From contig JAFOLH010000017.1 of the NCBI GenBank assembly GCA_017419405.1, positions 62,001 to 126,000 of the forward strand: a DNA stretch of 64,000 bases. The letters are read 5' to 3'. Each line of letters opens with the position of its first letter. Within the stretch, counting starts at the first letter, position 1. Made by a program: the position numbers and the translations under genes. Below are positions 1 to 64,000 of this stretch, piece after piece. Below the pieces are notes generated by a model. That model saw only the letters and a program-made list of their open reading frames with translations. It searched no databases and had not been told where the DNA came from. Source of the stretch: Renibacterium sp. GTDB lineage: Bacteria > Actinomycetota > Actinomycetes > Actinomycetales > Micrococcaceae.

Positions 1-55
1 CTTCGGTCTCAACAGCTTCAGCAGTCACGGTTGCTTCCTTGTTCTCTTCGCTCAC
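1..55 (-). CDS. rpsQ: 30S ribosomal protein S17, 5' part only
   Basis: Only the first 18 codons are inside the window, reading [12 protein letters not shown] and so on, an acidic N-terminus of the kind seen before the S17 core in actinobacteria. The GTG start overlaps the TGA stop of rpmC (GTGA), so translation is probably coupled. The call rests mainly on position: S17 follows L29 in the S10 operon of nearly all bacteria. S17 binds 16S rRNA early in small-subunit assembly. The conserved core lies outside the window, so identity is inferred from gene order. Confidence 0.8.
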
Positions 56-393
56 TTGGCAGTCTCCTCGGTGGCTTCAGCATCGGCCTCGACGGCCTTC
101 TCTTCTGCCTTCTTCGAAGACTTCTTCTTGGACTTGGCTTCAGCCTTGTCCTCCGCCACAGCAGCGACGAAATCCGGGCGAATGCCCAGCTCGCGCTCAC
201 GCATCACGGTGTAGATCCGCGCGATATCGCGCTTCACTGCCCGCAACCGGCCGTGGTTTTCCAGCTGGCCGGTGGCTGACTGGAAACGCAAGTTGAACAG
301 TTCTTCCTTGGCCTTGCGCAGTTCGTCGGTCAGACGTTCTTTGTCGAAGCCGTCAAGCTTCTCAGTGGCCAGATCTTTGGTTCCAACTGCCAT
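52..393 (-). CDS. rpmC: 50S ribosomal protein L29 with long C-terminal tail
   Basis: L29 sits near the peptide exit tunnel of the large subunit. Residues about 10-75 form the family core, with the typical [14 protein letters not shown] and [12 protein letters not shown] helices. At 113 residues it is much longer than the usual 60-75, because residues 80-113 form a Lys/Ala/Glu-rich tail ([20 protein letters not shown]). Such tails are known in Micrococcaceae and other actinobacteria. Two nucleotides separate it from rplP and its stop overlaps the rpsQ start. Confidence 0.97.
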
Positions 394-395
394 TT

Positions 396-812
396 CTATT
401 CACCACCTTCACGACGCACAATGCGTGCCTTGAGCGGCAGCTTGTGGATTGCCAGGCGCAGGGCCTCGCGAGCGACTTCTTCATTGACACCGGAGAGTTC
501 GAACAGAACCCGGCCCGGCTTGACGTTGGCGATCCACCATTCCGGCGAACCCTTGCCGGAACCCATACGGGTTTCCGCAGGCTTCTTGGTCAACGGACGG
601 TCCGGGTAGATGTTGATCCACACCTTGCCACCACGCTTGATGTGACGGGTCATCGCGATACGAGCGGACTCGATCTGACGGTTGGTCACATAAGCCGGCG
701 TCAAAGCCTGGATGCCGAACTCGCCGAAGCTGACCTTGGTGCCACCAGTGGCCTGGCCGGAACGGCCGGGGTGGTGCTGCTTACGGTGCTTCACTCGACG
801 TGGGATCAGCAT
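396..812 (-). CDS. rplP: 50S ribosomal protein L16
   Basis: The 138-residue product has the family's usual length and sequence: [19 protein letters not shown] at the N-terminus, then [15 protein letters not shown], and [17 protein letters not shown] in the centre. L16 organises the A-site region of 23S rRNA in the large subunit. The ATG directly abuts the TAA of rpsC, so the two genes are almost certainly coupled. It is part of the S10 operon. Confidence 0.99.
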
Positions 813-1652
813 TTAAGCGTCACTCCCCTCAGTGGCTGCAGCGGCAGCGGCCGGAGCAGCTTCCACCGCAGCGGTCTCGTTACGGTCATTGCGCTGGCCG
901 CGGTTTCCGCCATCGCGGCGCGGGCCGGAATTGTCCCGACGCGGGCCACGGTCGTCACCACGCGGAGCGCGGCCACGCGACGGAGCTGCGGCAGCTTGCT
1001 GCGCCAGTTCCTTCGCGGTGACATCGCCCTTGTAGATCCAGACCTTGACGCCGATGCGGCCGAACGTGGTCTTCGCTTCGAAGAAGCCGTAGTCGATCTG
1101 CGCACGCAGGGTGTGCAGCGGCACACGACCTTCGCGGTAGAACTCGGAACGGCTCATTTCAGCGCCACCGAGGCGGCCGGAGCACTGCACCCGGATGCCC
1201 TTGGCACCGGCCCGCTGCGCGGACTGCATGGCCTTCTTCATCGCACGGCGGAAAGCCACGCGGGAAGAGAGCTGTTCGGCGATGCCCTGGGCAACCAGCT
1301 GGGCTTCGATCTCCGGGTTCTTGACCTCGAGGATGTTCAGCTGAACCTGCTTGCCAGTGAGTTTCTCCAGCTCGCCGCGGATGCGGTCTGCTTCGGCGCC
1401 ACGACGACCGATCACAATGCCCGGACGGGCAGTGTGGATGTCGACGCGGACGCGGTCACGGGTGCGCTCGATTTCAACCTTGGCGATGCCTGCGCGCTCC
1501 ATGCCGGTGGACATGAGCTGGCGGATCTTGACGTCCTCGCGGACGAAGTCCTTGTAACGCTGGCCGGCCTTGTTGCTATCCGCGAACCAGTGCGAAACGT
1601 GGTTGGTGGTGATGCCGAGTCGGAACCCGTGCGGGTTTACTTTCTGTCCCAC
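813..1652 (-). CDS. rpsC: 30S ribosomal protein S3
   Basis: S3 lines the mRNA entry channel of the small subunit. Residues 1-210 are the standard protein: [14 protein letters not shown] start, a KH RNA-binding domain with the GRRG loop at 82-85, and the [23 protein letters not shown]-terminal domain region. Residues about 215-279 are a basic RG/RD-rich segment followed by an alanine-rich end, a low-complexity extension seen in actinobacteria and absent from E. coli S3 (233 residues). The start is GTG, directly after the TAA of rplV, with a GGAGGA ribosome-binding site inside the rplV 3' end. Confidence 0.99.
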
Positions 1653-2018
1653 TTAGCGGTCCTCCTCGCTCGTAGGGGTAGCGACAACCACGGTGATGTG
1701 GCTGGTGCGCTTTTTGATGCGGTAGGCGCGGCCCTGGGCACGCGGCTGGAACCGCTTCATGGTGGGACCTTCGTCAACGAAGACTTCGCTGATGAAGAGA
1801 TCGCCTTCGTCGAAGGCAACGCTGTCCCGATCGGCCAGCACGCGGGCGTTAGCCACTGCGGACTGGAGTACTTTGAATACCGGCTCCGAAGCTGCCTGCG
1901 GGGCAAACTTCAGAATCGCCAGGGCCTCATTCGCTTGCTTGCCACGAATCAGGTTGACGACGCGCCGGGCCTTCATAGGCGTTACGCGGATGTGCCGCGC
2001 AATGGCCTTGGCTTCCAT
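1653..2018 (-). CDS. rplV: 50S ribosomal protein L22
   Basis: The 121-residue protein matches L22 throughout, with [20 protein letters not shown] at the N-terminus, [19 protein letters not shown] next, and the exit-tunnel hairpin ending in [18 protein letters not shown]22 lines the peptide exit tunnel and is a known contact for macrolides. It is abutted by rpsC downstream and lies 38 nt from rpsS upstream. Confidence 0.99.
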
Positions 2019-2056
2019 TGCTTTCCTTCTCTCGTCTTAGCCGTAATTGCAGGCGC

Positions 2057-2338
2057 CTAGCGGCGCTTGCCCTTACGGTCGTCCTTCACATGGCCGCGGA
2101 AAGTCCGCGTCGGAGCGAATTCGCCCAATTTGTGCCCGACCATCGACTCGGTGACGAACACCGGGATGTGCTTGCGGCCGTCGTGCACGGCGATCGTGTG
2201 CCCGAGCATGTCGGGGATGATCATGGACCGGCGGGACCACGTCTTGATGACGTTCTTGGTGCCCTTTTCGTTTTCGTTTGCTACCTTCACAAAGAGGTGC
2301 TGGTCAACGAAAGGACCTTTTTTCAGGCTGCGTGGCAT
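2057..2338 (-). CDS. rpsS: 30S ribosomal protein S19
   Basis: A standard 93-residue S19 that begins [15 protein letters not shown] and contains [20 protein letters not shown] and the [15 protein letters not shown] motif. S19 is a head protein of the small subunit, binding 16S rRNA together with S13. It lies 12 nt after rplB in the S10 operon. Confidence 0.99.
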
Positions 2339-2350
2339 CTGTCCAGGCTC

Positions 2351-3190
<840 letters not shown>

Positions 3191-3218
3191 GATATTTCCT
3201 CGTTAAAGTGGTCTCCGC

Positions 3219-3542
3219 TTATGAAAGCGGACCGCCGAAGATGTCGATCGTGCCTTCTTTGAGGGTGACAATTGCACGCTTGGTGTTCTTGCGCTGTCCC
3301 CATCCGAATTTGGTCCGCTTGCGCTTACCGGCACGGTTGATGGTGTTGATCGAGTCCACTTTGACGGAGAAAATCTTCTCCACGGCGAACTTGATCTCGG
3401 TCTTGTTCGAGCGCGGGTCGACCAGGAAGGTGTATTTGCCTTCGTCGATCAGGCCGTAGCTCTTTTCCGAAACGACGGGTGCCAGCACCACGTCGCGAGG
3501 GTCTTTGTTGTAAATCGCCGAGTTAGCAACTGCGTTGGTCAC
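3219..3542 (-). CDS. rplW: 50S ribosomal protein L23
   Basis: The 107-residue product has the L23 signatures [17 protein letters not shown] and [20 protein letters not shown], plus the [18 protein letters not shown] basic loop. L23 forms the rim of the exit tunnel, where trigger factor and SRP dock. The GTG start overlaps the TGA stop of rplD (GTGA), indicating translational coupling. Confidence 0.99.
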
Positions 3543-4219
3543 TTGCCGGCCTCCTCAGTCTCAACTGCGTCAGCTTCGACGACCTCTTCGACCGGGGCGC
3601 CGGCACCGAAGGCGTCATCCGCGGCTTTGCCGGAGACGAAAGCTTCGTAAGCAGCTTTGGTGAAGACGACGTCGTCGGAGATCAGCACGTCATAGGTGTT
3701 CAACTGATCCACGTACAGCACGTGGACCTCGGCCAGGTTGCGCACGGACAGTGCGGCAACGTCATTGGCACGCTCGATGACGACCAGCAGGTTCTTCCGC
3801 TCGGAAACGCCGCGCAGAGTCGCGAGGGCTTCCTTGGCCGAAGGCTTGGTGCCGGCAACCAGCTCGGCAACCACGTGGATCCGCTCGTTGCGGGCCCGAT
3901 CGGACAAGGCGCCGCGCAATGCAGCAGCCTTCATCTTCTTGGGGGTCCGCTGCGCGTAGTCACGCGGGGTCGGGCCGTGCACGATGCCGCCGCCGGTCAT
4001 GTGCGGGGCGCGGATCGAGCCCTGACGAGCCCGGCCGGTGCCCTTCTGCTTGAACGGCTTGCGACCGGCACCGGAAACTTCGGCGCGGGTCTTGGTCTTG
4101 TGCGTGCCCTGGCGGGCAGCCGCGAGCTGTGCGACGACGACCTGGTGCAGCAGCGGCACGTTGGTCTGGACGTCGAAGATCTCTGCGGGCAGATCAACTT
4201 TTACAGTCTTAGTAGCCAT
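3539..4219 (-). CDS. rplD: 50S ribosomal protein L4 with acidic C-terminal tail
   Basis: L4 reaches into the exit tunnel and, in E. coli, represses its own S10 operon. The family core is clear: [20 protein letters not shown] loop, [17 protein letters not shown] tunnel extension and the [14 protein letters not shown] segment. The last 20 residues ([17 protein letters not shown]) are an acidic extension. The gene is 4 nt downstream of rplC and overlaps rplW. Whether L4 autoregulation operates in actinobacteria is not established from this sequence. Confidence 0.99.
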
Positions 4220-4223
4220 GGTC

Positions 4224-4874
4224 TTATGCTCCCTTCACGGCGGTACGCACGAGGACGACCCGGCCACGGGCGCCGGGGATGGCACCCTTGATGAGCAGCA
4301 GGGACTTCTCGGCGTCAACGGCGTGAACTGTCAGGTTCAACGTGGTGTGGCGTTCTCCACCCATGCGGCCAGCCATCCGGAGGCCTTTGAAAACACGGCT
4401 GGGGGTAGACGCGCCACCGATTGAACCGGGCTTGCGGTGGTTCTTGTGGGCGCCGTGCGAGGCACCGACGCCGTGGAAGCCGTGACGCTTCATGACACCG
4501 GCGAAGCCCTTGCCCTTGGAGGTACCGACGACGTCGACCTTCTGGCCGGCTTCGAAGATCTCCACGGAGAGCTCCTGGCCCAGCGAGTAGGACTCGGAGT
4601 CATTGGTGCGCAGCTCGACGACGTGACGACGCGGGGTGACCCCGGCCTTCTCGAAGTGGCCGGCAAGCGGCTTGGTGACCTTGCGCGGATCGATCTGGCC
4701 GTAGCCGATCTGAACGGCGGTGTAGCCATCTTTGGCGGCGTCACGCAGCTGGGTGACGACGTTGGAGTCAGCCTGGACGACGGTAACCGGAACAAGCTTG
4801 TTGTTCTCGTCCCAGACCTGGGTCATGCCGAGCTTCGTGCCCAGGATTCCCTTTACAGTACGGATCGCGGTCAT
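4224..4874 (-). CDS. rplC: 50S ribosomal protein L3
   Basis: A 216-residue L3 with the [14 protein letters not shown] start and the long internal finger around [16 protein letters not shown] and [18 protein letters not shown]. It ends in the typical [19 protein letters not shown] and [12 protein letters not shown] segments. L3 nucleates assembly of the large subunit. A strong AGGGAGGTGC ribosome-binding site precedes the ATG, and rpsJ ends 19 nt upstream. Confidence 0.99.
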
Positions 4875-4893
4875 AGTTTTCTCAGCACCTCCC

Positions 4894-5202
4894 TCAGAGC
4901 TTGATTTCGATGTTCACGTCAGCCGGCAGGTCGAGGCGCATGAGCGAGTCGACGGCCTTCGGCGTGGGGTCAATGATGTCGATAAGACGCTTGTGCGTGC
5001 GCATTTCGAAGTGCTCGCGGCTGTCTTTGTACTTGTGCGGCGAACGGATGACGCAGTACACGTTCTTCTCCGTCGGCAACGGCACGGGGCCGACTACCGT
5101 TGCGCCTGCACGGGTGACCGTCTCAACGATCTTCCGGGCTGAAACGTCAATGACCTCGTGGTCATACGACTTCAGCCGGATGCGGATTTTCTGTCCCGCC
5201 AT
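4894..5202 (-). CDS. rpsJ: 30S ribosomal protein S10
   Basis: S10 is a head protein of the small subunit and also partners NusB in transcription antitermination. The 102-residue product reads [19 protein letters not shown] and contains [18 protein letters not shown] and [16 protein letters not shown]. The open frame continues 34 codons upstream, but that part has no S10 homology. The ATG at 5202 gives the exact family length and is preceded by an AGGAAGAG box, so it is taken as the start. It is the first gene of the operon. Confidence 0.98.
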
Positions 5203-5265
5203 GGCTTGGCTCTCTTCCTGGCTTGCTGCTCTGTTGACTTGCTGCAATGTGAATCCGCAGACACT

Positions 5266-5327
5266 GAATCCGGAAACTTCCGGGTTCCTCAATGCCTCGG
5301 ACACCGACCCCCGCGGTCGGGCGTGTC
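5266..5327 (-). promoter_or_regulatory. Two hairpins in the S10 operon leader
   Basis: Arms 5266-5275 and 5278-5287 (GAATCCGGAA / TTCCGGGTTC) form one stem. GACACCGACC at 5300-5309 and GGTCG plus GTGTC within 5315-5327 form another, with a three-base bulge. Both would lie in the untranslated leader of rpsJ. In E. coli the S10 leader is the target for L4. A similar role here is only a possibility, and no run of U follows either stem. Confidence 0.45.
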
Positions 5328-5450
5328 GCGATTTTCACGCAAACGACGCCGACAAAAAAGGTTGGCTGGTTATGTTTGGGCTCCAGCTTGGACCCTCACA
5401 TCCGGCATTATCCGGACGGGGACGCGAAGGAGCGCTTGAACAACTCATCT

Positions 5451-5480
5451 AGTATGCCGGATTGGCGCGGAAAACACCAA
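5451..5480 (-). promoter_or_regulatory. Candidate S10 operon promoter
   Basis: On the minus strand TTGGTG (5480-5475) is followed after 18 nt by CATACT (5456-5451), a moderate match to the housekeeping sigma consensus. Transcription would begin near 5444, giving a leader of about 240 nt before rpsJ. It is the best match seen in the spacer, but the -35 box is weak. Confidence 0.4.
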
Positions 5481-5581
5481 TCAGAAATCCTGCCGGACCT
5501 CTTTCGTCAAAGCATGACGGATGTCATGATGAATCGTCACACCAAGCCGGTCCCCATCCGAGGCTGGCAAATTTCACTGTG

Positions 5582-5610
5582 TTGACAGCTTTCCGGGGGA
5601 TGAGATCTGC
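5582..5610 (+). promoter_or_regulatory. Candidate promoter for the secreted protein gene at 5640
   Basis: A perfect TTGACA at 5582-5587 lies about 50 nt before the GTG start. At 17-nt spacing the -10 position reads ATCTGC, a poor match, so the assignment rests on the -35 box and position. Confidence 0.35.
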
Positions 5611-5639
5611 AGCAGAGTGCTGTCGAAATAGGAGCTACA

Positions 5640-8033
5640 GTGTTTCCCCGGACTCGCACCCGCCTGGCCACGCCACGATCACTGGCCAACCAACGATTAG
5701 TCGGCGCCACCGTGCTGACGCTCTTGCTGAACGGAGTTCTACTGCCGGCCGCGCAGCCCGCTGCGGCCAACCCCACCGGGACCGTGCAGAGCAACGCAGC
5801 GGAGTCCGCGCCGGTCTCCGGCCCGAACAATCCGCATTCTTGGAGCTATTCCTTCACCACCCGCTGGGACCCGGCAGGGCAGCGGACGCAATATGTGGGA
5901 GTCACCATGCCCACAAGCATCAACGGCATGCTGAACGTGATCGAGATCGATACCGATGCCAATCGGCGCGGAATCGCCGATCTGAGCCGGAACCTGCTCG
6001 CCCAGGAGGTCTTCGACGACGGCCTGGAACGGTCCGGCCAAGCCTCCATCACGATGCGCGACGGCGGTCGGGTGCTGATCGGCACCACCCGGGGCGAATT
6101 GGTCAATGTGGACCCGGCCGGGCTGACCGCCGCCAAGATCGGGCTGCCGCCCGGGACCGCCTCGATGATCAACGGTCTTTCCGAGTCCGGGCCGGAAGTG
6201 GTCGTCAGCACCCGGTCGGCGGGTTTCGGACAAGCCGGGAGCCAGGGCAATGGCGAAGTCCTGGGCCTGAAATCCGCTTGCGTCTACGCGCCGTGCAGCA
6301 CTGCCGAAGCCTGGACGCGCTACGGCGCCCCGGCTCCGGGCAACGCCCTGGCCTATGAGGCCGGCCGGTGGGGCGGGGCACTGATCGCTGCCAGCGGCGA
6401 CCAGCGTGCGGTCTTGAGTGTTTTGGAGAACGGCGCCTGGCGTGACTTGGTCGCGGTCTCGGCCACGGCCGCCAACTCGCGCGAACGGTTCGTGCAGGCC
6501 AAAGTCGTCGGCGATTACCTCTATGCCTCCTACGACGGCAGCAACCAGAGCCAGAACGGCACCCATGTCTACCGGCTGGGCAAGGACGCCGAGGGCCGGC
6601 TCACGGTGGCGCGGATCAACGTGATCAACCGTTGGGTGATCAGCCCGATGGCGGAATCCAGCGGCTACAGCAAATCGAGCGTCGTCTACCGGGGGTTTTC
6701 CGACAGTCTGATGATCTTCGACCCGGAGAACGGCACCCAGGGCAGTACCACGAAATTCGGCGATTTCACCGCCGCCCAAATGCCCGGGCAAACCAGGACC
6801 GGAGGTCTGCCGACCTCGTCCTGCTGGGTGGTCCCCGACGCGGTGTGCAGTACCTGGCGCCCCGACGGGACGATTTCCCTGGCCTTCAAGGCCAAACCCG
6901 GGCAGCCGGAGACGCTCAAACGGATCCCGACGATTTCCGCCGCCAATCAAACCATCCTCGACTCCGGACGACGGGAGGTCGGACGCCTGGCAGTCGGTCC
7001 CGACGGGTCCAAAATCTACGCCAGCAGTTCCTTCTTCGGCCGATGGCTCCGCCAAATCGACGCCGGGACGGCGCAGACCCAGGACTTGGCCCTGCGTTCT
7101 TATCTGGACCCGGACGACTCGGTCACCCAGGTGGAAAGCCTCGGCGTCGTGGGCGATCAACTGCTCATCGGAACCTATGCACAGGGCGTGATCGCACAGT
7201 TGGACCCCGCCCAGCCGAGCAGCTGTGAGAACGCCATCGACCGCAGCCTGGACGCTTGCAATCCGAGCATCACGGTGCCGAAGCGGACCATCGGGAACAA
7301 CCAAGTTCGCCCAGTGAGCATCGCCGACCTCGGGAACGGCCGCGCCGGGATCGCCTCCTACGGCCGCTCCGGGCAGCTCACCGGCGCCCTGACCTTGTAT
7401 GACACGACGACGAAAGCCATCACCAACCGGATCCTGCTCCAGGACGCCAGCGGCATCGCCTTGAGCCAGATGGGACTGGCCGCAGTCGCCAGCCGCGATC
7501 TGGCCGCAACCGGCGGCTGGATCTACGCCGGCACCAACGCCCGGCCGCCGAACAACAGCTCGACCCAGACGCTGGCGGCCATCATCCGGTACAACGTCTA
7601 CACCCAGGAGACCCAGGCCCTGCCGGCACCGTACGGCGTGGTCAATGAGCTCAAATTCGGCGCGGACGGCCGGCTTTACGCCATGGCCGGCTTCAATTTC
7701 ATCACCATCGACCCGGGGCTCAATGGGCAGCCGTTCCGCGTCGTCGACATCAAAAAAATCGGGAACAAACGGGGCTTCCTCGGCGCGCTCTCGCCACTCG
7801 CCGACGGCACCTTCGCGGTGATTTCGGGAGCTCAGGAACAAGGTGCCGATGGCGAGCTCCACTTGGTGACGCCGCGCAACGACGGACCACCGGCCAGCGT
7901 CTTCCTCGGCGCCATGGCGAGCGGACCGCTCGCCATCGTGGACAAGCCCGGCGGCGGATCGCGGTGGTTCTACAGCCGTGGCGCGTCGATCCTTTACCAG
8001 GACCAACCGCTGGCCGCCGGCCCGCTGCGCTGA
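5640..8033 (+). CDS. Secreted beta-propeller-like protein of unknown function
   Basis: The 797-residue product begins at GTG with an AGGAG box 5-6 nt upstream. Residues 1-43 form a Sec signal peptide: basic start, hydrophobic TVLTLLLNGVLLPAA, cleavage after AAA-43. The mature part is all-beta in character, with repeated units of the type 'VGDQLLIGTY', 'GPDGSKIYASS', 'GADGRLYAMAG' and 'GGWIYAGTNA', as in propeller proteins of the NHL/PQQ/SMP-30 type. A few paired cysteines are present (for example CVYAPC). No catalytic motif was recognised and there is no membrane anchor or sortase signal at the C-terminus. It is transcribed away from rpsJ and towards the kinase-PqqD fusion gene 88 nt downstream, so the two may be co-transcribed. 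It could be an exported polysaccharide-binding or processing protein, but the sequence does not decide this. Confidence 0.85.
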   Translation: MFPRTRTRLATPRSLANQRLVGATVLTLLLNGVLLPAAQPAAANPTGTVQSNAAESAPVSGPNNPHSWSYSFTTRWDPAGQRTQYVGVTMPTSINGMLNVIEIDTDANRRGIADLSRNLLAQEVFDDGLERSGQASITMRDGGRVLIGTTRGELVNVDPAGLTAAKIGLPPGTASMINGLSESGPEVVVSTRSAGFGQAGSQGNGEVLGLKSACVYAPCSTAEAWTRYGAPAPGNALAYEAGRWGGALIAASGDQRAVLSVLENGAWRDLVAVSATAANSRERFVQAKVVGDYLYASYDGSNQSQNGTHVYRLGKDAEGRLTVARINVINRWVISPMAESSGYSKSSVVYRGFSDSLMIFDPENGTQGSTTKFGDFTAAQMPGQTRTGGLPTSSCWVVPDAVCSTWRPDGTISLAFKAKPGQPETLKRIPTISAANQTILDSGRREVGRLAVGPDGSKIYASSSFFGRWLRQIDAGTAQTQDLALRSYLDPDDSVTQVESLGVVGDQLLIGTYAQGVIAQLDPAQPSSCENAIDRSLDACNPSITVPKRTIGNNQVRPVSIADLGNGRAGIASYGRSGQLTGALTLYDTTTKAITNRILLQDASGIALSQMGLAAVASRDLAATGGWIYAGTNARPPNNSSTQTLAAIIRYNVYTQETQALPAPYGVVNELKFGADGRLYAMAGFNFITIDPGLNGQPFRVVDIKKIGNKRGFLGALSPLADGTFAVISGAQEQGADGELHLVTPRNDGPPASVFLGAMASGPLAIVDKPGGGSRWFYSRGASILYQDQPLAAGPLR

Positions 8034-8121
8034 ACCTGCGGGGAGTCCGGCCGGATCCGGCAAACCTCCGTGCACGGTAGGGTTTAACCACCGCTGCACA
8101 TCGGAAACCGGGGGGCCGACC

Positions 8122-9288
8122 ATGACTAGCTATGCCACGGATCCGGGGGCGTCATCGATGACGCCCCCGGATCCCTCCGGGTTCGGCCCGGACGTGTCGG
8201 GGCCGGATCGGGAAGCCGGGCTGTGGACCGTCGATGTGCTCAATGCCTCGATCAGCATGCGTGGCCTGTCCGATGCCGAAATGCACGAGCTGGATCGCTG
8301 CTGGCAGCGGTGCAATCCCCGCCGAGGTGGCGAATCCGAGACCGTAGCCACCCGGCAAGGCGAACTTTCCTGGCGCCAGCAGCAAGAAGACATCGTTTCG
8401 ATGCTGACCCTGGCCGGCATCAACTCGGCGGCCGGGGAACGGCTGATGTTCCACGCCGGCGGGATCAGCGATCCGGAAACCGGCAGGTCCCTTGCATTGG
8501 TCGCCAAATCCGGCACCGGCAAGACCACCGCGGTCCGGAACCTGGCACAGCATTTCGGCTACCTTTCCGATGAAACCATCGCGATCGACCCGGGATCGCT
8601 GCGGATCCTGCCGTATCCGAAACCGTTGTCGGTTCTGGGACCGGACGGCAACCGGCCCAAGCGCCAGTACTCCCCCGATGAATTGGGGCTGCTGCCAGCG
8701 GCGTCGCATCCGGTGCTGGGCAAAATCGCGGTGCTCAACCGGGTGCCGGGTACTGCCGAGGCTTTGGCCGAGCCCTTGGACACCACGGCCGCTTTGCGAT
8801 TGCTGGTTCCCGATTCCTCCTCGCTTTCCCGGCTCGAGCGCGGGCTCGTAGCACTCCTCGAAGTGCTGGAGCGTACCGGTGGCGCAGTCCGGATCAGCTA
8901 CGGCGAAAACACCCAGCTGACGCCCTTGGTGCCGGAGTTGCTCCGGCAGGGCCCGATCGCGAACCCCGATGGGAGGGATTGGACGCCGGCGGATCTCACG
9001 GTCGACGGGCCGCAGCGTCCCGGACCCGGTGCTGGCCGGCTGCGCCGGATCGTTCCGGACGATGCGATCTGGCTGGGTGACTCGGCCGCGATCCTCAATG
9101 CGGAACGGCTCGACGTCATTTCCGGCATCGGGGCGACGATCTGGGCGGCCGCCCGGACCTGGACGGATCAGGAACAATTGCACGAAGCGGTTGTGGCCGC
9201 GCACGGACCGCACCCGGACAGTGCCGCCCTGGCGGCAGACGCCGTCGCCTCGTTGCTCGAGGCCCGATTGCTGGTGCGCTGCGCCTAA
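8122..9288 (+). CDS. HPr-kinase-like ATPase fused to a C-terminal PqqD-like domain
   Basis: The 388-residue protein starts at the ATG after a GGGGGG box; a longer open frame begins at 7978 but overlaps the previous gene. Residues 85-160 hold the kinase-like fold, with Walker A AKSGTGKTT (128-136) and LSDETIAID (148-156) at the place of the 'LSDD' second motif of HprK-like proteins. Residues about 310-388 (AIWLGDSAAILNAERLDVISG through SLLEARLLVRCA) resemble PqqD, the small peptide-binding domain also called RRE. HprK-like kinases and PqqD proteins are usually separate neighbours in polysaccharide, exosortase-linked and lasso-peptide loci; here they are one chain. The substrate is unknown; a peptide or protein phosphorylation role is inference. 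The gene overlaps the convergent flippase gene by 4 nt. Confidence 0.75.
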   Translation: MTSYATDPGASSMTPPDPSGFGPDVSGPDREAGLWTVDVLNASISMRGLSDAEMHELDRCWQRCNPRRGGESETVATRQGELSWRQQQEDIVSMLTLAGINSAAGERLMFHAGGISDPETGRSLALVAKSGTGKTTAVRNLAQHFGYLSDETIAIDPGSLRILPYPKPLSVLGPDGNRPKRQYSPDELGLLPAASHPVLGKIAVLNRVPGTAEALAEPLDTTAALRLLVPDSSSLSRLERGLVALLEVLERTGGAVRISYGENTQLTPLVPELLRQGPIANPDGRDWTPADLTVDGPQRPGPGAGRLRRIVPDDAIWLGDSAAILNAERLDVISGIGATIWAAARTWTDQEQLHEAVVAAHGPHPDSAALAADAVASLLEARLLVRCA

Positions 9289-10667
9289 GCGCGTCGACCA
9301 GAGGACCGGCGCAGGAGCTTTTTGCCGGTGAACCACAGCAGGTCCAAGTCACTTCGCCGGATTCCGTAGAATCCGGCGATCGGCATGCCGAATTTCCGGG
9401 ACAACCAGAACAGGTTGAGATTGCCCGCGACGAAATTGCCGACCAGCGTCGAAACCGCCGCGCCGACGGCGCCCAAGGGGCCAACCAAAAGCAGGAACAC
9501 GATCAGGTTGAGCACTGCGGCGATGCCCATGCTCAGGCTGCGCAGCCCCGGCCGGTTCCGAGCGCTCAAGCCGGCGCCGGCCACCGAGCCGGCAGAGCCG
9601 AGCGAACTCGCCAGCAGCAGGACCAGGGTTGCCGGCACTGCCGCGCTGAAATCCCGGCCGAAGAGCAACGGCAGCCACCACCAGCACGTCGCCCCGAGCA
9701 GCAAGCTCGACAGGAAGGTCAGGAAGGAGGTGATCCGGGCTGCCCGCTGCAGGCGGTGGTCAGCGTGCGCAGAACCGCCTTCGGCCGCATCCGACGGCAG
9801 AATCACACCGCGCACAGCGGACGCGATGAGCCCGGGGGCCTCCCCCACGCTCACCGCCACGACGTAGAGGCCGAGCTGCTTCGCGTTGGACAGCGGGACC
9901 ATCAGCAATTGGTCCATCCGGCTCAAGACGATGCCGGCCAACGAGCCGAACCAGAGCCGTCCGCCGAACGAACCGATCGCGGCAAAACCCAGCTCCGGGT
10001 TCTTTTCATGGACCTCGCGCGCATCGAGCCGGCGGACCAGGAACGGCAGATAGCACAGCGATTCCAGCACCGGCATCGCCAAGATGATCAGGACCGCCAT
10101 GAACGGGGTCAGCCAGCCGCCCAGCCAAAGCACGAGATAACCGGCCAGCCTCAGCGCGGCGGAGCACAGCATCACGGTGGCCGCCAGTTTCCACCGGTGA
10201 CTGCCCAAAGCCAGACCGCGCGGCAGTGAAGCCAGGAAATTCAGTGGCGTGGCAAGCGCGGTGATTCCGATTAGCTGCTGCAACTCGGGATTTCCTGCCG
10301 CGAGCGGGGCTGCGGAAAACCAGACAGCTGCGCCGCAGGCCAAGCCCAGGACGAGCAACAGCACGGCGGACCGGGAAGCGATCTGCCGGGCATTGCGGGC
10401 ATGCTTGGCCACGAAATAGATGATCGCGTCGGGGATTCCCAAAGCGCCGACCGCGACCACGAACAACAAAGGGGCGACCGCAGCCGCCACCAAGCCGCGC
10501 CCTTCCACGCCCAACGACTGGGCCAGAATCGGCGCGGTCACCAAAGAGACGATCGGAACCGCGATATTGATCGCGAAGGAAAAGGCCATCTTTTTCGAGA
10601 AGCTGTCCGTCCGCACGGCCCCGGCAGTGCTGCCGGATGCGTCCGACGCGGGCTTTTCAGCAGTCAT
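9285..10667 (-). CDS. Wzx-type polysaccharide flippase
   Basis: A 460-residue integral membrane protein with about 12-14 hydrophobic segments, starting after a cytoplasmic stretch of 25 residues. The pattern (SFSKKMAFSFAINIAVPIVS, then GVEGRGLVAAA, with paired amphipathic helices) fits the oligosaccharide-flippase branch of the MOP superfamily. Such proteins move undecaprenyl-diphosphate-linked repeat units from the inner to the outer face of the membrane, where Wzy joins them. A Wzy-like protein, an initiating transferase and a Wzc-like protein are in the same locus. An AGGGAA box precedes the ATG. Confidence 0.85.
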   Translation of the reverse strand: MTAEKPASDASGSTAGAVRTDSFSKKMAFSFAINIAVPIVSLVTAPILAQSLGVEGRGLVAAAVAPLLFVVAVGALGIPDAIIYFVAKHARNARQIASRSAVLLLVLGLACGAAVWFSAAPLAAGNPELQQLIGITALATPLNFLASLPRGLALGSHRWKLAATVMLCSAALRLAGYLVLWLGGWLTPFMAVLIILAMPVLESLCYLPFLVRRLDAREVHEKNPELGFAAIGSFGGRLWFGSLAGIVLSRMDQLLMVPLSNAKQLGLYVVAVSVGEAPGLIASAVRGVILPSDAAEGGSAHADHRLQRAARITSFLTFLSSLLLGATCWWWLPLLFGRDFSAAVPATLVLLLASSLGSAGSVAGAGLSARNRPGLRSLSMGIAAVLNLIVFLLLVGPLGAVGAAVSTLVGNFVAGNLNLFWLSRKFGMPIAGFYGIRRSDLDLLWFTGKKLLRRSSGRRA

Positions 10668-10741
10668 CTGGTTCTTTCCCTGTTTGCGTATTGCAGAATT
10701 TTCTCATGTTCGGCAGCAGCCGGAGCGGCTGGCAACACGGC

Positions 10742-10790
10742 AAAAGTCCGCCTGGGGCGGTGACCGGTTCGGTCACCGCCCCAGGCGGAC
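10742..10790 (-). terminator. Strong intrinsic terminator of the secreted protein gene at 10856
   Basis: Arms 10746-10766 and 10770-10790 are perfectly complementary over 21 bp with a three-base loop. On the minus strand the stem is followed by TTTTG. It lies 66 nt after the stop codon at 10856 and isolates the gene from the flippase downstream. Confidence 0.9.
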
Positions 10791-10855
10791 ATCGGCTGCC
10801 TTGGCCGAGATCCCAGGACTGGCTCAGCTCCTGGTGATCGGCGGGCCGATCAGGC

Positions 10856-12274
10856 TCAACCCGTGATCGAGGTCGCCGTCCGGTTGTCCGCGCAGCGGCT
10901 GTTCGACGCAATGCAGAACTGCGGAGCGGTTTCGCCGGTCTTCAGCACGAAGTTGGTCATCCGGTTGTCGCCCCGATTGCTCGGCTGGTTCACCTTGACC
11001 GAATACTTGATGGTCACGGTCTGGCCAGCTGCGAGCGTGCCCTTGATCGTGAACTGGTTGCCGCTGACCGCGCTGACCTGGAGTGCAGCATTGTCGGACA
11101 CCGGCTGGGAGTTGACCGTGGAATCGTCCAGCACCCGGCTCATGTCGTCGAACTCATCCACGATCGCGGGCCGCTGGGTGTTGTTGGTGTAAGTCAGGGT
11201 GTAGTTCAACACCTGGTTGGAGACCATCGCGATCCGCAACGGCACGTCCGAGGTCTTCTTCACCTCGGCGTCGCCGGCCGGGTTGATTGGCACGACACCG
11301 CCGGAGGCCAGGTCTTCCAAGCGGTAGGAGCCGTTGTTGGTGCCCGCGATCTTGGTGATCCCGGTGTTGCTGGCCACGCCGGTGTTCGGGTCGATCGAGA
11401 AGATCCGTCCGTTGGACTGCCCCGTGTACCACTTGCCGTCGAGCCACGCGAATCCGTACTGGGAGCCGGCGCCGGCACCCAGACCGGTGATCTTCAGCAC
11501 CTGCTGCACCGGCACCTCGGCGCCTTCGGCGAAGTTCGAAACATCGAACTTGTAGATGTAGGTTTCGCTGTAGTACTGCACCAAACCGTAGAAATTGCCC
11601 TGCACGTCGAACGCGTAGTCCGGTGCAACGTATCCACCGCCGGCCCACACCCGGTCGCCCGCGGGAGCCACCAGTCGACCGCTCACCACGGTGGTGTTGG
11701 TCTTGGAGTCGAACATGCTGATCTTCGTGCTGGTGGTGCCGAGCAGATTGGTGCCCTGCCAATAGCGCCCTTGGGTGTCCACGGCGCCGCCGCCCCATGC
11801 GGTACCGCCGGTGCGGTTGCCGCTGGACTGCCGGGCCTGGCCGATCTCTTCGACGTTGGTGGATCCCTCAGTGGCCTTGAAGACTTCCGGGCGGTTGCTG
11901 TTGTAAGCACTGCCCTGGAACGCCATCTTGCTGTTGTCTTGGGGGTCCGGCCCCAGGCCGAGGTTGGACGCCCAGTAATACGTCGGGACGGCGGCGCTGC
12001 GGCTGGCGATTTCCTCCTGCGCACCGGTCTTGACGTTGATTTTGATGATGCTGCCGCCAGAAGAGGCATACAGCGAACCGGTATCGATGGCCACCGGCTT
12101 GTTGTTGTTCAGCGGGAATTTTTGCCCAGTGGCCGCACTGGCCGGTGCCGCAGTCGCGACGAGTCCGAACGGGGCGAGGAGCGCCGCGCCCAGAACCAGT
12201 GCCGCGACGGTGGCTGCCCGGGGCTTTCGCATCGGACGCCCGCTTGCGGCGAGCGCATGAACTTGCTTACTCAT
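10856..12274 (-). CDS. Secreted propeller protein with C-terminal DUF11-like domain
   Basis: The 472-residue product begins at the ATG reading MSKQVHALAASGRP. The frame is open for 34 more codons upstream, but the signal peptide favours this start. Residues 16-48 are a Sec signal (AALVLGAALLAPFGLVATAA, cleavage near ASA-47). Residues 50-330 contain propeller-like units (TGSLYASSGG, YWQGTNLLGT, FYGLVQYYSE, WYTGQSNGRIFSIDPNTG). Residues about 345-472 resemble a DUF11-type Ig-like domain (NQVLNYTLTYTNNTQRPAIV, AGQTVTIKYSVKV), common in surface proteins. The last part has CIASNSRCADN, a likely disulfide. No cell-wall anchor was seen. It has its own terminator and lies upstream of the flippase gene on the same strand. 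A role in the outer surface is inferred from context. Confidence 0.82.
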   Translation of the reverse strand: MSKQVHALAASGRPMRKPRAATVAALVLGAALLAPFGLVATAAPASAATGQKFPLNNNKPVAIDTGSLYASSGGSIIKINVKTGAQEEIASRSAAVPTYYWASNLGLGPDPQDNSKMAFQGSAYNSNRPEVFKATEGSTNVEEIGQARQSSGNRTGGTAWGGGAVDTQGRYWQGTNLLGTTSTKISMFDSKTNTTVVSGRLVAPAGDRVWAGGGYVAPDYAFDVQGNFYGLVQYYSETYIYKFDVSNFAEGAEVPVQQVLKITGLGAGAGSQYGFAWLDGKWYTGQSNGRIFSIDPNTGVASNTGITKIAGTNNGSYRLEDLASGGVVPINPAGDAEVKKTSDVPLRIAMVSNQVLNYTLTYTNNTQRPAIVDEFDDMSRVLDDSTVNSQPVSDNAALQVSAVSGNQFTIKGTLAAGQTVTIKYSVKVNQPSNRGDNRMTNFVLKTGETAPQFCIASNSRCADNRTATSITG

Positions 12275-12402
12275 GGTTACCCAATCTGTTTTTGTTGGTG
12301 GGTGCGGATCTGCACGCGCAGAAGTGATCTTGTGTTTCGCTTTCGCAGCCCAGACCGCCACGTCCCCCGGTATCACCGGCCTGAGCAGAAAATCAGCGGC
12401 TT

Positions 12403-13116
12403 CTAGCCGCGCAGCGTCTGGGCCCGGTTGGCCGCTTCCGGCGACATGCCGTTGGCCGGTCCGGCAGCCCGGGCCGACCGTTGCGGGGCGCGCATCGGCG
12501 CGCCGGCCGGATTGAGACCGCCGAAGCGCTGTGTCGCCCCAGGAGTGCCGAGGATCTGCTTGCCGTCGACGATGGCCCGGCTCTGCATCCTCAGATACAC
12601 CGCAGTGCCAGCGGGGGCTGAAGAGTTGAAGCTCAAATCCTGCATCGGGATGGTCGTCACCGGATCGCTCGCGGTGACCGTGCCTTTGTACTTGATCACG
12701 TACTTGCGGAACCGACGGCCGTCGATGGTGACCACTTCGGCGGCGACCGGGAGCGCCCAGTCGCTGGATTGCTCGGTCCAGGTCAAAACGGGAGCAGTAT
12801 CCTCATCTTCACGGCCGTCGATGCTCACGAAAAGGTCGATCTCCAGATTGGTGATCGTCGAGTTGACCGTGGTCCCGGTGATCTGGAGATTCCGGCGGTT
12901 CCCGTTCGCATCCTCGCCGCGGACCTCGACGCCGCCTTCCCAAGCCGAAACATCGAGTTCACCGATGATCGTGGAAGTCACGGATGCGGCTGCCGCTGGC
13001 GCTGCGACCGCCATGGCCACCACGGGCGCGGTCCAGGCCGCGGATTTCACCACCGTCCGGCGGCTCACCGCCTCCGGGAACTTCAGTTCCGAGCCCACGT
13101 CATTCGTATTTTTCAT
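12403..13116 (-). CDS. Tat-exported protein of unknown function
   Basis: The 237-residue protein carries a twin-arginine signal: SRRTVVKSAAWTAPVVAMAV at residues 19-38 with a cleavage site after AAAA near 48. The SRRTVVK...WTAP form is shared by a group of small actinobacterial exported proteins. The mature domain (about 50-200) is predicted all-beta; it ends in an Ala/Pro/Arg-rich low-complexity tail. No enzyme motif was recognised. A GGGGGA box precedes the ATG and a consensus -35 element lies 139 nt upstream. It and the gene at 10856 are separated by 128 nt with no terminator, so they may form one unit. Confidence 0.8.
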   Translation of the reverse strand: MKNTNDVGSELKFPEAVSRRTVVKSAAWTAPVVAMAVAAPAAAASVTSTIIGELDVSAWEGGVEVRGEDANGNRRNLQITGTTVNSTITNLEIDLFVSIDGREDEDTAPVLTWTEQSSDWALPVAAEVVTIDGRRFRKYVIKYKGTVTASDPVTTIPMQDLSFNSSAPAGTAVYLRMQSRAIVDGKQILGTPGATQRFGGLNPAGAPMRAPQRSARAAGPANGMSPEAANRAQTLRG

Positions 13117-13230
13117 TTTCGAGCATCCCCCAAATTCAAGATTAGATCAAACTCGCATCATCTTATTCAGCGATCATTATTTAAATTGATTTCACGACAA
13201 TAATCGCCACCAAAGATGACCTGCCTCTAC

Positions 13231-13260
13231 AAAGTAATCCGCAGGAGCCGAAAATGTCAA
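13231..13260 (-). promoter_or_regulatory. Candidate promoter of the Tat-exported protein gene
   Basis: On the minus strand a perfect TTGACA (13260-13255) is followed after 18 nt by TACTTT (13236-13231). Transcription would begin near 13224, leaving a leader of about 108 nt before the ATG at 13116. Confidence 0.4.
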
Positions 13261-13341
13261 ACCATAACAAAAAATAGCATAACAATAAAGGAGTTCACTA
13301 AACGTGATCTCCATTCTTCATTCTCGAATCAAAATTGCTAA

Positions 13342-13521
13342 ATGAGATTCAATAGTGTTGAAATTGTCAGTAAGGGGTACCGGCAACCCGCAACCTATGA
13401 CAGCAAGCAGCCAAAATGTGTCACAGATCACATTTCGACTCCGACGACGGTTCCCACAGCCCGCCTTCCGGGGCTTCCGACCGCGCCGCCTCGGCGCAAC
13501 CGGCTGGAATCCACAAGATGA
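13342..13521 (+). CDS. Possible 59-residue small ORF
   Basis: The frame begins ATG-AGA-TTC and reads MRFNSVEIVSKGYRQPATYD, becoming rich in Thr, Pro and Arg. Its start overlaps the stop of a 13-codon frame at 13304-13345 (ATGA), which has an AAGGAG box 10 nt before its GTG. Its own stop overlaps the ATG at 13518, an alternative start of the SGNH gene. This chain of overlaps is suggestive of coupled translation. However, the CRP/GlxR-like palindrome at 13417-13432 falls inside it, and no homologue is known to me, so it may equally be non-coding leader. Confidence 0.25.
   Translation: MRFNSVEIVSKGYRQPATYDSKQPKCVTDHISTPTTVPTARLPGLPTAPPRRNRLESTR
13417..13432. promoter_or_regulatory. CRP/GlxR-like palindrome upstream of the SGNH gene
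   Basis: The sequence TGTGTCACAGATCACA matches the CRP/GlxR-type consensus TGTGA-N6-TCACA at nine of ten defined positions. It lies 107 nt before the SGNH hydrolase start. A cAMP-responsive regulator of the CRP/FNR family (GlxR in corynebacteria) is the likely binder, by consensus only. Confidence 0.5.
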
Positions 13522-13538
13522 TCGACAGGAAATTCATC

Positions 13539-14267
13539 GTGAAGCGTTCTCCTCTGAGCTACCTCGTACTGGGCGTCGTGCTCCTCGCGACCATCGCCCT
13601 CGGCGGCTTCGCCTTCTTTCGGGTCAATGCGCCGACCCCTACCGCGAGCGCGATCCCCAGTGGTGGGAACCTGGCGGTCTCCAGCGACGAGCGAACCAAA
13701 GTCGTCGTTTACGGCGATTCGATTTCAGTGGGCGACTCCCCGGCATTCTCCAGCCAACAGCTGGGCAAACGCGCCTGGCCGTACTATCTCTCCGAAAACG
13801 GCGTCTACTTCATCGGCGGATACGCGATGGGCGGCGCCACCACCGGCAATATCCTGGAACAGAACCGATGCCAAAGCGGCCTGCGGGCACCCGTCACCGT
13901 AGCCGCCTTCGGCACCAACTCGCTGCAAACCGGCGAATCGTTCGAAGCCAATCTGCTGAACCTCGAGCGGTTGAAGTCGGAATGCAATGCAGAACTGCGG
14001 CCGGAAGCCTTCATCGTCACCGCGGTCGGACCCGGCAACACGATTCCGCAGGAAAAGGTCACCGACTGGAACGCCCGGCTGAAGACCGCAGCAGAACAAC
14101 GCGGCTGGACCTTCGCCGATCCGTTTTCCGGAATGCGGACTCCGGAGAACACCTGGCTGCCGGGGTTGAGCTTCGACGGGTTGCACCCGACTGAAGCAGC
14201 CGCAAAAACCTATGCCGCCAATATCGCACCGGTGATCATTTCCGCTGGGAAACAATCCGCGGGCTGA
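13539..14267 (+). CDS. Membrane-anchored SGNH/GDSL hydrolase
   Basis: The GTG at 13539 is preferred because an AGGA box lies 8-9 nt upstream; an ATG at 13518 in the same frame is possible. The 242-residue product has one N-terminal transmembrane segment (residues 8-27, YLVLGVVLLATIALGGFAFF) and an extracellular SGNH domain. The nucleophile block is GDSIS (59-63, Ser61); block III may be GTNSL; and the catalytic Asp/His block is DGLHPT (213-218). Family members remove or transfer acyl groups on polysaccharides or lipids. The place at the head of the polysaccharide operon suggests editing of acyl groups on the polymer outside the cell, which would complement the WcaF-like acyltransferase at 22610. 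Confidence 0.8.
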   Translation: MKRSPLSYLVLGVVLLATIALGGFAFFRVNAPTPTASAIPSGGNLAVSSDERTKVVVYGDSISVGDSPAFSSQQLGKRAWPYYLSENGVYFIGGYAMGGATTGNILEQNRCQSGLRAPVTVAAFGTNSLQTGESFEANLLNLERLKSECNAELRPEAFIVTAVGPGNTIPQEKVTDWNARLKTAAEQRGWTFADPFSGMRTPENTWLPGLSFDGLHPTEAAAKTYAANIAPVIISAGKQSAG

Positions 14268-14292
14268 CCCCGCTTCGGATTCATCGGCATTT

Positions 14293-14308
14293 TGTGAGAC
14301 GCATCACA
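14293..14308. promoter_or_regulatory. Perfect CRP/GlxR-like palindrome before the polysaccharide operon
   Basis: TGTGA (14293-14297) and TCACA (14304-14308) are separated by six bases, an exact match to the CRP/GlxR consensus half-sites. It is centred about 95 nt before the initiating transferase start at 14395 and 34 nt after the SGNH gene. Confidence 0.6.
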
Positions 14309-14394
14309 GACGAACATTTCCGTGTCATAAAGTCGCCATGCGCCGAACCCCTCCCCGGACGCACACTGCATAGATGCTCAAGGGGAGAGCCAGA

Positions 14395-15945
14395 TTGTCA
14401 ATTCTCGATTCACGCGCGCCTGCGGAAAGCAGGCTGCAGCAGCATGTCCGCGATCGTCCCTTCGAGCCGCTGCGCCAGGCCGGCGAGCGGAAACCGAATC
14501 GATCGGACGGCTGGCGGCCCCGCTACCGGCGGCGGCTGCGGCTGCTAGACGCGCTGGCCATCGTGACTGCGGTGCTGATCGCCCAGTTCGTGCGGTTCGG
14601 CGACGACTTCGACGACCAAGGCATCATGCTCTTCAACCAGCATGTGCCCTACTGGGTGCTGGGTTTGATCCTGGCCGCGATCTGGTGGCTGGGCCTTGGC
14701 GCTTCCGGCGGCCGGAACGTGCGGCTGCAAGGCACCGAGGCGGCACGCAAAGTCCTCAATGCCACGTTGGCGGTCTTCGGCAGTGTCGCGATTCTGTCCT
14801 ATGTCTTCGGGCTGCCTACTGCGCGCGGCTACATCCTGGTGGCGTTGCCCACCGGACTGCTGCTGATTCTGGCCCTGCGGCTCCTCGCCCAACGGCACTT
14901 GATCCGGGGCCGCACGGACTCCGCCGAGAACATGTCCCGCACCGTGATCTTGGGCCGGCGGCTGGCTGCCGAACAGGTCATGAACCACATGGACGCCAAT
15001 CCGGCCGCCGGGCTGAAGCCGGTGGCCATCTATCACCCGCGCAGCGACGACGGCCCGTTGCTGCATGAAGGGAACTACGATTCCGGAGCGCAATACCTGC
15101 GCGGACGTCCGGCGGTCGATGAGATTTTGGCCGCCTTGCATTCCTTGCAAGCCGAAAGCGTCGTGGTCACCGATGAGACCGGCCTGACGCCCAAGGAAGT
15201 CCGCCGTTTCGGCTGGGCCCTGGCGGATTGCGGCATCCGGCTGATCCTGGCACCGTCGCTGAGCGGCATCGCAGGCCCCCGGATCCACTCCCAACCGCTC
15301 AACGGGCTCCCCTTGATCCACGTTTCGACGCCGCAATTGAGCGGTCTGAAGAAGCAGCTGAAACGTGCCTTCGACCTGCTCGCGGCGTCGACGCTGCTCC
15401 TGCTGCTCTCCCCGGTGCTGCTGACTACCGCCGTCGTGATCAAACTCTCCGATCGCGGGCCGGTATTCTTCCGGCAGAAGCGGGTCGGCCTGAATCGCTC
15501 CGAATTCCCCATGTTCAAATTCCGCAGCATGGTGCCCGAGGCCGAATCTCTCAAGCAGAAGCTGGCGTCCGACCAAGGCGGCAGCAATGTCCTGTTCAAG
15601 GTCAAAGACGATCCCCGGGTCACGCGCGTGGGCAGGTTCATCCGCAAATACAGCATCGACGAATTGCCGCAACTGCTGAACGTGATCATGGGCCACATGT
15701 CCCTGGTCGGCCCCCGCCCGCCGCTGCCTGCGGAAGTGGAACGCTATGAAGACGACGCGCACCGCCGGCTCCTGGTGCTCCCGGGCATCACCGGGCTCTG
15801 GCAGGTATCCGGCCGATCGGACCTGTCCTGGGAACAAGCAGTCCACTTGGACCTCTATTACGTGGAGAACTGGTCCTTGTCTTCGGACATCCTGATCCTG
15901 CTGAAAACCTTGAAAGCGACGCTGAAGTCCAATGGCGCATACTGA
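14395..15945 (+). CDS. Polyprenyl-phosphate sugar-phosphate transferase (initiating enzyme)
   Basis: The enzyme transfers a sugar-1-phosphate to undecaprenyl phosphate, the first step of repeat-unit synthesis. A GGGGAGA box 8 nt before the TTG at 14395 favours that start (516 residues); the in-frame ATG at 14374 lacks such a box. Residues 45-170 contain four or five membrane segments, followed by a CoA-binding-like Rossmann region (TVILGRRLAAEQVMNHM). The C-terminal 200 residues are the catalytic domain of the WbaP/WcaJ/CpsE type: KRAFDLLAASTLLLLLSP, PVFFRQKRVGLNRSEFPMFK, FRSM, SIDELPQLLNV, SLVGPRPPLP and ITGLWQVSGRS. It heads a compact plus-strand run with the phosphatase, kinase, nucleotidyltransferase and glycosyltransferase genes. 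Confidence 0.95.
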   Translation: MSILDSRAPAESRLQQHVRDRPFEPLRQAGERKPNRSDGWRPRYRRRLRLLDALAIVTAVLIAQFVRFGDDFDDQGIMLFNQHVPYWVLGLILAAIWWLGLGASGGRNVRLQGTEAARKVLNATLAVFGSVAILSYVFGLPTARGYILVALPTGLLLILALRLLAQRHLIRGRTDSAENMSRTVILGRRLAAEQVMNHMDANPAAGLKPVAIYHPRSDDGPLLHEGNYDSGAQYLRGRPAVDEILAALHSLQAESVVVTDETGLTPKEVRRFGWALADCGIRLILAPSLSGIAGPRIHSQPLNGLPLIHVSTPQLSGLKKQLKRAFDLLAASTLLLLLSPVLLTTAVVIKLSDRGPVFFRQKRVGLNRSEFPMFKFRSMVPEAESLKQKLASDQGGSNVLFKVKDDPRVTRVGRFIRKYSIDELPQLLNVIMGHMSLVGPRPPLPAEVERYEDDAHRRLLVLPGITGLWQVSGRSDLSWEQAVHLDLYYVENWSLSSDILILLKTLKATLKSNGAY

Positions 15946-16567
15946 CCCGGCCCGCTTGCCCGGCCGGCCGCAAGCCACGATTCTGATCCTGTGCACCGGC
16001 AACATCTGCCGCTCGGCATACGCCGAGCAGGAACTCCGCGCCGGGTTCCGGCGACTCGGAGCAACCGCTCCACGCGTCATCTCCCGCGGAACCCGGGTCA
16101 ACCCCGGGCTGCGCACGCCGCGGGAGCTGCTCGAGGCCGCCGGCAAGAACGCCGAAGGCCTGCAATACCGGGTTCCGGAACAGCTGACCGACCAGGACGT
16201 CCGGAGCGCCTCGATCATCCTCGCCGCCAGCGGCGAGCACCTGACGGACGCGCTGCGAAGAGTGCCGGCGAAAATGCGGCGAGCCTTCACGCTCGCCGAG
16301 TTCGCGCACGCCGCCCGATTCCAGCCGGCGGCTCCGGGAGCGCAGCCGTTTCCCGACCAGGACTGGCTGAGCATTCTGCAGGAGCACGCCAGCGCACGCC
16401 GTTCGGAGATCCGGGCCGAACTGCGCGGCCGGATGGACATCCCGGATCCCTACGGCCACAGCTCCGAAGCCTATGCCTCAATGGTCGCCACAGTGGACCG
16501 ACACATTGCCGAAATCGCCGGCTTCGCGCTGGCACAGACCAGGACAACGGCGTCGAATTCCGCCTGA
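15932..16567 (+). CDS. Low-molecular-weight protein-tyrosine phosphatase (Wzb-type)
   Basis: The P-loop CTGNICRS (residues 21-28, Cys21 and Arg27) and the general acid in DPYG (Asp172) identify the family. At 211 residues it is longer than the usual 150, with extra residues at the N-terminus and in the centre. It overlaps the transferase gene by 14 nt and lies just before the tyrosine-kinase gene. In such loci the phosphatase dephosphorylates the C-terminal tyrosines of the Wzc-like kinase, a cycle needed for polymer export. Confidence 0.92.
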   Translation: MAHTDPARLPGRPQATILILCTGNICRSAYAEQELRAGFRRLGATAPRVISRGTRVNPGLRTPRELLEAAGKNAEGLQYRVPEQLTDQDVRSASIILAASGEHLTDALRRVPAKMRRAFTLAEFAHAARFQPAAPGAQPFPDQDWLSILQEHASARRSEIRAELRGRMDIPDPYGHSSEAYASMVATVDRHIAEIAGFALAQTRTTASNSA

Positions 16568-16583
16568 CGCCAAGGAAGTGAAG

Positions 16584-18260
16584 ATGAAGTCTCAGGAAAC
16601 AGACCCCAAGAATACCGAACAGTGGAGCGCCCGAATCGGCATGCTCCGCGAGTTCGGCGCCTCATTGCGCCGCCGCTGGCCGGTGCTGCTTTTGGCCGCT
16701 ACGCTGGGTGCCGGCGCCGGTTTCGCCGCGACGCTGACCCAGCCCAAGCTCTACACCTCCGATGCCAGCGTCGTGGTTTCCACCGGGGTGAACGACAATC
16801 TGGGCCTGGCGCTTTCCGCGGACAACCTCGCCATTTCGAAGGCCAAGCAGTACCAGACGATGGCAAGCTCTCGAGTCGTTGCGGAGCGGGCGCTCGAAAT
16901 CGCCAAGATCGACAGTTCAGCGGCGCTTGCGATCTCACGGGTCTCCGCGACCTCGCGGATCGACACCGCGGCGATCAACATCCGGGCTTCGTGGCCCAAC
17001 CCGCAGCAAGCCCAGGCCTTGGCCGACGCTTGGTCGCAGGCTTTGGCCCAAGAGGTGTCCAATGTGGAAAACCAACGGACCCCCGGCACCCAGGGCAATA
17101 CCGGTCCCGCCCCGAGCTCGGGGAATTCCAACGGGGCGACCGGCACCCGGCAAGGCGCCGGCGAATCCGTGATCAAAATCCAGCCCTTGGTCCCGGCGAA
17201 CCTGCCCACTGGACCCAGTTCGCCCAATATCCAGCTCTGGGCCGCGGTCGGGCTCAGCATCGGTTTGGCGCTGGGCCTGCTCTTCATCCTGGTCCGCGAA
17301 ATTTTCGATCAGCGGATCCGTTCCGTGGCGACCTTGCAGGACGACTTCGGCCAGACCGTGGTCGGCACGGTACCGGTTTCCTCCGGCGTCGGCGAAGACC
17401 GGCTCGTGAAGTCATTGGGCCGGTCCAACATGCGGGACAATTTTGCGGTGCTCGAGGCCTTCAAAGAACTGCGCACGAACCTGCGCTTCATGAACCCGGA
17501 CCAGCCGCCGCGGGTGATCGCGGTCTCCAGCTGCCTGCCCGGCGAAGGGAAATCCACGGTCGCCTCGAACCTGGCGATCTCGATCGCCTCCACCGGCCAA
17601 CCAGTGGTCTTGGTCGATGGCGACCTCCGCCGGCCCACCGTCGCCCGGACCTTCGATCTGCTGGAGAACATCGGACTCACCGACGCGGTCGTCGGCTCCG
17701 CTCCGATCGCCGAACTCTTGCAGGACGTCGCAGGCTATCCGGCGTTGAAGGTCCTGGGTTCCGGACCGATCCCGCCAAATCCTTCCGAGATCCTCGCCTC
17801 GGACACCATGCTTCGGCTCATGGCGGAGTTGAGCAAGACCCATTTCGTGATCATCGACGCGCCGCCGGTCATCTCGATCACCGATTCGGCGATCCTTGCC
17901 GCGCAATTCGACGGCGTGCTGCTGGTCGTCCGAGCCGGCTCCACCACGCGCGATGAATTCGCCAAGTCATTGGACAGCATCCAGAAGGTGCAGGGCACGG
18001 TCTTGGGCTGCGTGCTGAACTGGGTGCCCACCGGCAAAGCCGAAGGTTCCCGTTATGGCTATTACGGAAAATCGTATTACTACACGTCGACGGCAGAGCC
18101 CGGGGCCGCGAAACCGCGGAAACCCGCCAGTCCGTTTGCCGGCAAGAGCCGTGGGCGCAAACAGGCCGCCATGCAGACCATGAAACACGGCGCCAAAACC
18201 AAGGAAACCGTCGAGATGCGTGCGGAACAGCTGCTGTCCCGACCGACGAACGTCCGGTAG
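16584..18260 (+). CDS. Polysaccharide co-polymerase with BY-kinase domain (Wzc-like)
   Basis: The ATG at 16584 follows an AAGGAAG box and gives 558 residues. Residues 32-52 and 217-238 are two membrane segments enclosing a Wzz-type extracytoplasmic domain with a Gly/Ser/Asn-rich stretch at 167-195. The cytoplasmic kinase domain has Walker A LPGEGKST (318-325), Walker A' VVLVDGDLRR (341-350) and Walker B FVIIDAPP (421-428). A tyrosine cluster at 491-500 (YGYYGKSYYY) is the probable autophosphorylation site. Sensor and kinase are in one chain, as in proteobacterial Wzc and many actinobacterial proteins. It would control chain length and export together with the polymerase at 20113. Confidence 0.95.
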   Translation: MKSQETDPKNTEQWSARIGMLREFGASLRRRWPVLLLAATLGAGAGFAATLTQPKLYTSDASVVVSTGVNDNLGLALSADNLAISKAKQYQTMASSRVVAERALEIAKIDSSAALAISRVSATSRIDTAAINIRASWPNPQQAQALADAWSQALAQEVSNVENQRTPGTQGNTGPAPSSGNSNGATGTRQGAGESVIKIQPLVPANLPTGPSSPNIQLWAAVGLSIGLALGLLFILVREIFDQRIRSVATLQDDFGQTVVGTVPVSSGVGEDRLVKSLGRSNMRDNFAVLEAFKELRTNLRFMNPDQPPRVIAVSSCLPGEGKSTVASNLAISIASTGQPVVLVDGDLRRPTVARTFDLLENIGLTDAVVGSAPIAELLQDVAGYPALKVLGSGPIPPNPSEILASDTMLRLMAELSKTHFVIIDAPPVISITDSAILAAQFDGVLLVVRAGSTTRDEFAKSLDSIQKVQGTVLGCVLNWVPTGKAEGSRYGYYGKSYYYTSTAEPGAAKPRKPASPFAGKSRGRKQAAMQTMKHGAKTKETVEMRAEQLLSRPTNVR

Positions 18261-18273
18261 GTGCGGTCAACCC

Positions 18274-19266
18274 ATGCCTAGTCAACCGCTGGTCTTCGAT
18301 TCCCGGGGGCCGAACGCCAACCGCGCCTATATTGCGCTGGCGCTCGGCTTGATCGGCTGGATCTCCGCGTCCCGGGCGGTGGATGCGGTGCTGGTCAAAG
18401 GAGCTGCTGCCGAATTGACCGGTCTGCGGCCGGCCTACAATTTCGGTGACGTCGACATCGTCGTCAGACCAGCCGAGCTGGAAGTCTTCCGTGACGAGTT
18501 GGCGCAACGCGGCTGGTTGTCCCGTCCTTTCGAGGACAAGGACGACGTCTTCCCCAAGCACTCGATCTCGATGTACCACCCGCAGTGGCCGATCGACATC
18601 GACATCCATTACCGGTTCCCCGGTTTCGAGGCCGCAACCGAAGACATCATCGATGAAATCCGCAAAGACGCCTTGCTACTGCGCACCGGTGAGCTTCCGC
18701 TGGAAATCCCTTCCCGATTGGGTTGCATCGTCTTCCAAGCGCTGCACCAGCTCCGTTCCCCTTGGGAAGCCGGCAGCCCGGCGGCACTGGCCGAGCTGCA
18801 CCGGCGATCCGCCGACATCAGCGCTGACCAGTTGCTCGACTTCGCCCGGCGCACCGACTGCCTGGCGGCGTTGCGGCCGTTCCTGGAGCAACGTCCGGAC
18901 TTCCCGGCCGATGGCATCAGCTTCCCAGCGCCTTCCGCGGAGTGGCGGCTCCGCACGCTGGGCCAGGATTCCGCCTCGATCCGGATATTCACCTTGCTGC
19001 GCGCCCCCTGGTGGAAAAAACCCAAGCTCGCTTGGAAAGCCGCTTTCCCCTCCCGCACGGCCTTGGCCGCCAAAGACATCGCGATTGCGGAGCGCAAACC
19101 GCCGCTGCCCAGAATCCACGCGCAACGGATCCTCCGGTTCGGCAGGAATCTTCCGAAAACCATCCGGTCGGTCCGCAAGCTACTGGCCACCGAGCGGCAG
19201 ACCGAGCGAACCCGCAGGGCGCCATCGCGGCCGGCACCCGAGAGGAGCGAATTCAATGCAGATTGA
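18274..19266 (+). CDS. Family-5 nucleotidyltransferase-like protein
   Basis: The 330-residue product matches the uncharacterised NTP_transf_5 group: an N-terminal helical part, VLVKGAAAELTGL (39-51) and the metal-binding NFGDVDIVVRPAE (56-68, Asp59 and Asp61). A histidine/aspartate-rich segment follows (PIDIDIHYRFPGF) and then a helical C-terminus. Homologues occur beside PqqD-like proteins, HprK-like kinases and glycosyltransferases. In the lasso-peptide pathway of pseudomycoidin such an enzyme extends a kinase-made phosphate on the peptide. That chemistry is not proved for this protein. It begins 13 nt after the kinase gene and overlaps the next gene by 11 nt. Confidence 0.7.
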   Translation: MPSQPLVFDSRGPNANRAYIALALGLIGWISASRAVDAVLVKGAAAELTGLRPAYNFGDVDIVVRPAELEVFRDELAQRGWLSRPFEDKDDVFPKHSISMYHPQWPIDIDIHYRFPGFEAATEDIIDEIRKDALLLRTGELPLEIPSRLGCIVFQALHQLRSPWEAGSPAALAELHRRSADISADQLLDFARRTDCLAALRPFLEQRPDFPADGISFPAPSAEWRLRTLGQDSASIRIFTLLRAPWWKKPKLAWKAAFPSRTALAAKDIAIAERKPPLPRIHAQRILRFGRNLPKTIRSVRKLLATERQTERTRRAPSRPAPERSEFNAD

Positions 19267-20131
19267 CCCGCAAGGACCGAAGCTCAAGCGGCAGGCGCTC
19301 AAAGCGCTGCGTCTGAGCGCTCTGAAAAGCCAAAATCTGGCCTCGCGGAAGATGCTTTGCGATCCGGCCGGCACGGTGGACGTTTCGCTCACCTCTTACG
19401 GGGACCGTTTGGCCACGGTCGGTTACGCGATCGAATCGATCGCCCAAGGGGATACCCTCCCCCGACGACTGATCTTGTGGGTTTCCGACCACGGCTTCGA
19501 CCTCGCCGACTATCCCCTGCTGGCACGTTTGGTCCGGCGTGGCCTGGAAATCCGGGAAACGCCCGACTACGGCCCGTACAAGAAGAGCTATCCGTATGCG
19601 GTCCGGCTTCGGACCCCCGGAATAGACCTGGTGACCGCGGACGACGATGTGCTCTATCCCAAGGGCTGGCTGGCCGGCCTGCTGCGTGCTGCCCAGGAGC
19701 ACCCCGGCGATGTCATCGGCTACCGGGGCGCGGCAGTGAGTTTCGATGCCGACGGCGCGGCACTGCCCTACGCGCAATGGCGCCGGCTCAGTGCGCCCGA
19801 AGCCGGCAACCATGTTCTGCTCACCGGTGTGGCCGGCATCTACTACCCTTTTGCCTTTTTGGCGCACCTGGCGGACCAGGGCGAAGCATTCCGGGCGAAC
19901 TGCCCTTCGGCAGACGACTTCTGGATGCACCGCCTTTCACTGCTCGCCGGAGTACGGCCCCGGTCGATTGAATCCGGTTCCATGTACCTCTTGTCGATTC
20001 CGCGGACCCAGCGGAACCCCTTGCACCGGATCAACGTCACGGCCGGGCAGAATGACGTGCAGTTCGCAGCCATCACCACCGCCGAGGAACTGGCCGCGAT
20101 CCGACGCTCGGCTCAGGAATCCGTGACATAG
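19256..20131 (+). CDS. Glycosyltransferase, family 2-like
   Basis: The 291-residue protein starts at the ATG after a GAGGAG box and overlaps the nucleotidyltransferase gene by 11 nt in another frame. VDVSLTSYGDRLATVGYAIE (41-60) and a metal-binding DDD at 129-131 (VTADDDVLYPKGWL) fit an inverting GT-A fold. A central GVAGIYYPF and an acidic PSADDFWMH segment would be the acceptor side. It is the last gene of the plus-strand polysaccharide operon and runs tail-to-tail into the polymerase gene with a 19-nt overlap. The donor and acceptor sugars cannot be told from the sequence. Confidence 0.75.
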   Translation: MQIDPQGPKLKRQALKALRLSALKSQNLASRKMLCDPAGTVDVSLTSYGDRLATVGYAIESIAQGDTLPRRLILWVSDHGFDLADYPLLARLVRRGLEIRETPDYGPYKKSYPYAVRLRTPGIDLVTADDDVLYPKGWLAGLLRAAQEHPGDVIGYRGAAVSFDADGAALPYAQWRRLSAPEAGNHVLLTGVAGIYYPFAFLAHLADQGEAFRANCPSADDFWMHRLSLLAGVRPRSIESGSMYLLSIPRTQRNPLHRINVTAGQNDVQFAAITTAEELAAIRRSAQESVT

Positions 20132-21486
20132 CGCCGGTACGGCGCCTGCCGCATCGCGCCGACCGGCACCCGGACCGGTTCCGGCTCGCGCTCCTCGGTC
20201 GGTTCGCCGACCGGATTCACCGTTTCCGGTGCGTTGCTGCCGCGACCCGCTGACGGAAGATTCCGCAGCAGGCTGCCCGCATTGTAGGAACACACACCGG
20301 CCAAAACCCACAGGGCATAACCGGTGAAGCTCAAGGAAGAGAAGGCACTATTGGTGTTCTCGACCATCAGGAAGCCCAGCAGGCCGATTCCGGCAATGAT
20401 CGCGAGCTTTCCGTAGCGGAAGCTCCGGAAAGCGATGAAGAGCAGCAACCCGATCAGAATGACCGCGAACACCAGCCCATAGTTCACCGCGGCCATGAAG
20501 AGGGCATTTTCCAGACTGGACGACAAGGTCTGGCTGCCGCGGAAGTCCCGGTTCCCTTGATACCCGGTGAACACGAAGGACTCCATGTTCTGCAAAAACC
20601 AGGAGTAGGCCTCGATCCGCCTGGCCGTGGAACCATTGTCATTCTGGATTTTCTCGAAAATCTCCTCGGCACCGCCAGTGGCCACGAATCCTGCCATGGC
20701 TCCGCCTGCTGCTGCGAAGACCACGAAATTCGCCGCATATGAGCGGGCGGCGTAAAACGCCATGATGACGAACAGCAGGATGCCGACAATGAGGGCCGCC
20801 CGGCTGGACGAGAGCAGCATGGTGTACAAGAACAGCAGCGCCAAACCGAACCTCAAGACCGCTGAACGGATCCAGAAGCAGAAGACCATGGCCAGGATCA
20901 TCGCGCTGCCCAAACCCAGCCCGAATTCCAGGAATCCTTGGCTCCGGCCGAAACCGCCGTCTTCACCGACCCATAGCCTGCGGAACGCGGACTCCCAAAC
21001 CAACAGAGCACCTTGCTGGTTTTGGATGATCGCCATGACCGACTGGACTACCGAAAAGAGCAGGTAGCCGTAGATGACCACCAAGATCTTTTTCGTCCCG
21101 TCGAAACACAATGCCCGGATCAGCACGTAGAGCAGAAACGGAGCGAGGTAGATCCGGATGATGTCGGAGGCGGCCGAAAGCGGGGAGACGAATTGGCTGA
21201 AGATGTTCGCAACGGCCAGCAGCATCAGCATCGCAAACACGAAAATCTCGACTCTGCTGAGGTAGAACGCCTTGAGCGTGCCGGAAAAATTCCAGATGAG
21301 CTGCACCAGGAACACCGCAACGAGCAAATACACCGAAGGGTCGAGGAACGGCACGAACTCCACCGACGCCGAACTCGGGATGAAGTAGCGGGCCGCAATC
21401 ACCGCCGCCACTGCGTATTCGAGCCGGTTCCGCAGCAGGAAAGCAATGCCGACCGAGGCCGCCACGACCAAGACAAAAAGCATCAT
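20113..21486 (-). CDS. Wzy-type polysaccharide polymerase / O-antigen ligase-like
   Basis: A 457-residue membrane protein with about 11-12 hydrophobic helices and the large outer loop typical of Wzy/WaaL proteins. The loop holds ENALFMAAVNYGLVFAVILI, and an upstream loop has GRSQGFLEFGLGLGSAMIL. The SSSRAALIVGIL motif is a familiar Wzy_C sequence. The C-terminal 35 residues are polar and proline-rich. It is the last gene of the eight-gene minus-strand operon, its start overlapping the preceding stop by 4 nt. It would join lipid-linked repeats outside the membrane. Confidence 0.88.
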   Translation of the reverse strand: MMLFVLVVAASVGIAFLLRNRLEYAVAAVIAARYFIPSSASVEFVPFLDPSVYLLVAVFLVQLIWNFSGTLKAFYLSRVEIFVFAMLMLLAVANIFSQFVSPLSAASDIIRIYLAPFLLYVLIRALCFDGTKKILVVIYGYLLFSVVQSVMAIIQNQQGALLVWESAFRRLWVGEDGGFGRSQGFLEFGLGLGSAMILAMVFCFWIRSAVLRFGLALLFLYTMLLSSSRAALIVGILLFVIMAFYAARSYAANFVVFAAAGGAMAGFVATGGAEEIFEKIQNDNGSTARRIEAYSWFLQNMESFVFTGYQGNRDFRGSQTLSSSLENALFMAAVNYGLVFAVILIGLLLFIAFRSFRYGKLAIIAGIGLLGFLMVENTNSAFSSLSFTGYALWVLAGVCSYNAGSLLRNLPSAGRGSNAPETVNPVGEPTEEREPEPVRVPVGAMRQAPYRRYVTDS

Positions 21487-22613
21487 TTCGCGAACCCGCT
21501 CTGCTTGCCGTACCGGTAGCTGGCCACCAATTGACCGACAACCCGGTCGATGCCGAACTCCTCGGCCAAAAGGGCCGGCGCCGCGCCGGCGAAGGCTTTC
21601 CTCCGGCCGGCATCTGCGAGCAGCCGCCGAATTCCTTCGACGAGTTCGCCCACGCCGAAGCCGGCGACTTCGCCCCCGGCCTTTTCAACCAAGGGGGCCA
21701 AACCGCAATCTTCCATCGTGACCACCGACACCCCGGTCGACATGGCCTCCAAGACGGTCATCGGAAAAGGTTCATTGAGCGACGGCAACACGTAAACATT
21801 GCTCATGCTCATCCGTCTCCGGACATCTTCGGGCGGAATGCTTCCGGCAAAGCGGATCCGGCCCTGCCCGTCATCGTCGGCCAGGGCTGCTTGGACTGCC
21901 TGCAGCTGGCCCCCGTCCGGCCCGGCCAGGGTGAAGACCGCATCCGGAAAATCCTTACTCAGCCGCCGTGCTGCATGGATGAACTCGAGCGGCCGCTTCC
22001 GTTCCTGGAGACGGGCCAAAAAGAGTACTTCGATCGGCTCGGCGTCCAGGTCCACGGAGAACGCCGACGGATCCATCCCGTTGGGCAGAATTTGGATGTT
22101 CTGCAGTCCCGGCTGGACTGCCAACAGGTCCGTTTCCTCTTTCTCAGTGAGCGCGAACAGCGTGCGTGCCGAGCGCAGCAGACGACGGATGAGCACCGCG
22201 TCCAGCAGCCTGGCCAACCGGCGCGCGGACTCATCGATCATGCCGTGGGTTTGCGCCACGAAGGGCATCTTCCGCAGTTTGACCAAACCCGCAGCCGGTG
22301 CGCTCACCAGATCCCGGGCCAGATGGATATGGATGATGTCCGCAGCAAGCCGGGCGCGCAGCAACCACCCGAGCATCCCCGGCGAAAACAGCCCGGCGAA
22401 TCCGATGCCCGGAATCCGGTGGGCCCGGAACGCCTTGACCGGAACGCCGTCGTACTCGGCCAGCGCGCGCGGATCGAATCCTTGCACGCCGGCGACCAGA
22501 AGCACCTCATGCCCGGCTTCCTGAAGCGCCTTCAGCTGGGTCAATGCGACTCGGGTTGGCCCGCCGAAACTCAGCTCCGGGTCCAGTAGCGAAATCACGT
22601 GGATGATCTTCAT
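21483..22613 (-). CDS. Glycosyltransferase, GT4-like
   Basis: The 376-residue product has the two-domain GT-B pattern: MKIIHVISLLDPELSFGGPT at the N-terminus and a C-terminal donor-site block, PIEVLFLARLQERKRPLEFI, then NVYVLPSLNEPFPMTVLEAM, with the EX7E-type acidic pair. Members transfer a sugar from a nucleotide donor with retention of configuration. Both ends overlap neighbouring genes by 4 nt, so translation is coupled with the acyltransferase and the polymerase. Confidence 0.92.
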   Translation of the reverse strand: MKIIHVISLLDPELSFGGPTRVALTQLKALQEAGHEVLLVAGVQGFDPRALAEYDGVPVKAFRAHRIPGIGFAGLFSPGMLGWLLRARLAADIIHIHLARDLVSAPAAGLVKLRKMPFVAQTHGMIDESARRLARLLDAVLIRRLLRSARTLFALTEKEETDLLAVQPGLQNIQILPNGMDPSAFSVDLDAEPIEVLFLARLQERKRPLEFIHAARRLSKDFPDAVFTLAGPDGGQLQAVQAALADDDGQGRIRFAGSIPPEDVRRRMSMSNVYVLPSLNEPFPMTVLEAMSTGVSVVTMEDCGLAPLVEKAGGEVAGFGVGELVEGIRRLLADAGRRKAFAGAAPALLAEEFGIDRVVGQLVASYRYGKQSGFAK

Positions 22614-23182
22614 TTCGAGCGCTCCGCAGTGCCGGTCCGGGCTTCCTTCAGATGCAGTTCCGGCTTCGGGGCAAGCAGCTTGGCCCCATCCGGCAGGTCT
22701 TTGAAGACCAAGGCCTTGGCGCCGACCACGACGTCGCCGCCGATCTTCACGCCGCGCAGCACGGTGGATTGCGCGGCGAGCCAGCTGCGGTCGCCGATCT
22801 CGATCGGCGCATTGTCGAACTCGAAGGTCGGATCATCGAATTTGTGGCTCCCAGTGCAAATGAAAACGTCCTGGCTCAGGCAGGTGTTGGAACCGATCGT
22901 GATCGGCTCCAAGTTCAGCAGCCACACGCCTTCGCCGATCCAGCTGCCCTCCCCCACGGTGAGTTTCCACGGCCAGTGGATCCGCACCCGGTGCCGGATC
23001 AGCACGCCGTCTGCAATCCGGGCACCGAAGGCGCGCAACACCGCGATCCGTACTTTGGCCGGACACCACCAATGTTGCAGCAGCAGCCCTTGGACGGACA
23101 GCCATGCTGCCTGAACCAGCCGGCTCCGGCCCTTGTCGTATCCATGTCCCTGGAACCCCTGGAGATCCATCCGCCTATCCAT
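22610..23182 (-). CDS. WcaF-like O-acyltransferase (left-handed beta-helix)
   Basis: The protein has hexapeptide repeats forming a left-handed beta-helix, from IADGVLIRHRVRIHWPWKL to IEIGDRSWLAAQSTVLRGVK and IGGDVVVGAKALV. The FICTGSHKFDDPTFEF loop supplies the active-site histidine, as in WcaF/NodL acetyltransferases. The ATG at 23182 is chosen because AGAGGGAG lies 7 nt upstream, giving 190 residues. The start overlaps the end of the GMC gene. Such enzymes O-acetylate a sugar of the growing repeat unit. Confidence 0.88.
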   Translation of the reverse strand: MDRRMDLQGFQGHGYDKGRSRLVQAAWLSVQGLLLQHWWCPAKVRIAVLRAFGARIADGVLIRHRVRIHWPWKLTVGEGSWIGEGVWLLNLEPITIGSNTCLSQDVFICTGSHKFDDPTFEFDNAPIEIGDRSWLAAQSTVLRGVKIGGDVVVGAKALVFKDLPDGAKLLAPKPELHLKEARTGTAERSK

Positions 23183-24851
23183 CTGCTGCTCCCTCTGCAA
23201 CTTGTGCTCTCCGGCTGCCCTCGGCAGCGATCAAGTGGTCGGCCAACCGTGCTGCGAGCGCCACCACGGTCAAGGTCGGACCGGCCATTCCGGCGCTCGG
23301 GAATACTCCCGCGGTGGCGCAGTACAGGTTGGGCGTGGACCAGACTTTCAGGTTCCGATCCACGACACTGGATTCCGGCGCCCGCCCCATCCGCACCAAA
23401 CCCATCTGGTGCGTGGCGTCGGTCATCTGCAGCGTCATCATCTGTTCCGCGCTGGGCGGTTCGTACTCGGCCCAGCCGGTCGCGTTGATGGTCTCGGCGA
23501 TCCGCTGCAGCGAGCTGAGATAGTTTTTCCGGTCGGCCTCGCCCACGGTATGCCGGGATTCCACGCGCGGTACCCCGAATCCGTCGACGTCGCGGCTCAG
23601 CACGATCCTGCTCTCCGGGTCCGGCGACTGCTCGGCGTCGAAGCGCAGCCGGTACTCCCCGCTCGCCGAGTAGGCCCAGAACGAGGGCAGGGTCCGCCGC
23701 GAAAGGATTCGGTCCCGCAACCAACCACCGGCGAATCGGGCCAGCCGGGGGAACCCGTAGAACACGTTCCGCAGATGTGCTTTGACCCCGCCGACCCGTC
23801 CGAACCGGCGATGCATCCCGGTGGCCTTGAACCCGCCGAACCTGGTCAGGGCCTTGCGGGCCAAGGCGAAGCTCGAAAGCAGCGGGTCGCGGTGACCGGG
23901 ATCCATCGGATCCACGTACCAGATCGCCACGCCGAGGTTGAGCAGGTTTTCCCGCCGGCGCAGCTCAGTGCTGAGTTGCAGCAGTCTGCGCACCCAGACC
24001 CCGTCCGAGGTCCGGGCGTAGCGCACCGCCAAACCAGCAGTTTCCGGTTCGCGCAGGCGCAGCGACCCGACCTCGCCGATGGGGTGGATCATGTAGTTCC
24101 GGCCTACCTGGTCATGCTGGTTGCCGACGTCGTTGGCCAGGAGGATTCTGGCGGTTTCGATCCCGCCGGCGGCGAGCACGAAGGTGTCCGCGACCACGCT
24201 GAATTCGCCGCTCCCGCTGTTGCAGACCACTTCGGTGATTCGGCCGGTCCCGGCATCCTCGAGCAGTTTGGTGACCGTGGCGTGCGTGATGACCCGGCAG
24301 TTCCGCTGCTCCGCAAGCTGGTCCCGGATCACTTCACCGAACTGCACCGGCGGTGACCAGCGCCAAATCTGCCGGTCCTCGAGGTCGGCGTGCGAGTCCG
24401 CGCCCAACAGATGTTCCGGCTCGCCCGGGACCGCGCTGTGCGCGGTCCAATCGAAGGCCCCGAGCTCCAGGACGGCGGCGGCCCGGCGGTAGTACGGAAG
24501 CAGTTCGTCCCGGTCCATCGGCCAGCCGTCGATGCCCAGCGCCGGGCGGGGTTCGAAATCCAATTCGTCGAACGGAAAGGTCCGCCCGCCCCAACGGTGG
24601 CTGGTACCGCCCAGCCGCTTTTCCCGGGCCTTTTCCAGCGGCTCGAGCAGTTGCTGGGCACCGGCACCCTTCAGGGTGTCCTGCGCCCCGGCCGAAGGCT
24701 CCAGCCCACCGGCCTCCAACAGGATCACATCGATTCCGCTTTCGGCGAGCTCCCTGGCCACGGTGGTTCCAGCCGGGCCGCTTCCCACCACGGCCACTCG
24801 GCAGCGCAGCCGGGCACCGCTGGGCAGCTTCCGTCCATCCTCGGGCTTCAT
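23175..24851 (-). CDS. GMC-family FAD oxidoreductase
   Basis: Residues about 17-46 hold the FAD dinucleotide-binding site (VAVVGSGPAGTTVARELAES then ILLEAGG). The C-terminal GMC domain has the active-site histidine in DATHQMGLVRMG and closes with NLYCATAGVFPSAGMAGPTL. The frame extends far upstream, but the ATG at 24851 starts the family homology and overlaps the reductase stop by 4 nt (ATGA). The 558-residue length is normal for the family. Position in the glycosyltransferase operon suggests oxidation of a sugar hydroxyl. The second catalytic residue, usually Asn/His before 'PTxT', is replaced by Gly-Pro, as in the gluconate-dehydrogenase-like branch. Confidence 0.9.
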   Translation of the reverse strand: MKPEDGRKLPSGARLRCRVAVVGSGPAGTTVARELAESGIDVILLEAGGLEPSAGAQDTLKGAGAQQLLEPLEKAREKRLGGTSHRWGGRTFPFDELDFEPRPALGIDGWPMDRDELLPYYRRAAAVLELGAFDWTAHSAVPGEPEHLLGADSHADLEDRQIWRWSPPVQFGEVIRDQLAEQRNCRVITHATVTKLLEDAGTGRITEVVCNSGSGEFSVVADTFVLAAGGIETARILLANDVGNQHDQVGRNYMIHPIGEVGSLRLREPETAGLAVRYARTSDGVWVRRLLQLSTELRRRENLLNLGVAIWYVDPMDPGHRDPLLSSFALARKALTRFGGFKATGMHRRFGRVGGVKAHLRNVFYGFPRLARFAGGWLRDRILSRRTLPSFWAYSASGEYRLRFDAEQSPDPESRIVLSRDVDGFGVPRVESRHTVGEADRKNYLSSLQRIAETINATGWAEYEPPSAEQMMTLQMTDATHQMGLVRMGRAPESSVVDRNLKVWSTPNLYCATAGVFPSAGMAGPTLTVVALAARLADHLIAAEGSRRAQVAEGAADG

Positions 24852-25738
24852 CGCGGCACTCCGTTCGCCGCCACCGGCCCGGTGTCCCGGTAGGCACGCT
24901 GCAAGGCGGTCACATTCTGGTAGACCCGGCGCCCGGAACTCATCCCGATCAGCACCGAATCCGCCCTCCCCCGGTCCAGTACGGCCTTCGCGCTCCACGC
25001 GATCCGGTCCTGCGGCAGCGCCGCGCCGCCGTGCAGCATAGCGTGTCCCGGTCCGGTGATCGCCATGGCCTGGACGACTACCCCGGCTCTGCGCGGGTGC
25101 CCGGCGACCAGATCGAACTCCGGGGATTCCAGCACCGCAGCCGGGATCTGCAGCCAGGACATCTCCGGCAGCTCCATGGCTGCGGCGGCTTCCCGGGCGC
25201 TGCGTACCGAGACTCCCCAGCGCCGGATCCTGCCTTCCGCGCGCAATTGCAGCAAAGCCTCGGCCGCAGCGTGGTCGCGCAGCACGTCTTCGTCGGGTTC
25301 GTGCAGCAAGAACACGTCCAGGGTCTCCTGCTTCAACCGGCTGCTCGAGCGGTCGGCCGCCCAGCGCAAGTATTCCGGATGGAAGCACTTGCCAGCCATC
25401 TGGGCCGGTTTCAGCCCGCTCAGCGGTTGGCCGCCGCCGATTCCGAGGCTACGGGTCTTCAGCAGCGCCGCCGGAGTCTTGAGCAGACCCGCCTTCGTGA
25501 TGATCAAAGCGTCCTGGTGGCGTGCAGCGGCCGAACCGATGATTCGTTCCGCGATGCCCCGGGCATAGACATCCGCCGTGTCGAGCATGGACACGCCCAG
25601 CTGACAGGCGGTTTCGACCGCACGCCGTCCGTCGGCAATGCTCCTGCCTTGCCAGAATGCGCCCAGCCGGGCGGTTCCCACACCGATCGCGGAGATCTGC
25701 CGATCGGACAGCTCGAGTGCCGGCAGCCCGGCGCTCAT
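24848..25738 (-). CDS. Aldo/keto reductase
   Basis: The 296-residue product has the AKR catalytic set: Asp and Tyr in LDTADVYARGIAERIIG, Lys in ALIITKAG and His in LDVFLLHEPDEDV. The start is the ATG whose ATGA overlaps the stop of the glycosyltransferase upstream. It overlaps the GMC gene by 4 nt, so the two oxidoreductases are almost certainly made together. They may interconvert an alcohol and a keto group on a sugar. Substrate and cofactor preference cannot be read from the sequence. Confidence 0.9.
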   Translation of the reverse strand: MSAGLPALELSDRQISAIGVGTARLGAFWQGRSIADGRRAVETACQLGVSMLDTADVYARGIAERIIGSAAARHQDALIITKAGLLKTPAALLKTRSLGIGGGQPLSGLKPAQMAGKCFHPEYLRWAADRSSSRLKQETLDVFLLHEPDEDVLRDHAAAEALLQLRAEGRIRRWGVSVRSAREAAAAMELPEMSWLQIPAAVLESPEFDLVAGHPRRAGVVVQAMAITGPGHAMLHGGAALPQDRIAWSAKAVLDRGRADSVLIGMSSGRRVYQNVTALQRAYRDTGPVAANGVPR

Positions 25739-27027
25739 TTGACTGCCCCCTGCAACGACGGGCTGACCGATTCCAGGGCCTGGCGCCAAGCTTCCTGCAC
25801 CACTCGGACCGACATGGTCTCGGCGAGCAGCGCACGCCCTGCAGCGCCGAGCGCGGCAGCTGTCTCGGGCTGCCGGATCAGAATTTCGATGTGCTCGGCC
25901 AGGCCTTCCGCGTGTTCCGCGACCAGTGCGTGTTGGCCCTCGACGACCGGTATCCCGGCGACCCCGAGCCCGGTTGCCACCACCGGCAGCCCGACGCTCA
26001 TCCCGTCGAGCACCTTGGTCTTCACCCCGGTTCCCACGGTGACCGGAGAAAGGAACATCCGATGCCCCTGCAACGCCGTGGTGAGCTCGTCCTGGTATCC
26101 GAGGACCGTGATTTCGGGGCAATCGGCGAATTCCGCTGCCTGGGCCGGAGTGGCCGCGCCGATGACGTCCAGTTGCAAAGCCAGTCCCCGTTCGCGCAGC
26201 AACGGCAAGACCTCGTCCCGCAGGAACCGGAGCGCGGCCATGTTCGGGCCGTAGTAGAGGGCACCCAGAAACACTGCGGTGCCGGCCCCGGCTTCCGCGG
26301 GATCCGCAGGTTCCCGCGGATCCACCGCCATCGGGATGCCCTTGACCGCCTGCCCGGAGCGTGCTGCCAGGATTTCGGCCTCCGCCCGGCTGGTGAGCGC
26401 GGTGAAGTGCGCTTGCTGCGCCACGAAAACTTCGCGCCGGGCCAATCTGCGGGCTTCGAAACCCAGCAGGAGCTTGGCCATCCGCTCGGCGGTCGGAACC
26501 AGGAACTGCGGCAATTGCGTGGAAAAGTAGCCCAGAACCGATTCGTTCCCAGCCATGAACTTCGGGTCCCGGTAGCGCTCGGAAAGCAAGTCGTCCAAGT
26601 GCATGATGGTCGGCAGGCCCAAGTCTTGGACCAGGGGCCAGATCCGGATCCCGTCCGCGATCACAATCTGCGCCGCGCTGTCCGAAACTGCGGACCGCAC
26701 TTCACCGTGGATCGGCTTGGCGTCGAATATGGATTCATTCAGCGAGCTGCCGCCGAGCAACGCCCGCACGGCATTGGCCGCGAGCGCACCGGGCGCCGGC
26801 GGCGCAACCCGACGCACCGGGCAGCCCAGCCAATGCTCCGGACCGGGCTCGGAAGTCAAAGCGAGGATCGTGACTCGGTGGCCTTCCGCGGTCAAAGCTT
26901 GCACTGCGGTCTCCAGGACCGCGATCCGCCCGTTGCGTTGCCCGGTGATGTTCCGCGCAGCCACCAGCAAGATGTTCGCCGAGGCCCCATCGGCACGCTC
27001 CACGATGCTTGAATCAATCCCGGTCAT
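25735..27027 (-). CDS. Glycosyltransferase, GT4/group-1 type
   Basis: The 430-residue protein shows NILLVAARNITGQRNGRIAV and GHRVTILALTSEPGPE in the N-terminal acceptor half. The donor half reads AVFLGALYYGPNMAALRFLR, then MFLSPVTVGTGVKTKVLDGM and GLPVVATGLGVAGIPVVEG. This matches group-1 transferases that use nucleotide sugars. It lies between the LCP ligase and the aldo/keto reductase with 4-nt overlaps on both sides. Confidence 0.9.
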   Translation of the reverse strand: MTGIDSSIVERADGASANILLVAARNITGQRNGRIAVLETAVQALTAEGHRVTILALTSEPGPEHWLGCPVRRVAPPAPGALAANAVRALLGGSSLNESIFDAKPIHGEVRSAVSDSAAQIVIADGIRIWPLVQDLGLPTIMHLDDLLSERYRDPKFMAGNESVLGYFSTQLPQFLVPTAERMAKLLLGFEARRLARREVFVAQQAHFTALTSRAEAEILAARSGQAVKGIPMAVDPREPADPAEAGAGTAVFLGALYYGPNMAALRFLRDEVLPLLRERGLALQLDVIGAATPAQAAEFADCPEITVLGYQDELTTALQGHRMFLSPVTVGTGVKTKVLDGMSVGLPVVATGLGVAGIPVVEGQHALVAEHAEGLAEHIEILIRQPETAAALGAAGRALLAETMSVRVVQEAWRQALESVSPSLQGAVK

Positions 27028-28073
27028 GATTTCCCCAATCCGGCGAAGAAGGATCCGACCGCATCGTCCCGGAGCGCTGAGCCGAACTGCTGAATCGCCT
27101 GGTCATCGGGCAACACGATGGACTGTCCGTCCGGAGAGGTTCCGGTGCCCAGATTGGGCAGGGTGGCGAAGTACATCTGATTGGCACCGACATTGCGCAG
27201 GCTCAGGCCCAAGGACCCGATCGCACCGGCGTTGAAGTTCTGGTCTACCGCGACGAACGGCGCGAATTCGGTGACCATATTGCTGATCTTTCCCGGGTCC
27301 AGCAAGACATCACGACTGGCGATCTTGGCGAAAACCCCTTTCAGGAAGGCCTGTTGGTTGCGCACCCGTTGGTAATCGCCGTCGGCGAAGGCATAACGTT
27401 CGCGGACAAACGCCAGGGCGGTTTCGCCGTCCATGTTCTGGGGTCCGGCTGCGAAGGCCCGGTCGACGGTCGTCGCCTGGTATCCGAAAGGCACATTGAC
27501 GGTGACTCCGCCGAGCGCATCGACCAATGACTTGAATCCTTCGAATTGGATCCGCATCACATTGTCGATCCGCGCCCCGGTCAGGCTCTCGATGGTCTGG
27601 ACGGTCAACGCACTGCCGCCGAAGGCTGATGCGGCGTTGATCTTGGCCGGGCCGCGGCCCGGAATATCGACCCAGGTGTCGCGCATGATGGAGGTGAAGG
27701 ACACCGCCGAGCGGTCCTGCGGAATATGCGCCAGAATCAGCGTGTCCGAGCGCGCGTTGTCCGGGACGTCGGCGTCTGCCGCGTCCGAGGCGGCACGCGA
27801 GTCGCTGCCCAGCAGAAGGATGTTCAAACCTTTGCCTTCTGCGGCAGCCGGCCTGTTCACTTCGCTCGGGAACGCATTCGAGATCTTCTCGGATCGGCTG
27901 TCGAAGGCGCTGGACAGCGACCAGAGGAACCACCCGCCGACGCCCGCCGCTGCCAACACCAAGGCGAGGAAGAAAACCAGCACTTTGGCCGTGGTCCGTT
28001 TTTTCTTGCGCGTCCTCCGGCGCTTGACCGGTTCGTCCGTCAGCACATTGAACATTTGGCTGCGCTCAGTCAT
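27024..28073 (-). CDS. LytR-CpsA-Psr (LCP) family cell-wall polymer ligase
   Basis: A 349-residue protein with a strongly basic cytoplasmic start (KRRRTRKKKRTT), one membrane segment (31-50) and an extracellular LCP domain. Conserved blocks are NILLLGSDSR (84-93), RSDTLILAHI (108-117), SIMRDTWVDIPG (128-139) with catalytic arginines, and KINAASAFGGS. LCP proteins move an undecaprenyl-linked polymer onto peptidoglycan. Its presence in the operon indicates that the polysaccharide is anchored to the wall rather than released. It overlaps its neighbours by 4 and 8 nt. Confidence 0.95.
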   Translation of the reverse strand: MTERSQMFNVLTDEPVKRRRTRKKKRTTAKVLVFFLALVLAAAGVGGWFLWSLSSAFDSRSEKISNAFPSEVNRPAAAEGKGLNILLLGSDSRAASDAADADVPDNARSDTLILAHIPQDRSAVSFTSIMRDTWVDIPGRGPAKINAASAFGGSALTVQTIESLTGARIDNVMRIQFEGFKSLVDALGGVTVNVPFGYQATTVDRAFAAGPQNMDGETALAFVRERYAFADGDYQRVRNQQAFLKGVFAKIASRDVLLDPGKISNMVTEFAPFVAVDQNFNAGAIGSLGLSLRNVGANQMYFATLPNLGTGTSPDGQSIVLPDDQAIQQFGSALRDDAVGSFFAGLGKS

Positions 28074-29214
28074 GCCCGGCCGCCTCCAGCATCTCCTGGT
28101 AAAACTTGTCGATCATGATTGACTCCTGGTGCGCTTCCAGATGTTCCGGCATTTTGGACCGCAACCACTCGATGGTTTCCGGGTCTTCGGAAATCCGGAG
28201 CAGTTCCGCGACTAAGGCGGGCACCGACTTCGGCGTGAACTTCAGACCGGCCTCGCCGGCGGCTTCGGGCAGGCCGCCGTGATCGGCGACCAAGGTCAGG
28301 CACCCGGCAGCCATCAATTCGAGGGCGACCGTGCCGAACGGCTCCGGCATTTCGGACGGAACCACGCCGATTCGGTATTTGTTCAATTCGGCATTGACGT
28401 CGGCCCGCTGCATCACGCCGCGGAAACTGACCAGGTCTTGAATCCCGAGCTCCAGGACCTCGCGTTCGAGCGCCTCCCGGTGATCACCCTCGCCGATCAG
28501 GGCCAAGGTGTAGTCACGGCCCTGGCCGCGAAGCTGCGAAATCGCCTGCAGGAGGAAGGAGATGCCTTTGTCCGCGCTCAGCCGGCCAAGGTAGACCAGA
28601 CTGTTCGCCGGCCGCGACCCGCTCGGTGTGGTCACCCGGAAAATCTCGCTGCGGTAGCTGTTGTGGATGATTTTCGCGGGGACTCCGAGTTCCCACTCGA
28701 GGGCCGAGCTATTCGCAATCAGCCGGTCGGCTTTCCGCAGCATCCCGATTTTCACCCGGTTTTTGAACGCCTGCAGCGGAGCGTATCGTTCCCCGGGCAT
28801 GACGATCCACATCCGCAAGGCGACCACCCAAGGCCGCTTCAGGAACAGTTGCGGCCAGTGGAACCGCAGGCAGGGGTTGTTGTGGAAAACAACGTCCGCA
28901 CCCTTGACCGCGGCGAAGAGCTGCCGCCGGTTCGGAGCCCGGAGCACGGTGAACGGGAATTCTTTCGCGACTCCACTCTGCCGGGTGTGGGTGACCACCA
29001 CGACATCTGCGCCATGCCGTTCGACGAAGCCTCTGGCCAGCAGTTCGGCGGTGATTTCCACACCGCCGATTTCCGGATAGAAACGATGCACCATGATCGC
29101 GATCCGCAAGCGGCGCTCGCCTCCGGAGCGGTCCGAAGCCGGCGCCGCCGAGGCAACGCCGGGCCCCGCGGGCGCCGGTCGTGGGTCATTTCTGCAATCT
29201 TGCTCATAAGTCAC
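28066..29214 (-). CDS. Glycosyltransferase, GT4-like, first gene of the minus-strand operon
   Basis: The 382-residue product has RIAIMVHRFYPEIGGVEITA as the N-terminal glycine-rich block and SLVYLGRLSADKGISFLLQA, VPSEMPEPFGTVALELMAAG and DHGGLPEAAG in the donor half, typical of GT4. The GTG at 29214 has no clear ribosome-binding site and lies inside an inverted repeat; homology only begins at about residue 36, so a later start cannot be excluded. It leads an eight-gene run (to 20113) in which every junction overlaps. Confidence 0.9.
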   Translation of the reverse strand: MTYEQDCRNDPRPAPAGPGVASAAPASDRSGGERRLRIAIMVHRFYPEIGGVEITAELLARGFVERHGADVVVVTHTRQSGVAKEFPFTVLRAPNRRQLFAAVKGADVVFHNNPCLRFHWPQLFLKRPWVVALRMWIVMPGERYAPLQAFKNRVKIGMLRKADRLIANSSALEWELGVPAKIIHNSYRSEIFRVTTPSGSRPANSLVYLGRLSADKGISFLLQAISQLRGQGRDYTLALIGEGDHREALEREVLELGIQDLVSFRGVMQRADVNAELNKYRIGVVPSEMPEPFGTVALELMAAGCLTLVADHGGLPEAAGEAGLKFTPKSVPALVAELLRISEDPETIEWLRSKMPEHLEAHQESIMIDKFYQEMLEAAGHD

Positions 29215-29276
29215 ACAAGGGGTGACTTCGGCGAAGCAATTATGATGGGAAACCCGGGAAAAGAGAGCTAAGTCAC
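29208..29276. promoter_or_regulatory. Triple AAGTCAC/GTGACTT boxes in the divergent promoter
   Basis: AAGTCAC at 29208-29214 and GTGACTT at 29222-29228 form a perfect 7-bp inverted repeat with a 7-nt spacer over the start of the GT4 gene. A third copy, AAGTCAC, is at 29270-29276. A possible minus-strand -10 box (CATAAT, 29244-29239) lies between them. The layout suggests an operator controlling the minus-strand operon and perhaps the PqqD gene. No regulator for it was identified. Confidence 0.4.
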
Positions 29277-29351
29277 TAAATCCGGCGGCGGGCCGGGCTG
29301 GCGACGGCCAAACGTCAGGACCCGAACCGATCCGGCGATAGAGTACTCCTT

Positions 29352-29645
29352 GTGAAGAATACGTCGTTGGTGAGCCGTCGCTTGGAGACGAGCACGGCTT
29401 CGATCGACGACGGGAGCGCTTTGGTCCTTGACCTGAGCTCCGACAATTGCGTGCCGCTGCGCTTGGAAGGATCCGCGCTGGCGATTTGGGCCGAACTCAG
29501 CGAACCGGTCGAATTCGGCGAACTCTGCCGTCGGATGGCGCAACGCTTCGGCGCCGTCGAAACCAGCATCAGCCCGGACATTGAAAAGTTCGTCACGGAA
29601 CTCGTCTCCGCGCACCTGGTCCAAGTCGACGGGAAGCCTGCCTAG
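29352..29645 (+). CDS. PqqD-like (RRE-type) small protein
   Basis: The 97-residue product starts at GTG and fits the PqqD fold: a short beta hairpin (ALVLDLSSDNCVPLRLEGSA), then a winged-helix part (AIWAELSEPVEFGELCRRMA, AQRFGAVETSISPDIEKFVT, ELVSAHLVQ). PqqD-like domains bind leader peptides and present them to modifying enzymes. It is divergent from the minus-strand polysaccharide operon. It resembles the C-terminal domain of the fusion protein at 8122. No ribosome-binding site was seen, so the message may be leaderless. The peptide partner is unknown. Confidence 0.7.
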   Translation: MKNTSLVSRRLETSTASIDDGSALVLDLSSDNCVPLRLEGSALAIWAELSEPVEFGELCRRMAQRFGAVETSISPDIEKFVTELVSAHLVQVDGKPA

Positions 29646-29691
29646 CCAGGCCGGCTGCAGATGCGCCCGCTCGGATCCGGCCCGGTGAAGC

Positions 29692-29817
29692 TCAGTCCTG
29701 GCCCTTGGACCGGCGGATCCGCTTGTACCGTTCGATCTCTTTGCCGAAGGTCTTCCGGACCACGAAGTACCCGGCGACGACCACCACGACGATGATCAGA
29801 AAAATCCAGAAGCCCAT
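29692..29817 (-). CDS. 41-residue membrane micro-protein
   Basis: On the minus strand an AAGGAG box 9 nt upstream introduces the ATG of a 41-codon frame. The product begins MGFWIFLIIVVVVVAGYFVV (one membrane helix, residues 3-20) and ends with the basic segment RKTFGKEIERYKRIRRSKGQ-D. The hydrophobic helix plus positive-inside tail, good codon bias and good start signal support a real gene. It lies downstream of tuf beyond the terminator at 29998 and convergent to the PqqD gene. No function is assigned. Confidence 0.6.
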   Translation of the reverse strand: MGFWIFLIIVVVVVAGYFVVRKTFGKEIERYKRIRRSKGQD

Positions 29818-29997
29818 CCACGATCTCCTTCATTGGCAGCCTTGAATCCAGCCTATCAGCGCCGGCCCAGGGTTTCAGATAGCGTTTCGGCTTCGGGTTA
29901 GCCAGTCGACCGGCTTTCTAGCTATCCCCATGCCGCCCAGCTATCTGGAATCGGCATCCCGGGGATCGGGTCCTGGAATCGGAGTCCCGGGCAAAGG

Positions 29998-30032
29998 AAA
30001 GCCCCCGGCTCGCATCGCGAGCCGGGGGCTTT
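29998..30032 (-). terminator. tuf / str operon terminator
   Basis: A perfect 16-bp stem (arms 29998-30013 and 30017-30032, loop ATC) begins 17 nt after the tuf stop. The arms start AAAGCCCCC and end GGGGGCTTT, so it can work in either direction. Confidence 0.93.
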
Positions 30033-30048
30033 CGGTCAAACGTGGGTG

Positions 30049-31239
30049 TTACTTGATGATCTTGGTAACGCGTCCCGAACCAACCGTGCGGCCGCCTTCG
30101 CGGATTGCGAAGCCGAGGCCCTCTTCCATGGCGATGGGCTGGATGAGCTCAACGGTCATCTCAGTGTTGTCGCCAGGCATGACCATTTCAGTGCCCTCGG
30201 GGAGGGTGATGACGCCGGTCACGTCCGTGGTGCGGAAGTAGAACTGCGGGCGGTAGTTCGAGTAGAACGGGTTGTGGCGTCCGCCTTCATCCTTGGACAG
30301 GATGTAGACGTTGGCCTCGAAGTCGGTGTGCGGGGTGATGGAACCCGGCTTCACGACAACCTGGCCACGCTCAACGTCTTCACGCTTGATACCGCGCAGC
30401 AGCAGACCACAGTTCTCGCCTGCCCATGCTTCGTCGAGCTGCTTGTGGAACATCTCGATACCGGTGACCGTGGTCTTCTGGATCGGGCGGATGCCGACGA
30501 TCTCGACCTCGGAGTTGATAGCAAGGGTGCCACGCTCGGCGCGACCGGTGACGACGGTGCCACGACCGGTGATCGTGAAAACGTCTTCGATCGGCATCAA
30601 GAACGGCTTGTCCTTGTCGCGGATCGGGTCCGGCACGCTGTTGTCGACAGCTTCCATCAGGTCCTCGACGGACTTGACCCACTGCGGGTCGCCTTCCAGA
30701 GCCTTCAGGCCCGAAACGCGAACGACCGGGGCGTTGTCGCCGTCGAACTCCTGCGAGCTGAGCAGCTCACGTACTTCCATTTCGACCAGGTCGAGAAGCT
30801 CTTCGTCTTCAACCATGTCCGACTTGTTCAGCGCGACCAGCAGGTAGGGAACACCAACCTGGCGGGCGAGCAGAACGTGCTCACGGGTCTGAGCCATCGG
30901 GCCGTCAGTAGCGGCAACCACGAGGATTGCGCCGTCCATCTGAGCAGCACCGGTGATCATGTTCTTGATGTAGTCGGCGTGACCGGGCGCGTCGACGTGC
31001 GCGTAGTGGCGCTTGGGGGTCTCGTACTCGACGTGCGAGATGTTGATCGTGATGCCGCGCTGCTTCTCCTCGGGAGCCGAGTCGATGGAAGCGAAGTCAC
31101 GCTGCTCGTTGAGATCCGGGTACTTGTCGTAAAGCACCTTGGAAATGGCAGCCGTCAACGTGGTCTTTCCATGGTCAACGTGACCAATGGTTCCGATGTT
31201 AACGTGCGGCTTAGTCCGCTCGAACTTTGCCTTTGCCAC
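30049..31239 (-). CDS. tuf: Elongation factor Tu
   Basis: The 396-residue GTPase delivers aminoacyl-tRNA to the ribosome. Motifs are GHVDHGKTT (19-27), [20 protein letters not shown] and [12 protein letters not shown], followed by the two beta-barrel domains. The GTG start has a strong AGGAGGAA box. It is the last gene of the str operon, 123 nt after fusA, and ends at a strong terminator. No second tuf copy is in the window. Confidence 0.99.
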
Positions 31240-31299
31240 AAGTTCCTCCTAGAACGTATATCAGAAGACTTTCTCTTCAGGACGCTTTTCGTCACTGAA

Positions 31300-31308
31300 A
31301 TCTTAGCA
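31300..31308 (-). promoter_or_regulatory. Possible internal tuf promoter
   Basis: In the fusA-tuf spacer the minus strand reads TTGACC, 14 nt, then TAAGAT. The -35/-10 distance is short, but TGC-TAAGAT can act as an extended -10 element. A separate tuf promoter would fit the greater demand for EF-Tu. Confidence 0.3.
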
Positions 31309-31362
31309 AGTCTACTGGTGGTCAATTGATTTCTGAAATTGCGGTGGAGCGGGCTGTACAGC

Positions 31363-33477
31363 CTACTCGCCACGGGCTTTCTGGATAATCTCGTCGGCAA
31401 CAGCCTTCGGGACCTCGGCGTAGCTGTCGAACTGCATCGAGTACACGGCACGACCCTGGGTCTTGGACCGCAGATCACCGATGTAACCGAACATTCCGGA
31501 CAGCGGGACCAAGGCACGAATGACCTTGACGCCACTTGCATCTTCCATGGACTGCATCTGGCCACGACGGGAGTTCAAGTCGCCGATGACATCGCCCATG
31601 TATTCCTCGGGCGTGCGGACTTCAACTTCCATCAGCGGTTCGAGCAGAACCGGATCAGCCTTCCGAGCAGCTTCCTTGAACGCCATGCGACCGGCGATCT
31701 TGAAGGCCATTTCGGAGGAGTCAACGTCATGGTAAGCGCCGTCGAGCAGCGTCGCCTTGATGCCGACAACCGGGTAACCGGCGAGCACACCATCGGTGAG
31801 CGCGCTTTGGATGCCCTGATCAACGCTGGGGATGTATTCGCGCGGAACACGACCACCGGTGACCTTGTTTTCGAACTCGTACAAGACGCCGTCTTCCGAG
31901 GTGAAGGGCTCGATCGCAATCTGGATCTTTGCGAACTGGCCGGATCCACCGGTCTGCTTCTTGTGCGTGTAATCGTGCTTCTCCACCTTGCGGCGGATGG
32001 TTTCACGGTAAGCGACCTGCGGCTTGCCGACGTTGGCTTCGACCCGGAATTCGCGGCGCATGCGGTCCACCAGGATGTCCAGGTGGAGCTCGCCCATGCC
32101 GGCGATGATGGTCTGGCCGGTGTCTTCGTCGAGGTTGACCTGGAAGGTCGGGTCCTCAGCCGAGAGCTTCTGGATGGCCGTGGAGAGCTTCTCCTGGTCC
32201 CCCTTGGTCTTCGGCTCGATCGCCACCGAGATGACGGGCTCCGGGAAGCTCATCGATTCGAGCACGATCGGCTCTCCGATGTCGGCCAGGGTGTCACCGG
32301 TGGTGGTGTCCTTCAGGCCGATCGCCGCGTAGATGTGACCGGCGAGGGCTTCCTCGACCGGGTTCTCCTTGTTGGCGTGCATCTGGAACAGCTTGCCGAT
32401 GCGCTCCTTCTTGCCCTTAGTCGAGTTGACCACCTGGGTGCCGGAGGCGATCTGTCCGGAGTAAACCCGGATGAACACCAACTGGCCGAAGAACGGGTGC
32501 GTGGCGACCTTGAACGCCAGGGCCGAGAACGGCTCCTCGACGCTCGGCTTGCGGGTCATTTCGGTCTCTTCGTTGCGCGGATCGTGGCCGATCATCGGCG
32601 GCACGTCCAGCGGCGACGGCAAGAAGTCGACGACGGCGTCCAGCATCGGCTGCACCCCGCGGTTCTTGAACGCGGAGCCGCAGAGCACCGGGTAGATCTC
32701 GGAGGCGATGGTCATCTTGCGGATGCCGGCCTTGAGTTCCGCCAGGGTCAGCTCTTCACCCTCGAGGTACTTCTCCATGAGCTCTTCGGAAGCTTCGGCA
32801 ACCGTCTCCACGAGTGCGGCACGGTATTCCTTGGCTTTCTCGACCAGATCGGCCGGGATCTCCTGGACTTCGTACTTGGCGCCCATGGTCACATCGCCCT
32901 TGGCGTCGCCGGGCCAAACCAACGCGCGCATTTCGAGCAGGTCGACAACGCCGACGAAGTCGTTCTCAGCACCGATCGGCAGCTGGATGACCAGCGGTTT
33001 GGCACCGAGGCGGTTGATGATGGTGTCTACCGTGAAGTAGAAATCAGCACCCAGCTTGTCCATCTTGTTGACGAAGCAGATCCGCGGCACGTTGTACTTG
33101 TCGGCTTGGCGCCAGACCGTCTCGGACTGCGGCTCCACACCCTCTTTTCCGTCGAACACGGCGACGGCGCCGTCGAGCACGCGGAGCGAACGCTCCACCT
33201 CGACGGTGAAGTCCACGTGCCCCGGGGTGTCGATGATGTTGATCTGGTTACCGTTCCAGAACGAAGTCACCGCGGCGGAGGTGATGGTGATGCCGCGTTC
33301 CTTCTCCTGCTCCATCCAGTCGGTCGTCGAAGCACCGTCGTGGGTTTCGCCGATCTTGTGGTTCACACCCGTGTAGAACAGGATGCGCTCGGTAGTAGTG
33401 GTCTTACCGGCATCGATGTGCGCCATGATGCCGATATTCCGGACCTTGTTGAGGTCGGTAAGCACGTCCTGTGCCAC
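31363..33477 (-). CDS. fusA: Elongation factor G
   Basis: The 704-residue translocation GTPase has the G1 motif [12 protein letters not shown] (19-30), the switch region [20 protein letters not shown] with a shortened DGASTTDW start, [20 protein letters not shown], and [10 protein letters not shown]. Domains II-V follow, ending [15 protein letters not shown]. It is the third gene of the str operon. The spacer from rpsG is 233 nt, far longer than the other junctions. Confidence 0.99.
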
Positions 33478-33512
33478 GGTGTCTCCCTAATTCAAGGTGT
33501 TGAACTTGCATC

Positions 33513-33709
33513 GGCCCTGGAGGGCCATTGGTACGGGCGACGGCGACGTCCCACCGGAGTGGGATTGCCGCCGTCGTCCTTTGCCTGACAGTTGCTGACC
33601 GCCCGCAGGATTCCCTCGAACGCAAAGCGTTTTGCGGGCTGCGGGGAAGGTGGGCCCCTGCTCGCCGAGTTCCCTGAAATTGCGAAGCAATTTGAGGGGG
33701 CGAGTAGGG
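33513..33709 (-). promoter_or_regulatory. Four tandem hairpins between rpsG and fusA
   Basis: On the transcribed strand the spacer folds into four stems: 33656-33709 (11-bp outer stem, 4-bp middle stem, then a 7-bp inner stem with a three-base loop), 33611-33648 (TTCCC/GGGAA outside CGCAAA/TTTGCG), 33539-33575 (GACGGC/GCCGTC outside TCCCAC/GTGGGA) and 33513-33526 (GGCCCT/AGGGCC). The first begins one base after the rpsG stop codon. GCCCGCA at 33601-33607 can instead pair with TGCGGGC at 33633-33639, so alternative folds exist. No U tract follows any stem. Attenuation, mRNA stability or processing are all possible. Confidence 0.65.
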
Positions 33710-33710
33710 A

Positions 33711-34181
33711 CTACCAGCGGTAGTGAGCGAACGCGCGGTTGGCTTCAGCCATCTTGTGCGTGTCTTCGCGGCGTTTGACCGCGGCACCGAGACCATTGGA
33801 CGCATCCAGGATCTCGTTGCGCAGACGCTCGGTCATGGTCTTCTCCCGGCGGGCCTTGGAGTAACCGACCAACCAACGCAATGCCAGAGCAGTTGCGCGG
33901 CCGGGCTTGACCTCGACCGGAACCTGGTAGGTGGCACCGCCGACGCGGCGGGACTTGACCTCGAGGCTGGGCTTGATGTTGTCCATGGCCTTCTTCAGAG
34001 CAGCAACCGGATCGCCGCCGCTCTTCTCACGGGCACCTTCGAGGGCACCGTAAACGATGCGCTCAGCAGTGGACTTCTTGCCGTCCACCAGGATTTTGTT
34101 GATCAGCTGGGTGACCAGCGGGGATCCGTAAACCGGATCGACGACGAGCGGCCGCTTGGGGGCCGGACCCTTGCGAGGCAT
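33711..34181 (-). CDS. rpsG: 30S ribosomal protein S7
   Basis: The 156-residue product is a standard S7, with [60 protein letters not shown] and the C-terminal [21 protein letters not shown]7 organises the head of the small subunit and, in E. coli, autoregulates the str operon. It begins directly after rpsL (1-nt gap). Confidence 0.99.
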
Positions 34182-34182
34182 A

Positions 34183-34557
34183 TTACTTCTTCTCCATCTT
34201 CGCGCCGTACTTGCTGCGAGCCTGCTTGCGGTTCTTCACGCCCTGGGTGTCGAGCGAGCCACGGACGATCTTGTAGCGAACGCCGGGCAGATCCTTAACC
34301 CGGCCACCGCGCACCAGCACGATGGAGTGTTCCTGCAGATTGTGTCCGACGCCGGGGATGTAGGCGGTCACTTCGATGCCGCCGGCAAGACGCACACGGG
34401 CGACCTTGCGCAGCGCCGAGTTCGGCTTCTTCGGGGTCGTCGTGTAGACGCGGGTGCAGACGCCGCGGCGCATCGGGTTGTTCTTCAGCGCGGGAGCCTT
34501 GGTCTTGGCGACCTTAGGTGAGCGGCCCTTGCGGACCAGCTGATTGATCGTAGGCAC
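34183..34557 (-). CDS. rpsL: 30S ribosomal protein S12
   Basis: A 124-residue S12 of the decoding centre. The [12 protein letters not shown] loop and the [13 protein letters not shown] loop are intact, with Lys43 and Lys88 unchanged. These are the residues altered in streptomycin-resistant mutants, so the sequence is the susceptible type. It is the first gene of the str operon. Confidence 0.99.
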
Positions 34558-34634
34558 TTATAGTTCTCCGTTGTAGTTCTGTCGAGACTGTTCATCACGG
34601 ACTCGGCTGTTTCGCCCCACACCCCTACCCCCGC

Positions 34635-34662
34635 AGAATTGTGGGGAAGTGCGAGGCGTCAA
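34635..34662 (-). promoter_or_regulatory. Candidate str operon promoter
   Basis: On the minus strand TTGACG (34662-34657) is followed after 16 nt by AATTCT (34640-34635). The -35 box is good and the -10 box is weak. The leader to rpsL would be about 70 nt. Confidence 0.4.
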
Positions 34663-34706
34663 GCACTTGTACTCGTAGTGCAGCCTCAGGGAATAGTTTC
34701 TCCAAC

Positions 34707-34738
34707 GGTTACAGCGTGTAACCTACGAGGAATATTCC
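34707..34738. promoter_or_regulatory. Paired palindromes upstream of the rpsL promoter
   Basis: GGTTACA and TGTAACC (34707-34713, 34717-34723) are perfect inverted repeats around GCG. Six bases further on lies the 10-bp palindrome GGAATATTCC (34729-34738). They sit 45-75 nt above the -35 box, where an activator or repressor could bind. The binding protein is unknown. Confidence 0.4.
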
Positions 34739-34861
34739 ACATACCCTAGGCATGCAAAAAGGTGGCATTTGTTGCACAAGGTGCGTGCAACGCGGAACGG
34801 GATCCTCTGCCATCACTAACAATTGCGTCTAGTTTAGCACGTTGGCTCTGCCTGCCGGGAC

Positions 34862-36277
34862 TCAGCCGCCCCAGGCCGGCAGCAGGTTCAGCAACAGGGC
34901 CATGCCCAGTCCGACCAAGGACACGATCGACTGGGTCACCGAAAAGGCCTTCGTCGCCTCCCCCATGCTCATCCCGAACGATTCTTTGACCAACCAGAAC
35001 GAGGCGTGATTCGCATAGGCGAAGAACAACGAGCCCGAACCGATCGCAATCACCAGCAACGGCAGGTTCAAACTCGGATCGGCCAGCGCCAGCGGCGCGA
35101 GCAGCCCCGAAGCGCCCACCACGCCCACCGTCGAGGAGCCGGTGGAGACCGAAAGCAGCATCGCGATCAACCAGCCCAGGACCAGTGCGGGCAAGGCCAG
35201 GTTCTGCGTGAGATCGACGATCGCATCGCCGACTTTGGCATCGACCAGGACCTGTTTGAAGGCGCCGCCACCGGCGATGATCAACAAGATGCCGGCCACC
35301 GCCTTGAGGCTCTCCGCCATCGAATGCCGCACTTCGGTGCCTCCGGCGCCCCGCACGTACGCCAGCACCACGACTGCGAAAACCACCCCGACGAACATCG
35401 CGATCACCGGTTCGCCGAGGAAAACCGTGATCTTCCCGGCGGCCGAGTCGAGCGGGAATGCGGCCTCGCCGACGGTCCGGAAAAGCATCAACAGGGCGGG
35501 CAGCAGGACCGCCAGCAGGGAAATCGCCAGGCCGGGGCCGGGCTTTTCCGGATTGCGCTGCAGCCCCCCGGCGCTCTGGCCGACCGGAGCGCTGGTGTAC
35601 TGCGCCAGGAGCGCGGCATCCGGCCGGACCCGCATCTTCGGCGCGATGAGCCGGGCGTACACCGGGCCGGCCAAGATGATCGCCGGCACTCCGGCGACGA
35701 TCCCGTAGAGCAAGGTCGGGCCGACGTCGGTGCGCAGTGTCGCAATCGCCGTCAACGGCCCCGGATGCGGCGGCACCATGCCGTGCATCGCGGCCAAGGC
35801 GGCAATCGCCGGCACCCCGACCCAGATGTACGGCGAGCCCTTGAGCCCGCCGCGTTCCTCCAGCTTCTTGGCCACGCTGAAAATCAAAGGCAACAGCATG
35901 ACCAGACCGACTTCGAAGAACATCGGTATCCCGATGACGAAGGCGGCACCGCTCATCGCCCACGGCAGTGCCCGCGCCGATGACCGGTCGAGAATCGCAT
36001 TCGCCAGCCGTTCAGTAGCCCCCGAATCGGAGAGGATCTTGCCGAGGATCGCGCCGAGCGCAATCACGATCCCGACATTGCCGAGCGTTTCGCCGGCACC
36101 CTTTTCGATCGCATCGGCGATTTTGCCCAGATCCATCCCCGCCGCCATGCCGACCAGGATCGAGACCCCCATCAGGGCGAGCAAAGGATGCAATTTGAGC
36201 TTGCTGACGATCAGCAGTACGAGGACGACGACTCCGCCGAGCGCAATGAGAAGCAATTGGATGCTGCCAGCCGACAC
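34862..36277 (-). CDS. GntP-family gluconate:H+ symporter
   Basis: The 471-residue membrane protein starts at GTG, since GGGGGAA lies 6-7 nt before it and the family homology begins there; the frame is open 12 codons further up. It has about 12-14 hydrophobic segments and the GntP signatures LKLHPLLALMGVSILVG, EKGAGETLGNVGIVIALGAI, AALAAMHGMVPPHPGPL and GSSTVGVVGASGLLAPL. Family members import gluconate or related sugar acids with protons. No gluconate kinase is nearby, so the substrate is not certain. Confidence 0.93.
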   Translation of the reverse strand: MSAGSIQLLLIALGGVVVLVLLIVSKLKLHPLLALMGVSILVGMAAGMDLGKIADAIEKGAGETLGNVGIVIALGAILGKILSDSGATERLANAILDRSSARALPWAMSGAAFVIGIPMFFEVGLVMLLPLIFSVAKKLEERGGLKGSPYIWVGVPAIAALAAMHGMVPPHPGPLTAIATLRTDVGPTLLYGIVAGVPAIILAGPVYARLIAPKMRVRPDAALLAQYTSAPVGQSAGGLQRNPEKPGPGLAISLLAVLLPALLMLFRTVGEAAFPLDSAAGKITVFLGEPVIAMFVGVVFAVVVLAYVRGAGGTEVRHSMAESLKAVAGILLIIAGGGAFKQVLVDAKVGDAIVDLTQNLALPALVLGWLIAMLLSVSTGSSTVGVVGASGLLAPLALADPSLNLPLLVIAIGSGSLFFAYANHASFWLVKESFGMSMGEATKAFSVTQSIVSLVGLGMALLLNLLPAWGG

Positions 36278-36410
36278 GCGGTTCCCCCAAAAATCGTGAT
36301 CTTCCGCCGGCATCGTTGCCTGAGCAGACCAAATCGAGGCTACCCGCTCACAACGCGGTTCAGCTGGCCTCCCGCTATGCAGCAGCCGTGAACTTGCCCA
36401 GAAATGCCAG

Positions 36411-36428
36411 GGCGGGGCTTGGCCCGCC
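36411..36428 (-). terminator. Weak hairpin after the gene at 36443
   Basis: GGCGGG (36411-36416) and CCCGCC (36423-36428) form a short stem 15 nt after the stop codon. No U run follows, so termination here is only possible. Confidence 0.3.
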
Positions 36429-36442
36429 AGCCGGCCGACCGG

Positions 36443-37819
36443 TCACAAAGACATCCGCAGGTGCCGTTCGAAGAATTCCCGCTTGTCCCAATCGAAGACC
36501 TTGTTCCAGAACCCGGAATGGTCCGCATCCCACTGCTTCATGGCCGCTTGGTAGAAGTCCTTCTTGTACCGACCAACCACATTGCGCCGGATCTGGTCCA
36601 CGCCGCCCTGGTCCCGGATGAGCGCCTGCTTCACCCGCCCGGCGAAATCCGGGTCGGCCGCGCTGGTCGGTACGGCGGCTGCAGCTTGCGCCAACGCGGT
36701 CTGCAGATCGGCCAGCGCCTTCATTCCACCCTGGCTGTTCCCCGCGGCGCCGTTTTCCAGAGCCCGGCAGTACTCGTCGGCATACCGGTCCGCGTCCCGG
36801 CTGCCTTGGTTGCCCAGATGCAGTCCCTGCTTCCCGGCATCGGTGTTGCCGTCGATTCGGCTCAACGGGAACAACGCGACTCCGGTGGCCAGCGCGATGC
36901 CGCCCAGCGGCGCGATGGCCGCCGCGCCGCCCACCGCGGCGATCCCGCTACCGGCACCCTCGGAAGCGGCCAGGGCAGCCTCTGCTGCAGCCTGGGCGGC
37001 TGCGGAGGCGGCCCGTTTCGCGAGCAGGTCAGCGATGATCGCGGTCCAATTCGGTTTGAAAGTGACTTCGATGCCCACTTTGACCTGGGCCTTCCTGGGC
37101 TCACCGTCACGGCTGTATTCCCAGGTGTCGGTCATCGCGCCGGTCAACTTGCCGATCGCGACGTCGAACTCTTTCGGATTCTTGGCGAATTTCTTCCACT
37201 CGAGACTGATCGCTGCGACCTCGACGCCGAAGGTCCCACCGACCTTGCCGCCGGCCAGGCTGAGCGAGGGCACCGCGACTTCGACCTCGCCGCTGCCGCC
37301 CAGCTTGAGTTCCTTGGCCGAGGCCTCGGCCGCCAATTTGAAGGTGCCTTCTTTGAACTCGACGCCGCCCAGGCTCTTCGCGATCTCGATCTTGAGCTGT
37401 TCCGCTTCGAACTTCACGCCTTGTTCCCGCACGTCCTTGTCCGGAGCAAACCCGACGCCCAAGGTGTTCTCCGCGCCGGTTTTCTCGACCGAGCCTTCCG
37501 CCTTGATCTCCCACTCCCCTTTGACCTTGCCCCAGTCGAACTCCCCTTTGACCGGAGGCGTGGCGAGCGAGCCCTTGGGCGCGATCTTCATGGCGGGAGA
37601 CTCGGGCTCACGCTGCAGCATCGACGAGGCGACCGCCGAGTTCCCGACGCTGCGCTGCAGTGCGAGTGCGTATTCCGGGCCGAGCTTGGCCATCGGCGGG
37701 GCAGCCGGGCGTCCTGCCCGGGCAACCGGCGCCGGCTTCCGCTCCCCGTCTGGCTGTTGTTGCGCGACCCGATCGAGTTTCATCCGGCCGTCCGGAACCG
37801 CAACGCTGTCCTCATGCAT
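36443..37819 (-). CDS. Injection-system-cargo-like protein, paralogue A
   Basis: The start is placed at the ATG with an AGGA box 7 nt upstream (458 residues); an ATG at 37783 aligns with the start of the paralogue. An N-terminal stretch rich in Pro/Ala/Gln leads to ALALQRSVGNSAVASSMLQR, a motif commonly found before DUF4157 in proteins linked to extracellular contractile injection systems. A beta-rich region of about 200 residues follows, with VTFKPNWTAIIADLL near its end. Next come an alanine/glycine-rich hydrophobic segment (AAVGGAAAIAPLGGIALATG), FPLSRID, and a helical C-terminus with aromatic residues. No enzyme motif was recognised. The function is unknown; an effector, a wall-associated or a structural cargo protein is possible. 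Confidence 0.7.
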   Translation of the reverse strand: MHEDSVAVPDGRMKLDRVAQQQPDGERKPAPVARAGRPAAPPMAKLGPEYALALQRSVGNSAVASSMLQREPESPAMKIAPKGSLATPPVKGEFDWGKVKGEWEIKAEGSVEKTGAENTLGVGFAPDKDVREQGVKFEAEQLKIEIAKSLGGVEFKEGTFKLAAEASAKELKLGGSGEVEVAVPSLSLAGGKVGGTFGVEVAAISLEWKKFAKNPKEFDVAIGKLTGAMTDTWEYSRDGEPRKAQVKVGIEVTFKPNWTAIIADLLAKRAASAAAQAAAEAALAASEGAGSGIAAVGGAAAIAPLGGIALATGVALFPLSRIDGNTDAGKQGLHLGNQGSRDADRYADEYCRALENGAAGNSQGGMKALADLQTALAQAAAAVPTSAADPDFAGRVKQALIRDQGGVDQIRRNVVGRYKKDFYQAAMKQWDADHSGFWNKVFDWDKREFFERHLRMSL

Positions 37820-37897
37820 CCATCCTGGCCCGGACCCGGGATAGACGCCCGCCCTTTGGGGCAATCCTGCGAGCACTCTCCGCGCGGGGCGAGCCGC

Positions 37898-39319
37898 TCA
37901 GTATGCGTAGAGCGCCGATCTCAGGTTCCGGGCGAAGATCCCGCGGCGGCCCCAGCCTTCGCCGAGATTCTCCAGCCAGCTGAAGTCCGGCCGGTGCGCG
38001 GCTTCCCAGTTCTGCACAGTGTTCGCGAAGTACTTCTCCTTGAAGGCCTTTTCGAGTTCCTTCACCAATTGCTGATAACCGCCGTGCCGGTTCAGAATCT
38101 CCCGGCACAGTTCCTGGCGGGAAATCTCCTTGCCCGGGTTCTCCCGGGCAAGTTGCGCCATCGCCTGGTCCAGATGCCGCTCGGCCTCGACCGCTCCCGG
38201 CCCGGACCCGGATTTGTAGCCGGACATCACGGTCGCGTAGTCCGCAGCATAGCCCGCGGCGGCCCGCCTGCCGTCCTGCCCGGCGATCGCGCCGTCGACG
38301 GTGGCCTGGATGTCCGCGTCGATCCGGCTGAAAGCGTAGCCCAAGGCCGCCACCGACAACAACGGCAGCCCGATTGCCGCAGCCGCCCCGATGTAAGCGG
38401 TGGCGCCGACGCCGATTGCCCCCTCGCCGACCGCCGCCGCGCCCGTCGCCGCAGCGCCTTCCGCAGCCCCGCCGGCCATTGCGGTTTCTGCGGTGCCGGA
38501 AACCACTTCACCGGCAGTCTGGGCTTGCCGGAGCAGCACTTCTTGGACGATCCTGGGCCAATTCGGCTTGAACCCGACTTCCGCGGTGAGCTTGCCTTGC
38601 ACTTTGACCCGGCTGCCACCCAGTTCGACGACGAAGTTGGGGGCTCCGCTGACCCCGAACTTGAGCTCTGCGAGCGTCACGTCGTCGGGGTTTTTCTGCA
38701 TTTTCTCCCAGTCCACGCCGACCGCGGTCAGCTTGCCGCTGCCGGAGAGGTCGAACCACTTCAAGGGCGTTGCCGCCTTGAAATCCACGCCGGCGGAGAG
38801 GTCGAACTTCTTCCGGGACAGTTCAAAACCGAGCTTGACCTTGCGTTCGACCACGGTGAGCAGCCAAAGCTCCTGATGGAGTTTCTCCTTGAGCAGGGTG
38901 ATCTCGGCTTTGGCCCCGGCATTGCGCTTGCCCGGTGAACCGAAATCCGAACCGGCCGCGCTGATCGAGGCAGCGGCATTGGCATCTTCGACCGTGAACT
39001 CGAATTTGGTCTTGAGTGACCCCTTGACGAAGGAATCCTTCAAGAAGTCGCTTTTGCTCAGTTCGATTTCATAGCTGCCCTTCGGACCGAGTCCGCCGGA
39101 GTGCCCGCCGGCCCTTTGCAACACTGGATCCGCAGCACTCCGCTGGGCCACGGCAGGTGCCCGGAGCAGCTCCGCAGTGGCGCCGTTGCCGGCACTGCGC
39201 TGCAGAGCGAGCAGGTTTTCCGAACCGAGCTTCGCGATCACCGGCGGCTCGGCACGACGCCGGGCGGCGGGCGCGGCGGTCACTGGCGCTTGGTGCTCCG
39301 CCGCCTGATTGAGCTTCAC
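37898..39319 (-). CDS. Injection-system-cargo-like protein, paralogue B
   Basis: The 473-residue product starts at GTG (V/M-K-L-N-Q). It shares the layout of the next gene: N-terminal LLALQRSAGNGATAELL, a beta-rich part, VDWEKMQKNPDD (paralogue LEWKKFAKNPKE), VGFKPNWPRIVQEVLL (VTFKPNWTAIIADLL), a Gly/Ala-rich hydrophobic stretch (AAVGEGAIGVGATAYIGAAA), FSRID, and a charged helical C-terminus ending NLRSALYAY. Identity is low outside these anchors, so the duplication is old or under diversifying change. The two genes lie 78 nt apart and probably share a transcript. No structural injection-system gene is present in the window. Confidence 0.7.
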   Translation of the reverse strand: MKLNQAAEHQAPVTAAPAARRRAEPPVIAKLGSENLLALQRSAGNGATAELLRAPAVAQRSAADPVLQRAGGHSGGLGPKGSYEIELSKSDFLKDSFVKGSLKTKFEFTVEDANAAASISAAGSDFGSPGKRNAGAKAEITLLKEKLHQELWLLTVVERKVKLGFELSRKKFDLSAGVDFKAATPLKWFDLSGSGKLTAVGVDWEKMQKNPDDVTLAELKFGVSGAPNFVVELGGSRVKVQGKLTAEVGFKPNWPRIVQEVLLRQAQTAGEVVSGTAETAMAGGAAEGAAATGAAAVGEGAIGVGATAYIGAAAAIGLPLLSVAALGYAFSRIDADIQATVDGAIAGQDGRRAAAGYAADYATVMSGYKSGSGPGAVEAERHLDQAMAQLARENPGKEISRQELCREILNRHGGYQQLVKELEKAFKEKYFANTVQNWEAAHRPDFSWLENLGEGWGRRGIFARNLRSALYAY

Positions 39320-39389
39320 CCGGCCTGCCGTCGTGGTCCTCGGTTCATCTTCCCATTCTGGTCCCGAGGCAGCCCGGCCGCACTGCCTC

Positions 39390-40511
39390 TTAGGGCAGCC
39401 CTGCGAGCACCTTTTGCGCCAAACCGAAGGAGATCGTCATGCCGATGCCACTGGTGACGCTGACCGCCGTCGCCCGTTCCCCGACCGGTGCGATCAGATA
39501 GGGCTGTTGCGGACTCGCCGCGTAAACCCCTTGCCAACGCTCCAGGACCGTCAAAGGTCCACGTCCGATCACCGCACTGGCCCGGTCCAACAGCACCTCG
39601 CTCGTGGCCTCGGTCTGGAACGGCGCTTGCGACTTGCCGAGCACATGCGAGTCACCGACCAGCAAACTGCCGTCCGGGCGCTGGGTGAACATCACGTTCG
39701 CATCGATCTCCAACAACACCGGATCCGCTTCGGCCAGTTCCTGGCGGAGCCGCCGTGCTGCCGGCATCGCCGTGAACGCGGGATAGCGCAGCATCGACGT
39801 CGTGGTCAGCACCGCGGGTGCCACTTCGAATCCATCCGGAGCAGCCACCCGGATCATCTGCAAAGCGCAACGGAAAACTTCCCGCTCGGCAGCCAGTTCG
39901 GGAAAAAGGTAATCCAGATCGTGGCCGGCGCAAATCAGCGTATGACCGGCGGAAATTTCACCCCGGCTGGTCGTCGCACCAGCGGCGGTGAGCCCCAAGA
40001 AGCTGGTGTTCCAGAAGAATTGCACGCCCTGCCCGGCCAGCCATTGCGCCAGGCTTCCGACGGCTTCCCGCGGGTCCACCCGCAGATCGTCGCGCAGCCA
40101 GGCACCGCCGACGATCTCCGGTTGGCCGCCGGAAAGCGTTTCCCGGACCTGGTCCGCGGAGCGGAGCTGGATCTGCCCCATCGGCCGGCTCTGCGCGAGC
40201 TGTCCGAGCAGTTCCAGTTCAGTGTTGCTGCGGGCCACCGCGAGCGCACCCGATTCGACGGCGAAGAAGCCGGCGTTCCGGGCAGCGGCCAGCCAGCGCG
40301 GCCGGCCCGCGACCGCGAGGTCGAGCAGATCGCCGTCTTGCGCGGTGATGCAGCAGTGGCCGAAGTTCCGGATCGAGGCGCCGACGGCGTGGTGGTCGCG
40401 TTCCAGCACGACGACTTTGAGGCCGCGTTGCTGGGCTTCGAAGGCGTGCGCCAAGCCGATGATGCCGGCTCCGACGACGAGCAGATCCGCCTCGGCGATA
40501 AATGTGTTCAT
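39390..40511 (-). CDS. FAD-dependent oxidoreductase of the phosphonate-linked (TIGR03364-like) group
   Basis: The 373-residue DAO-type flavoprotein has the FAD-binding LLVVGAGIIGLAHAFEAQQR at 10-29 and the GASIRNFGHCCIT signature used in phosphonate-linked members. Its C-terminal VTSGIGMTISFGLAQKVL completes the FAD site. The frame is open upstream, but the ATG at 40511 starts the homology. It is divergent from a GntR regulator and a phosphonatase-like hydrolase, the known arrangement of this family. Oxidation of an amino- or hydroxy-alkylphosphonate is the proposed role; the exact substrate is unproved. Confidence 0.85.
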   Translation of the reverse strand: MNTFIAEADLLVVGAGIIGLAHAFEAQQRGLKVVVLERDHHAVGASIRNFGHCCITAQDGDLLDLAVAGRPRWLAAARNAGFFAVESGALAVARSNTELELLGQLAQSRPMGQIQLRSADQVRETLSGGQPEIVGGAWLRDDLRVDPREAVGSLAQWLAGQGVQFFWNTSFLGLTAAGATTSRGEISAGHTLICAGHDLDYLFPELAAEREVFRCALQMIRVAAPDGFEVAPAVLTTTSMLRYPAFTAMPAARRLRQELAEADPVLLEIDANVMFTQRPDGSLLVGDSHVLGKSQAPFQTEATSEVLLDRASAVIGRGPLTVLERWQGVYAASPQQPYLIAPVGERATAVSVTSGIGMTISFGLAQKVLAGLP

Positions 40512-40557
40512 GCTGCTACTCTGCTGGCTGCGTCCGACTGGCTCAAGTTGAAAGCAT

Positions 40558-40573
40558 ACTTGTATAGACATGT
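40558..40573. promoter_or_regulatory. PhnF/HutC-like operator
   Basis: The palindromic ACTTGTATAGACATGT (12 of 16 positions symmetric) contains TGTATAGACA. This resembles the mycobacterial PhnF operator (TGGTATAGACCA). It lies between the divergent flavoprotein and GntR genes, 70 nt before the regulator start. Confidence 0.6.
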
Positions 40574-40643
40574 TTGCCAAATGTTCATTTTGCAGCCCCG
40601 CAAAGCCGTTCAGCACGCCCATTGCGGAAGTTATGCTGAGGTG

Positions 40644-41444
40644 ATGACAACCCCGCTTCACCTCAAGCTCAGCGAGGAATTCAGAAAACGGATCCATTCC
40701 GGCGTCTGGCCGCAAGGATCGCTGGTGCCCTCCGAGGCGCAACTCTGCGCGGAATTCTCCGTCTCCCGCGGCCCGGTACGGCAGGCGCTTGCGGCGTTGC
40801 GCCAGGACGGCAGCATCACCGGCGGCCGCGGCCGCTCCCCGATGGTCCGCGGCGATGTGCCTTCGCAGTCTTTCGGCACCTTCATGTCATTCACCCAGTG
40901 GGCCGAAAGCATCAATCGGGTGCCGGGCCAGAAGACGCTCGAAATCGCCCGGCGGCCGGCCGGTGAATACGTGGCGGAACAGTTGGGCATCGATGCCGAG
41001 GATTCCGTCGTCGCGGTCTTCAGGCTGCGCTTCCTGGACGGCTCCCCCACGATGCTGGAACGCTCCCATTACGTGACCGAAGCCGGGAACCCGTTGTTCA
41101 ACTTCGATACCGACAGCGGTTCCACTTTCCGCTACCTGCGCGAAAACGGCGTGGAACTCAGCTCGGCCCGGCACATCATCGATGCGGTGGCGGCGACCGA
41201 TGAAGATGCGCACTATCTGGGCATCGAGCCCGGCGCCCCGCTGCTGCGGGAACGCCGGATCAGCTTCAGCGACGACGGCTCCCGGCTCGAGTACGGCGAA
41301 GACCGCTATCGCCCGGAGCTGACCAGCTTCATGATCGACAACACTTTGGCCAACCGCACCCCGCTGGCCAGGATCGACAACCCGGAACAACGCGCGGCGC
41401 GCCACCCGGAAAGCACCGGGTCCGAAAGCTCAGGAGAAGAATGA
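40644..41444 (+). CDS. GntR-family regulator with UTRA domain
   Basis: The 266-residue product has an N-terminal winged helix (LSEEFRKRIHSGVWPQGSLV, PSEAQLCAEFSVSRGPVRQA) and a C-terminal UTRA ligand-binding domain (from RRPAGEYVAEQLGI to YGEDRYRPELTSFMI), placing it with HutC/PhnF. No good ribosome-binding site precedes the ATG. A TATGCT box ends 6 nt before it, so the message may be leaderless; GTG at 40641 is an alternative. Its stop overlaps the hydrolase start by 4 nt. It probably represses both divergent units through the site at 40558. Confidence 0.9.
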   Translation: MTTPLHLKLSEEFRKRIHSGVWPQGSLVPSEAQLCAEFSVSRGPVRQALAALRQDGSITGGRGRSPMVRGDVPSQSFGTFMSFTQWAESINRVPGQKTLEIARRPAGEYVAEQLGIDAEDSVVAVFRLRFLDGSPTMLERSHYVTEAGNPLFNFDTDSGSTFRYLRENGVELSSARHIIDAVAATDEDAHYLGIEPGAPLLRERRISFSDDGSRLEYGEDRYRPELTSFMIDNTLANRTPLARIDNPEQRAARHPESTGSESSGEE

Positions 41445-42124
41445 TCGAGTTAGCAGTGTTCGATATGGCCGGAACCACCATCGACGACCACGGGCTGGTG
41501 TACCAGGCCCTGCGCGGCTGCGTCGAAGAAACCGGCGCTTCAGTGGCGCAAGCCGACCTGCAATTGTGGATGGGCACCGACAAAGTGACCGCAATCAACG
41601 CCTTGATGCGCTTGGGCGGCGTGGAGCCGGCCGGCGAGGCCGTGCATGCCGCCTTTGCCCGGTTCCGGGCCCTGTTGGCCGATTTCTACGCCGGGAGGCC
41701 CCCAATAGCGCTCCCCGGCGCAGAATCGGCTTTGCAGACGCTGCGCGGACGCGGCATCAAAATCGCGCTCACCACGGGCTTCGACGACGAGGTGGCCTAC
41801 CCGCTGCTTGATTCGCTGGGCTGGTCGCTGGGCCCGGACGGGCTGTTGGACACCGTGGTCACCACGACCGACGTCCGGGCGGGGCGCCCGGCCCCCTACA
41901 TGATCCATCGCGCGATGGAACGCACCGGCGCCCAGGACGTCCGGGCGGTGCTCTCCGCGGGCGACACCCTGGTCGACGTCCAGGCCGCGAATCAGGGCGG
42001 CGTACTGAGCGTCGGCGTGCTCACCGGCTCGCTGACCGCCGAGGACTTCGCGTCGGCGGCACCGGACTACGTGCTCTCCAGTGCCGCCGACGTTCCCACG
42101 CTGCGGGAAACCCAGCCCGGCTGA
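41441..42124 (+). CDS. Phosphonatase-like HAD hydrolase (PhnX-like)
   Basis: The 227-residue HAD protein begins MIELAVFDMAGTTIDDHGLV, with nucleophile Asp8 and general acid/base in the DMAGTT motif of phosphonatase-like members. Lys48 in MGTDKVTAI falls where phosphonatase PhnX has its Schiff-base lysine (MGxxK). GRPAPYMI matches the 'GRPxPwM' motif and GDTLVDVQAANQGG the metal site. It is probably made with the regulator, and cleaves or processes a phosphonate together with the flavoprotein. Confidence 0.88.
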   Translation: MIELAVFDMAGTTIDDHGLVYQALRGCVEETGASVAQADLQLWMGTDKVTAINALMRLGGVEPAGEAVHAAFARFRALLADFYAGRPPIALPGAESALQTLRGRGIKIALTTGFDDEVAYPLLDSLGWSLGPDGLLDTVVTTTDVRAGRPAPYMIHRAMERTGAQDVRAVLSAGDTLVDVQAANQGGVLSVGVLTGSLTAEDFASAAPDYVLSSAADVPTLRETQPG

Positions 42125-42130
42125 CCCCGG

Positions 42131-42159
42131 TCAGGCGTTGACCTGATCAGGCGTTGACC
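42131..42159. repeat. Tandem 16-bp duplication at the ATPase stop codon
   Basis: TCAGGCGTTGACC occurs at 42131-42143 and 42147-42159 separated by TGA, a 16-bp direct repeat. The second copy contains the last codons and stop of the minus-strand ATPase gene. CCCGGTCA (42126-42133) and TGACCGGG also form an 8-bp stem, which may be a two-way terminator for the convergent genes. Confidence 0.6.
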
Positions 42160-44174
42160 GGGCGGGTTTCGTGGGTGATCCCCGCGTGCTCCTTGCCCAG
42201 GCCGAACCGGAGCAGGCGCAGCGCGTTGAAGACCACCAGCAACGACGAACCTTCGTGGATGAACACCACCGGGCCCATTTCCATGCCGAGCAAGCTCGCC
42301 GGGATCAGGAACGCCACGATCACCAAGGAGGCGATCAAGTTCTGCCGGATGATGTTGCTGCTGGCCCGGCTCAATTTGATCAGGAACGGGACTCGGCCCA
42401 GATCGTCGCTCATCAAAGCGACGTCGGCGGTTTCCAAGGCCACGGCGGATCCGGCAGCGCCCATCGCGATGCCCACGGTGGCGTTGGCCATCGCCGGAGC
42501 GTCATTGACGCCGTCGCCTACCATTGCGGTGTAGCGGCCCTGGCCGCCCATCTTGCCGATCGCAGCGACTTTGTCCTCCGGCATCAGTTCGCCGTGGGCG
42601 GTGTCCACGCCGACCTGCTTGCCGACCGCATCGGCAACCCGCTGGTTGTCTCCGGAGATCATCACCAGTTGCTGGACGCCATTCTGCCGCAGCGAATCGA
42701 GCACGTCTTTGGCCTCTTGGCGGGGCGCATCCATGACCCCGAGCACGCCCAGGAACCGGTCCCCGGACTTGACCACCATGGTGGTCCGCCCGGTGCCCTG
42801 CAATTGCTGGACCGCGGTCAGCAACTCACCCTCGATCGCCGCCCCGGACTCTTCGAAAAGCCGCAGGCTGCCGATCTGCACCAGCTCGTTGTCCACATAC
42901 GCTTGGACACCGCGCCCGGTGACCGCCTGCAGGTCCAACGCTTCAGCCCTGCGGTCTGCGGGAACTTCACTGTCCAGGCCGCGGGTGATCGCGCCGGCCA
43001 ACGGGTGGTCGCTGACCGATTCGAGCGCCAGCGCCAAACGGGCCAGTTCGGCACGGTCCACGCCGGGCAGCGCCACGACGTCGGTCAACCGCGGCTGACC
43101 CCAGGTGAGCGTGCCGGTCTTGTCGAACGCCATGGCGTTGACCCGGCCCAGGTTCTCCAGTGCAGCGCCGCCCTTGACCAGCAACCCGGCCTTGGCCGCC
43201 CGGGCCACTCCGGCAAGCACGGCAGCCGGCGTCGCAATCGCCAAAGCACAGGGGCTTGCGGCGACCAGCACCAGCATCGCCCGGTAGAAGCTGTCCGCAA
43301 TCGGCTCGTTGAGGAACAACCAGCCGACCAGGAAGACGATCGCGACTACGGCGATCACGGCCGGCACGTAGAAGCGCTGGAAGCGGTCGATGAACCGCTG
43401 GGTGTTCGACTTGGTCGAATCCGCGTCCCGGACCATGGCCACCACGCGGGACAGGGTGTTGTCCTTGGAGGCCACGCTGACCACGATCTCCAGCGGACCT
43501 GAGCCATTGACCGTGCCGGCGAAGACCTTGCCGGAATCGTCGATGGTGGAGGGGTTGTTGATCGCGGCACGGGACACCGCGCTCTTCTCCACCGGGATGC
43601 TCTCTCCGGTGATCGACGATTGGTCGACCGCGGAATTGCCGAGCACAACGAAGCCGTCGGCCGGGATCCGGGAGTTCGGCTTGACCAGGACCACTTCGCC
43701 CGGGACCAGTTCCTCGGTGGGGCGTTCCTCGATCTCGCCAGTAGCGGTGCGAACGAGTGCCGTCGGCGGTGCGAGTTCGGCAAGCGCTTCGATGGAGCGC
43801 TTGGCCCGGCCCATGGCGTATTCCTCGAGCGCGTGGCCGAGGCTGAACAGGAACAGCAGCACCGCGCCTTCAGCGAAGCGGCCTACGGTGGCGGCACCGA
43901 TGGCGGCCACCAACATCAGGAAATCGACTTCGAAACGGCCGCGGCGGATCGAGCGGATCGCCGAGCTGAAGGTGAAGAACCCGCCGAAGAAGTAGGTTGC
44001 CAGGAAGAAGGGCAGAGCATAGGAGCTCATCCCCGGGATCCAGTATTCGAATGCGGTGCCGATCAAGAAGGTCACGCCGGAGGCGATCGCGAAGCCCATC
44101 TCCAGCTTCGGGCTCCCCCCGTGATCGTGCGCGCCTTCCTTGTGGACATGAGGCTTGGTTTCGGTAATCGTCAT
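42147..44174 (-). CDS. P1B-4 type metal-transporting ATPase (Co/Zn/Cd class)
   Basis: The 675-residue protein has a short His-containing N-terminus (His9, 11, 16, 18) and no CXXC domain. The membrane SPC motif (VAASPCALAIATP, Ser307-Cys309), the HEGSS motif in the last membrane region (VVFIHEGSSLLVV) and a total of about six helices define class P1B-4. These export Co2+, Zn2+, Cd2+ or Fe2+. DKTGT (phosphorylated Asp351), ITGES and GDGVNDAP are all intact. The ATG at 44174 is chosen because the upstream ATG lies inside the promoter; the message would be leaderless. It is divergent from an ArsR-type metal sensor. Confidence 0.92.
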   Translation of the reverse strand: MTITETKPHVHKEGAHDHGGSPKLEMGFAIASGVTFLIGTAFEYWIPGMSSYALPFFLATYFFGGFFTFSSAIRSIRRGRFEVDFLMLVAAIGAATVGRFAEGAVLLFLFSLGHALEEYAMGRAKRSIEALAELAPPTALVRTATGEIEERPTEELVPGEVVLVKPNSRIPADGFVVLGNSAVDQSSITGESIPVEKSAVSRAAINNPSTIDDSGKVFAGTVNGSGPLEIVVSVASKDNTLSRVVAMVRDADSTKSNTQRFIDRFQRFYVPAVIAVVAIVFLVGWLFLNEPIADSFYRAMLVLVAASPCALAIATPAAVLAGVARAAKAGLLVKGGAALENLGRVNAMAFDKTGTLTWGQPRLTDVVALPGVDRAELARLALALESVSDHPLAGAITRGLDSEVPADRRAEALDLQAVTGRGVQAYVDNELVQIGSLRLFEESGAAIEGELLTAVQQLQGTGRTTMVVKSGDRFLGVLGVMDAPRQEAKDVLDSLRQNGVQQLVMISGDNQRVADAVGKQVGVDTAHGELMPEDKVAAIGKMGGQGRYTAMVGDGVNDAPAMANATVGIAMGAAGSAVALETADVALMSDDLGRVPFLIKLSRASSNIIRQNLIASLVIVAFLIPASLLGMEMGPVVFIHEGSSLLVVFNALRLLRFGLGKEHAGITHETRPVNA

Positions 44175-44180
44175 GACTAC

Positions 44181-44210
44181 AGTATACATTTAGATATCGA
44201 CATATGTAAA
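44181..44210 (-). promoter_or_regulatory. Promoter and operator of the metal ATPase gene
   Basis: On the minus strand TTTACA (44210-44205) is followed after 18 nt by TATACT (44186-44181), each a five-of-six match. The -10 box ends 6 nt before the ATG, so transcription should begin at the start codon itself. TACAT (44185-44189) and ATGTA (44204-44208) form an inverted repeat spanning both boxes, a fitting ArsR/SmtB operator. Confidence 0.7.
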
Positions 44211-44269
44211 TATTTGAAGTTGTTGCTAATGATTATCAGATTCAGCAAACGCTAGGTGAAGATGGAACC

Positions 44270-44560
44270 GTGAAACTCAGCAACGAGCACGCCGAAGACT
44301 TGGCCCAAGTCATGCAGGCACTCTCCTCCCCCGGGCGGCTTTTGATCATGGCCCGGCTCGACGACGGCCCCTGCTCCGTGAGCACGCTGGTGGAAGATTG
44401 CGGGATGGCGCAGGCGACCATCTCGAACCACTTGCGGATCCTGCGGCACTTGAACCTGGTCAGCGGGCACCGCGACGGGCGCCAAGTGATCTATTCGCTG
44501 TTCGACCAGCACGTACAGGAATTCCTCAACCAAGCACTGGGCCACATCGACCACGGCTGA
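44270..44560 (+). CDS. ArsR/SmtB-family metal sensor
   Basis: The 96-residue repressor starts at GTG. The winged helix is CSVSTLVEDCGMAQATISNH to RILRHLNLVSGHRDGRQVIY. The C-terminal helix carries Asp79-x-His81, His92 and His95, an exact DXHX10HX2H pattern, the alpha-5 site of Zn/Co/Ni sensors such as SmtB, CzrA and NmtR. It therefore probably senses Zn2+, Co2+ or Ni2+ and releases the divergent ATPase promoter when metal is bound. Confidence 0.92.
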   Translation: MKLSNEHAEDLAQVMQALSSPGRLLIMARLDDGPCSVSTLVEDCGMAQATISNHLRILRHLNLVSGHRDGRQVIYSLFDQHVQEFLNQALGHIDHG

Positions 44561-44606
44561 ACCACACCACCCCACACCCAACCACCCCGCGCGAGGCCCC
44601 TCGGGG

Positions 44607-44662
44607 GCGGCTTCGGGACTGCGGCTTCAGGACTGCGGCTTCGGGGCTGCGGCTCAGCTCTG
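44607..44662. repeat. 14-bp tandem repeat
   Basis: The unit GCGGCTTCGGGACT occurs three times in tandem (44607-44620, 44621-44634, 44635-44648, with one or two changes), followed by a degenerate fourth copy. It fills the gap between two convergent genes and runs into the last codons of the gene at 44654. Confidence 0.8.
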
Positions 44663-45859
44663 CGTACCCGGCGTCGGCCGGCTGAACTGCGCCACACCGT
44701 CCTTGAAGCCGAGGACTTGGCCGCCCAAGGAAAATGTCATGGCGTCGATGCTCGCGGTGCCGCTGCTGACGCTGTTCGAAAGATCGGCCGCGAAACTCGC
44801 AGTCCCGGGAGCCGTACTCAACACCAGCCAGCCGATCGACGGGCTCCACTCCGCAATGCTCAGGGTGGGCCTGGTGACGATGCTCCACCGGGCGTTGCTG
44901 ACCTGGTACTGCGAGAGCAGCGGATCATCCGCTTTGCCGCTGAACGGGCAGTCTTTGAGCACTGCCGTGCGCTGCGCCGCGCAAGCGTCCAAATACTGGT
45001 TCACCGCCGCCGTGATCGAAGCCTTTCCAGCTTCGTTCAGGGTTGCGGCCACCACCGCGTTCTGCGGCTTCGCACTGTTGAACCCGCGGACCTTCGCCGT
45101 CGCCTGATTGGTGGTCAGATCAGGATCTGAGTTGGCCGCAGCTACTGGGTAGTCCGCCGGCAGTGCTTTGACGTTGAGTTTTTTGAGCGATTCCGGCTGG
45201 GTCGCGGTCGCCGGCACCAGATCCGGTTTCAGGCCGACGCCGGCCACCGTCAGACCCAGTGAAGCCGGGCCGGCGAGCTGGACCGTCATCGTGGGCAGCA
45301 CGATCGGATCCAGCCGCCACTTGTCGATGAAGAGCTCTTTCCCATCGAGTGAGAGCGCGAACTCTTCGGCATAGCTTTCGCCGCCTTGGGAAATTTCGGC
45401 GCTCACGGTGGCCTTGCCATTGGCGATCCGGGTCTGCCCGATACTGAATCCGCTGATTTTGTTCGACGCGTTCTGGTAAACGGCATCGTTGATCAGCGTC
45501 TTGTCCTGATCCTGGAGCACATTGCCGCTGAGCCGCATTGCATCTTCGGCCCGGCCCTCGACCAAGGCGGTCAGGAAGGACGCCACCTGCTTCGCCGGTG
45601 CATTCCGCTCGCCGGCGTTGAACAGCCAAATTCCACCAGCGACCACCAGAAGCGCCAGCACCAGACCACTGGCGAGCAAGCCGAGCAGCAAAGCCCGCCG
45701 CGGTCGCTTCGGCGGAGCCGGGGCCGGTGTCTGTGCCGCGAAATACGGCTGCTGATAGGGACTTTGCCCCGGGTTCACCGGCAGCTCCCCGTTCAATGGC
45801 ACCGTCGGGTCCACCGGCGTCTCTGGCACCCCCTCCTGGGGGACGAAGTCGTTGCTCAC
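44654..45859 (-). CDS. Membrane-anchored protein of unknown function
   Basis: The GTG at 45859 follows an AGGGAG box and gives 401 residues; the open frame extends 49 codons further without coding character. Residues 1-55 are Pro/Gln-rich and cytoplasmic (VNPGQSPYQQPYFAAQTPAP), followed by a membrane segment (LLLGLLASGLVLALLVVAGG). The outer part is about 330 residues, with two cysteines (DACAAQ...KDCPF). The layout is common in Micrococcaceae surface proteins, but I recognise no function. A role is not inferred. Confidence 0.82.
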   Translation of the reverse strand: MSNDFVPQEGVPETPVDPTVPLNGELPVNPGQSPYQQPYFAAQTPAPAPPKRPRRALLLGLLASGLVLALLVVAGGIWLFNAGERNAPAKQVASFLTALVEGRAEDAMRLSGNVLQDQDKTLINDAVYQNASNKISGFSIGQTRIANGKATVSAEISQGGESYAEEFALSLDGKELFIDKWRLDPIVLPTMTVQLAGPASLGLTVAGVGLKPDLVPATATQPESLKKLNVKALPADYPVAAANSDPDLTTNQATAKVRGFNSAKPQNAVVAATLNEAGKASITAAVNQYLDACAAQRTAVLKDCPFSGKADDPLLSQYQVSNARWSIVTRPTLSIAEWSPSIGWLVLSTAPGTASFAADLSNSVSSGTASIDAMTFSLGGQVLGFKDGVAQFSRPTPGTQS

Positions 45860-45995
45860 AGCACTCCCTGACTCGGACAACTCGTTAGACCATCCTACGG
45901 ACAAAGCGTCCAGCATGTCTGCATCGAGTTGCCCGCAACGTCCGCCACGCGCGAGCACGTCCCACTGGGCCGGGCTGCTCAGTGGGCAGAAACAA

Positions 45996-46033
45996 GTATG
46001 TCCCACCGAGCACCATGGCTCAGTGGGACATAC
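45996..46033 (-). terminator. rpoBC operon terminator
   Basis: Arms 45996-46011 and 46018-46033 pair over 16 bp (one G-U) with a six-base loop. On the minus strand the stem is followed by TTGTTTCT. It lies 23 nt after the rpoC stop. CCCACTG at 45961-45967 and CAGTGGG at 45980-45986 give a second overlapping stem. Confidence 0.88.
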
Positions 46034-46055
46034 CTTCTAGCTATTTAGTCTCTGG

Positions 46056-49955
<3,900 letters not shown>

Positions 49956-50012
49956 AGGGTCCTATCTCTCTCATCTTGAATCTGAAGTCTTACGAAAAGT
50001 GTGTGTGGTAGG

Positions 50013-50112
50013 CCGACCCTGCGAACATCGGGCCGCCGGAACGACCTGGCTGCGGTCGCTGGGCGACCTGGGCCAGCTAATATCCGGCTTTCCCCGATGT
50101 TCTGCGGGTCGG
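50013..50112 (-). promoter_or_regulatory. Long-range stem filling the rpoB-rpoC spacer
   Basis: CCGACCC plus AACATCGGG (50013-50032) pair with CCCGATGTT plus GGGTCGG (50093-50112), a 7-bp and a 9-bp stem around a four-base internal loop. Inside lies GGTCGC/GCGACC (50054-50059, 50063-50068) flanked by a TGGC/GCCA extension. The arms begin within 6 nt of the rpoB stop, and the structure occupies most of the 163-nt spacer. It could adjust the ratio or stability of the two messages. Confidence 0.6.
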
Positions 50113-50118
50113 ACCTAG

Positions 50119-53631
<3,513 letters not shown>

Positions 53632-53783
53632 GAGGGATCCTTCCACAGACCTTCAGGCTTTTCTGCGTCTCCCTGCGGCCGGAGAACCGGCGCTACCGCA
53701 CTGCACACGCTGCCGAAGACGACTGCGTGGCGAGCCCACCGCTATATGAAGGCTGAGGGTAAACAGGGAAGATGCGAATATTA

Positions 53784-53812
53784 AGAATAGCTGATGCTTC
53801 CAAATATGTCCA
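53784..53812 (-). promoter_or_regulatory. Candidate rpoB promoter
   Basis: On the minus strand TGGACA (53812-53807) is followed after 17 nt by TATTCT (53789-53784): a five-of-six and a four-of-six match at ideal spacing. It lies in a locally AT-rich stretch. Confidence 0.6.
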
Positions 53813-53924
53813 GCCCATCAGAGTACGCCCCGGACTGCCGCTTGCGCAAGGTCTTAATCAAGCGAGTTACCTGCTGATTGCCTGACAACTTCTCGGCCGG
53901 ACAAGTGTCCTTGCCCCGTCCCCC

Positions 53925-53992
53925 GCCCGTCCAATTCGCAGGTTCGGTGGGCAGGGACGTCCCTGCCCACCGAAACCCCTGGGTGGACGGGC
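53925..53992 (-). terminator. Nested palindrome, probable terminator of the TPR/HSP90 gene group
   Basis: Inner arms 53943-53958 and 53959-53974 are a perfect 32-bp palindrome. Outer arms GCCCGTCCA (53925-53933) and TGGACGGGC (53984-53992) add nine pairs. It starts 49 nt after the stop at 54042. There is no U run, so termination would depend on the stem alone. Confidence 0.6.
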
Positions 53993-54041
53993 AAGGCGGA
54001 TGCCGGGGCCGGGCCGGATGCGGCAGCGCAGCGCGGCGCTT

Positions 54042-56861
54042 TCAGAGCCTGACGCCGGCCCGGACCGCTTCGGCTTCTTCCCGGCGACCTGCGGATTCGA
54101 GCAGATCGGCGAATTCGACGCTGATCCCGCTGTGCGCCGGGCTGCCTTCCGGCAGCCGCTCCAGCGCGGCCCGGAAGGCGGTGAAGGACTCCGCCAGGCG
54201 GGATTCTTCAGCGAGCACCCGGCCGACCGCCAGTTCGGACATCGCCGCAGCCTGCCCGTCGCCGAGCGCGGCGAAGGCGTCAGCCGCAGACAGCAATTCG
54301 GCCACGCCTTCGGTGATCCGGCGCAGCGACAGCAGCCCGCGGCCTTTCGAATCATGCAGGTCGGCGACATTCCACTCGGCTTCTTGCGCGCCGGCCAAGC
54401 CGATCGCTTCGTCGAACTCGGCCAGGCCGGCCGGGTCGCCGAACCTGGATTTGGCCCGGGCCGAAATGTCCAGCGCCTGCACCACCAACTGCGGAACCCC
54501 GGACTCCCGGGCCGCCGCCACCGCGATCTGGGCGACTTCCAAAACCTCCTCGTCCCGGGCGCCGATCAACAACTGGGCCAGATCGATACCGGCCATCGCC
54601 AGCACATCGGAGTTCCCGACCGAGCCGGCAAGCTGCATCGCGGTGCTCCAGCTCCGATACGCCTCGCCGCCGAGCCCGGCGGCATTGGCCGCACGGCCGT
54701 GCCAGAGCAGGGTCATCGCGATCGAGCCGGGGTCCTCGCCGGCCGCCTCCTCGCGCTCCCGGACGCCGTCGAAAGTCTCCATCGCGAACTCGCTCTGGCC
54801 ATTCCACAGCTGGTACTGCGCCAACTTGAAATCGATCGCGGCGCGTTGACCGGGCTCCGATTCGGCCAGGGCCGCGTGCCGGGCAGCCTGTTGCGCGCGT
54901 TGCGCCGCAACATCGTCCTGTCCGGCGTCGCTGTACAGCGCGGCGGCGAGCATCAGGGAATCGATGACGCTGTTCCGGGCCCCAGCCTTCAGGCAAAGAT
55001 CCGCCCGCTGGTCGGCGAGTGCGGCGCCCGCCTGGAATTCGCCCTGGCGGCCGTGCAAGCGGGCCCGGGCGCGCAACGCGGCCGCGGCATAGGGGGCGGC
55101 CAATTGGCCGGACGCCAGGGAAGCATCCAGCAGACCGGCTGCTTCGGCCAGCAACGCCGGCTCGCCGGTCGCCGCATAGAGGCTGCCGAACATCGCGGAG
55201 ACGGATTCCCGCTGCAGGCCATCGCGCAATTCCGGAACCGCGGCCAGAACCGTCCGGCTCACCGCAACCGCGTCGTCCGCCCGGTCGGCACCCCACAGCT
55301 TGAGTACCAGAGGGTAGCCGAGCGCCACCACCGCTTCGGCATCGGGCTGCTGCTTGGCGGACTCGAGCTCGGTCTGCAACCGCGCTTCGTCCGTTTCCAG
55401 CTCGGCCCGGCCGAAGAGCAGCAGGCCCAGCCGCTGTTCGACGTCGGCAAGGTAGGCCAGGCCCTGCGCGCGGCGGAAGCCGCCGAGCCGGCTGAGCGCT
55501 TCGACCGCCGCGGCATCCCGGTCCAGGCCCGCCAGGCTCGTGACCAGCAAACCCGCGGCACGCGCGCCGAGCCATGGATCGTGGGCCAGCTCGACGGCGC
55601 GCTCCGCAGCGCTGATCGCGGCCTCCGGGTCCTCCAGCAGGCCGGAGGCGACATAGGCCCGTTCCAACCATGCCTCCGCAGTCTCCGGCTCGGCTGCCGC
55701 GGGCAAGTTCGCCGCGACGAAGCTCTGCCCGTCCAACGGCACCGGATAGCGTTCGGCACCCAGGGCGCGCATCGCAGCCAGCTGACCGGCGTAGTGCTGA
55801 TTGCCGTTGCGCTGGTCGAAAGCCTCGGCAAGCCCGGCCGCTGCCGACCAACTCGCCGCGGCCAGGCCGGACACCGTGAAGCCGCCGTCCTGGCTGCCCA
55901 GGATCGGCTGCAGCTGGTCGGCGTCCGCGGCACGCACCGGCAGTTCGGCGTGCCCTGCGGCGGCGACCGCGTCGAGCAGTACCCCGTAGCCCAGCAAGGC
56001 GTTGAAACGCCGGCCCAGATCCAGGGGGTCCTCCGGCAGCAGGTGGATCGACCGTTCCACGATGCCCAGGCCGCGGGCCTCATTCCCGGTCACCGCGCAG
56101 AACACCTGATGGTGCCAGAGCATCGGGAAGCTGTCCGGCCCCCGCATCGCCATCCGGTAGGCACGCAAATGCGCGGTTTTGGCATCGTCCAGGCGACCTG
56201 CCCGGAGCAGCCTGAGCAGCGAATTCGATTCGCAGAACTCCGGCTCGTCGGCGCAGCTGAGGTTCTGCTCGATGATTTCGTCGTAGCTCGCCAGAGCCCG
56301 GTCCGGCTGCCCGGCCGCCGCGAAGAACTCGACGTCTTCGGAGCGCACACAGGCTTCGCAGTGGCTGTAATCGTCTCTGGGGATCGCTTCACGTTGGCTT
56401 CGGAACTCCTTGGCCTCGGCCAATCGTCCGGTGATCGTCGCTGCGGAAAACCTGGCTTGCCAAACTCCGGAGAGCCCGACCCCGGCCGCCCGGTACCGGT
56501 CCTCCATCTCCTGGAGCATTTGCTCCAGCTGGCCGAGCGAGAACACCGGGTTGGCGCTGAGGTGGCCGGCCATGTGCTTGAAATACCAGAGCAGGTCGTA
56601 GCTGTCCACGCGGTACGGGAACCGGACCGGATCTGCGTCGTGCATACCGAGGCACCAGGTGAATGCGGTCAACCCGGCTTCGGTGTCTCCCACCATCGAG
56701 GCCGAGGCGATCAGGTGCAGTCTGCTCAGATAGGCCAGGTCCTCGGCACCGGCCGCGTCCGCCGCCGAGACTGCGGCCTGCACCAAAGCGATCTCTTCCG
56801 GCCCGTAGGGCATCTCGGCACTCTGGTCCAGCAAGTCTTGGGCTTCTTGGCGGCTACTCAC
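54042..56861 (-). CDS. Large TPR-like helical repeat protein
   Basis: The 939-residue protein starts at GTG after an AGGAGAG box. It consists almost wholly of helix-turn-helix units rich in Ala, Leu and Glu (for example AISAAERAVELAHDPWLGAR, EFQAGAALADQRADLCLKAG, EVAQIAVAAARESGVPQLVV), as in tetratricopeptide proteins. Residues 1-360 form a distinct N-terminal region with CEACVRSEDVEFF. Residues about 370-939 are paralogous to the whole product of the gene at 58931. It lies 57 nt after an HSP90-family gene, so the two probably act together. No catalytic motif was seen. Confidence 0.82.
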   Translation of the reverse strand: MSSRQEAQDLLDQSAEMPYGPEEIALVQAAVSAADAAGAEDLAYLSRLHLIASASMVGDTEAGLTAFTWCLGMHDADPVRFPYRVDSYDLLWYFKHMAGHLSANPVFSLGQLEQMLQEMEDRYRAAGVGLSGVWQARFSAATITGRLAEAKEFRSQREAIPRDDYSHCEACVRSEDVEFFAAAGQPDRALASYDEIIEQNLSCADEPEFCESNSLLRLLRAGRLDDAKTAHLRAYRMAMRGPDSFPMLWHHQVFCAVTGNEARGLGIVERSIHLLPEDPLDLGRRFNALLGYGVLLDAVAAAGHAELPVRAADADQLQPILGSQDGGFTVSGLAAASWSAAAGLAEAFDQRNGNQHYAGQLAAMRALGAERYPVPLDGQSFVAANLPAAAEPETAEAWLERAYVASGLLEDPEAAISAAERAVELAHDPWLGARAAGLLVTSLAGLDRDAAAVEALSRLGGFRRAQGLAYLADVEQRLGLLLFGRAELETDEARLQTELESAKQQPDAEAVVALGYPLVLKLWGADRADDAVAVSRTVLAAVPELRDGLQRESVSAMFGSLYAATGEPALLAEAAGLLDASLASGQLAAPYAAAALRARARLHGRQGEFQAGAALADQRADLCLKAGARNSVIDSLMLAAALYSDAGQDDVAAQRAQQAARHAALAESEPGQRAAIDFKLAQYQLWNGQSEFAMETFDGVREREEAAGEDPGSIAMTLLWHGRAANAAGLGGEAYRSWSTAMQLAGSVGNSDVLAMAGIDLAQLLIGARDEEVLEVAQIAVAAARESGVPQLVVQALDISARAKSRFGDPAGLAEFDEAIGLAGAQEAEWNVADLHDSKGRGLLSLRRITEGVAELLSAADAFAALGDGQAAAMSELAVGRVLAEESRLAESFTAFRAALERLPEGSPAHSGISVEFADLLESAGRREEAEAVRAGVRL

Positions 56862-56918
56862 AGGCTCTCCTCACGGGCTGTCATGGGCTGGTCGGGGTGG
56901 AAGTTCACCGGCTCGGCT

Positions 56919-58766
56919 TCAGCGGATCGGGCCGAAATCCGGACTGACCGAAAGCTGGATCAGATCGCTGAGCGAACCGCTGAGCAGTTTGCGGTCCACG
57001 GCGGCGAGCGGCCGGTGCCCTTCCAGCATCGCCTGGACGTAGAGCAGCCGGACCGTGCGTTCGAAGACCAGCTCATCGTCGACCCCGGCGAGTTCCCGGG
57101 TCAACGGGTTGGCCCAGTTGAGGCACAACCGGCTGCGCAGCCGATCGTCGTCGGGCTTTTTGCCGTTCGAGCCCAATTGCTCGTCGACATTGGCCATGAT
57201 CCCGGCCCAGAAACTCGGCGCGACGTCGCTGGCTTTGCTCCGCTCGATCCGACGGAGTACTTCCGGGTCCGCGACGTACAGCGCCGGCAAGTGCTCGGGA
57301 TTGAAATTCCGGACTGAAACTTTGCAGGCGGCCTCGGCCAGCGCTCTCTCGGCACGCCGTTCCAGTTCGGCCGTGGCGTCCCGGTCGGCGAGCGCCGGCG
57401 CGGCCAGTTCGTCGAGCACCTCGGCTACCCGGATCCGTTCCACCTGGATCTGCGGGCTCAACTCCGGGAGCCGACGGATCAGCTCGGATTCATAGGCGTA
57501 GCCGCCGTTGAGCACCGGCATTCCGGGCGGCACCACCGCGGCGATCTGCCGGAACTCGTCGGTGGTCTCGGTGTACCGCAGGGTGCCGCCGGATTCCAGC
57601 AGGGCACGGATCGGCATCCGGCCGGCCGCGGTCTCCACGCTGAGCCAGGGCACGATCACCGCGGCGAGCTCGTCGTCGTGGAGGGACAGGGCGCGCAGCG
57701 AGAGCTGGTGCACGGAAAGGAACTGGTCGAACCGGCGTTGCTGCGTGGTGGCCAACTGCACGATCCACCGCTTGAGGGTTTTGCCGAGCTCTTCCCGGGT
57801 GAACTCCAAGGAAGCATCCTCGACGAGCTGCTCCCGCGAGGCAGTGGGCTGCAATCCGTCGGTGTCCAGGATGCAGCGGACGAAGAAGGCCCAGTCCGGA
57901 AGCAGCGAATCGATTCGTTCGCCGAGCAGCATCCGGCCCAAGTACACCCGGTTCGCCTGGTGGGCAGACGGCGGCGGCGCGGTGGGCAGCAAATACGCGA
58001 TGCCCCGGGTGCCGGTGCCCGGGATATCGAGCGGAATCCAGTCCAACGGCGTGGCCCCGAGGAGATCGGTGCCCAGCGCGAGGATCTCCTCGGGCGGGCC
58101 GGCCGGGTCCAAGAAACTGGCTGCTTTGTTGATCGGTTCCCCGGCGACGCTGATCCGCAATGCCAAGTATTCGCCGAAATGCGCGGCCAGCCGGCGGATG
58201 TTGCCCGATTCGATGATCGCCGCTTCGGTGGCTCGCGGCCGCAAATAGACCGTGGTGCCGACCGGCAGCACGGCGTGGTCTCCGTTTTTTCCGTCCGGCG
58301 CCGGATCATCCAGGCTGCGCAGCGTGAAGGAGCCTTCGGTGGAACCGATCCACTCCACCGGCCGGCTTCCGGAGGCGCTGCGTGAGACCACCCGGATTTC
58401 ATCGGCAATCAGGAAGCAGCTGAGCAAACCGATGCCGAATTGGCCCAGGAAGTCCTCCCGGCGCAAGTTCAGCACGCTGTCCCGCTTGGAGCTGCGGCCC
58501 ACGGTGGCGAGCAGTTGCGTGGCTTCGTCCAGAGTGAGCCCGACGCCGTTGTCCCGGACGGTCAGCAGCTCGCCGTCGCTGTCGATCTCCAACCGGCCCT
58601 CGGGAGCTGCCGGGTCCTGCAATCTGCGCGCGGCCACCGCATCGACGCCGTTTTGCAGCAATTCGCGCAGGAACACCTGGGGTGAGGAGTAGATGTGCCG
58701 GCTGAGCAGGTCGACCACTCCGCGGAGATCCACCTGGAAAGGCCGTGCAACGGAGTCCTGGTTCAT
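56919..58766 (-). CDS. HSP90-family ATPase (HtpG-like, divergent)
   Basis: The 615-residue protein has the GHKL ATP site: ELLQNGVDA with Glu35 and Asn39, DNGVG (72-76), GQFGIG (108-113). Similarity to HtpG fades in the middle and C-terminal parts. Length and flanking TPR genes fit a distinct actinobacterial HSP90 subgroup rather than the housekeeping HtpG. Eukaryotic HSP90 binds TPR co-chaperones; an analogous link here is inference. An AGAGGG box precedes the ATG. Confidence 0.85.
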   Translation of the reverse strand: MNQDSVARPFQVDLRGVVDLLSRHIYSSPQVFLRELLQNGVDAVAARRLQDPAAPEGRLEIDSDGELLTVRDNGVGLTLDEATQLLATVGRSSKRDSVLNLRREDFLGQFGIGLLSCFLIADEIRVVSRSASGSRPVEWIGSTEGSFTLRSLDDPAPDGKNGDHAVLPVGTTVYLRPRATEAAIIESGNIRRLAAHFGEYLALRISVAGEPINKAASFLDPAGPPEEILALGTDLLGATPLDWIPLDIPGTGTRGIAYLLPTAPPPSAHQANRVYLGRMLLGERIDSLLPDWAFFVRCILDTDGLQPTASREQLVEDASLEFTREELGKTLKRWIVQLATTQQRRFDQFLSVHQLSLRALSLHDDELAAVIVPWLSVETAAGRMPIRALLESGGTLRYTETTDEFRQIAAVVPPGMPVLNGGYAYESELIRRLPELSPQIQVERIRVAEVLDELAAPALADRDATAELERRAERALAEAACKVSVRNFNPEHLPALYVADPEVLRRIERSKASDVAPSFWAGIMANVDEQLGSNGKKPDDDRLRSRLCLNWANPLTRELAGVDDELVFERTVRLLYVQAMLEGHRPLAAVDRKLLSGSLSDLIQLSVSPDFGPIR

Positions 58767-58930
58767 CCGGCCCTCTCTGGATCATCGATTGTTGCGATCG
58801 GTCGTCAGTTCACACGATAGCTCCAAACGATGGCGCGGGGATCAACGGGCCTGTTGCCTGCCCTGCCGGGCAACGGTTCGGCTGCCCCGCGGCCCCGATC
58901 TGCCAAGGTTCCGCTCCGCCACGATCCGGC

Positions 58931-60679
58931 TCAGCGGAGCGCTCCGCCACGGACCGCTTGGGCAGCCTCGCCGAAGCCCTGTTCGTCGAGGAGCTGCGCG
59001 AATTCGACGCTGACCGCCTGATGCTGCATGGCTGCCGGCTCGCCCAGCCCGGCGAGCTGTTCGACCGAGGCGGCGTAAGCCGAGTAGGCCGGTTCGAAGT
59101 CTTCTGCCACGGCGAGGCCGCGGGCCCGGGCGAGCTGCGCCATTGCGGCCGCCAAGCCATCGCCCACGGCAGCGAATTTGCCCGCTGCGGCGTCGAGCGT
59201 TTGGGCCGCCTCGGCCAGCCGACCCAGGCGCAGCAATGCCCGGCCCCGGGAGTCCAAGACGTCGGCCACGTTCCATTCGGCTCCGTAGCCGGCTGCCAAC
59301 TCCGCGGCTTCGTCGAGGTCGGCCAGCCCGGAGGCGTCGTCGAACTCGGTTTTGGCCCGGCCGGAGACATCCAGCGCATGCACCAGGAATTGCGGCACCC
59401 CGGCTTGCCGCGCGGCGGCAAGGGCACGTGCGACGACGGGCAGCACCGCTTCGTCTTGTGCCGCGAGCAGCGCCTGGGCCAGGTCGATTCCAGCCATCGC
59501 CGCAGCTTCCGGCAGCTCGGCCTGATCTGCCAGCTGCATGGCCTCGGCCCAGGATTGCTTGGCCTGCTCCTGGTCCTGGCAGGCATTGGCCGCCCTCCCC
59601 CGCCAGATCAGGGTCTCCGCCCGGGCGCCGTCCGGCAGGCCGAAGGCGGTTTCCTGCCCGCTGACCGCCTGCAGGGTGGCGAGTGCGCTCTGCGGGTCCC
59701 CGGACCACAGTTGGTATTGGCCCAGGTTGAAGTGCACCGTGATCGCGCGCTGCCGCTCGATGACGGCTTTGCCGGTCAAACTGAGGGCCTGGGCGGCCCG
59801 TTGCACCGCCACCGCGTCCTGATCGATCTTGCTGTGCAGTGCAGCCGAAAAGATCAAGGCTTCGAAGGCTTCGAGAGCGGCGCCGACGTCCAGGCAGAGT
59901 TGTGCGCGTTCGTCGGCCAACTCGACGGCTTCGGCGAACTCGCCGGCCCGGCCGTGCAGTTGCGCCCGGGCCTGCAGTGCGGCGGCCAAGTAGGAGATCG
60001 GCAGGCCGGAATCGCCGTCGAGGATGTAGTTAAGTGCCGTGTCCAGCAGTTGCGCGGATTCCCGGCTGAAAGCGGGATCATCGATGGCGGAGAACAAGCA
60101 GCCGGCCCAGGCGATGACGCTGTGGGTTTGCTGCGGGTCGCTGAGTCCTTGGGCTGCCGCGATGCTGAGTCTGACCAACGCGACGGCTTCTTCGAGCTGG
60201 CCGGATTTTTCCGGAGTCGCCGCGGCCCAGACCTGCCCGGCCAATGCGGCACCGACCACGGTCACGGTTTCCGGATCGCCGAACTTCTGCGCCCGGGCCA
60301 GTTCGGTGCGGAGCAGTTCCAAGTGCTGCGGATTGCCGAAGTCCGCGCGGCCGAAGAGCAGGAAGCCGAGCCGCCGCTCGGCTTCGGCGAGCTGGCCTTT
60401 GCCGAGGCTGATGAGCGCCTGGCCCCGGGCTTTGAGCGCTTCGCTTGCTTCGGAGTCCCGGCCGAGTTCCACCAAGGTGCCGATCAGCACCGCACCGGCT
60501 TTGGCGCGGCCGAGCGGGTCATCGGCGAGTTCGACGGCGCTGCGTGCCGCCTCGGCGGCCTGTTCCGGATCGTGCAGCAGGGCCGCGGCGATGTACGCGC
60601 GTTCCAACCAGAGTCCGGCGGCGTGTTCTGCGGACTCCATCTCGTCCGCCATGTCTTCGGAAGGTGCTGCTTCGGCCAT
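58931..60679 (-). CDS. TPR-like helical repeat protein, paralogue of the gene at 54042
   Basis: The 582-residue product aligns along its length with residues 370-939 of the protein encoded at 54042. Shared stretches include GLWLERAYIAAALLHDPEQA (AWLERAYVASGLLEDPEAAI), RLGFLLFGRADF (RLGLLLFGRAEL) and AEWNVADVLDSRGRALLRLG (AEWNVADLHDSKGRGLLSLR). It lacks the N-terminal 360 residues of the larger protein. An AAAGGCG box precedes the ATG, close to a strong hairpin. HSP90 lies 164 nt downstream. Confidence 0.82.
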   Translation of the reverse strand: MAEAAPSEDMADEMESAEHAAGLWLERAYIAAALLHDPEQAAEAARSAVELADDPLGRAKAGAVLIGTLVELGRDSEASEALKARGQALISLGKGQLAEAERRLGFLLFGRADFGNPQHLELLRTELARAQKFGDPETVTVVGAALAGQVWAAATPEKSGQLEEAVALVRLSIAAAQGLSDPQQTHSVIAWAGCLFSAIDDPAFSRESAQLLDTALNYILDGDSGLPISYLAAALQARAQLHGRAGEFAEAVELADERAQLCLDVGAALEAFEALIFSAALHSKIDQDAVAVQRAAQALSLTGKAVIERQRAITVHFNLGQYQLWSGDPQSALATLQAVSGQETAFGLPDGARAETLIWRGRAANACQDQEQAKQSWAEAMQLADQAELPEAAAMAGIDLAQALLAAQDEAVLPVVARALAAARQAGVPQFLVHALDVSGRAKTEFDDASGLADLDEAAELAAGYGAEWNVADVLDSRGRALLRLGRLAEAAQTLDAAAGKFAAVGDGLAAAMAQLARARGLAVAEDFEPAYSAYAASVEQLAGLGEPAAMQHQAVSVEFAQLLDEQGFGEAAQAVRGGALR

Positions 60680-60691
60680 CGTCGCCTTTGG

Positions 60692-60728
60692 ATCGTTGGG
60701 GTAGCGCTTGGTGCGCTACCCCAACGAT
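60692..60728 (-). terminator. 16-bp hairpin abutting the ribosome-binding site of the TPR gene
   Basis: ATCGTTGGGGTAGCGC (60692-60707) pairs perfectly with 60713-60728 around a five-base loop. It lies between the immunity gene and the TPR gene and ends 12 nt before the ATG at 60679. It may end the toxin-immunity transcript or control TPR translation; no U run follows. Confidence 0.6.
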
Positions 60729-60884
60729 ATCCGGCAAAGACAGTTGCGGTTCGGGACCTGGGCCCCTGATGCCGCAAGCACGCGAGGACTGCCACTTGCT
60801 ACTCGATCCATTGCCTCGGCATTCTTGAACTCGCCGTCACTGGCCAGGCAAACATTTCCACAAAATTTTGGGGACCGATAAAAC

Positions 60885-61754
60885 TTAGGGACCGATCTTC
60901 TTCAGAGCAGCTTTTGCCTCTCGCCGCAGGGCGACGTCCTTACTCCCAACCGCCGCTTCCAGGGCAGTCCGCGCATTCGAAGCTTTAACCTTGCCGAGGA
61001 AGAATGCCGCGAAGGGCGCGACCTCAGCGTGTTCAAGATCCAAGAGTGCGCGATCAATCGATGCACTGTCATCGGGGAGATCCTTCACATCGGCCAGATA
61101 CCTCTGCTTCCGAAGCGAGAACAACGCCTTGGCATACTTCTCATCTTTGAACTGGTCAGACGAGTCGCCTGCCGCACGCGCGGACTCGATAAGCGGAATC
61201 ACTTCGATCATTCCCAGCTTTGCGGCGACCAGCGAAGTTTCATGACGGTATCGACTATGGAGAAGGGAATTTTTGACGATTGACTCAACAGCTTGCTTCT
61301 CGACTCCGACCCAAGAATGCTCACTGAAGTATCTTGACATGAAAACATCGGAGTCGCCTTTTTCACAATTCGCTTCAATCAACTTCGAGATCTCTTTGAA
61401 GTCATGTTTTGTCGCAAAATGACATACAACCAAGGCGAAATTCGAACGCAAATTTTCATCGAATTTACTTGCATCTTGATAGGCTGAGAAAAATATTTCA
61501 GCCGGAAGTGAATCTCTCGGCATGGTAAGTGTCATCGCCTTTACGCTTCTTAGAAATTCCTGCTGCAGATCCTCATTGAGGACAGTCTTGTAACTGGCGA
61601 GCCAGCCGAGAAGAAACTTCATGAATCCGGAACGACCCCAAGCCGACTCGTCAACTTGATTCGAGCCGACAAATCTCAATCCAAAAATTCTATCGCCAGC
61701 GTCAAAATTTTCAACGCTTACCCAGATATTTTCACGACGCCTAAATATGTTCAC
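60885..61754 (-). CDS. Probable immunity protein for the adjacent toxin
   Basis: The 289-residue product starts at GTG 36 nt after the toxin stop. It is helical throughout, with units like HEAT repeats near the C-terminus (DLEHAEVAPFAAFFLGKVKA, TALEAAVGSKDVALRREAKA). The coding sequence is AT-richer than the housekeeping genes, like the toxin tip next to it. It has no signal peptide, as expected for a cytoplasmic immunity protein. The call rests on position and composition, not on a recognised family. Confidence 0.65.
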   Translation of the reverse strand: MNIFRRRENIWVSVENFDAGDRIFGLRFVGSNQVDESAWGRSGFMKFLLGWLASYKTVLNEDLQQEFLRSVKAMTLTMPRDSLPAEIFFSAYQDASKFDENLRSNFALVVCHFATKHDFKEISKLIEANCEKGDSDVFMSRYFSEHSWVGVEKQAVESIVKNSLLHSRYRHETSLVAAKLGMIEVIPLIESARAAGDSSDQFKDEKYAKALFSLRKQRYLADVKDLPDDSASIDRALLDLEHAEVAPFAAFFLGKVKASNARTALEAAVGSKDVALRREAKAALKKIGP

Positions 61755-61790
61755 TTTATTCCAAATCTCACCAAAATTGCCCTGAAATTT

Positions 61791-64000
61791 CTACGGCATC
61801 GAAAGCGGAATGCACTTCAGCTCAATCTGGCCCGCAAGCTTAGCCGACTCGATCAAGCCGTCGATTTTCTTACTGAACTTCGTTGCCGCCAGAACGAGCG
61901 TACCATTGATGACCTCATTGCATCTGCGCACCAATATCAATTTTGCGCCTTCTTTATTGAGAGATGCTTGTTCAATCGCATCTCTCAATTGATTATAATT
62001 TCTGTTCCCACCAAGTTTCGCAGCATTTTTGGCTTCCCAAATGTTTCCAGCAGAATCCAACCCATCCGAAATTCTATCATTGCCGTTAATGGTATATCTT
62101 TGCCTAGGGAGGCCGTTCGGTATACCCGCGGCTTCGCCATAATTTCCCAGCGCATTAGAGTTCTTAGATCCCATTGCTGCCGGATTCCATGTCGCGCCAA
62201 CCGGCGGATTCGGCGGAGTCGGTTTTCTGATCAATGCGTCCCGGACTTTGCCCGCATATTTCTCGACGACCTTGTTCGCCTTTTGGATCCGCTCGAAGAA
62301 GTTCACGACCTTGGGCACGATCTTGGTCAGCATCCCGATCGCTTCCACGGCTTTGAACATTTTGCCCCAGGGCAGCACCCCGACCAGTGCCATGGCGCAG
62401 GCCCCGAAATCACCCTTGGTCACGCAGTTGATCACATCGTTGACTCCGAAGAAATCAAGCAGCAACTGTCCGCCTTCACGAATGATCATCTGCATGACAT
62501 CGCCTTCAGCCAACGCGGCGCGAGCGTCTTTCAGCTCCTGGGCCGCGGCATCGCCGCCTTCGGCTAAAGCAATCTCCTGCTCAACTTGGCTCTCCTCGCC
62601 GCTTTGCGTGCCGGTATTGGCTTTGGCGAGGTTTGCCGCTTCATCTTCTTCGCGCTTTTTCGTCGAAGCGATGTCCAACGCTTCACGGGCCGCCTGCGCG
62701 GCAAGCTCGGCGTCCTTGCCTGCGGCTTCGGCGGACTGTTGCGCCGCAGCGGACGATGCTGCGGCGTTTGAAGCGGAGATCCGGGCCGCCGCTGCGGAAT
62801 TCGCAGCCTTGGCCGCTTCGGCGCCCGCGGCCTGTGCGTCGCTTCGAGCCTGCGCTGCCGCGGATCGTGCGGTCTCTGCAGACCTTGCCGCCTGATCTGC
62901 CGAGTCTTGAGCCTGGCTGGCGAAGTTGGCGGCCTGGTCGGCGGACGCCTTTGCCTCGTTGGCTGAATTGCGAGCGTCAGCGGCAAACCTGTCGGCATCT
63001 GCCCATGACTGCTTAGCACGGGCTGCCGCGGCCTCTGCTGACGAGTACGCGGCCTGGGCGGTGGCCGCATCAGAATTCGCCCGCTTGATCAATCCTTCGA
63101 TTGCAGCAACATGGGAAGCCGTTTCCTGGTCACGTTTGGTTGCCTCGACCTGACCGGACACCAAAAATTCACGTATGTAGGAATCAGGACCTTCAAGCGC
63201 CACCCGGGCGGCGGCCCGAAGCTCCTTGGCCTCGGGGGGCGCAGCGGAAAGCATGGCGCTGACCCGTTTACGGTTGTCGATGGCAGCCGCCGCTGGTTGC
63301 ACGTTGTTCAGGAAGTTGCGGAAAGCATCACTGGTATTGGCGTCCAGGGCAGCCTTTGCGGCCTTTTGGACTTCTGCTCCGCCGGTCTTCAGGAACAACG
63401 AAGTCTGTTGCGCCATCCCGCCCATGAGAAGGTCCCATTTGCCGACGGCCAGGAATTGGGTGACGTCCTCTTCACCACTGAACAAAGCGTCCTGCGCCGC
63501 CAGCTGCACGGCTCGGCTGCCCGAGTTCGCGTCGACCATGGCCTGATCCCACTCGTCCTGCTCGCGGGCAGTGGTCAACCCACTGACGATGAACTCCTTC
63601 ATCAGTTGGGGGGTTCCGGCGATCGCCAATTGCGCCCCGGCTTTTTGCCAAGCGGCCCCGCTTTCGGCAACACCGACAATCGCGGCCTTGACCTCCTTGA
63701 TCTGGGCATCGAGATTGGCGCCCGGCGCCGTGAGTTTTGCGATCAGATCTTTGGACGTGGCCGCAGCCTCAGATGCCTGCTTTTCCGCATCGGTTTTTGC
63801 TTTCCGCTTGGAGTCTTCCAGGGCCTGATCGTCCCTGGCTTGCGCCAACTTGAATTCGAGCTCTGCCGCCAAACGCTCGTCGTCAGCTTTCCGGGCCAGA
63901 TCCCGAACTTCCGCGGCCTTGGTTGCCGCTGCTGCTGAAGCTTTTGCCGCTAGCCGTGCCGCATCCGCGTATTTTCGAGCCTGATCAGCAGCCGTAGCAG
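61791..64000 (-). CDS. Polymorphic toxin with ALF-like repeats and Tox-REase-7-like tip (5' end missing)
   Basis: The frame is open to the window edge, so the N-terminus and any secretion signal are not visible. From the edge there are Ala/Lys-rich helices, then ALF-type repeats (for example AGTPQLMKEFIVSGLTTAREQD, split here as AGTPQLMKEF and IVSGLTTARE), and a long alanine-rich coiled coil. The tip, roughly the last 130 residues, reads GIPNGLPRQRYTINGNDRIS, DGLDSAGNIWEAKNAAKLGG and NQLRDAIEQA. This D...ExK pattern matches the Tox-REase-7 nuclease family. It would act on nucleic acid in target cells. The tip-coding DNA is AT-richer than the rest. A probable immunity gene follows. Confidence 0.82.
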   Translation of the reverse strand, partial: ATAADQARKYADAARLAAKASAAAATKAAEVRDLARKADDERLAAELEFKLAQARDDQALEDSKRKAKTDAEKQASEAAATSKDLIAKLTAPGANLDAQIKEVKAAIVGVAESGAAWQKAGAQLAIAGTPQLMKEFIVSGLTTAREQDEWDQAMVDANSGSRAVQLAAQDALFSGEEDVTQFLAVGKWDLLMGGMAQQTSLFLKTGGAEVQKAAKAALDANTSDAFRNFLNNVQPAAAAIDNRKRVSAMLSAAPPEAKELRAAARVALEGPDSYIREFLVSGQVEATKRDQETASHVAAIEGLIKRANSDAATAQAAYSSAEAAAARAKQSWADADRFAADARNSANEAKASADQAANFASQAQDSADQAARSAETARSAAAQARSDAQAAGAEAAKAANSAAAARISASNAAASSAAAQQSAEAAGKDAELAAQAAREALDIASTKKREEDEAANLAKANTGTQSGEESQVEQEIALAEGGDAAAQELKDARAALAEGDVMQMIIREGGQLLLDFFGVNDVINCVTKGDFGACAMALVGVLPWGKMFKAVEAIGMLTKIVPKVVNFFERIQKANKVVEKYAGKVRDALIRKPTPPNPPVGATWNPAAMGSKNSNALGNYGEAAGIPNGLPRQRYTINGNDRISDGLDSAGNIWEAKNAAKLGGNRNYNQLRDAIEQASLNKEGAKLILVRRCNEVINGTLVLAATKFSKKIDGLIESAKLAGQIELKCIPLSMP

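Follow-up and report, generated by a model that had tools for sequence, protein, structure and literature searches.

Linear polyphosphorylated peptides (LPPs) of Bacillota were described in May 2026 as the outcome of systems that are found in capsule loci, comprise an RRE (RiPP recognition element), an HprK-like kinase and an NTP transferase, and lack a cyclase (Popov et al., 2026, PMC13381572). The LPP kinase phosphorylates Ser3 of the core and does not accept Thr in its place (LppK), and deletion of the nucleotidyltransferase LppN brought no change in the published expression test (PMC13381572). The RRE-binding motif was reported as [Y/W]xxPx[L/V/I/F/A], and the RRE residue in contact with its Tyr or Trp is Gln in PbaB1, which binds W, and Asp in LppB, which binds Y (PMC13381572). 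According to the authors' discussion LPPs are restricted to Bacillota, and the associated peptidase network is "predominantly" of the same phylum. Paeninodin-type lasso clusters likewise combine an HprK-like kinase, an NTP transferase and an RRE preferring a WxxP leader (PMC13381572).

A comparable set of genes lies in a 64,000-nt stretch of DNA (the window) from Renibacterium sp. (Actinomycetota; GCA_017419405.1, contig JAFOLH010000017.1, positions 62,001 to 126,000).

The kit genes and their neighbourhood

The kinase, nucleotidyltransferase (NTase) and free PqqD genes that an earlier note on this DNA had placed at 8122, 18274 and 29352 are all open there, all on the + strand and, as that note had claimed, scattered within the locus, across about 21 kb. 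The features considered are:

8122..9288, + strand: HprK-like kinase of 388 aa that ends in a PqqD/RRE domain (TIGR04352, invariant catalytic residues, PF05402 in relatives)
8509..8529, + strand: Walker A SGTGKTT, kinase residues 130-136 (S130, G131, G133, K134 and T136 invariant, n=30)
9046..9279, + strand: predicted kinase C-terminal PqqD/RRE domain, approximately residues 309-386 (from matches in relatives)
9285..10667, - strand: Wzx-like flippase (PF01943, 63 bits)
10856..12376, - strand: secreted-looking DUF7927 protein adjoining the client (PF25549, 98.9 bits)
12403..13116, - strand: candidate client, exported, 237 aa, signal SRRTVVKSAAWTAPVVAMAVAAPAAAAS (A5, E 2.4e-17)
12982..12984, - strand: conserved Ser45 at W+17, predicted site of the modification (from LPP Ser3)
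12988..13116, - strand: client signal peptide, residues 1-43, predicted cleavage between AAA and AS (sequence; AxA rule)
13018..13035, - strand: W-T-A-P-V-V, match to the RRE-binding motif, positions -16 (W) and -13 (P) relative to the predicted site (sequence)
14374..15945, + strand: polyprenyl-phosphate sugar-1-phosphate transferase (TIGR03025, 406.8 bits)
15932..16567, + strand: low-molecular-weight protein tyrosine phosphatase (PF01451, 56.4 bits)
16473..18260, + strand: Wzc-like chain-length determinant with tyrosine autokinase domain (TIGR01007, 168.2 bits)
18274..19266, + strand: NTP_transf_5-type nucleotidyltransferase, 330 aa (PF14907 in 26/26 aligned members)
20113..21486, - strand: Wzy-like polymerase (PF04932, 24.2 bits, under the cut-off)
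27024..28073, - strand: LytR-CpsA-Psr transferase (PF03816, 149.8 bits)
29352..29645, + strand: free PqqD/RRE protein, 97 aa (PF05402, 33.4 bits)

The Wzc-like gene, whose true start is possibly further in, lies directly 5' of the NTase gene, and members of its family occur in 20 of the 29 named kinase loci, more often than any other of the eight neighbour families counted. The DUF7927 protein is a context gene, and its signal does not make it a client. A lasso cyclase and B protease had been claimed to be absent, and Pfam searches of 23 ORFs at 5640-29645 (to E 0.1) gave indeed no asparagine-synthetase-like cyclase and no B2-type protease, a search that covered the window only; the same ORFs gave no ABC transporter match, MsbA-like included.

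The kinase, the NTase and the RREs were compared with their relatives in alignments A1, A2 and A3, made of 30, 26 and 21 frames hand-picked among those found. Alignment A6 covers 17 of the 29 named loci, the 12 whose frames were split, truncated or too long being omitted. Taken alone, the window kinase matches TIGR04352 (HprK_rel_A) with E 2.2e-5 and 23.7 bits, the cut-off being 200. The same model matches 26 of the 30 aligned members, the window's included (best 4.1e-9), and PEPCK_ATP is weakly matched by two. H111, the Walker A residues S130, G131, G133, K134 and T136, the pair D150/E151 and K167-S170 (KPLS) are invariant in all 30. Judged from these residues and from family similarity, 8122..9288 is an HprK-like kinase with its catalytic residues intact; the label leans on TIGR04352 and on the residues because no solved HprK structure appears among the 60 matches listed for the kinase profile, where RREs and generic P-loop proteins are found. 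The earlier note had also seen a resemblance to the HPr-rel-A systems. Likeness to TIGR04352 is the common feature, and membership was rejected on the distance of the window kinase from the cut-off and on TIGR04353, which we take to be the PqqD partner of HPr-rel-A and which is not among the window matches up to E 1. No kinase relative was found in viral contigs with six short patterns taken from the window kinase, a weak test.

The C-terminal part of the kinase is PqqD-like in its own right, an observation overlooked in the earlier note. PF05402 matches 14 of the 30 aligned kinases, above the cut-off at C-terminal coordinates in several genomes, and leaves the kinase of the window unmatched. 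A search with the kinase profile recovers the RRE structure 9x8z at profile positions 284-373. In Nocardioides and Demequina loci the PqqD/RRE is a separate gene directly 3' of the kinase.

The free PqqD protein scores above the PF05402 cut-off of 23.4 and is the only match to this family in the genome at E<=0.001. Its family profile finds the RRE structures of TbiB1 (5v1u, 2.2e-15), PbaB1 (9x90, 1.4e-10) and LppB (9x8z, 9.7e-9), by which it is assigned to the lasso/LPP-type RREs. At the contact position, placed by our own count, Gln occurs in only 8 of 21 proteins and Asp in the window's own, which counts against the model proposed below.

The NTase is PF14907-like: the window protein matches that family at E 9e-6 and 25.8 bits, below the cut-off of 31.2, and all 26 aligned members are matched (best 2.5e-19). 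The observation of the three proteins in the earlier note is confirmed. D59, D61 and D110, acidic residues of the pol-beta type, are invariant across the 26, and no solved structure was found with the NTase profile.

Candidate client proteins

A short precursor peptide was sought by cross-genus comparison of ORFs of >=25 aa in 41 loci (window bases 1-36500 and 40 others), and no such family stood out among the first 60 clusters listed; the small families that did recur were those of PqqD proteins, of an SRPBCC-like protein and of housekeeping-like genes. Attention was therefore turned to the secreted proteins. Genes noticed beside kit genes were picked with a regular expression requiring W and P and used to seed a signal profile (A5), in which the invariance of W and P is thus by construction. 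A5 comprises 21 stretches; excluded were L131, which has an insertion, L137, whose client lies about 6 kb away from the kinase, and chance matches of the expression, which itself missed the clients of L120.

The protein encoded at 12403..13116, itself used as row 1 of A5, is the genome's only A5 match at E<=0.01, and in other genomes there are up to 17 matches, in many cases in several scattered genes. The client signals contain W-x-x-P-x-[IVLM] and look, by eye, like the twin-arginine type. The published RRE-binding motif is fitted by 82 of 85 collected clients, proteins of about 150-520 aa of which 50 come from regions chosen through A5 matches, 40 client regions having been hand-chosen from the A5 match listing. 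Seventeen residues after the Trp, near the predicted cleavage site, 83 of the 85 have either Ser (80 clients) or Thr (3 clients). When the WxxP columns were masked, all nine non-training matches (E<=1e-3, loci not chosen by signal) carried both W and P. Moreover, a strict DNA pattern of the motif matched 14 genomes, all kinase-positive, with none for the reversed control, and missed 27 kinase-positive genomes, that of the window included. The scanned clients (15 different proteins in dedicated scans) fall into no Pfam or NCBIfam family and gave only sub-cut-off matches, some of them to Ig-like domains. These secreted W-x-x-P-x-[IVLM] proteins are probable clients of the kit.

In paeninodin the phosphorylated residue is the C-terminal Ser. 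Such a site is disfavoured here, the C-termini of the 85 clients being variable, and the Ser at W+17 is preferred. That the locus is a degenerate lasso-peptide cluster, deprived of cyclase and B2 protease, is suggested by the kinase, NTP transferase and RRE common to paeninodin-type clusters (PMC13381572); it is nevertheless very improbable, as the kit is kept in many genera with intact catalytic residues and the clients are sizeable proteins, not short precursors.

Co-occurrence of kinase, NTase and signal

Among 149 genomes of the family, the kinase was found in 41 and the NTase in 39, and all 39 NTase genomes have the kinase (Fisher 7e-34), although in 15 of them the two genes are separated by more than 100 kb or lie on two contigs. 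For G104 and G137, with two kinases each, one per genome was used. The A5 signal at E<=1e-6 is present in 40 of 41 kinase-positive and in 4 of 108 kinase-negative genomes, the latter rising to 11 of 108 at the looser E<=0.01; the exception, G124, has kinase and NTase, and its best signal match, at E 0.129, falls short even of the looser threshold. In 297 order-level genomes, which overlap partly with the family set, kinase and signal occur together in 53, the kinase only in 5, the signal only in 5 and neither in 234 (Fisher 1e-46). The NTase was found in 57 of the 297, and once the five weak ones (232, 235, 262, 357, 405) are set aside, kinase and signal are both present in each of the 52 genomes whose match is strong (E 1.5e-42 or better). 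The signal-only genomes (G077 and G074 in the family; G158, G219, G232, G244 and G354 in the order) contain no kinase or a weak P-loop match (E 2e-5 or worse).

These data argue for one co-inherited kit beside polysaccharide-assembly genes, as the earlier note had proposed, with a co-occurrence far beyond chance even where the genes lie far apart. That note had named relatives with distant genes and no co-occurrence as the finding that would count against it, and since the genes of distant arrangement still co-occur, the proposal came through this comparison.

The distances bear on two other readings. The signal could be a lineage-specific Tat variant that co-occurs with the kit by shared ancestry or in shared gene islands. 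Many clients adjoin the kinase and might travel together with it: among the signals listed, 58 of 146 are <=10 kb from the kinase. Against this, in the eight genera that include genomes with and without the kinase, the signal goes with the kinase (20/20 kinase-positive vs 4/38 kinase-negative), its copies are often on distant contigs, and the five order-level genomes with kinase and no signal are also devoid of a strong NTase; we regard shared ancestry as quite unlikely to account for the pattern. Alternatively, kinase and NTase might act on the polysaccharide pathway, on a sugar, a lipid carrier or Wzc, the signal proteins being passengers of surface loci. Nucleotide-sugar supply ordinarily relies on a kinase together with a nucleotidyltransferase, and Wzc, in the loci counted above, is often directly 5' of the NTase. 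However, lasso/LPP-type PqqD domains have peptide ligands, many signal genes still track the kit at a long distance from the kinase or on a separate contig, and the signal motif is the RRE motif in nearly all collected clients, so that this explanation too appears unlikely. Physical linkage of signal and kinase supports the reading of the signal proteins as clients: among order-level genomes with listed signals, 25 of 51 have one <=5 kb from a kinase, and within the 29 named kinase loci, found by kinase alone, a signal gene is present in 15, seven of which also supplied A5 rows. None occurs in the sequence stretch examined at the other 14, which counts against that reading.

A possible mechanism and its relation to LPPs

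We consider it likely that the kit is a cytoplasmic, LPP-like modification system for exported proteins in which the export signal serves as leader. The RRE domains, both kinase-fused and free, would grip W-x-x-P-x-[IVLM] inside the signal peptide in the way RREs bind the leaders of RiPPs; next, the kinase would phosphorylate the conserved Ser at W+17, predicted to be residue 2 of the mature protein, and the NTase may extend or cap the phosphate. Since the deletion of LppN was without effect, the NTase step is the weak one of this model, and as LppK rejects Thr, the three clients with Thr do not fit it. Export of the modified protein and its cleavage at the AxA site would follow. The linkage to Wzx/Wzy/Wzc loci points to a possible role of the added group in joining the protein to, or anchoring it in, the surface polymer. 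The proposal in the earlier note that a peptide or protein is modified here gains from a client family with an RRE-binding motif in its signal, and its phosphorylation and sugar or nucleotide transfer would be the corresponding inferred chemistry.

The likeness to LPPs (PMC13381572) extends to a discrete RRE, an HprK-like kinase, an NTP transferase, the lack of a cyclase and a polysaccharide locus. The kinases are alike by sequence only, below the TIGR04352 cut-off, and the likeness of the transferases is based on PF14907 in the 26 members. In both systems an N-terminal region with the [Y/W]xxP motif is conserved and the remainder is variable, the spacing is the same (Y -16 and P -13 in LPPs; W -16 and P -13 of the predicted site here), and the modified Ser falls just past the cleavage (Ser3 in LPPs, predicted Ser2 here). 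The LPP precursor pattern YxxPxVLxHQxIxFETxxS is not matched by the window's client, which has WTAPVV, the shared part being the [Y/W]xxPx[LVIFA] core only. The differences are as follows: the host belongs to the Actinomycetota and not to the Bacillota, one RRE is fused to the kinase with a second one free, the motif is within a twin-arginine-like signal with Trp instead of Tyr, and the cargo would be a full-size, variable protein, LPPs measuring 35-200 aa. The novelty claimed for such a locus is reduced by the publication of this type of kit for Bacillota. With paeninodin-type systems, the difference lies in the macrolactam cyclase and B2 protease, absent from the scanned window ORFs, and in clients that are exported proteins.

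Taking the model further, Actinomycetota may use a twin-arginine signal with WxxPx[IVLM] as a RiPP leader and place, before export, a phospho-linked group on an N-terminal Ser of many surface proteins, perhaps joining them to the Wzx/Wzy polymer, a proposal to which we give an even chance. In the PEP-CTERM/exosortase system (cf. PMC1569441), one processor likewise serves many proteins sharing a sorting signal genome-wide, with a link to exopolysaccharide; here the signal is N-terminal, and kinase, NTase and RRE replace the exosortase. In the literature searched, no description was found of such many-to-one protein decoration through an export-signal leader. A kinase/PqqD/transferase set unnamed by library models thus gains a candidate substrate, together with a signal for its recognition and a residue as candidate for the modification, and the pairing statistics suggest that leader recognition of the RiPP type may reach ordinary exported proteins, beyond small peptides, which would extend the LPP concept from Bacillota to Actinomycetota. 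Furthermore, the reason for the place of these kits in capsule loci becomes directly testable on a few secreted proteins.

A further difference from LPPs concerns export, as the scanned window ORFs include neither an MsbA-like transporter nor a signal peptidase, SipW-like SpI included. A signal peptidase gene, of bacterial type as judged by eye, is present in 4 of the 29 named kinase loci.

The polysaccharide locus and its kit genes

The genes tuf and rpsJ are neighbours as a rule. In the window, a Wzx/Wzy-type polysaccharide locus is flanked by the two (4894-31239), an arrangement common to the nearest genome, G097. The locus encodes a sugar-phosphate transferase, a Wzc-like autokinase, a low-molecular-weight phosphatase, a flippase, a Wzy-like polymerase, three GT4-type glycosyltransferases, an aldo/keto reductase, a GMC oxidoreductase and an LCP protein. 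It also holds a kit composed of an HprK-like kinase, a PF14907-like nucleotidyltransferase (NTase) and PqqD/RRE (RiPP recognition element) domains, together with a probable client, i.e., an exported protein whose twin-arginine-like signal contains W-x-x-P-x-[IVLM].

Features of the locus (window coordinates)
4894-5304, rpsJ (Pfam)
8122-9288, HprK-like kinase, inside the polysaccharide locus
12403-13116, candidate client, signal-bearing protein
13035-13018, WTAPVV of the client, RRE motif match
12984-12982, Ser45 of the client, conserved Ser and candidate site
18274-19266, PF14907-like NTase, inside the locus, directly 3' of Wzc
29352-29645, PqqD protein of 97 aa, inside the locus
30049-31239, tuf (Pfam)

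Between rpsJ and the kinase lies a 797-aa frame with a signal-like N-terminus (5640-8033), which has no Pfam match (E ≤ 0.1) and no NCBIfam match (E ≤ 1); the counterpart place in G097 has too little space for it.

Family identity and gene arrangement

Judged by sequence, the family assignments of the kit proteins are firmer in relatives than in the window proteins. With the latter counted as members, TIGR04352 is matched by 26/30 kinases, PF14907 by all 26 transferases, and PF05402 by 20/21 free PqqD proteins and 14/30 kinases. Residues H111, K134 and D150/E151 are invariant in the aligned kinases, as are D59, D61 and D110 in the aligned transferases. Among solved structures, the best matches of the PqqD profile are RREs of lasso peptides and of the linear polyphosphorylated peptides (LPPs) of Bacillota, namely TbiB1 (2.2e-15), 9x90 (1.4e-10) and 9x8z (9.7e-9), while PQQ-type PqqD ranks lower; the C-terminal part of the kinase profile matches 9x8z and TbiB1. 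According to the LPP paper, 9x8z is LppB and 9x90 is PbaB1 (Popov et al., 2026; PMC13381572).

PqqD is tied to both enzymes by the arrangements found in relatives: kinase and PqqD are two adjacent, separate genes in Nocardioides, Demequina and a Propionibacteriales MAG; the order PqqD-kinase-Wzc-NTase occurs in six Arthrobacter/Pseudarthrobacter loci (L112, L113, L115, L116, L117, L139); and a single open frame of genome G024 (L039:1057-2379) bears a PF05402 match over the cut-off plus an NTase match.

Co-inheritance of the kit

In the family set of 149 genomes (kinase and NTase at E ≤ 1e-5), 41 contain the kinase, and all 39 genomes with the NTase belong to these 41 (p 7e-34). PF05402 (E ≤ 0.01) is matched in 42 genomes, 39 of them kinase-positive, the match being in several of these the kinase's own C-terminus. 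It occurs without the kinase in G005, G017 and G114, and the kinase-positive G036 and G047 are absent from the matches at this threshold; G036 has an RRE-like frame 3' of its NTase. Kinase and NTase lie ≤50 kb apart in 23 of the 39 genomes, 82 kb apart in one, more than 100 kb apart on the same contig in six, and on different contigs, with no measurable distance, in nine. Since they co-occur even at such distances or on different contigs, the kit is held together by function and not by position only.

A candidate client signal paired with the kit

Comparison of neighbourhoods revealed that secreted proteins with a twin-arginine-like N-terminus adjoin many kinases. The alignment behind the signal profile, A5, has the majority RR-x-V-V-K-G-A-A-W-S-V-P-V-I-A-A-A-x-A-A-P-A-A-A-A-S. 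At E ≤ 0.01, A5 matches 51/149 family genomes (40/41 kinase-positive, 11/108 kinase-negative), and at E ≤ 1e-6, 44 (40/41 and 4/108). In the eight genera holding both kinds of genome, the signal is present in 20/20 kinase-positive and 4/38 kinase-negative genomes. A strict DNA pattern of the motif is found in 14 genomes, every one kinase-positive, and leaves 27 kinase-positive genomes undetected, including that of the window. Two of the four kinase-negative genomes with a signal at E ≤ 1e-6, G061 (two adjacent pieces, G061:C22:167846-168099) and G083 (C-terminal part, G083:C4:201355-201621), show partial kinase matches only, probably decaying copies, and both were kept as exceptions; G077 and G074 show weak P-loop matches at most.

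The order-level set (297 genomes, 94 genera; kinase E ≤ 1e-10, signal E ≤ 1e-5, NTase E ≤ 1e-8) overlaps the family set, which makes the tests on the two sets dependent on each other. Here kinase and signal each occur in 58 genomes and together in 53 (p 1e-46); the NTase occurs in 57, and all 52 genomes with a strong match (E 1.5e-42 or better) contain both kinase and signal. Five kinase-only genomes (G249, G262, G301, G325, G376) are without signal and strong NTase, the kinase possibly being put to a different use; G412 is missing the NTase alone, and G158, G219, G232, G244 and G354 have the signal without the kinase. A relaxed signal search in these five kinase-only genomes, and in G124, the family genome that has the kinase but no signal, yielded no match below E 0.005. 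Among the matches listed, a signal lies ≤5 kb from the kinase in 25/51 order-level genomes, and 58/146 signals lie ≤10 kb from it. In genus g40, rows of at least three signal genes stand beside the kinase in at least seven genomes (G174, G218, G257, G283, G309, G353, G383).

Motif, predicted cleavage site and conserved serine

According to the LPP paper, discrete lasso RREs recognise the motif [Y/W]xxPx[L/V/I/F/A] (PMC13381572), and the client signal is, from its residues, an RRE motif. Of the 85 clients gathered, 35 stem from kit loci and 50 from regions picked by A5 matches; W and P are present in 85/85 and the whole motif in 82/85, with Met at W+5 in three. As W and P were part of the selection rule, their columns were masked and the search repeated: in loci retrieved solely because of the kit, 9/9 non-training matches (E ≤ 1e-3) had W and P in register. 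Strong conservation of a polar residue next recurs at W+17 (Ser 80/85, Thr 3/85). With cleavage placed after W+15 by the AxA rule, the predicted positions are -16 for W, -13 for P and mature residue 2 for the conserved Ser; in LPPs, Tyr stands at -16 and Pro at -13, and the kinase LppK phosphorylates Ser3 (PMC13381572).

Proposed mechanism and relation to LPPs

Gene identities, co-inheritance, linkage and motif are established here, and a series of steps can be proposed. The strongest is that the RRE would bind the client signal; then follow, in decreasing order of strength, a kinase acting on the client, Ser45 as the candidate modification site, extension of the group by the transferase and a putative coupling of the client to the polymer. 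The Tat system can export proteins already modified in the cytoplasm, and such a putative twin-arginine route for the clients would agree with the lack of an MsbA-like transporter.

The earlier note held that a wall-polymer locus which also modifies a peptide or protein by phosphorylation and sugar/nucleotide transfer would be new. The kind is known: the LPPs, in print since May 2026, have capsule loci that already unite an RRE with an HprK-like kinase and an NTP transferase (PMC13381572). Full-text searches of open-licence PMC, with few subscription journals and no preprints, brought up nothing on an actinobacterial form, judged by title and abstract. LPPs are confined to Bacillota according to their authors' discussion, whereas the present kit belongs to another phylum. 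Its proposed leader is an export signal, while the term 'twin-arginine' is absent from the text of the LPP paper. The sections of PMC13381572 covered here likewise describe no kinase-RRE fusion, no full-size clients encoded by many scattered genes and no pairing of kit and signal across genomes.

A gene for a signal peptidase, of type I as judged by eye, is present near the kinase, in some cases directly adjoining it, in loci of several genera (L081, L083, L084, L087, L090, L100, L101, L113, L114, L118, L122); by analogy with LppS, the peptidase of LPPs, it is possible that it represents a dedicated leader peptidase. In L074, L075, L084, L100 and L101, also from several genera, the kinase sits among other genes and adjoins a 166-aa SRPBCC-like and a 1200-aa Mfd-repair-factor-like protein (both named by eye).
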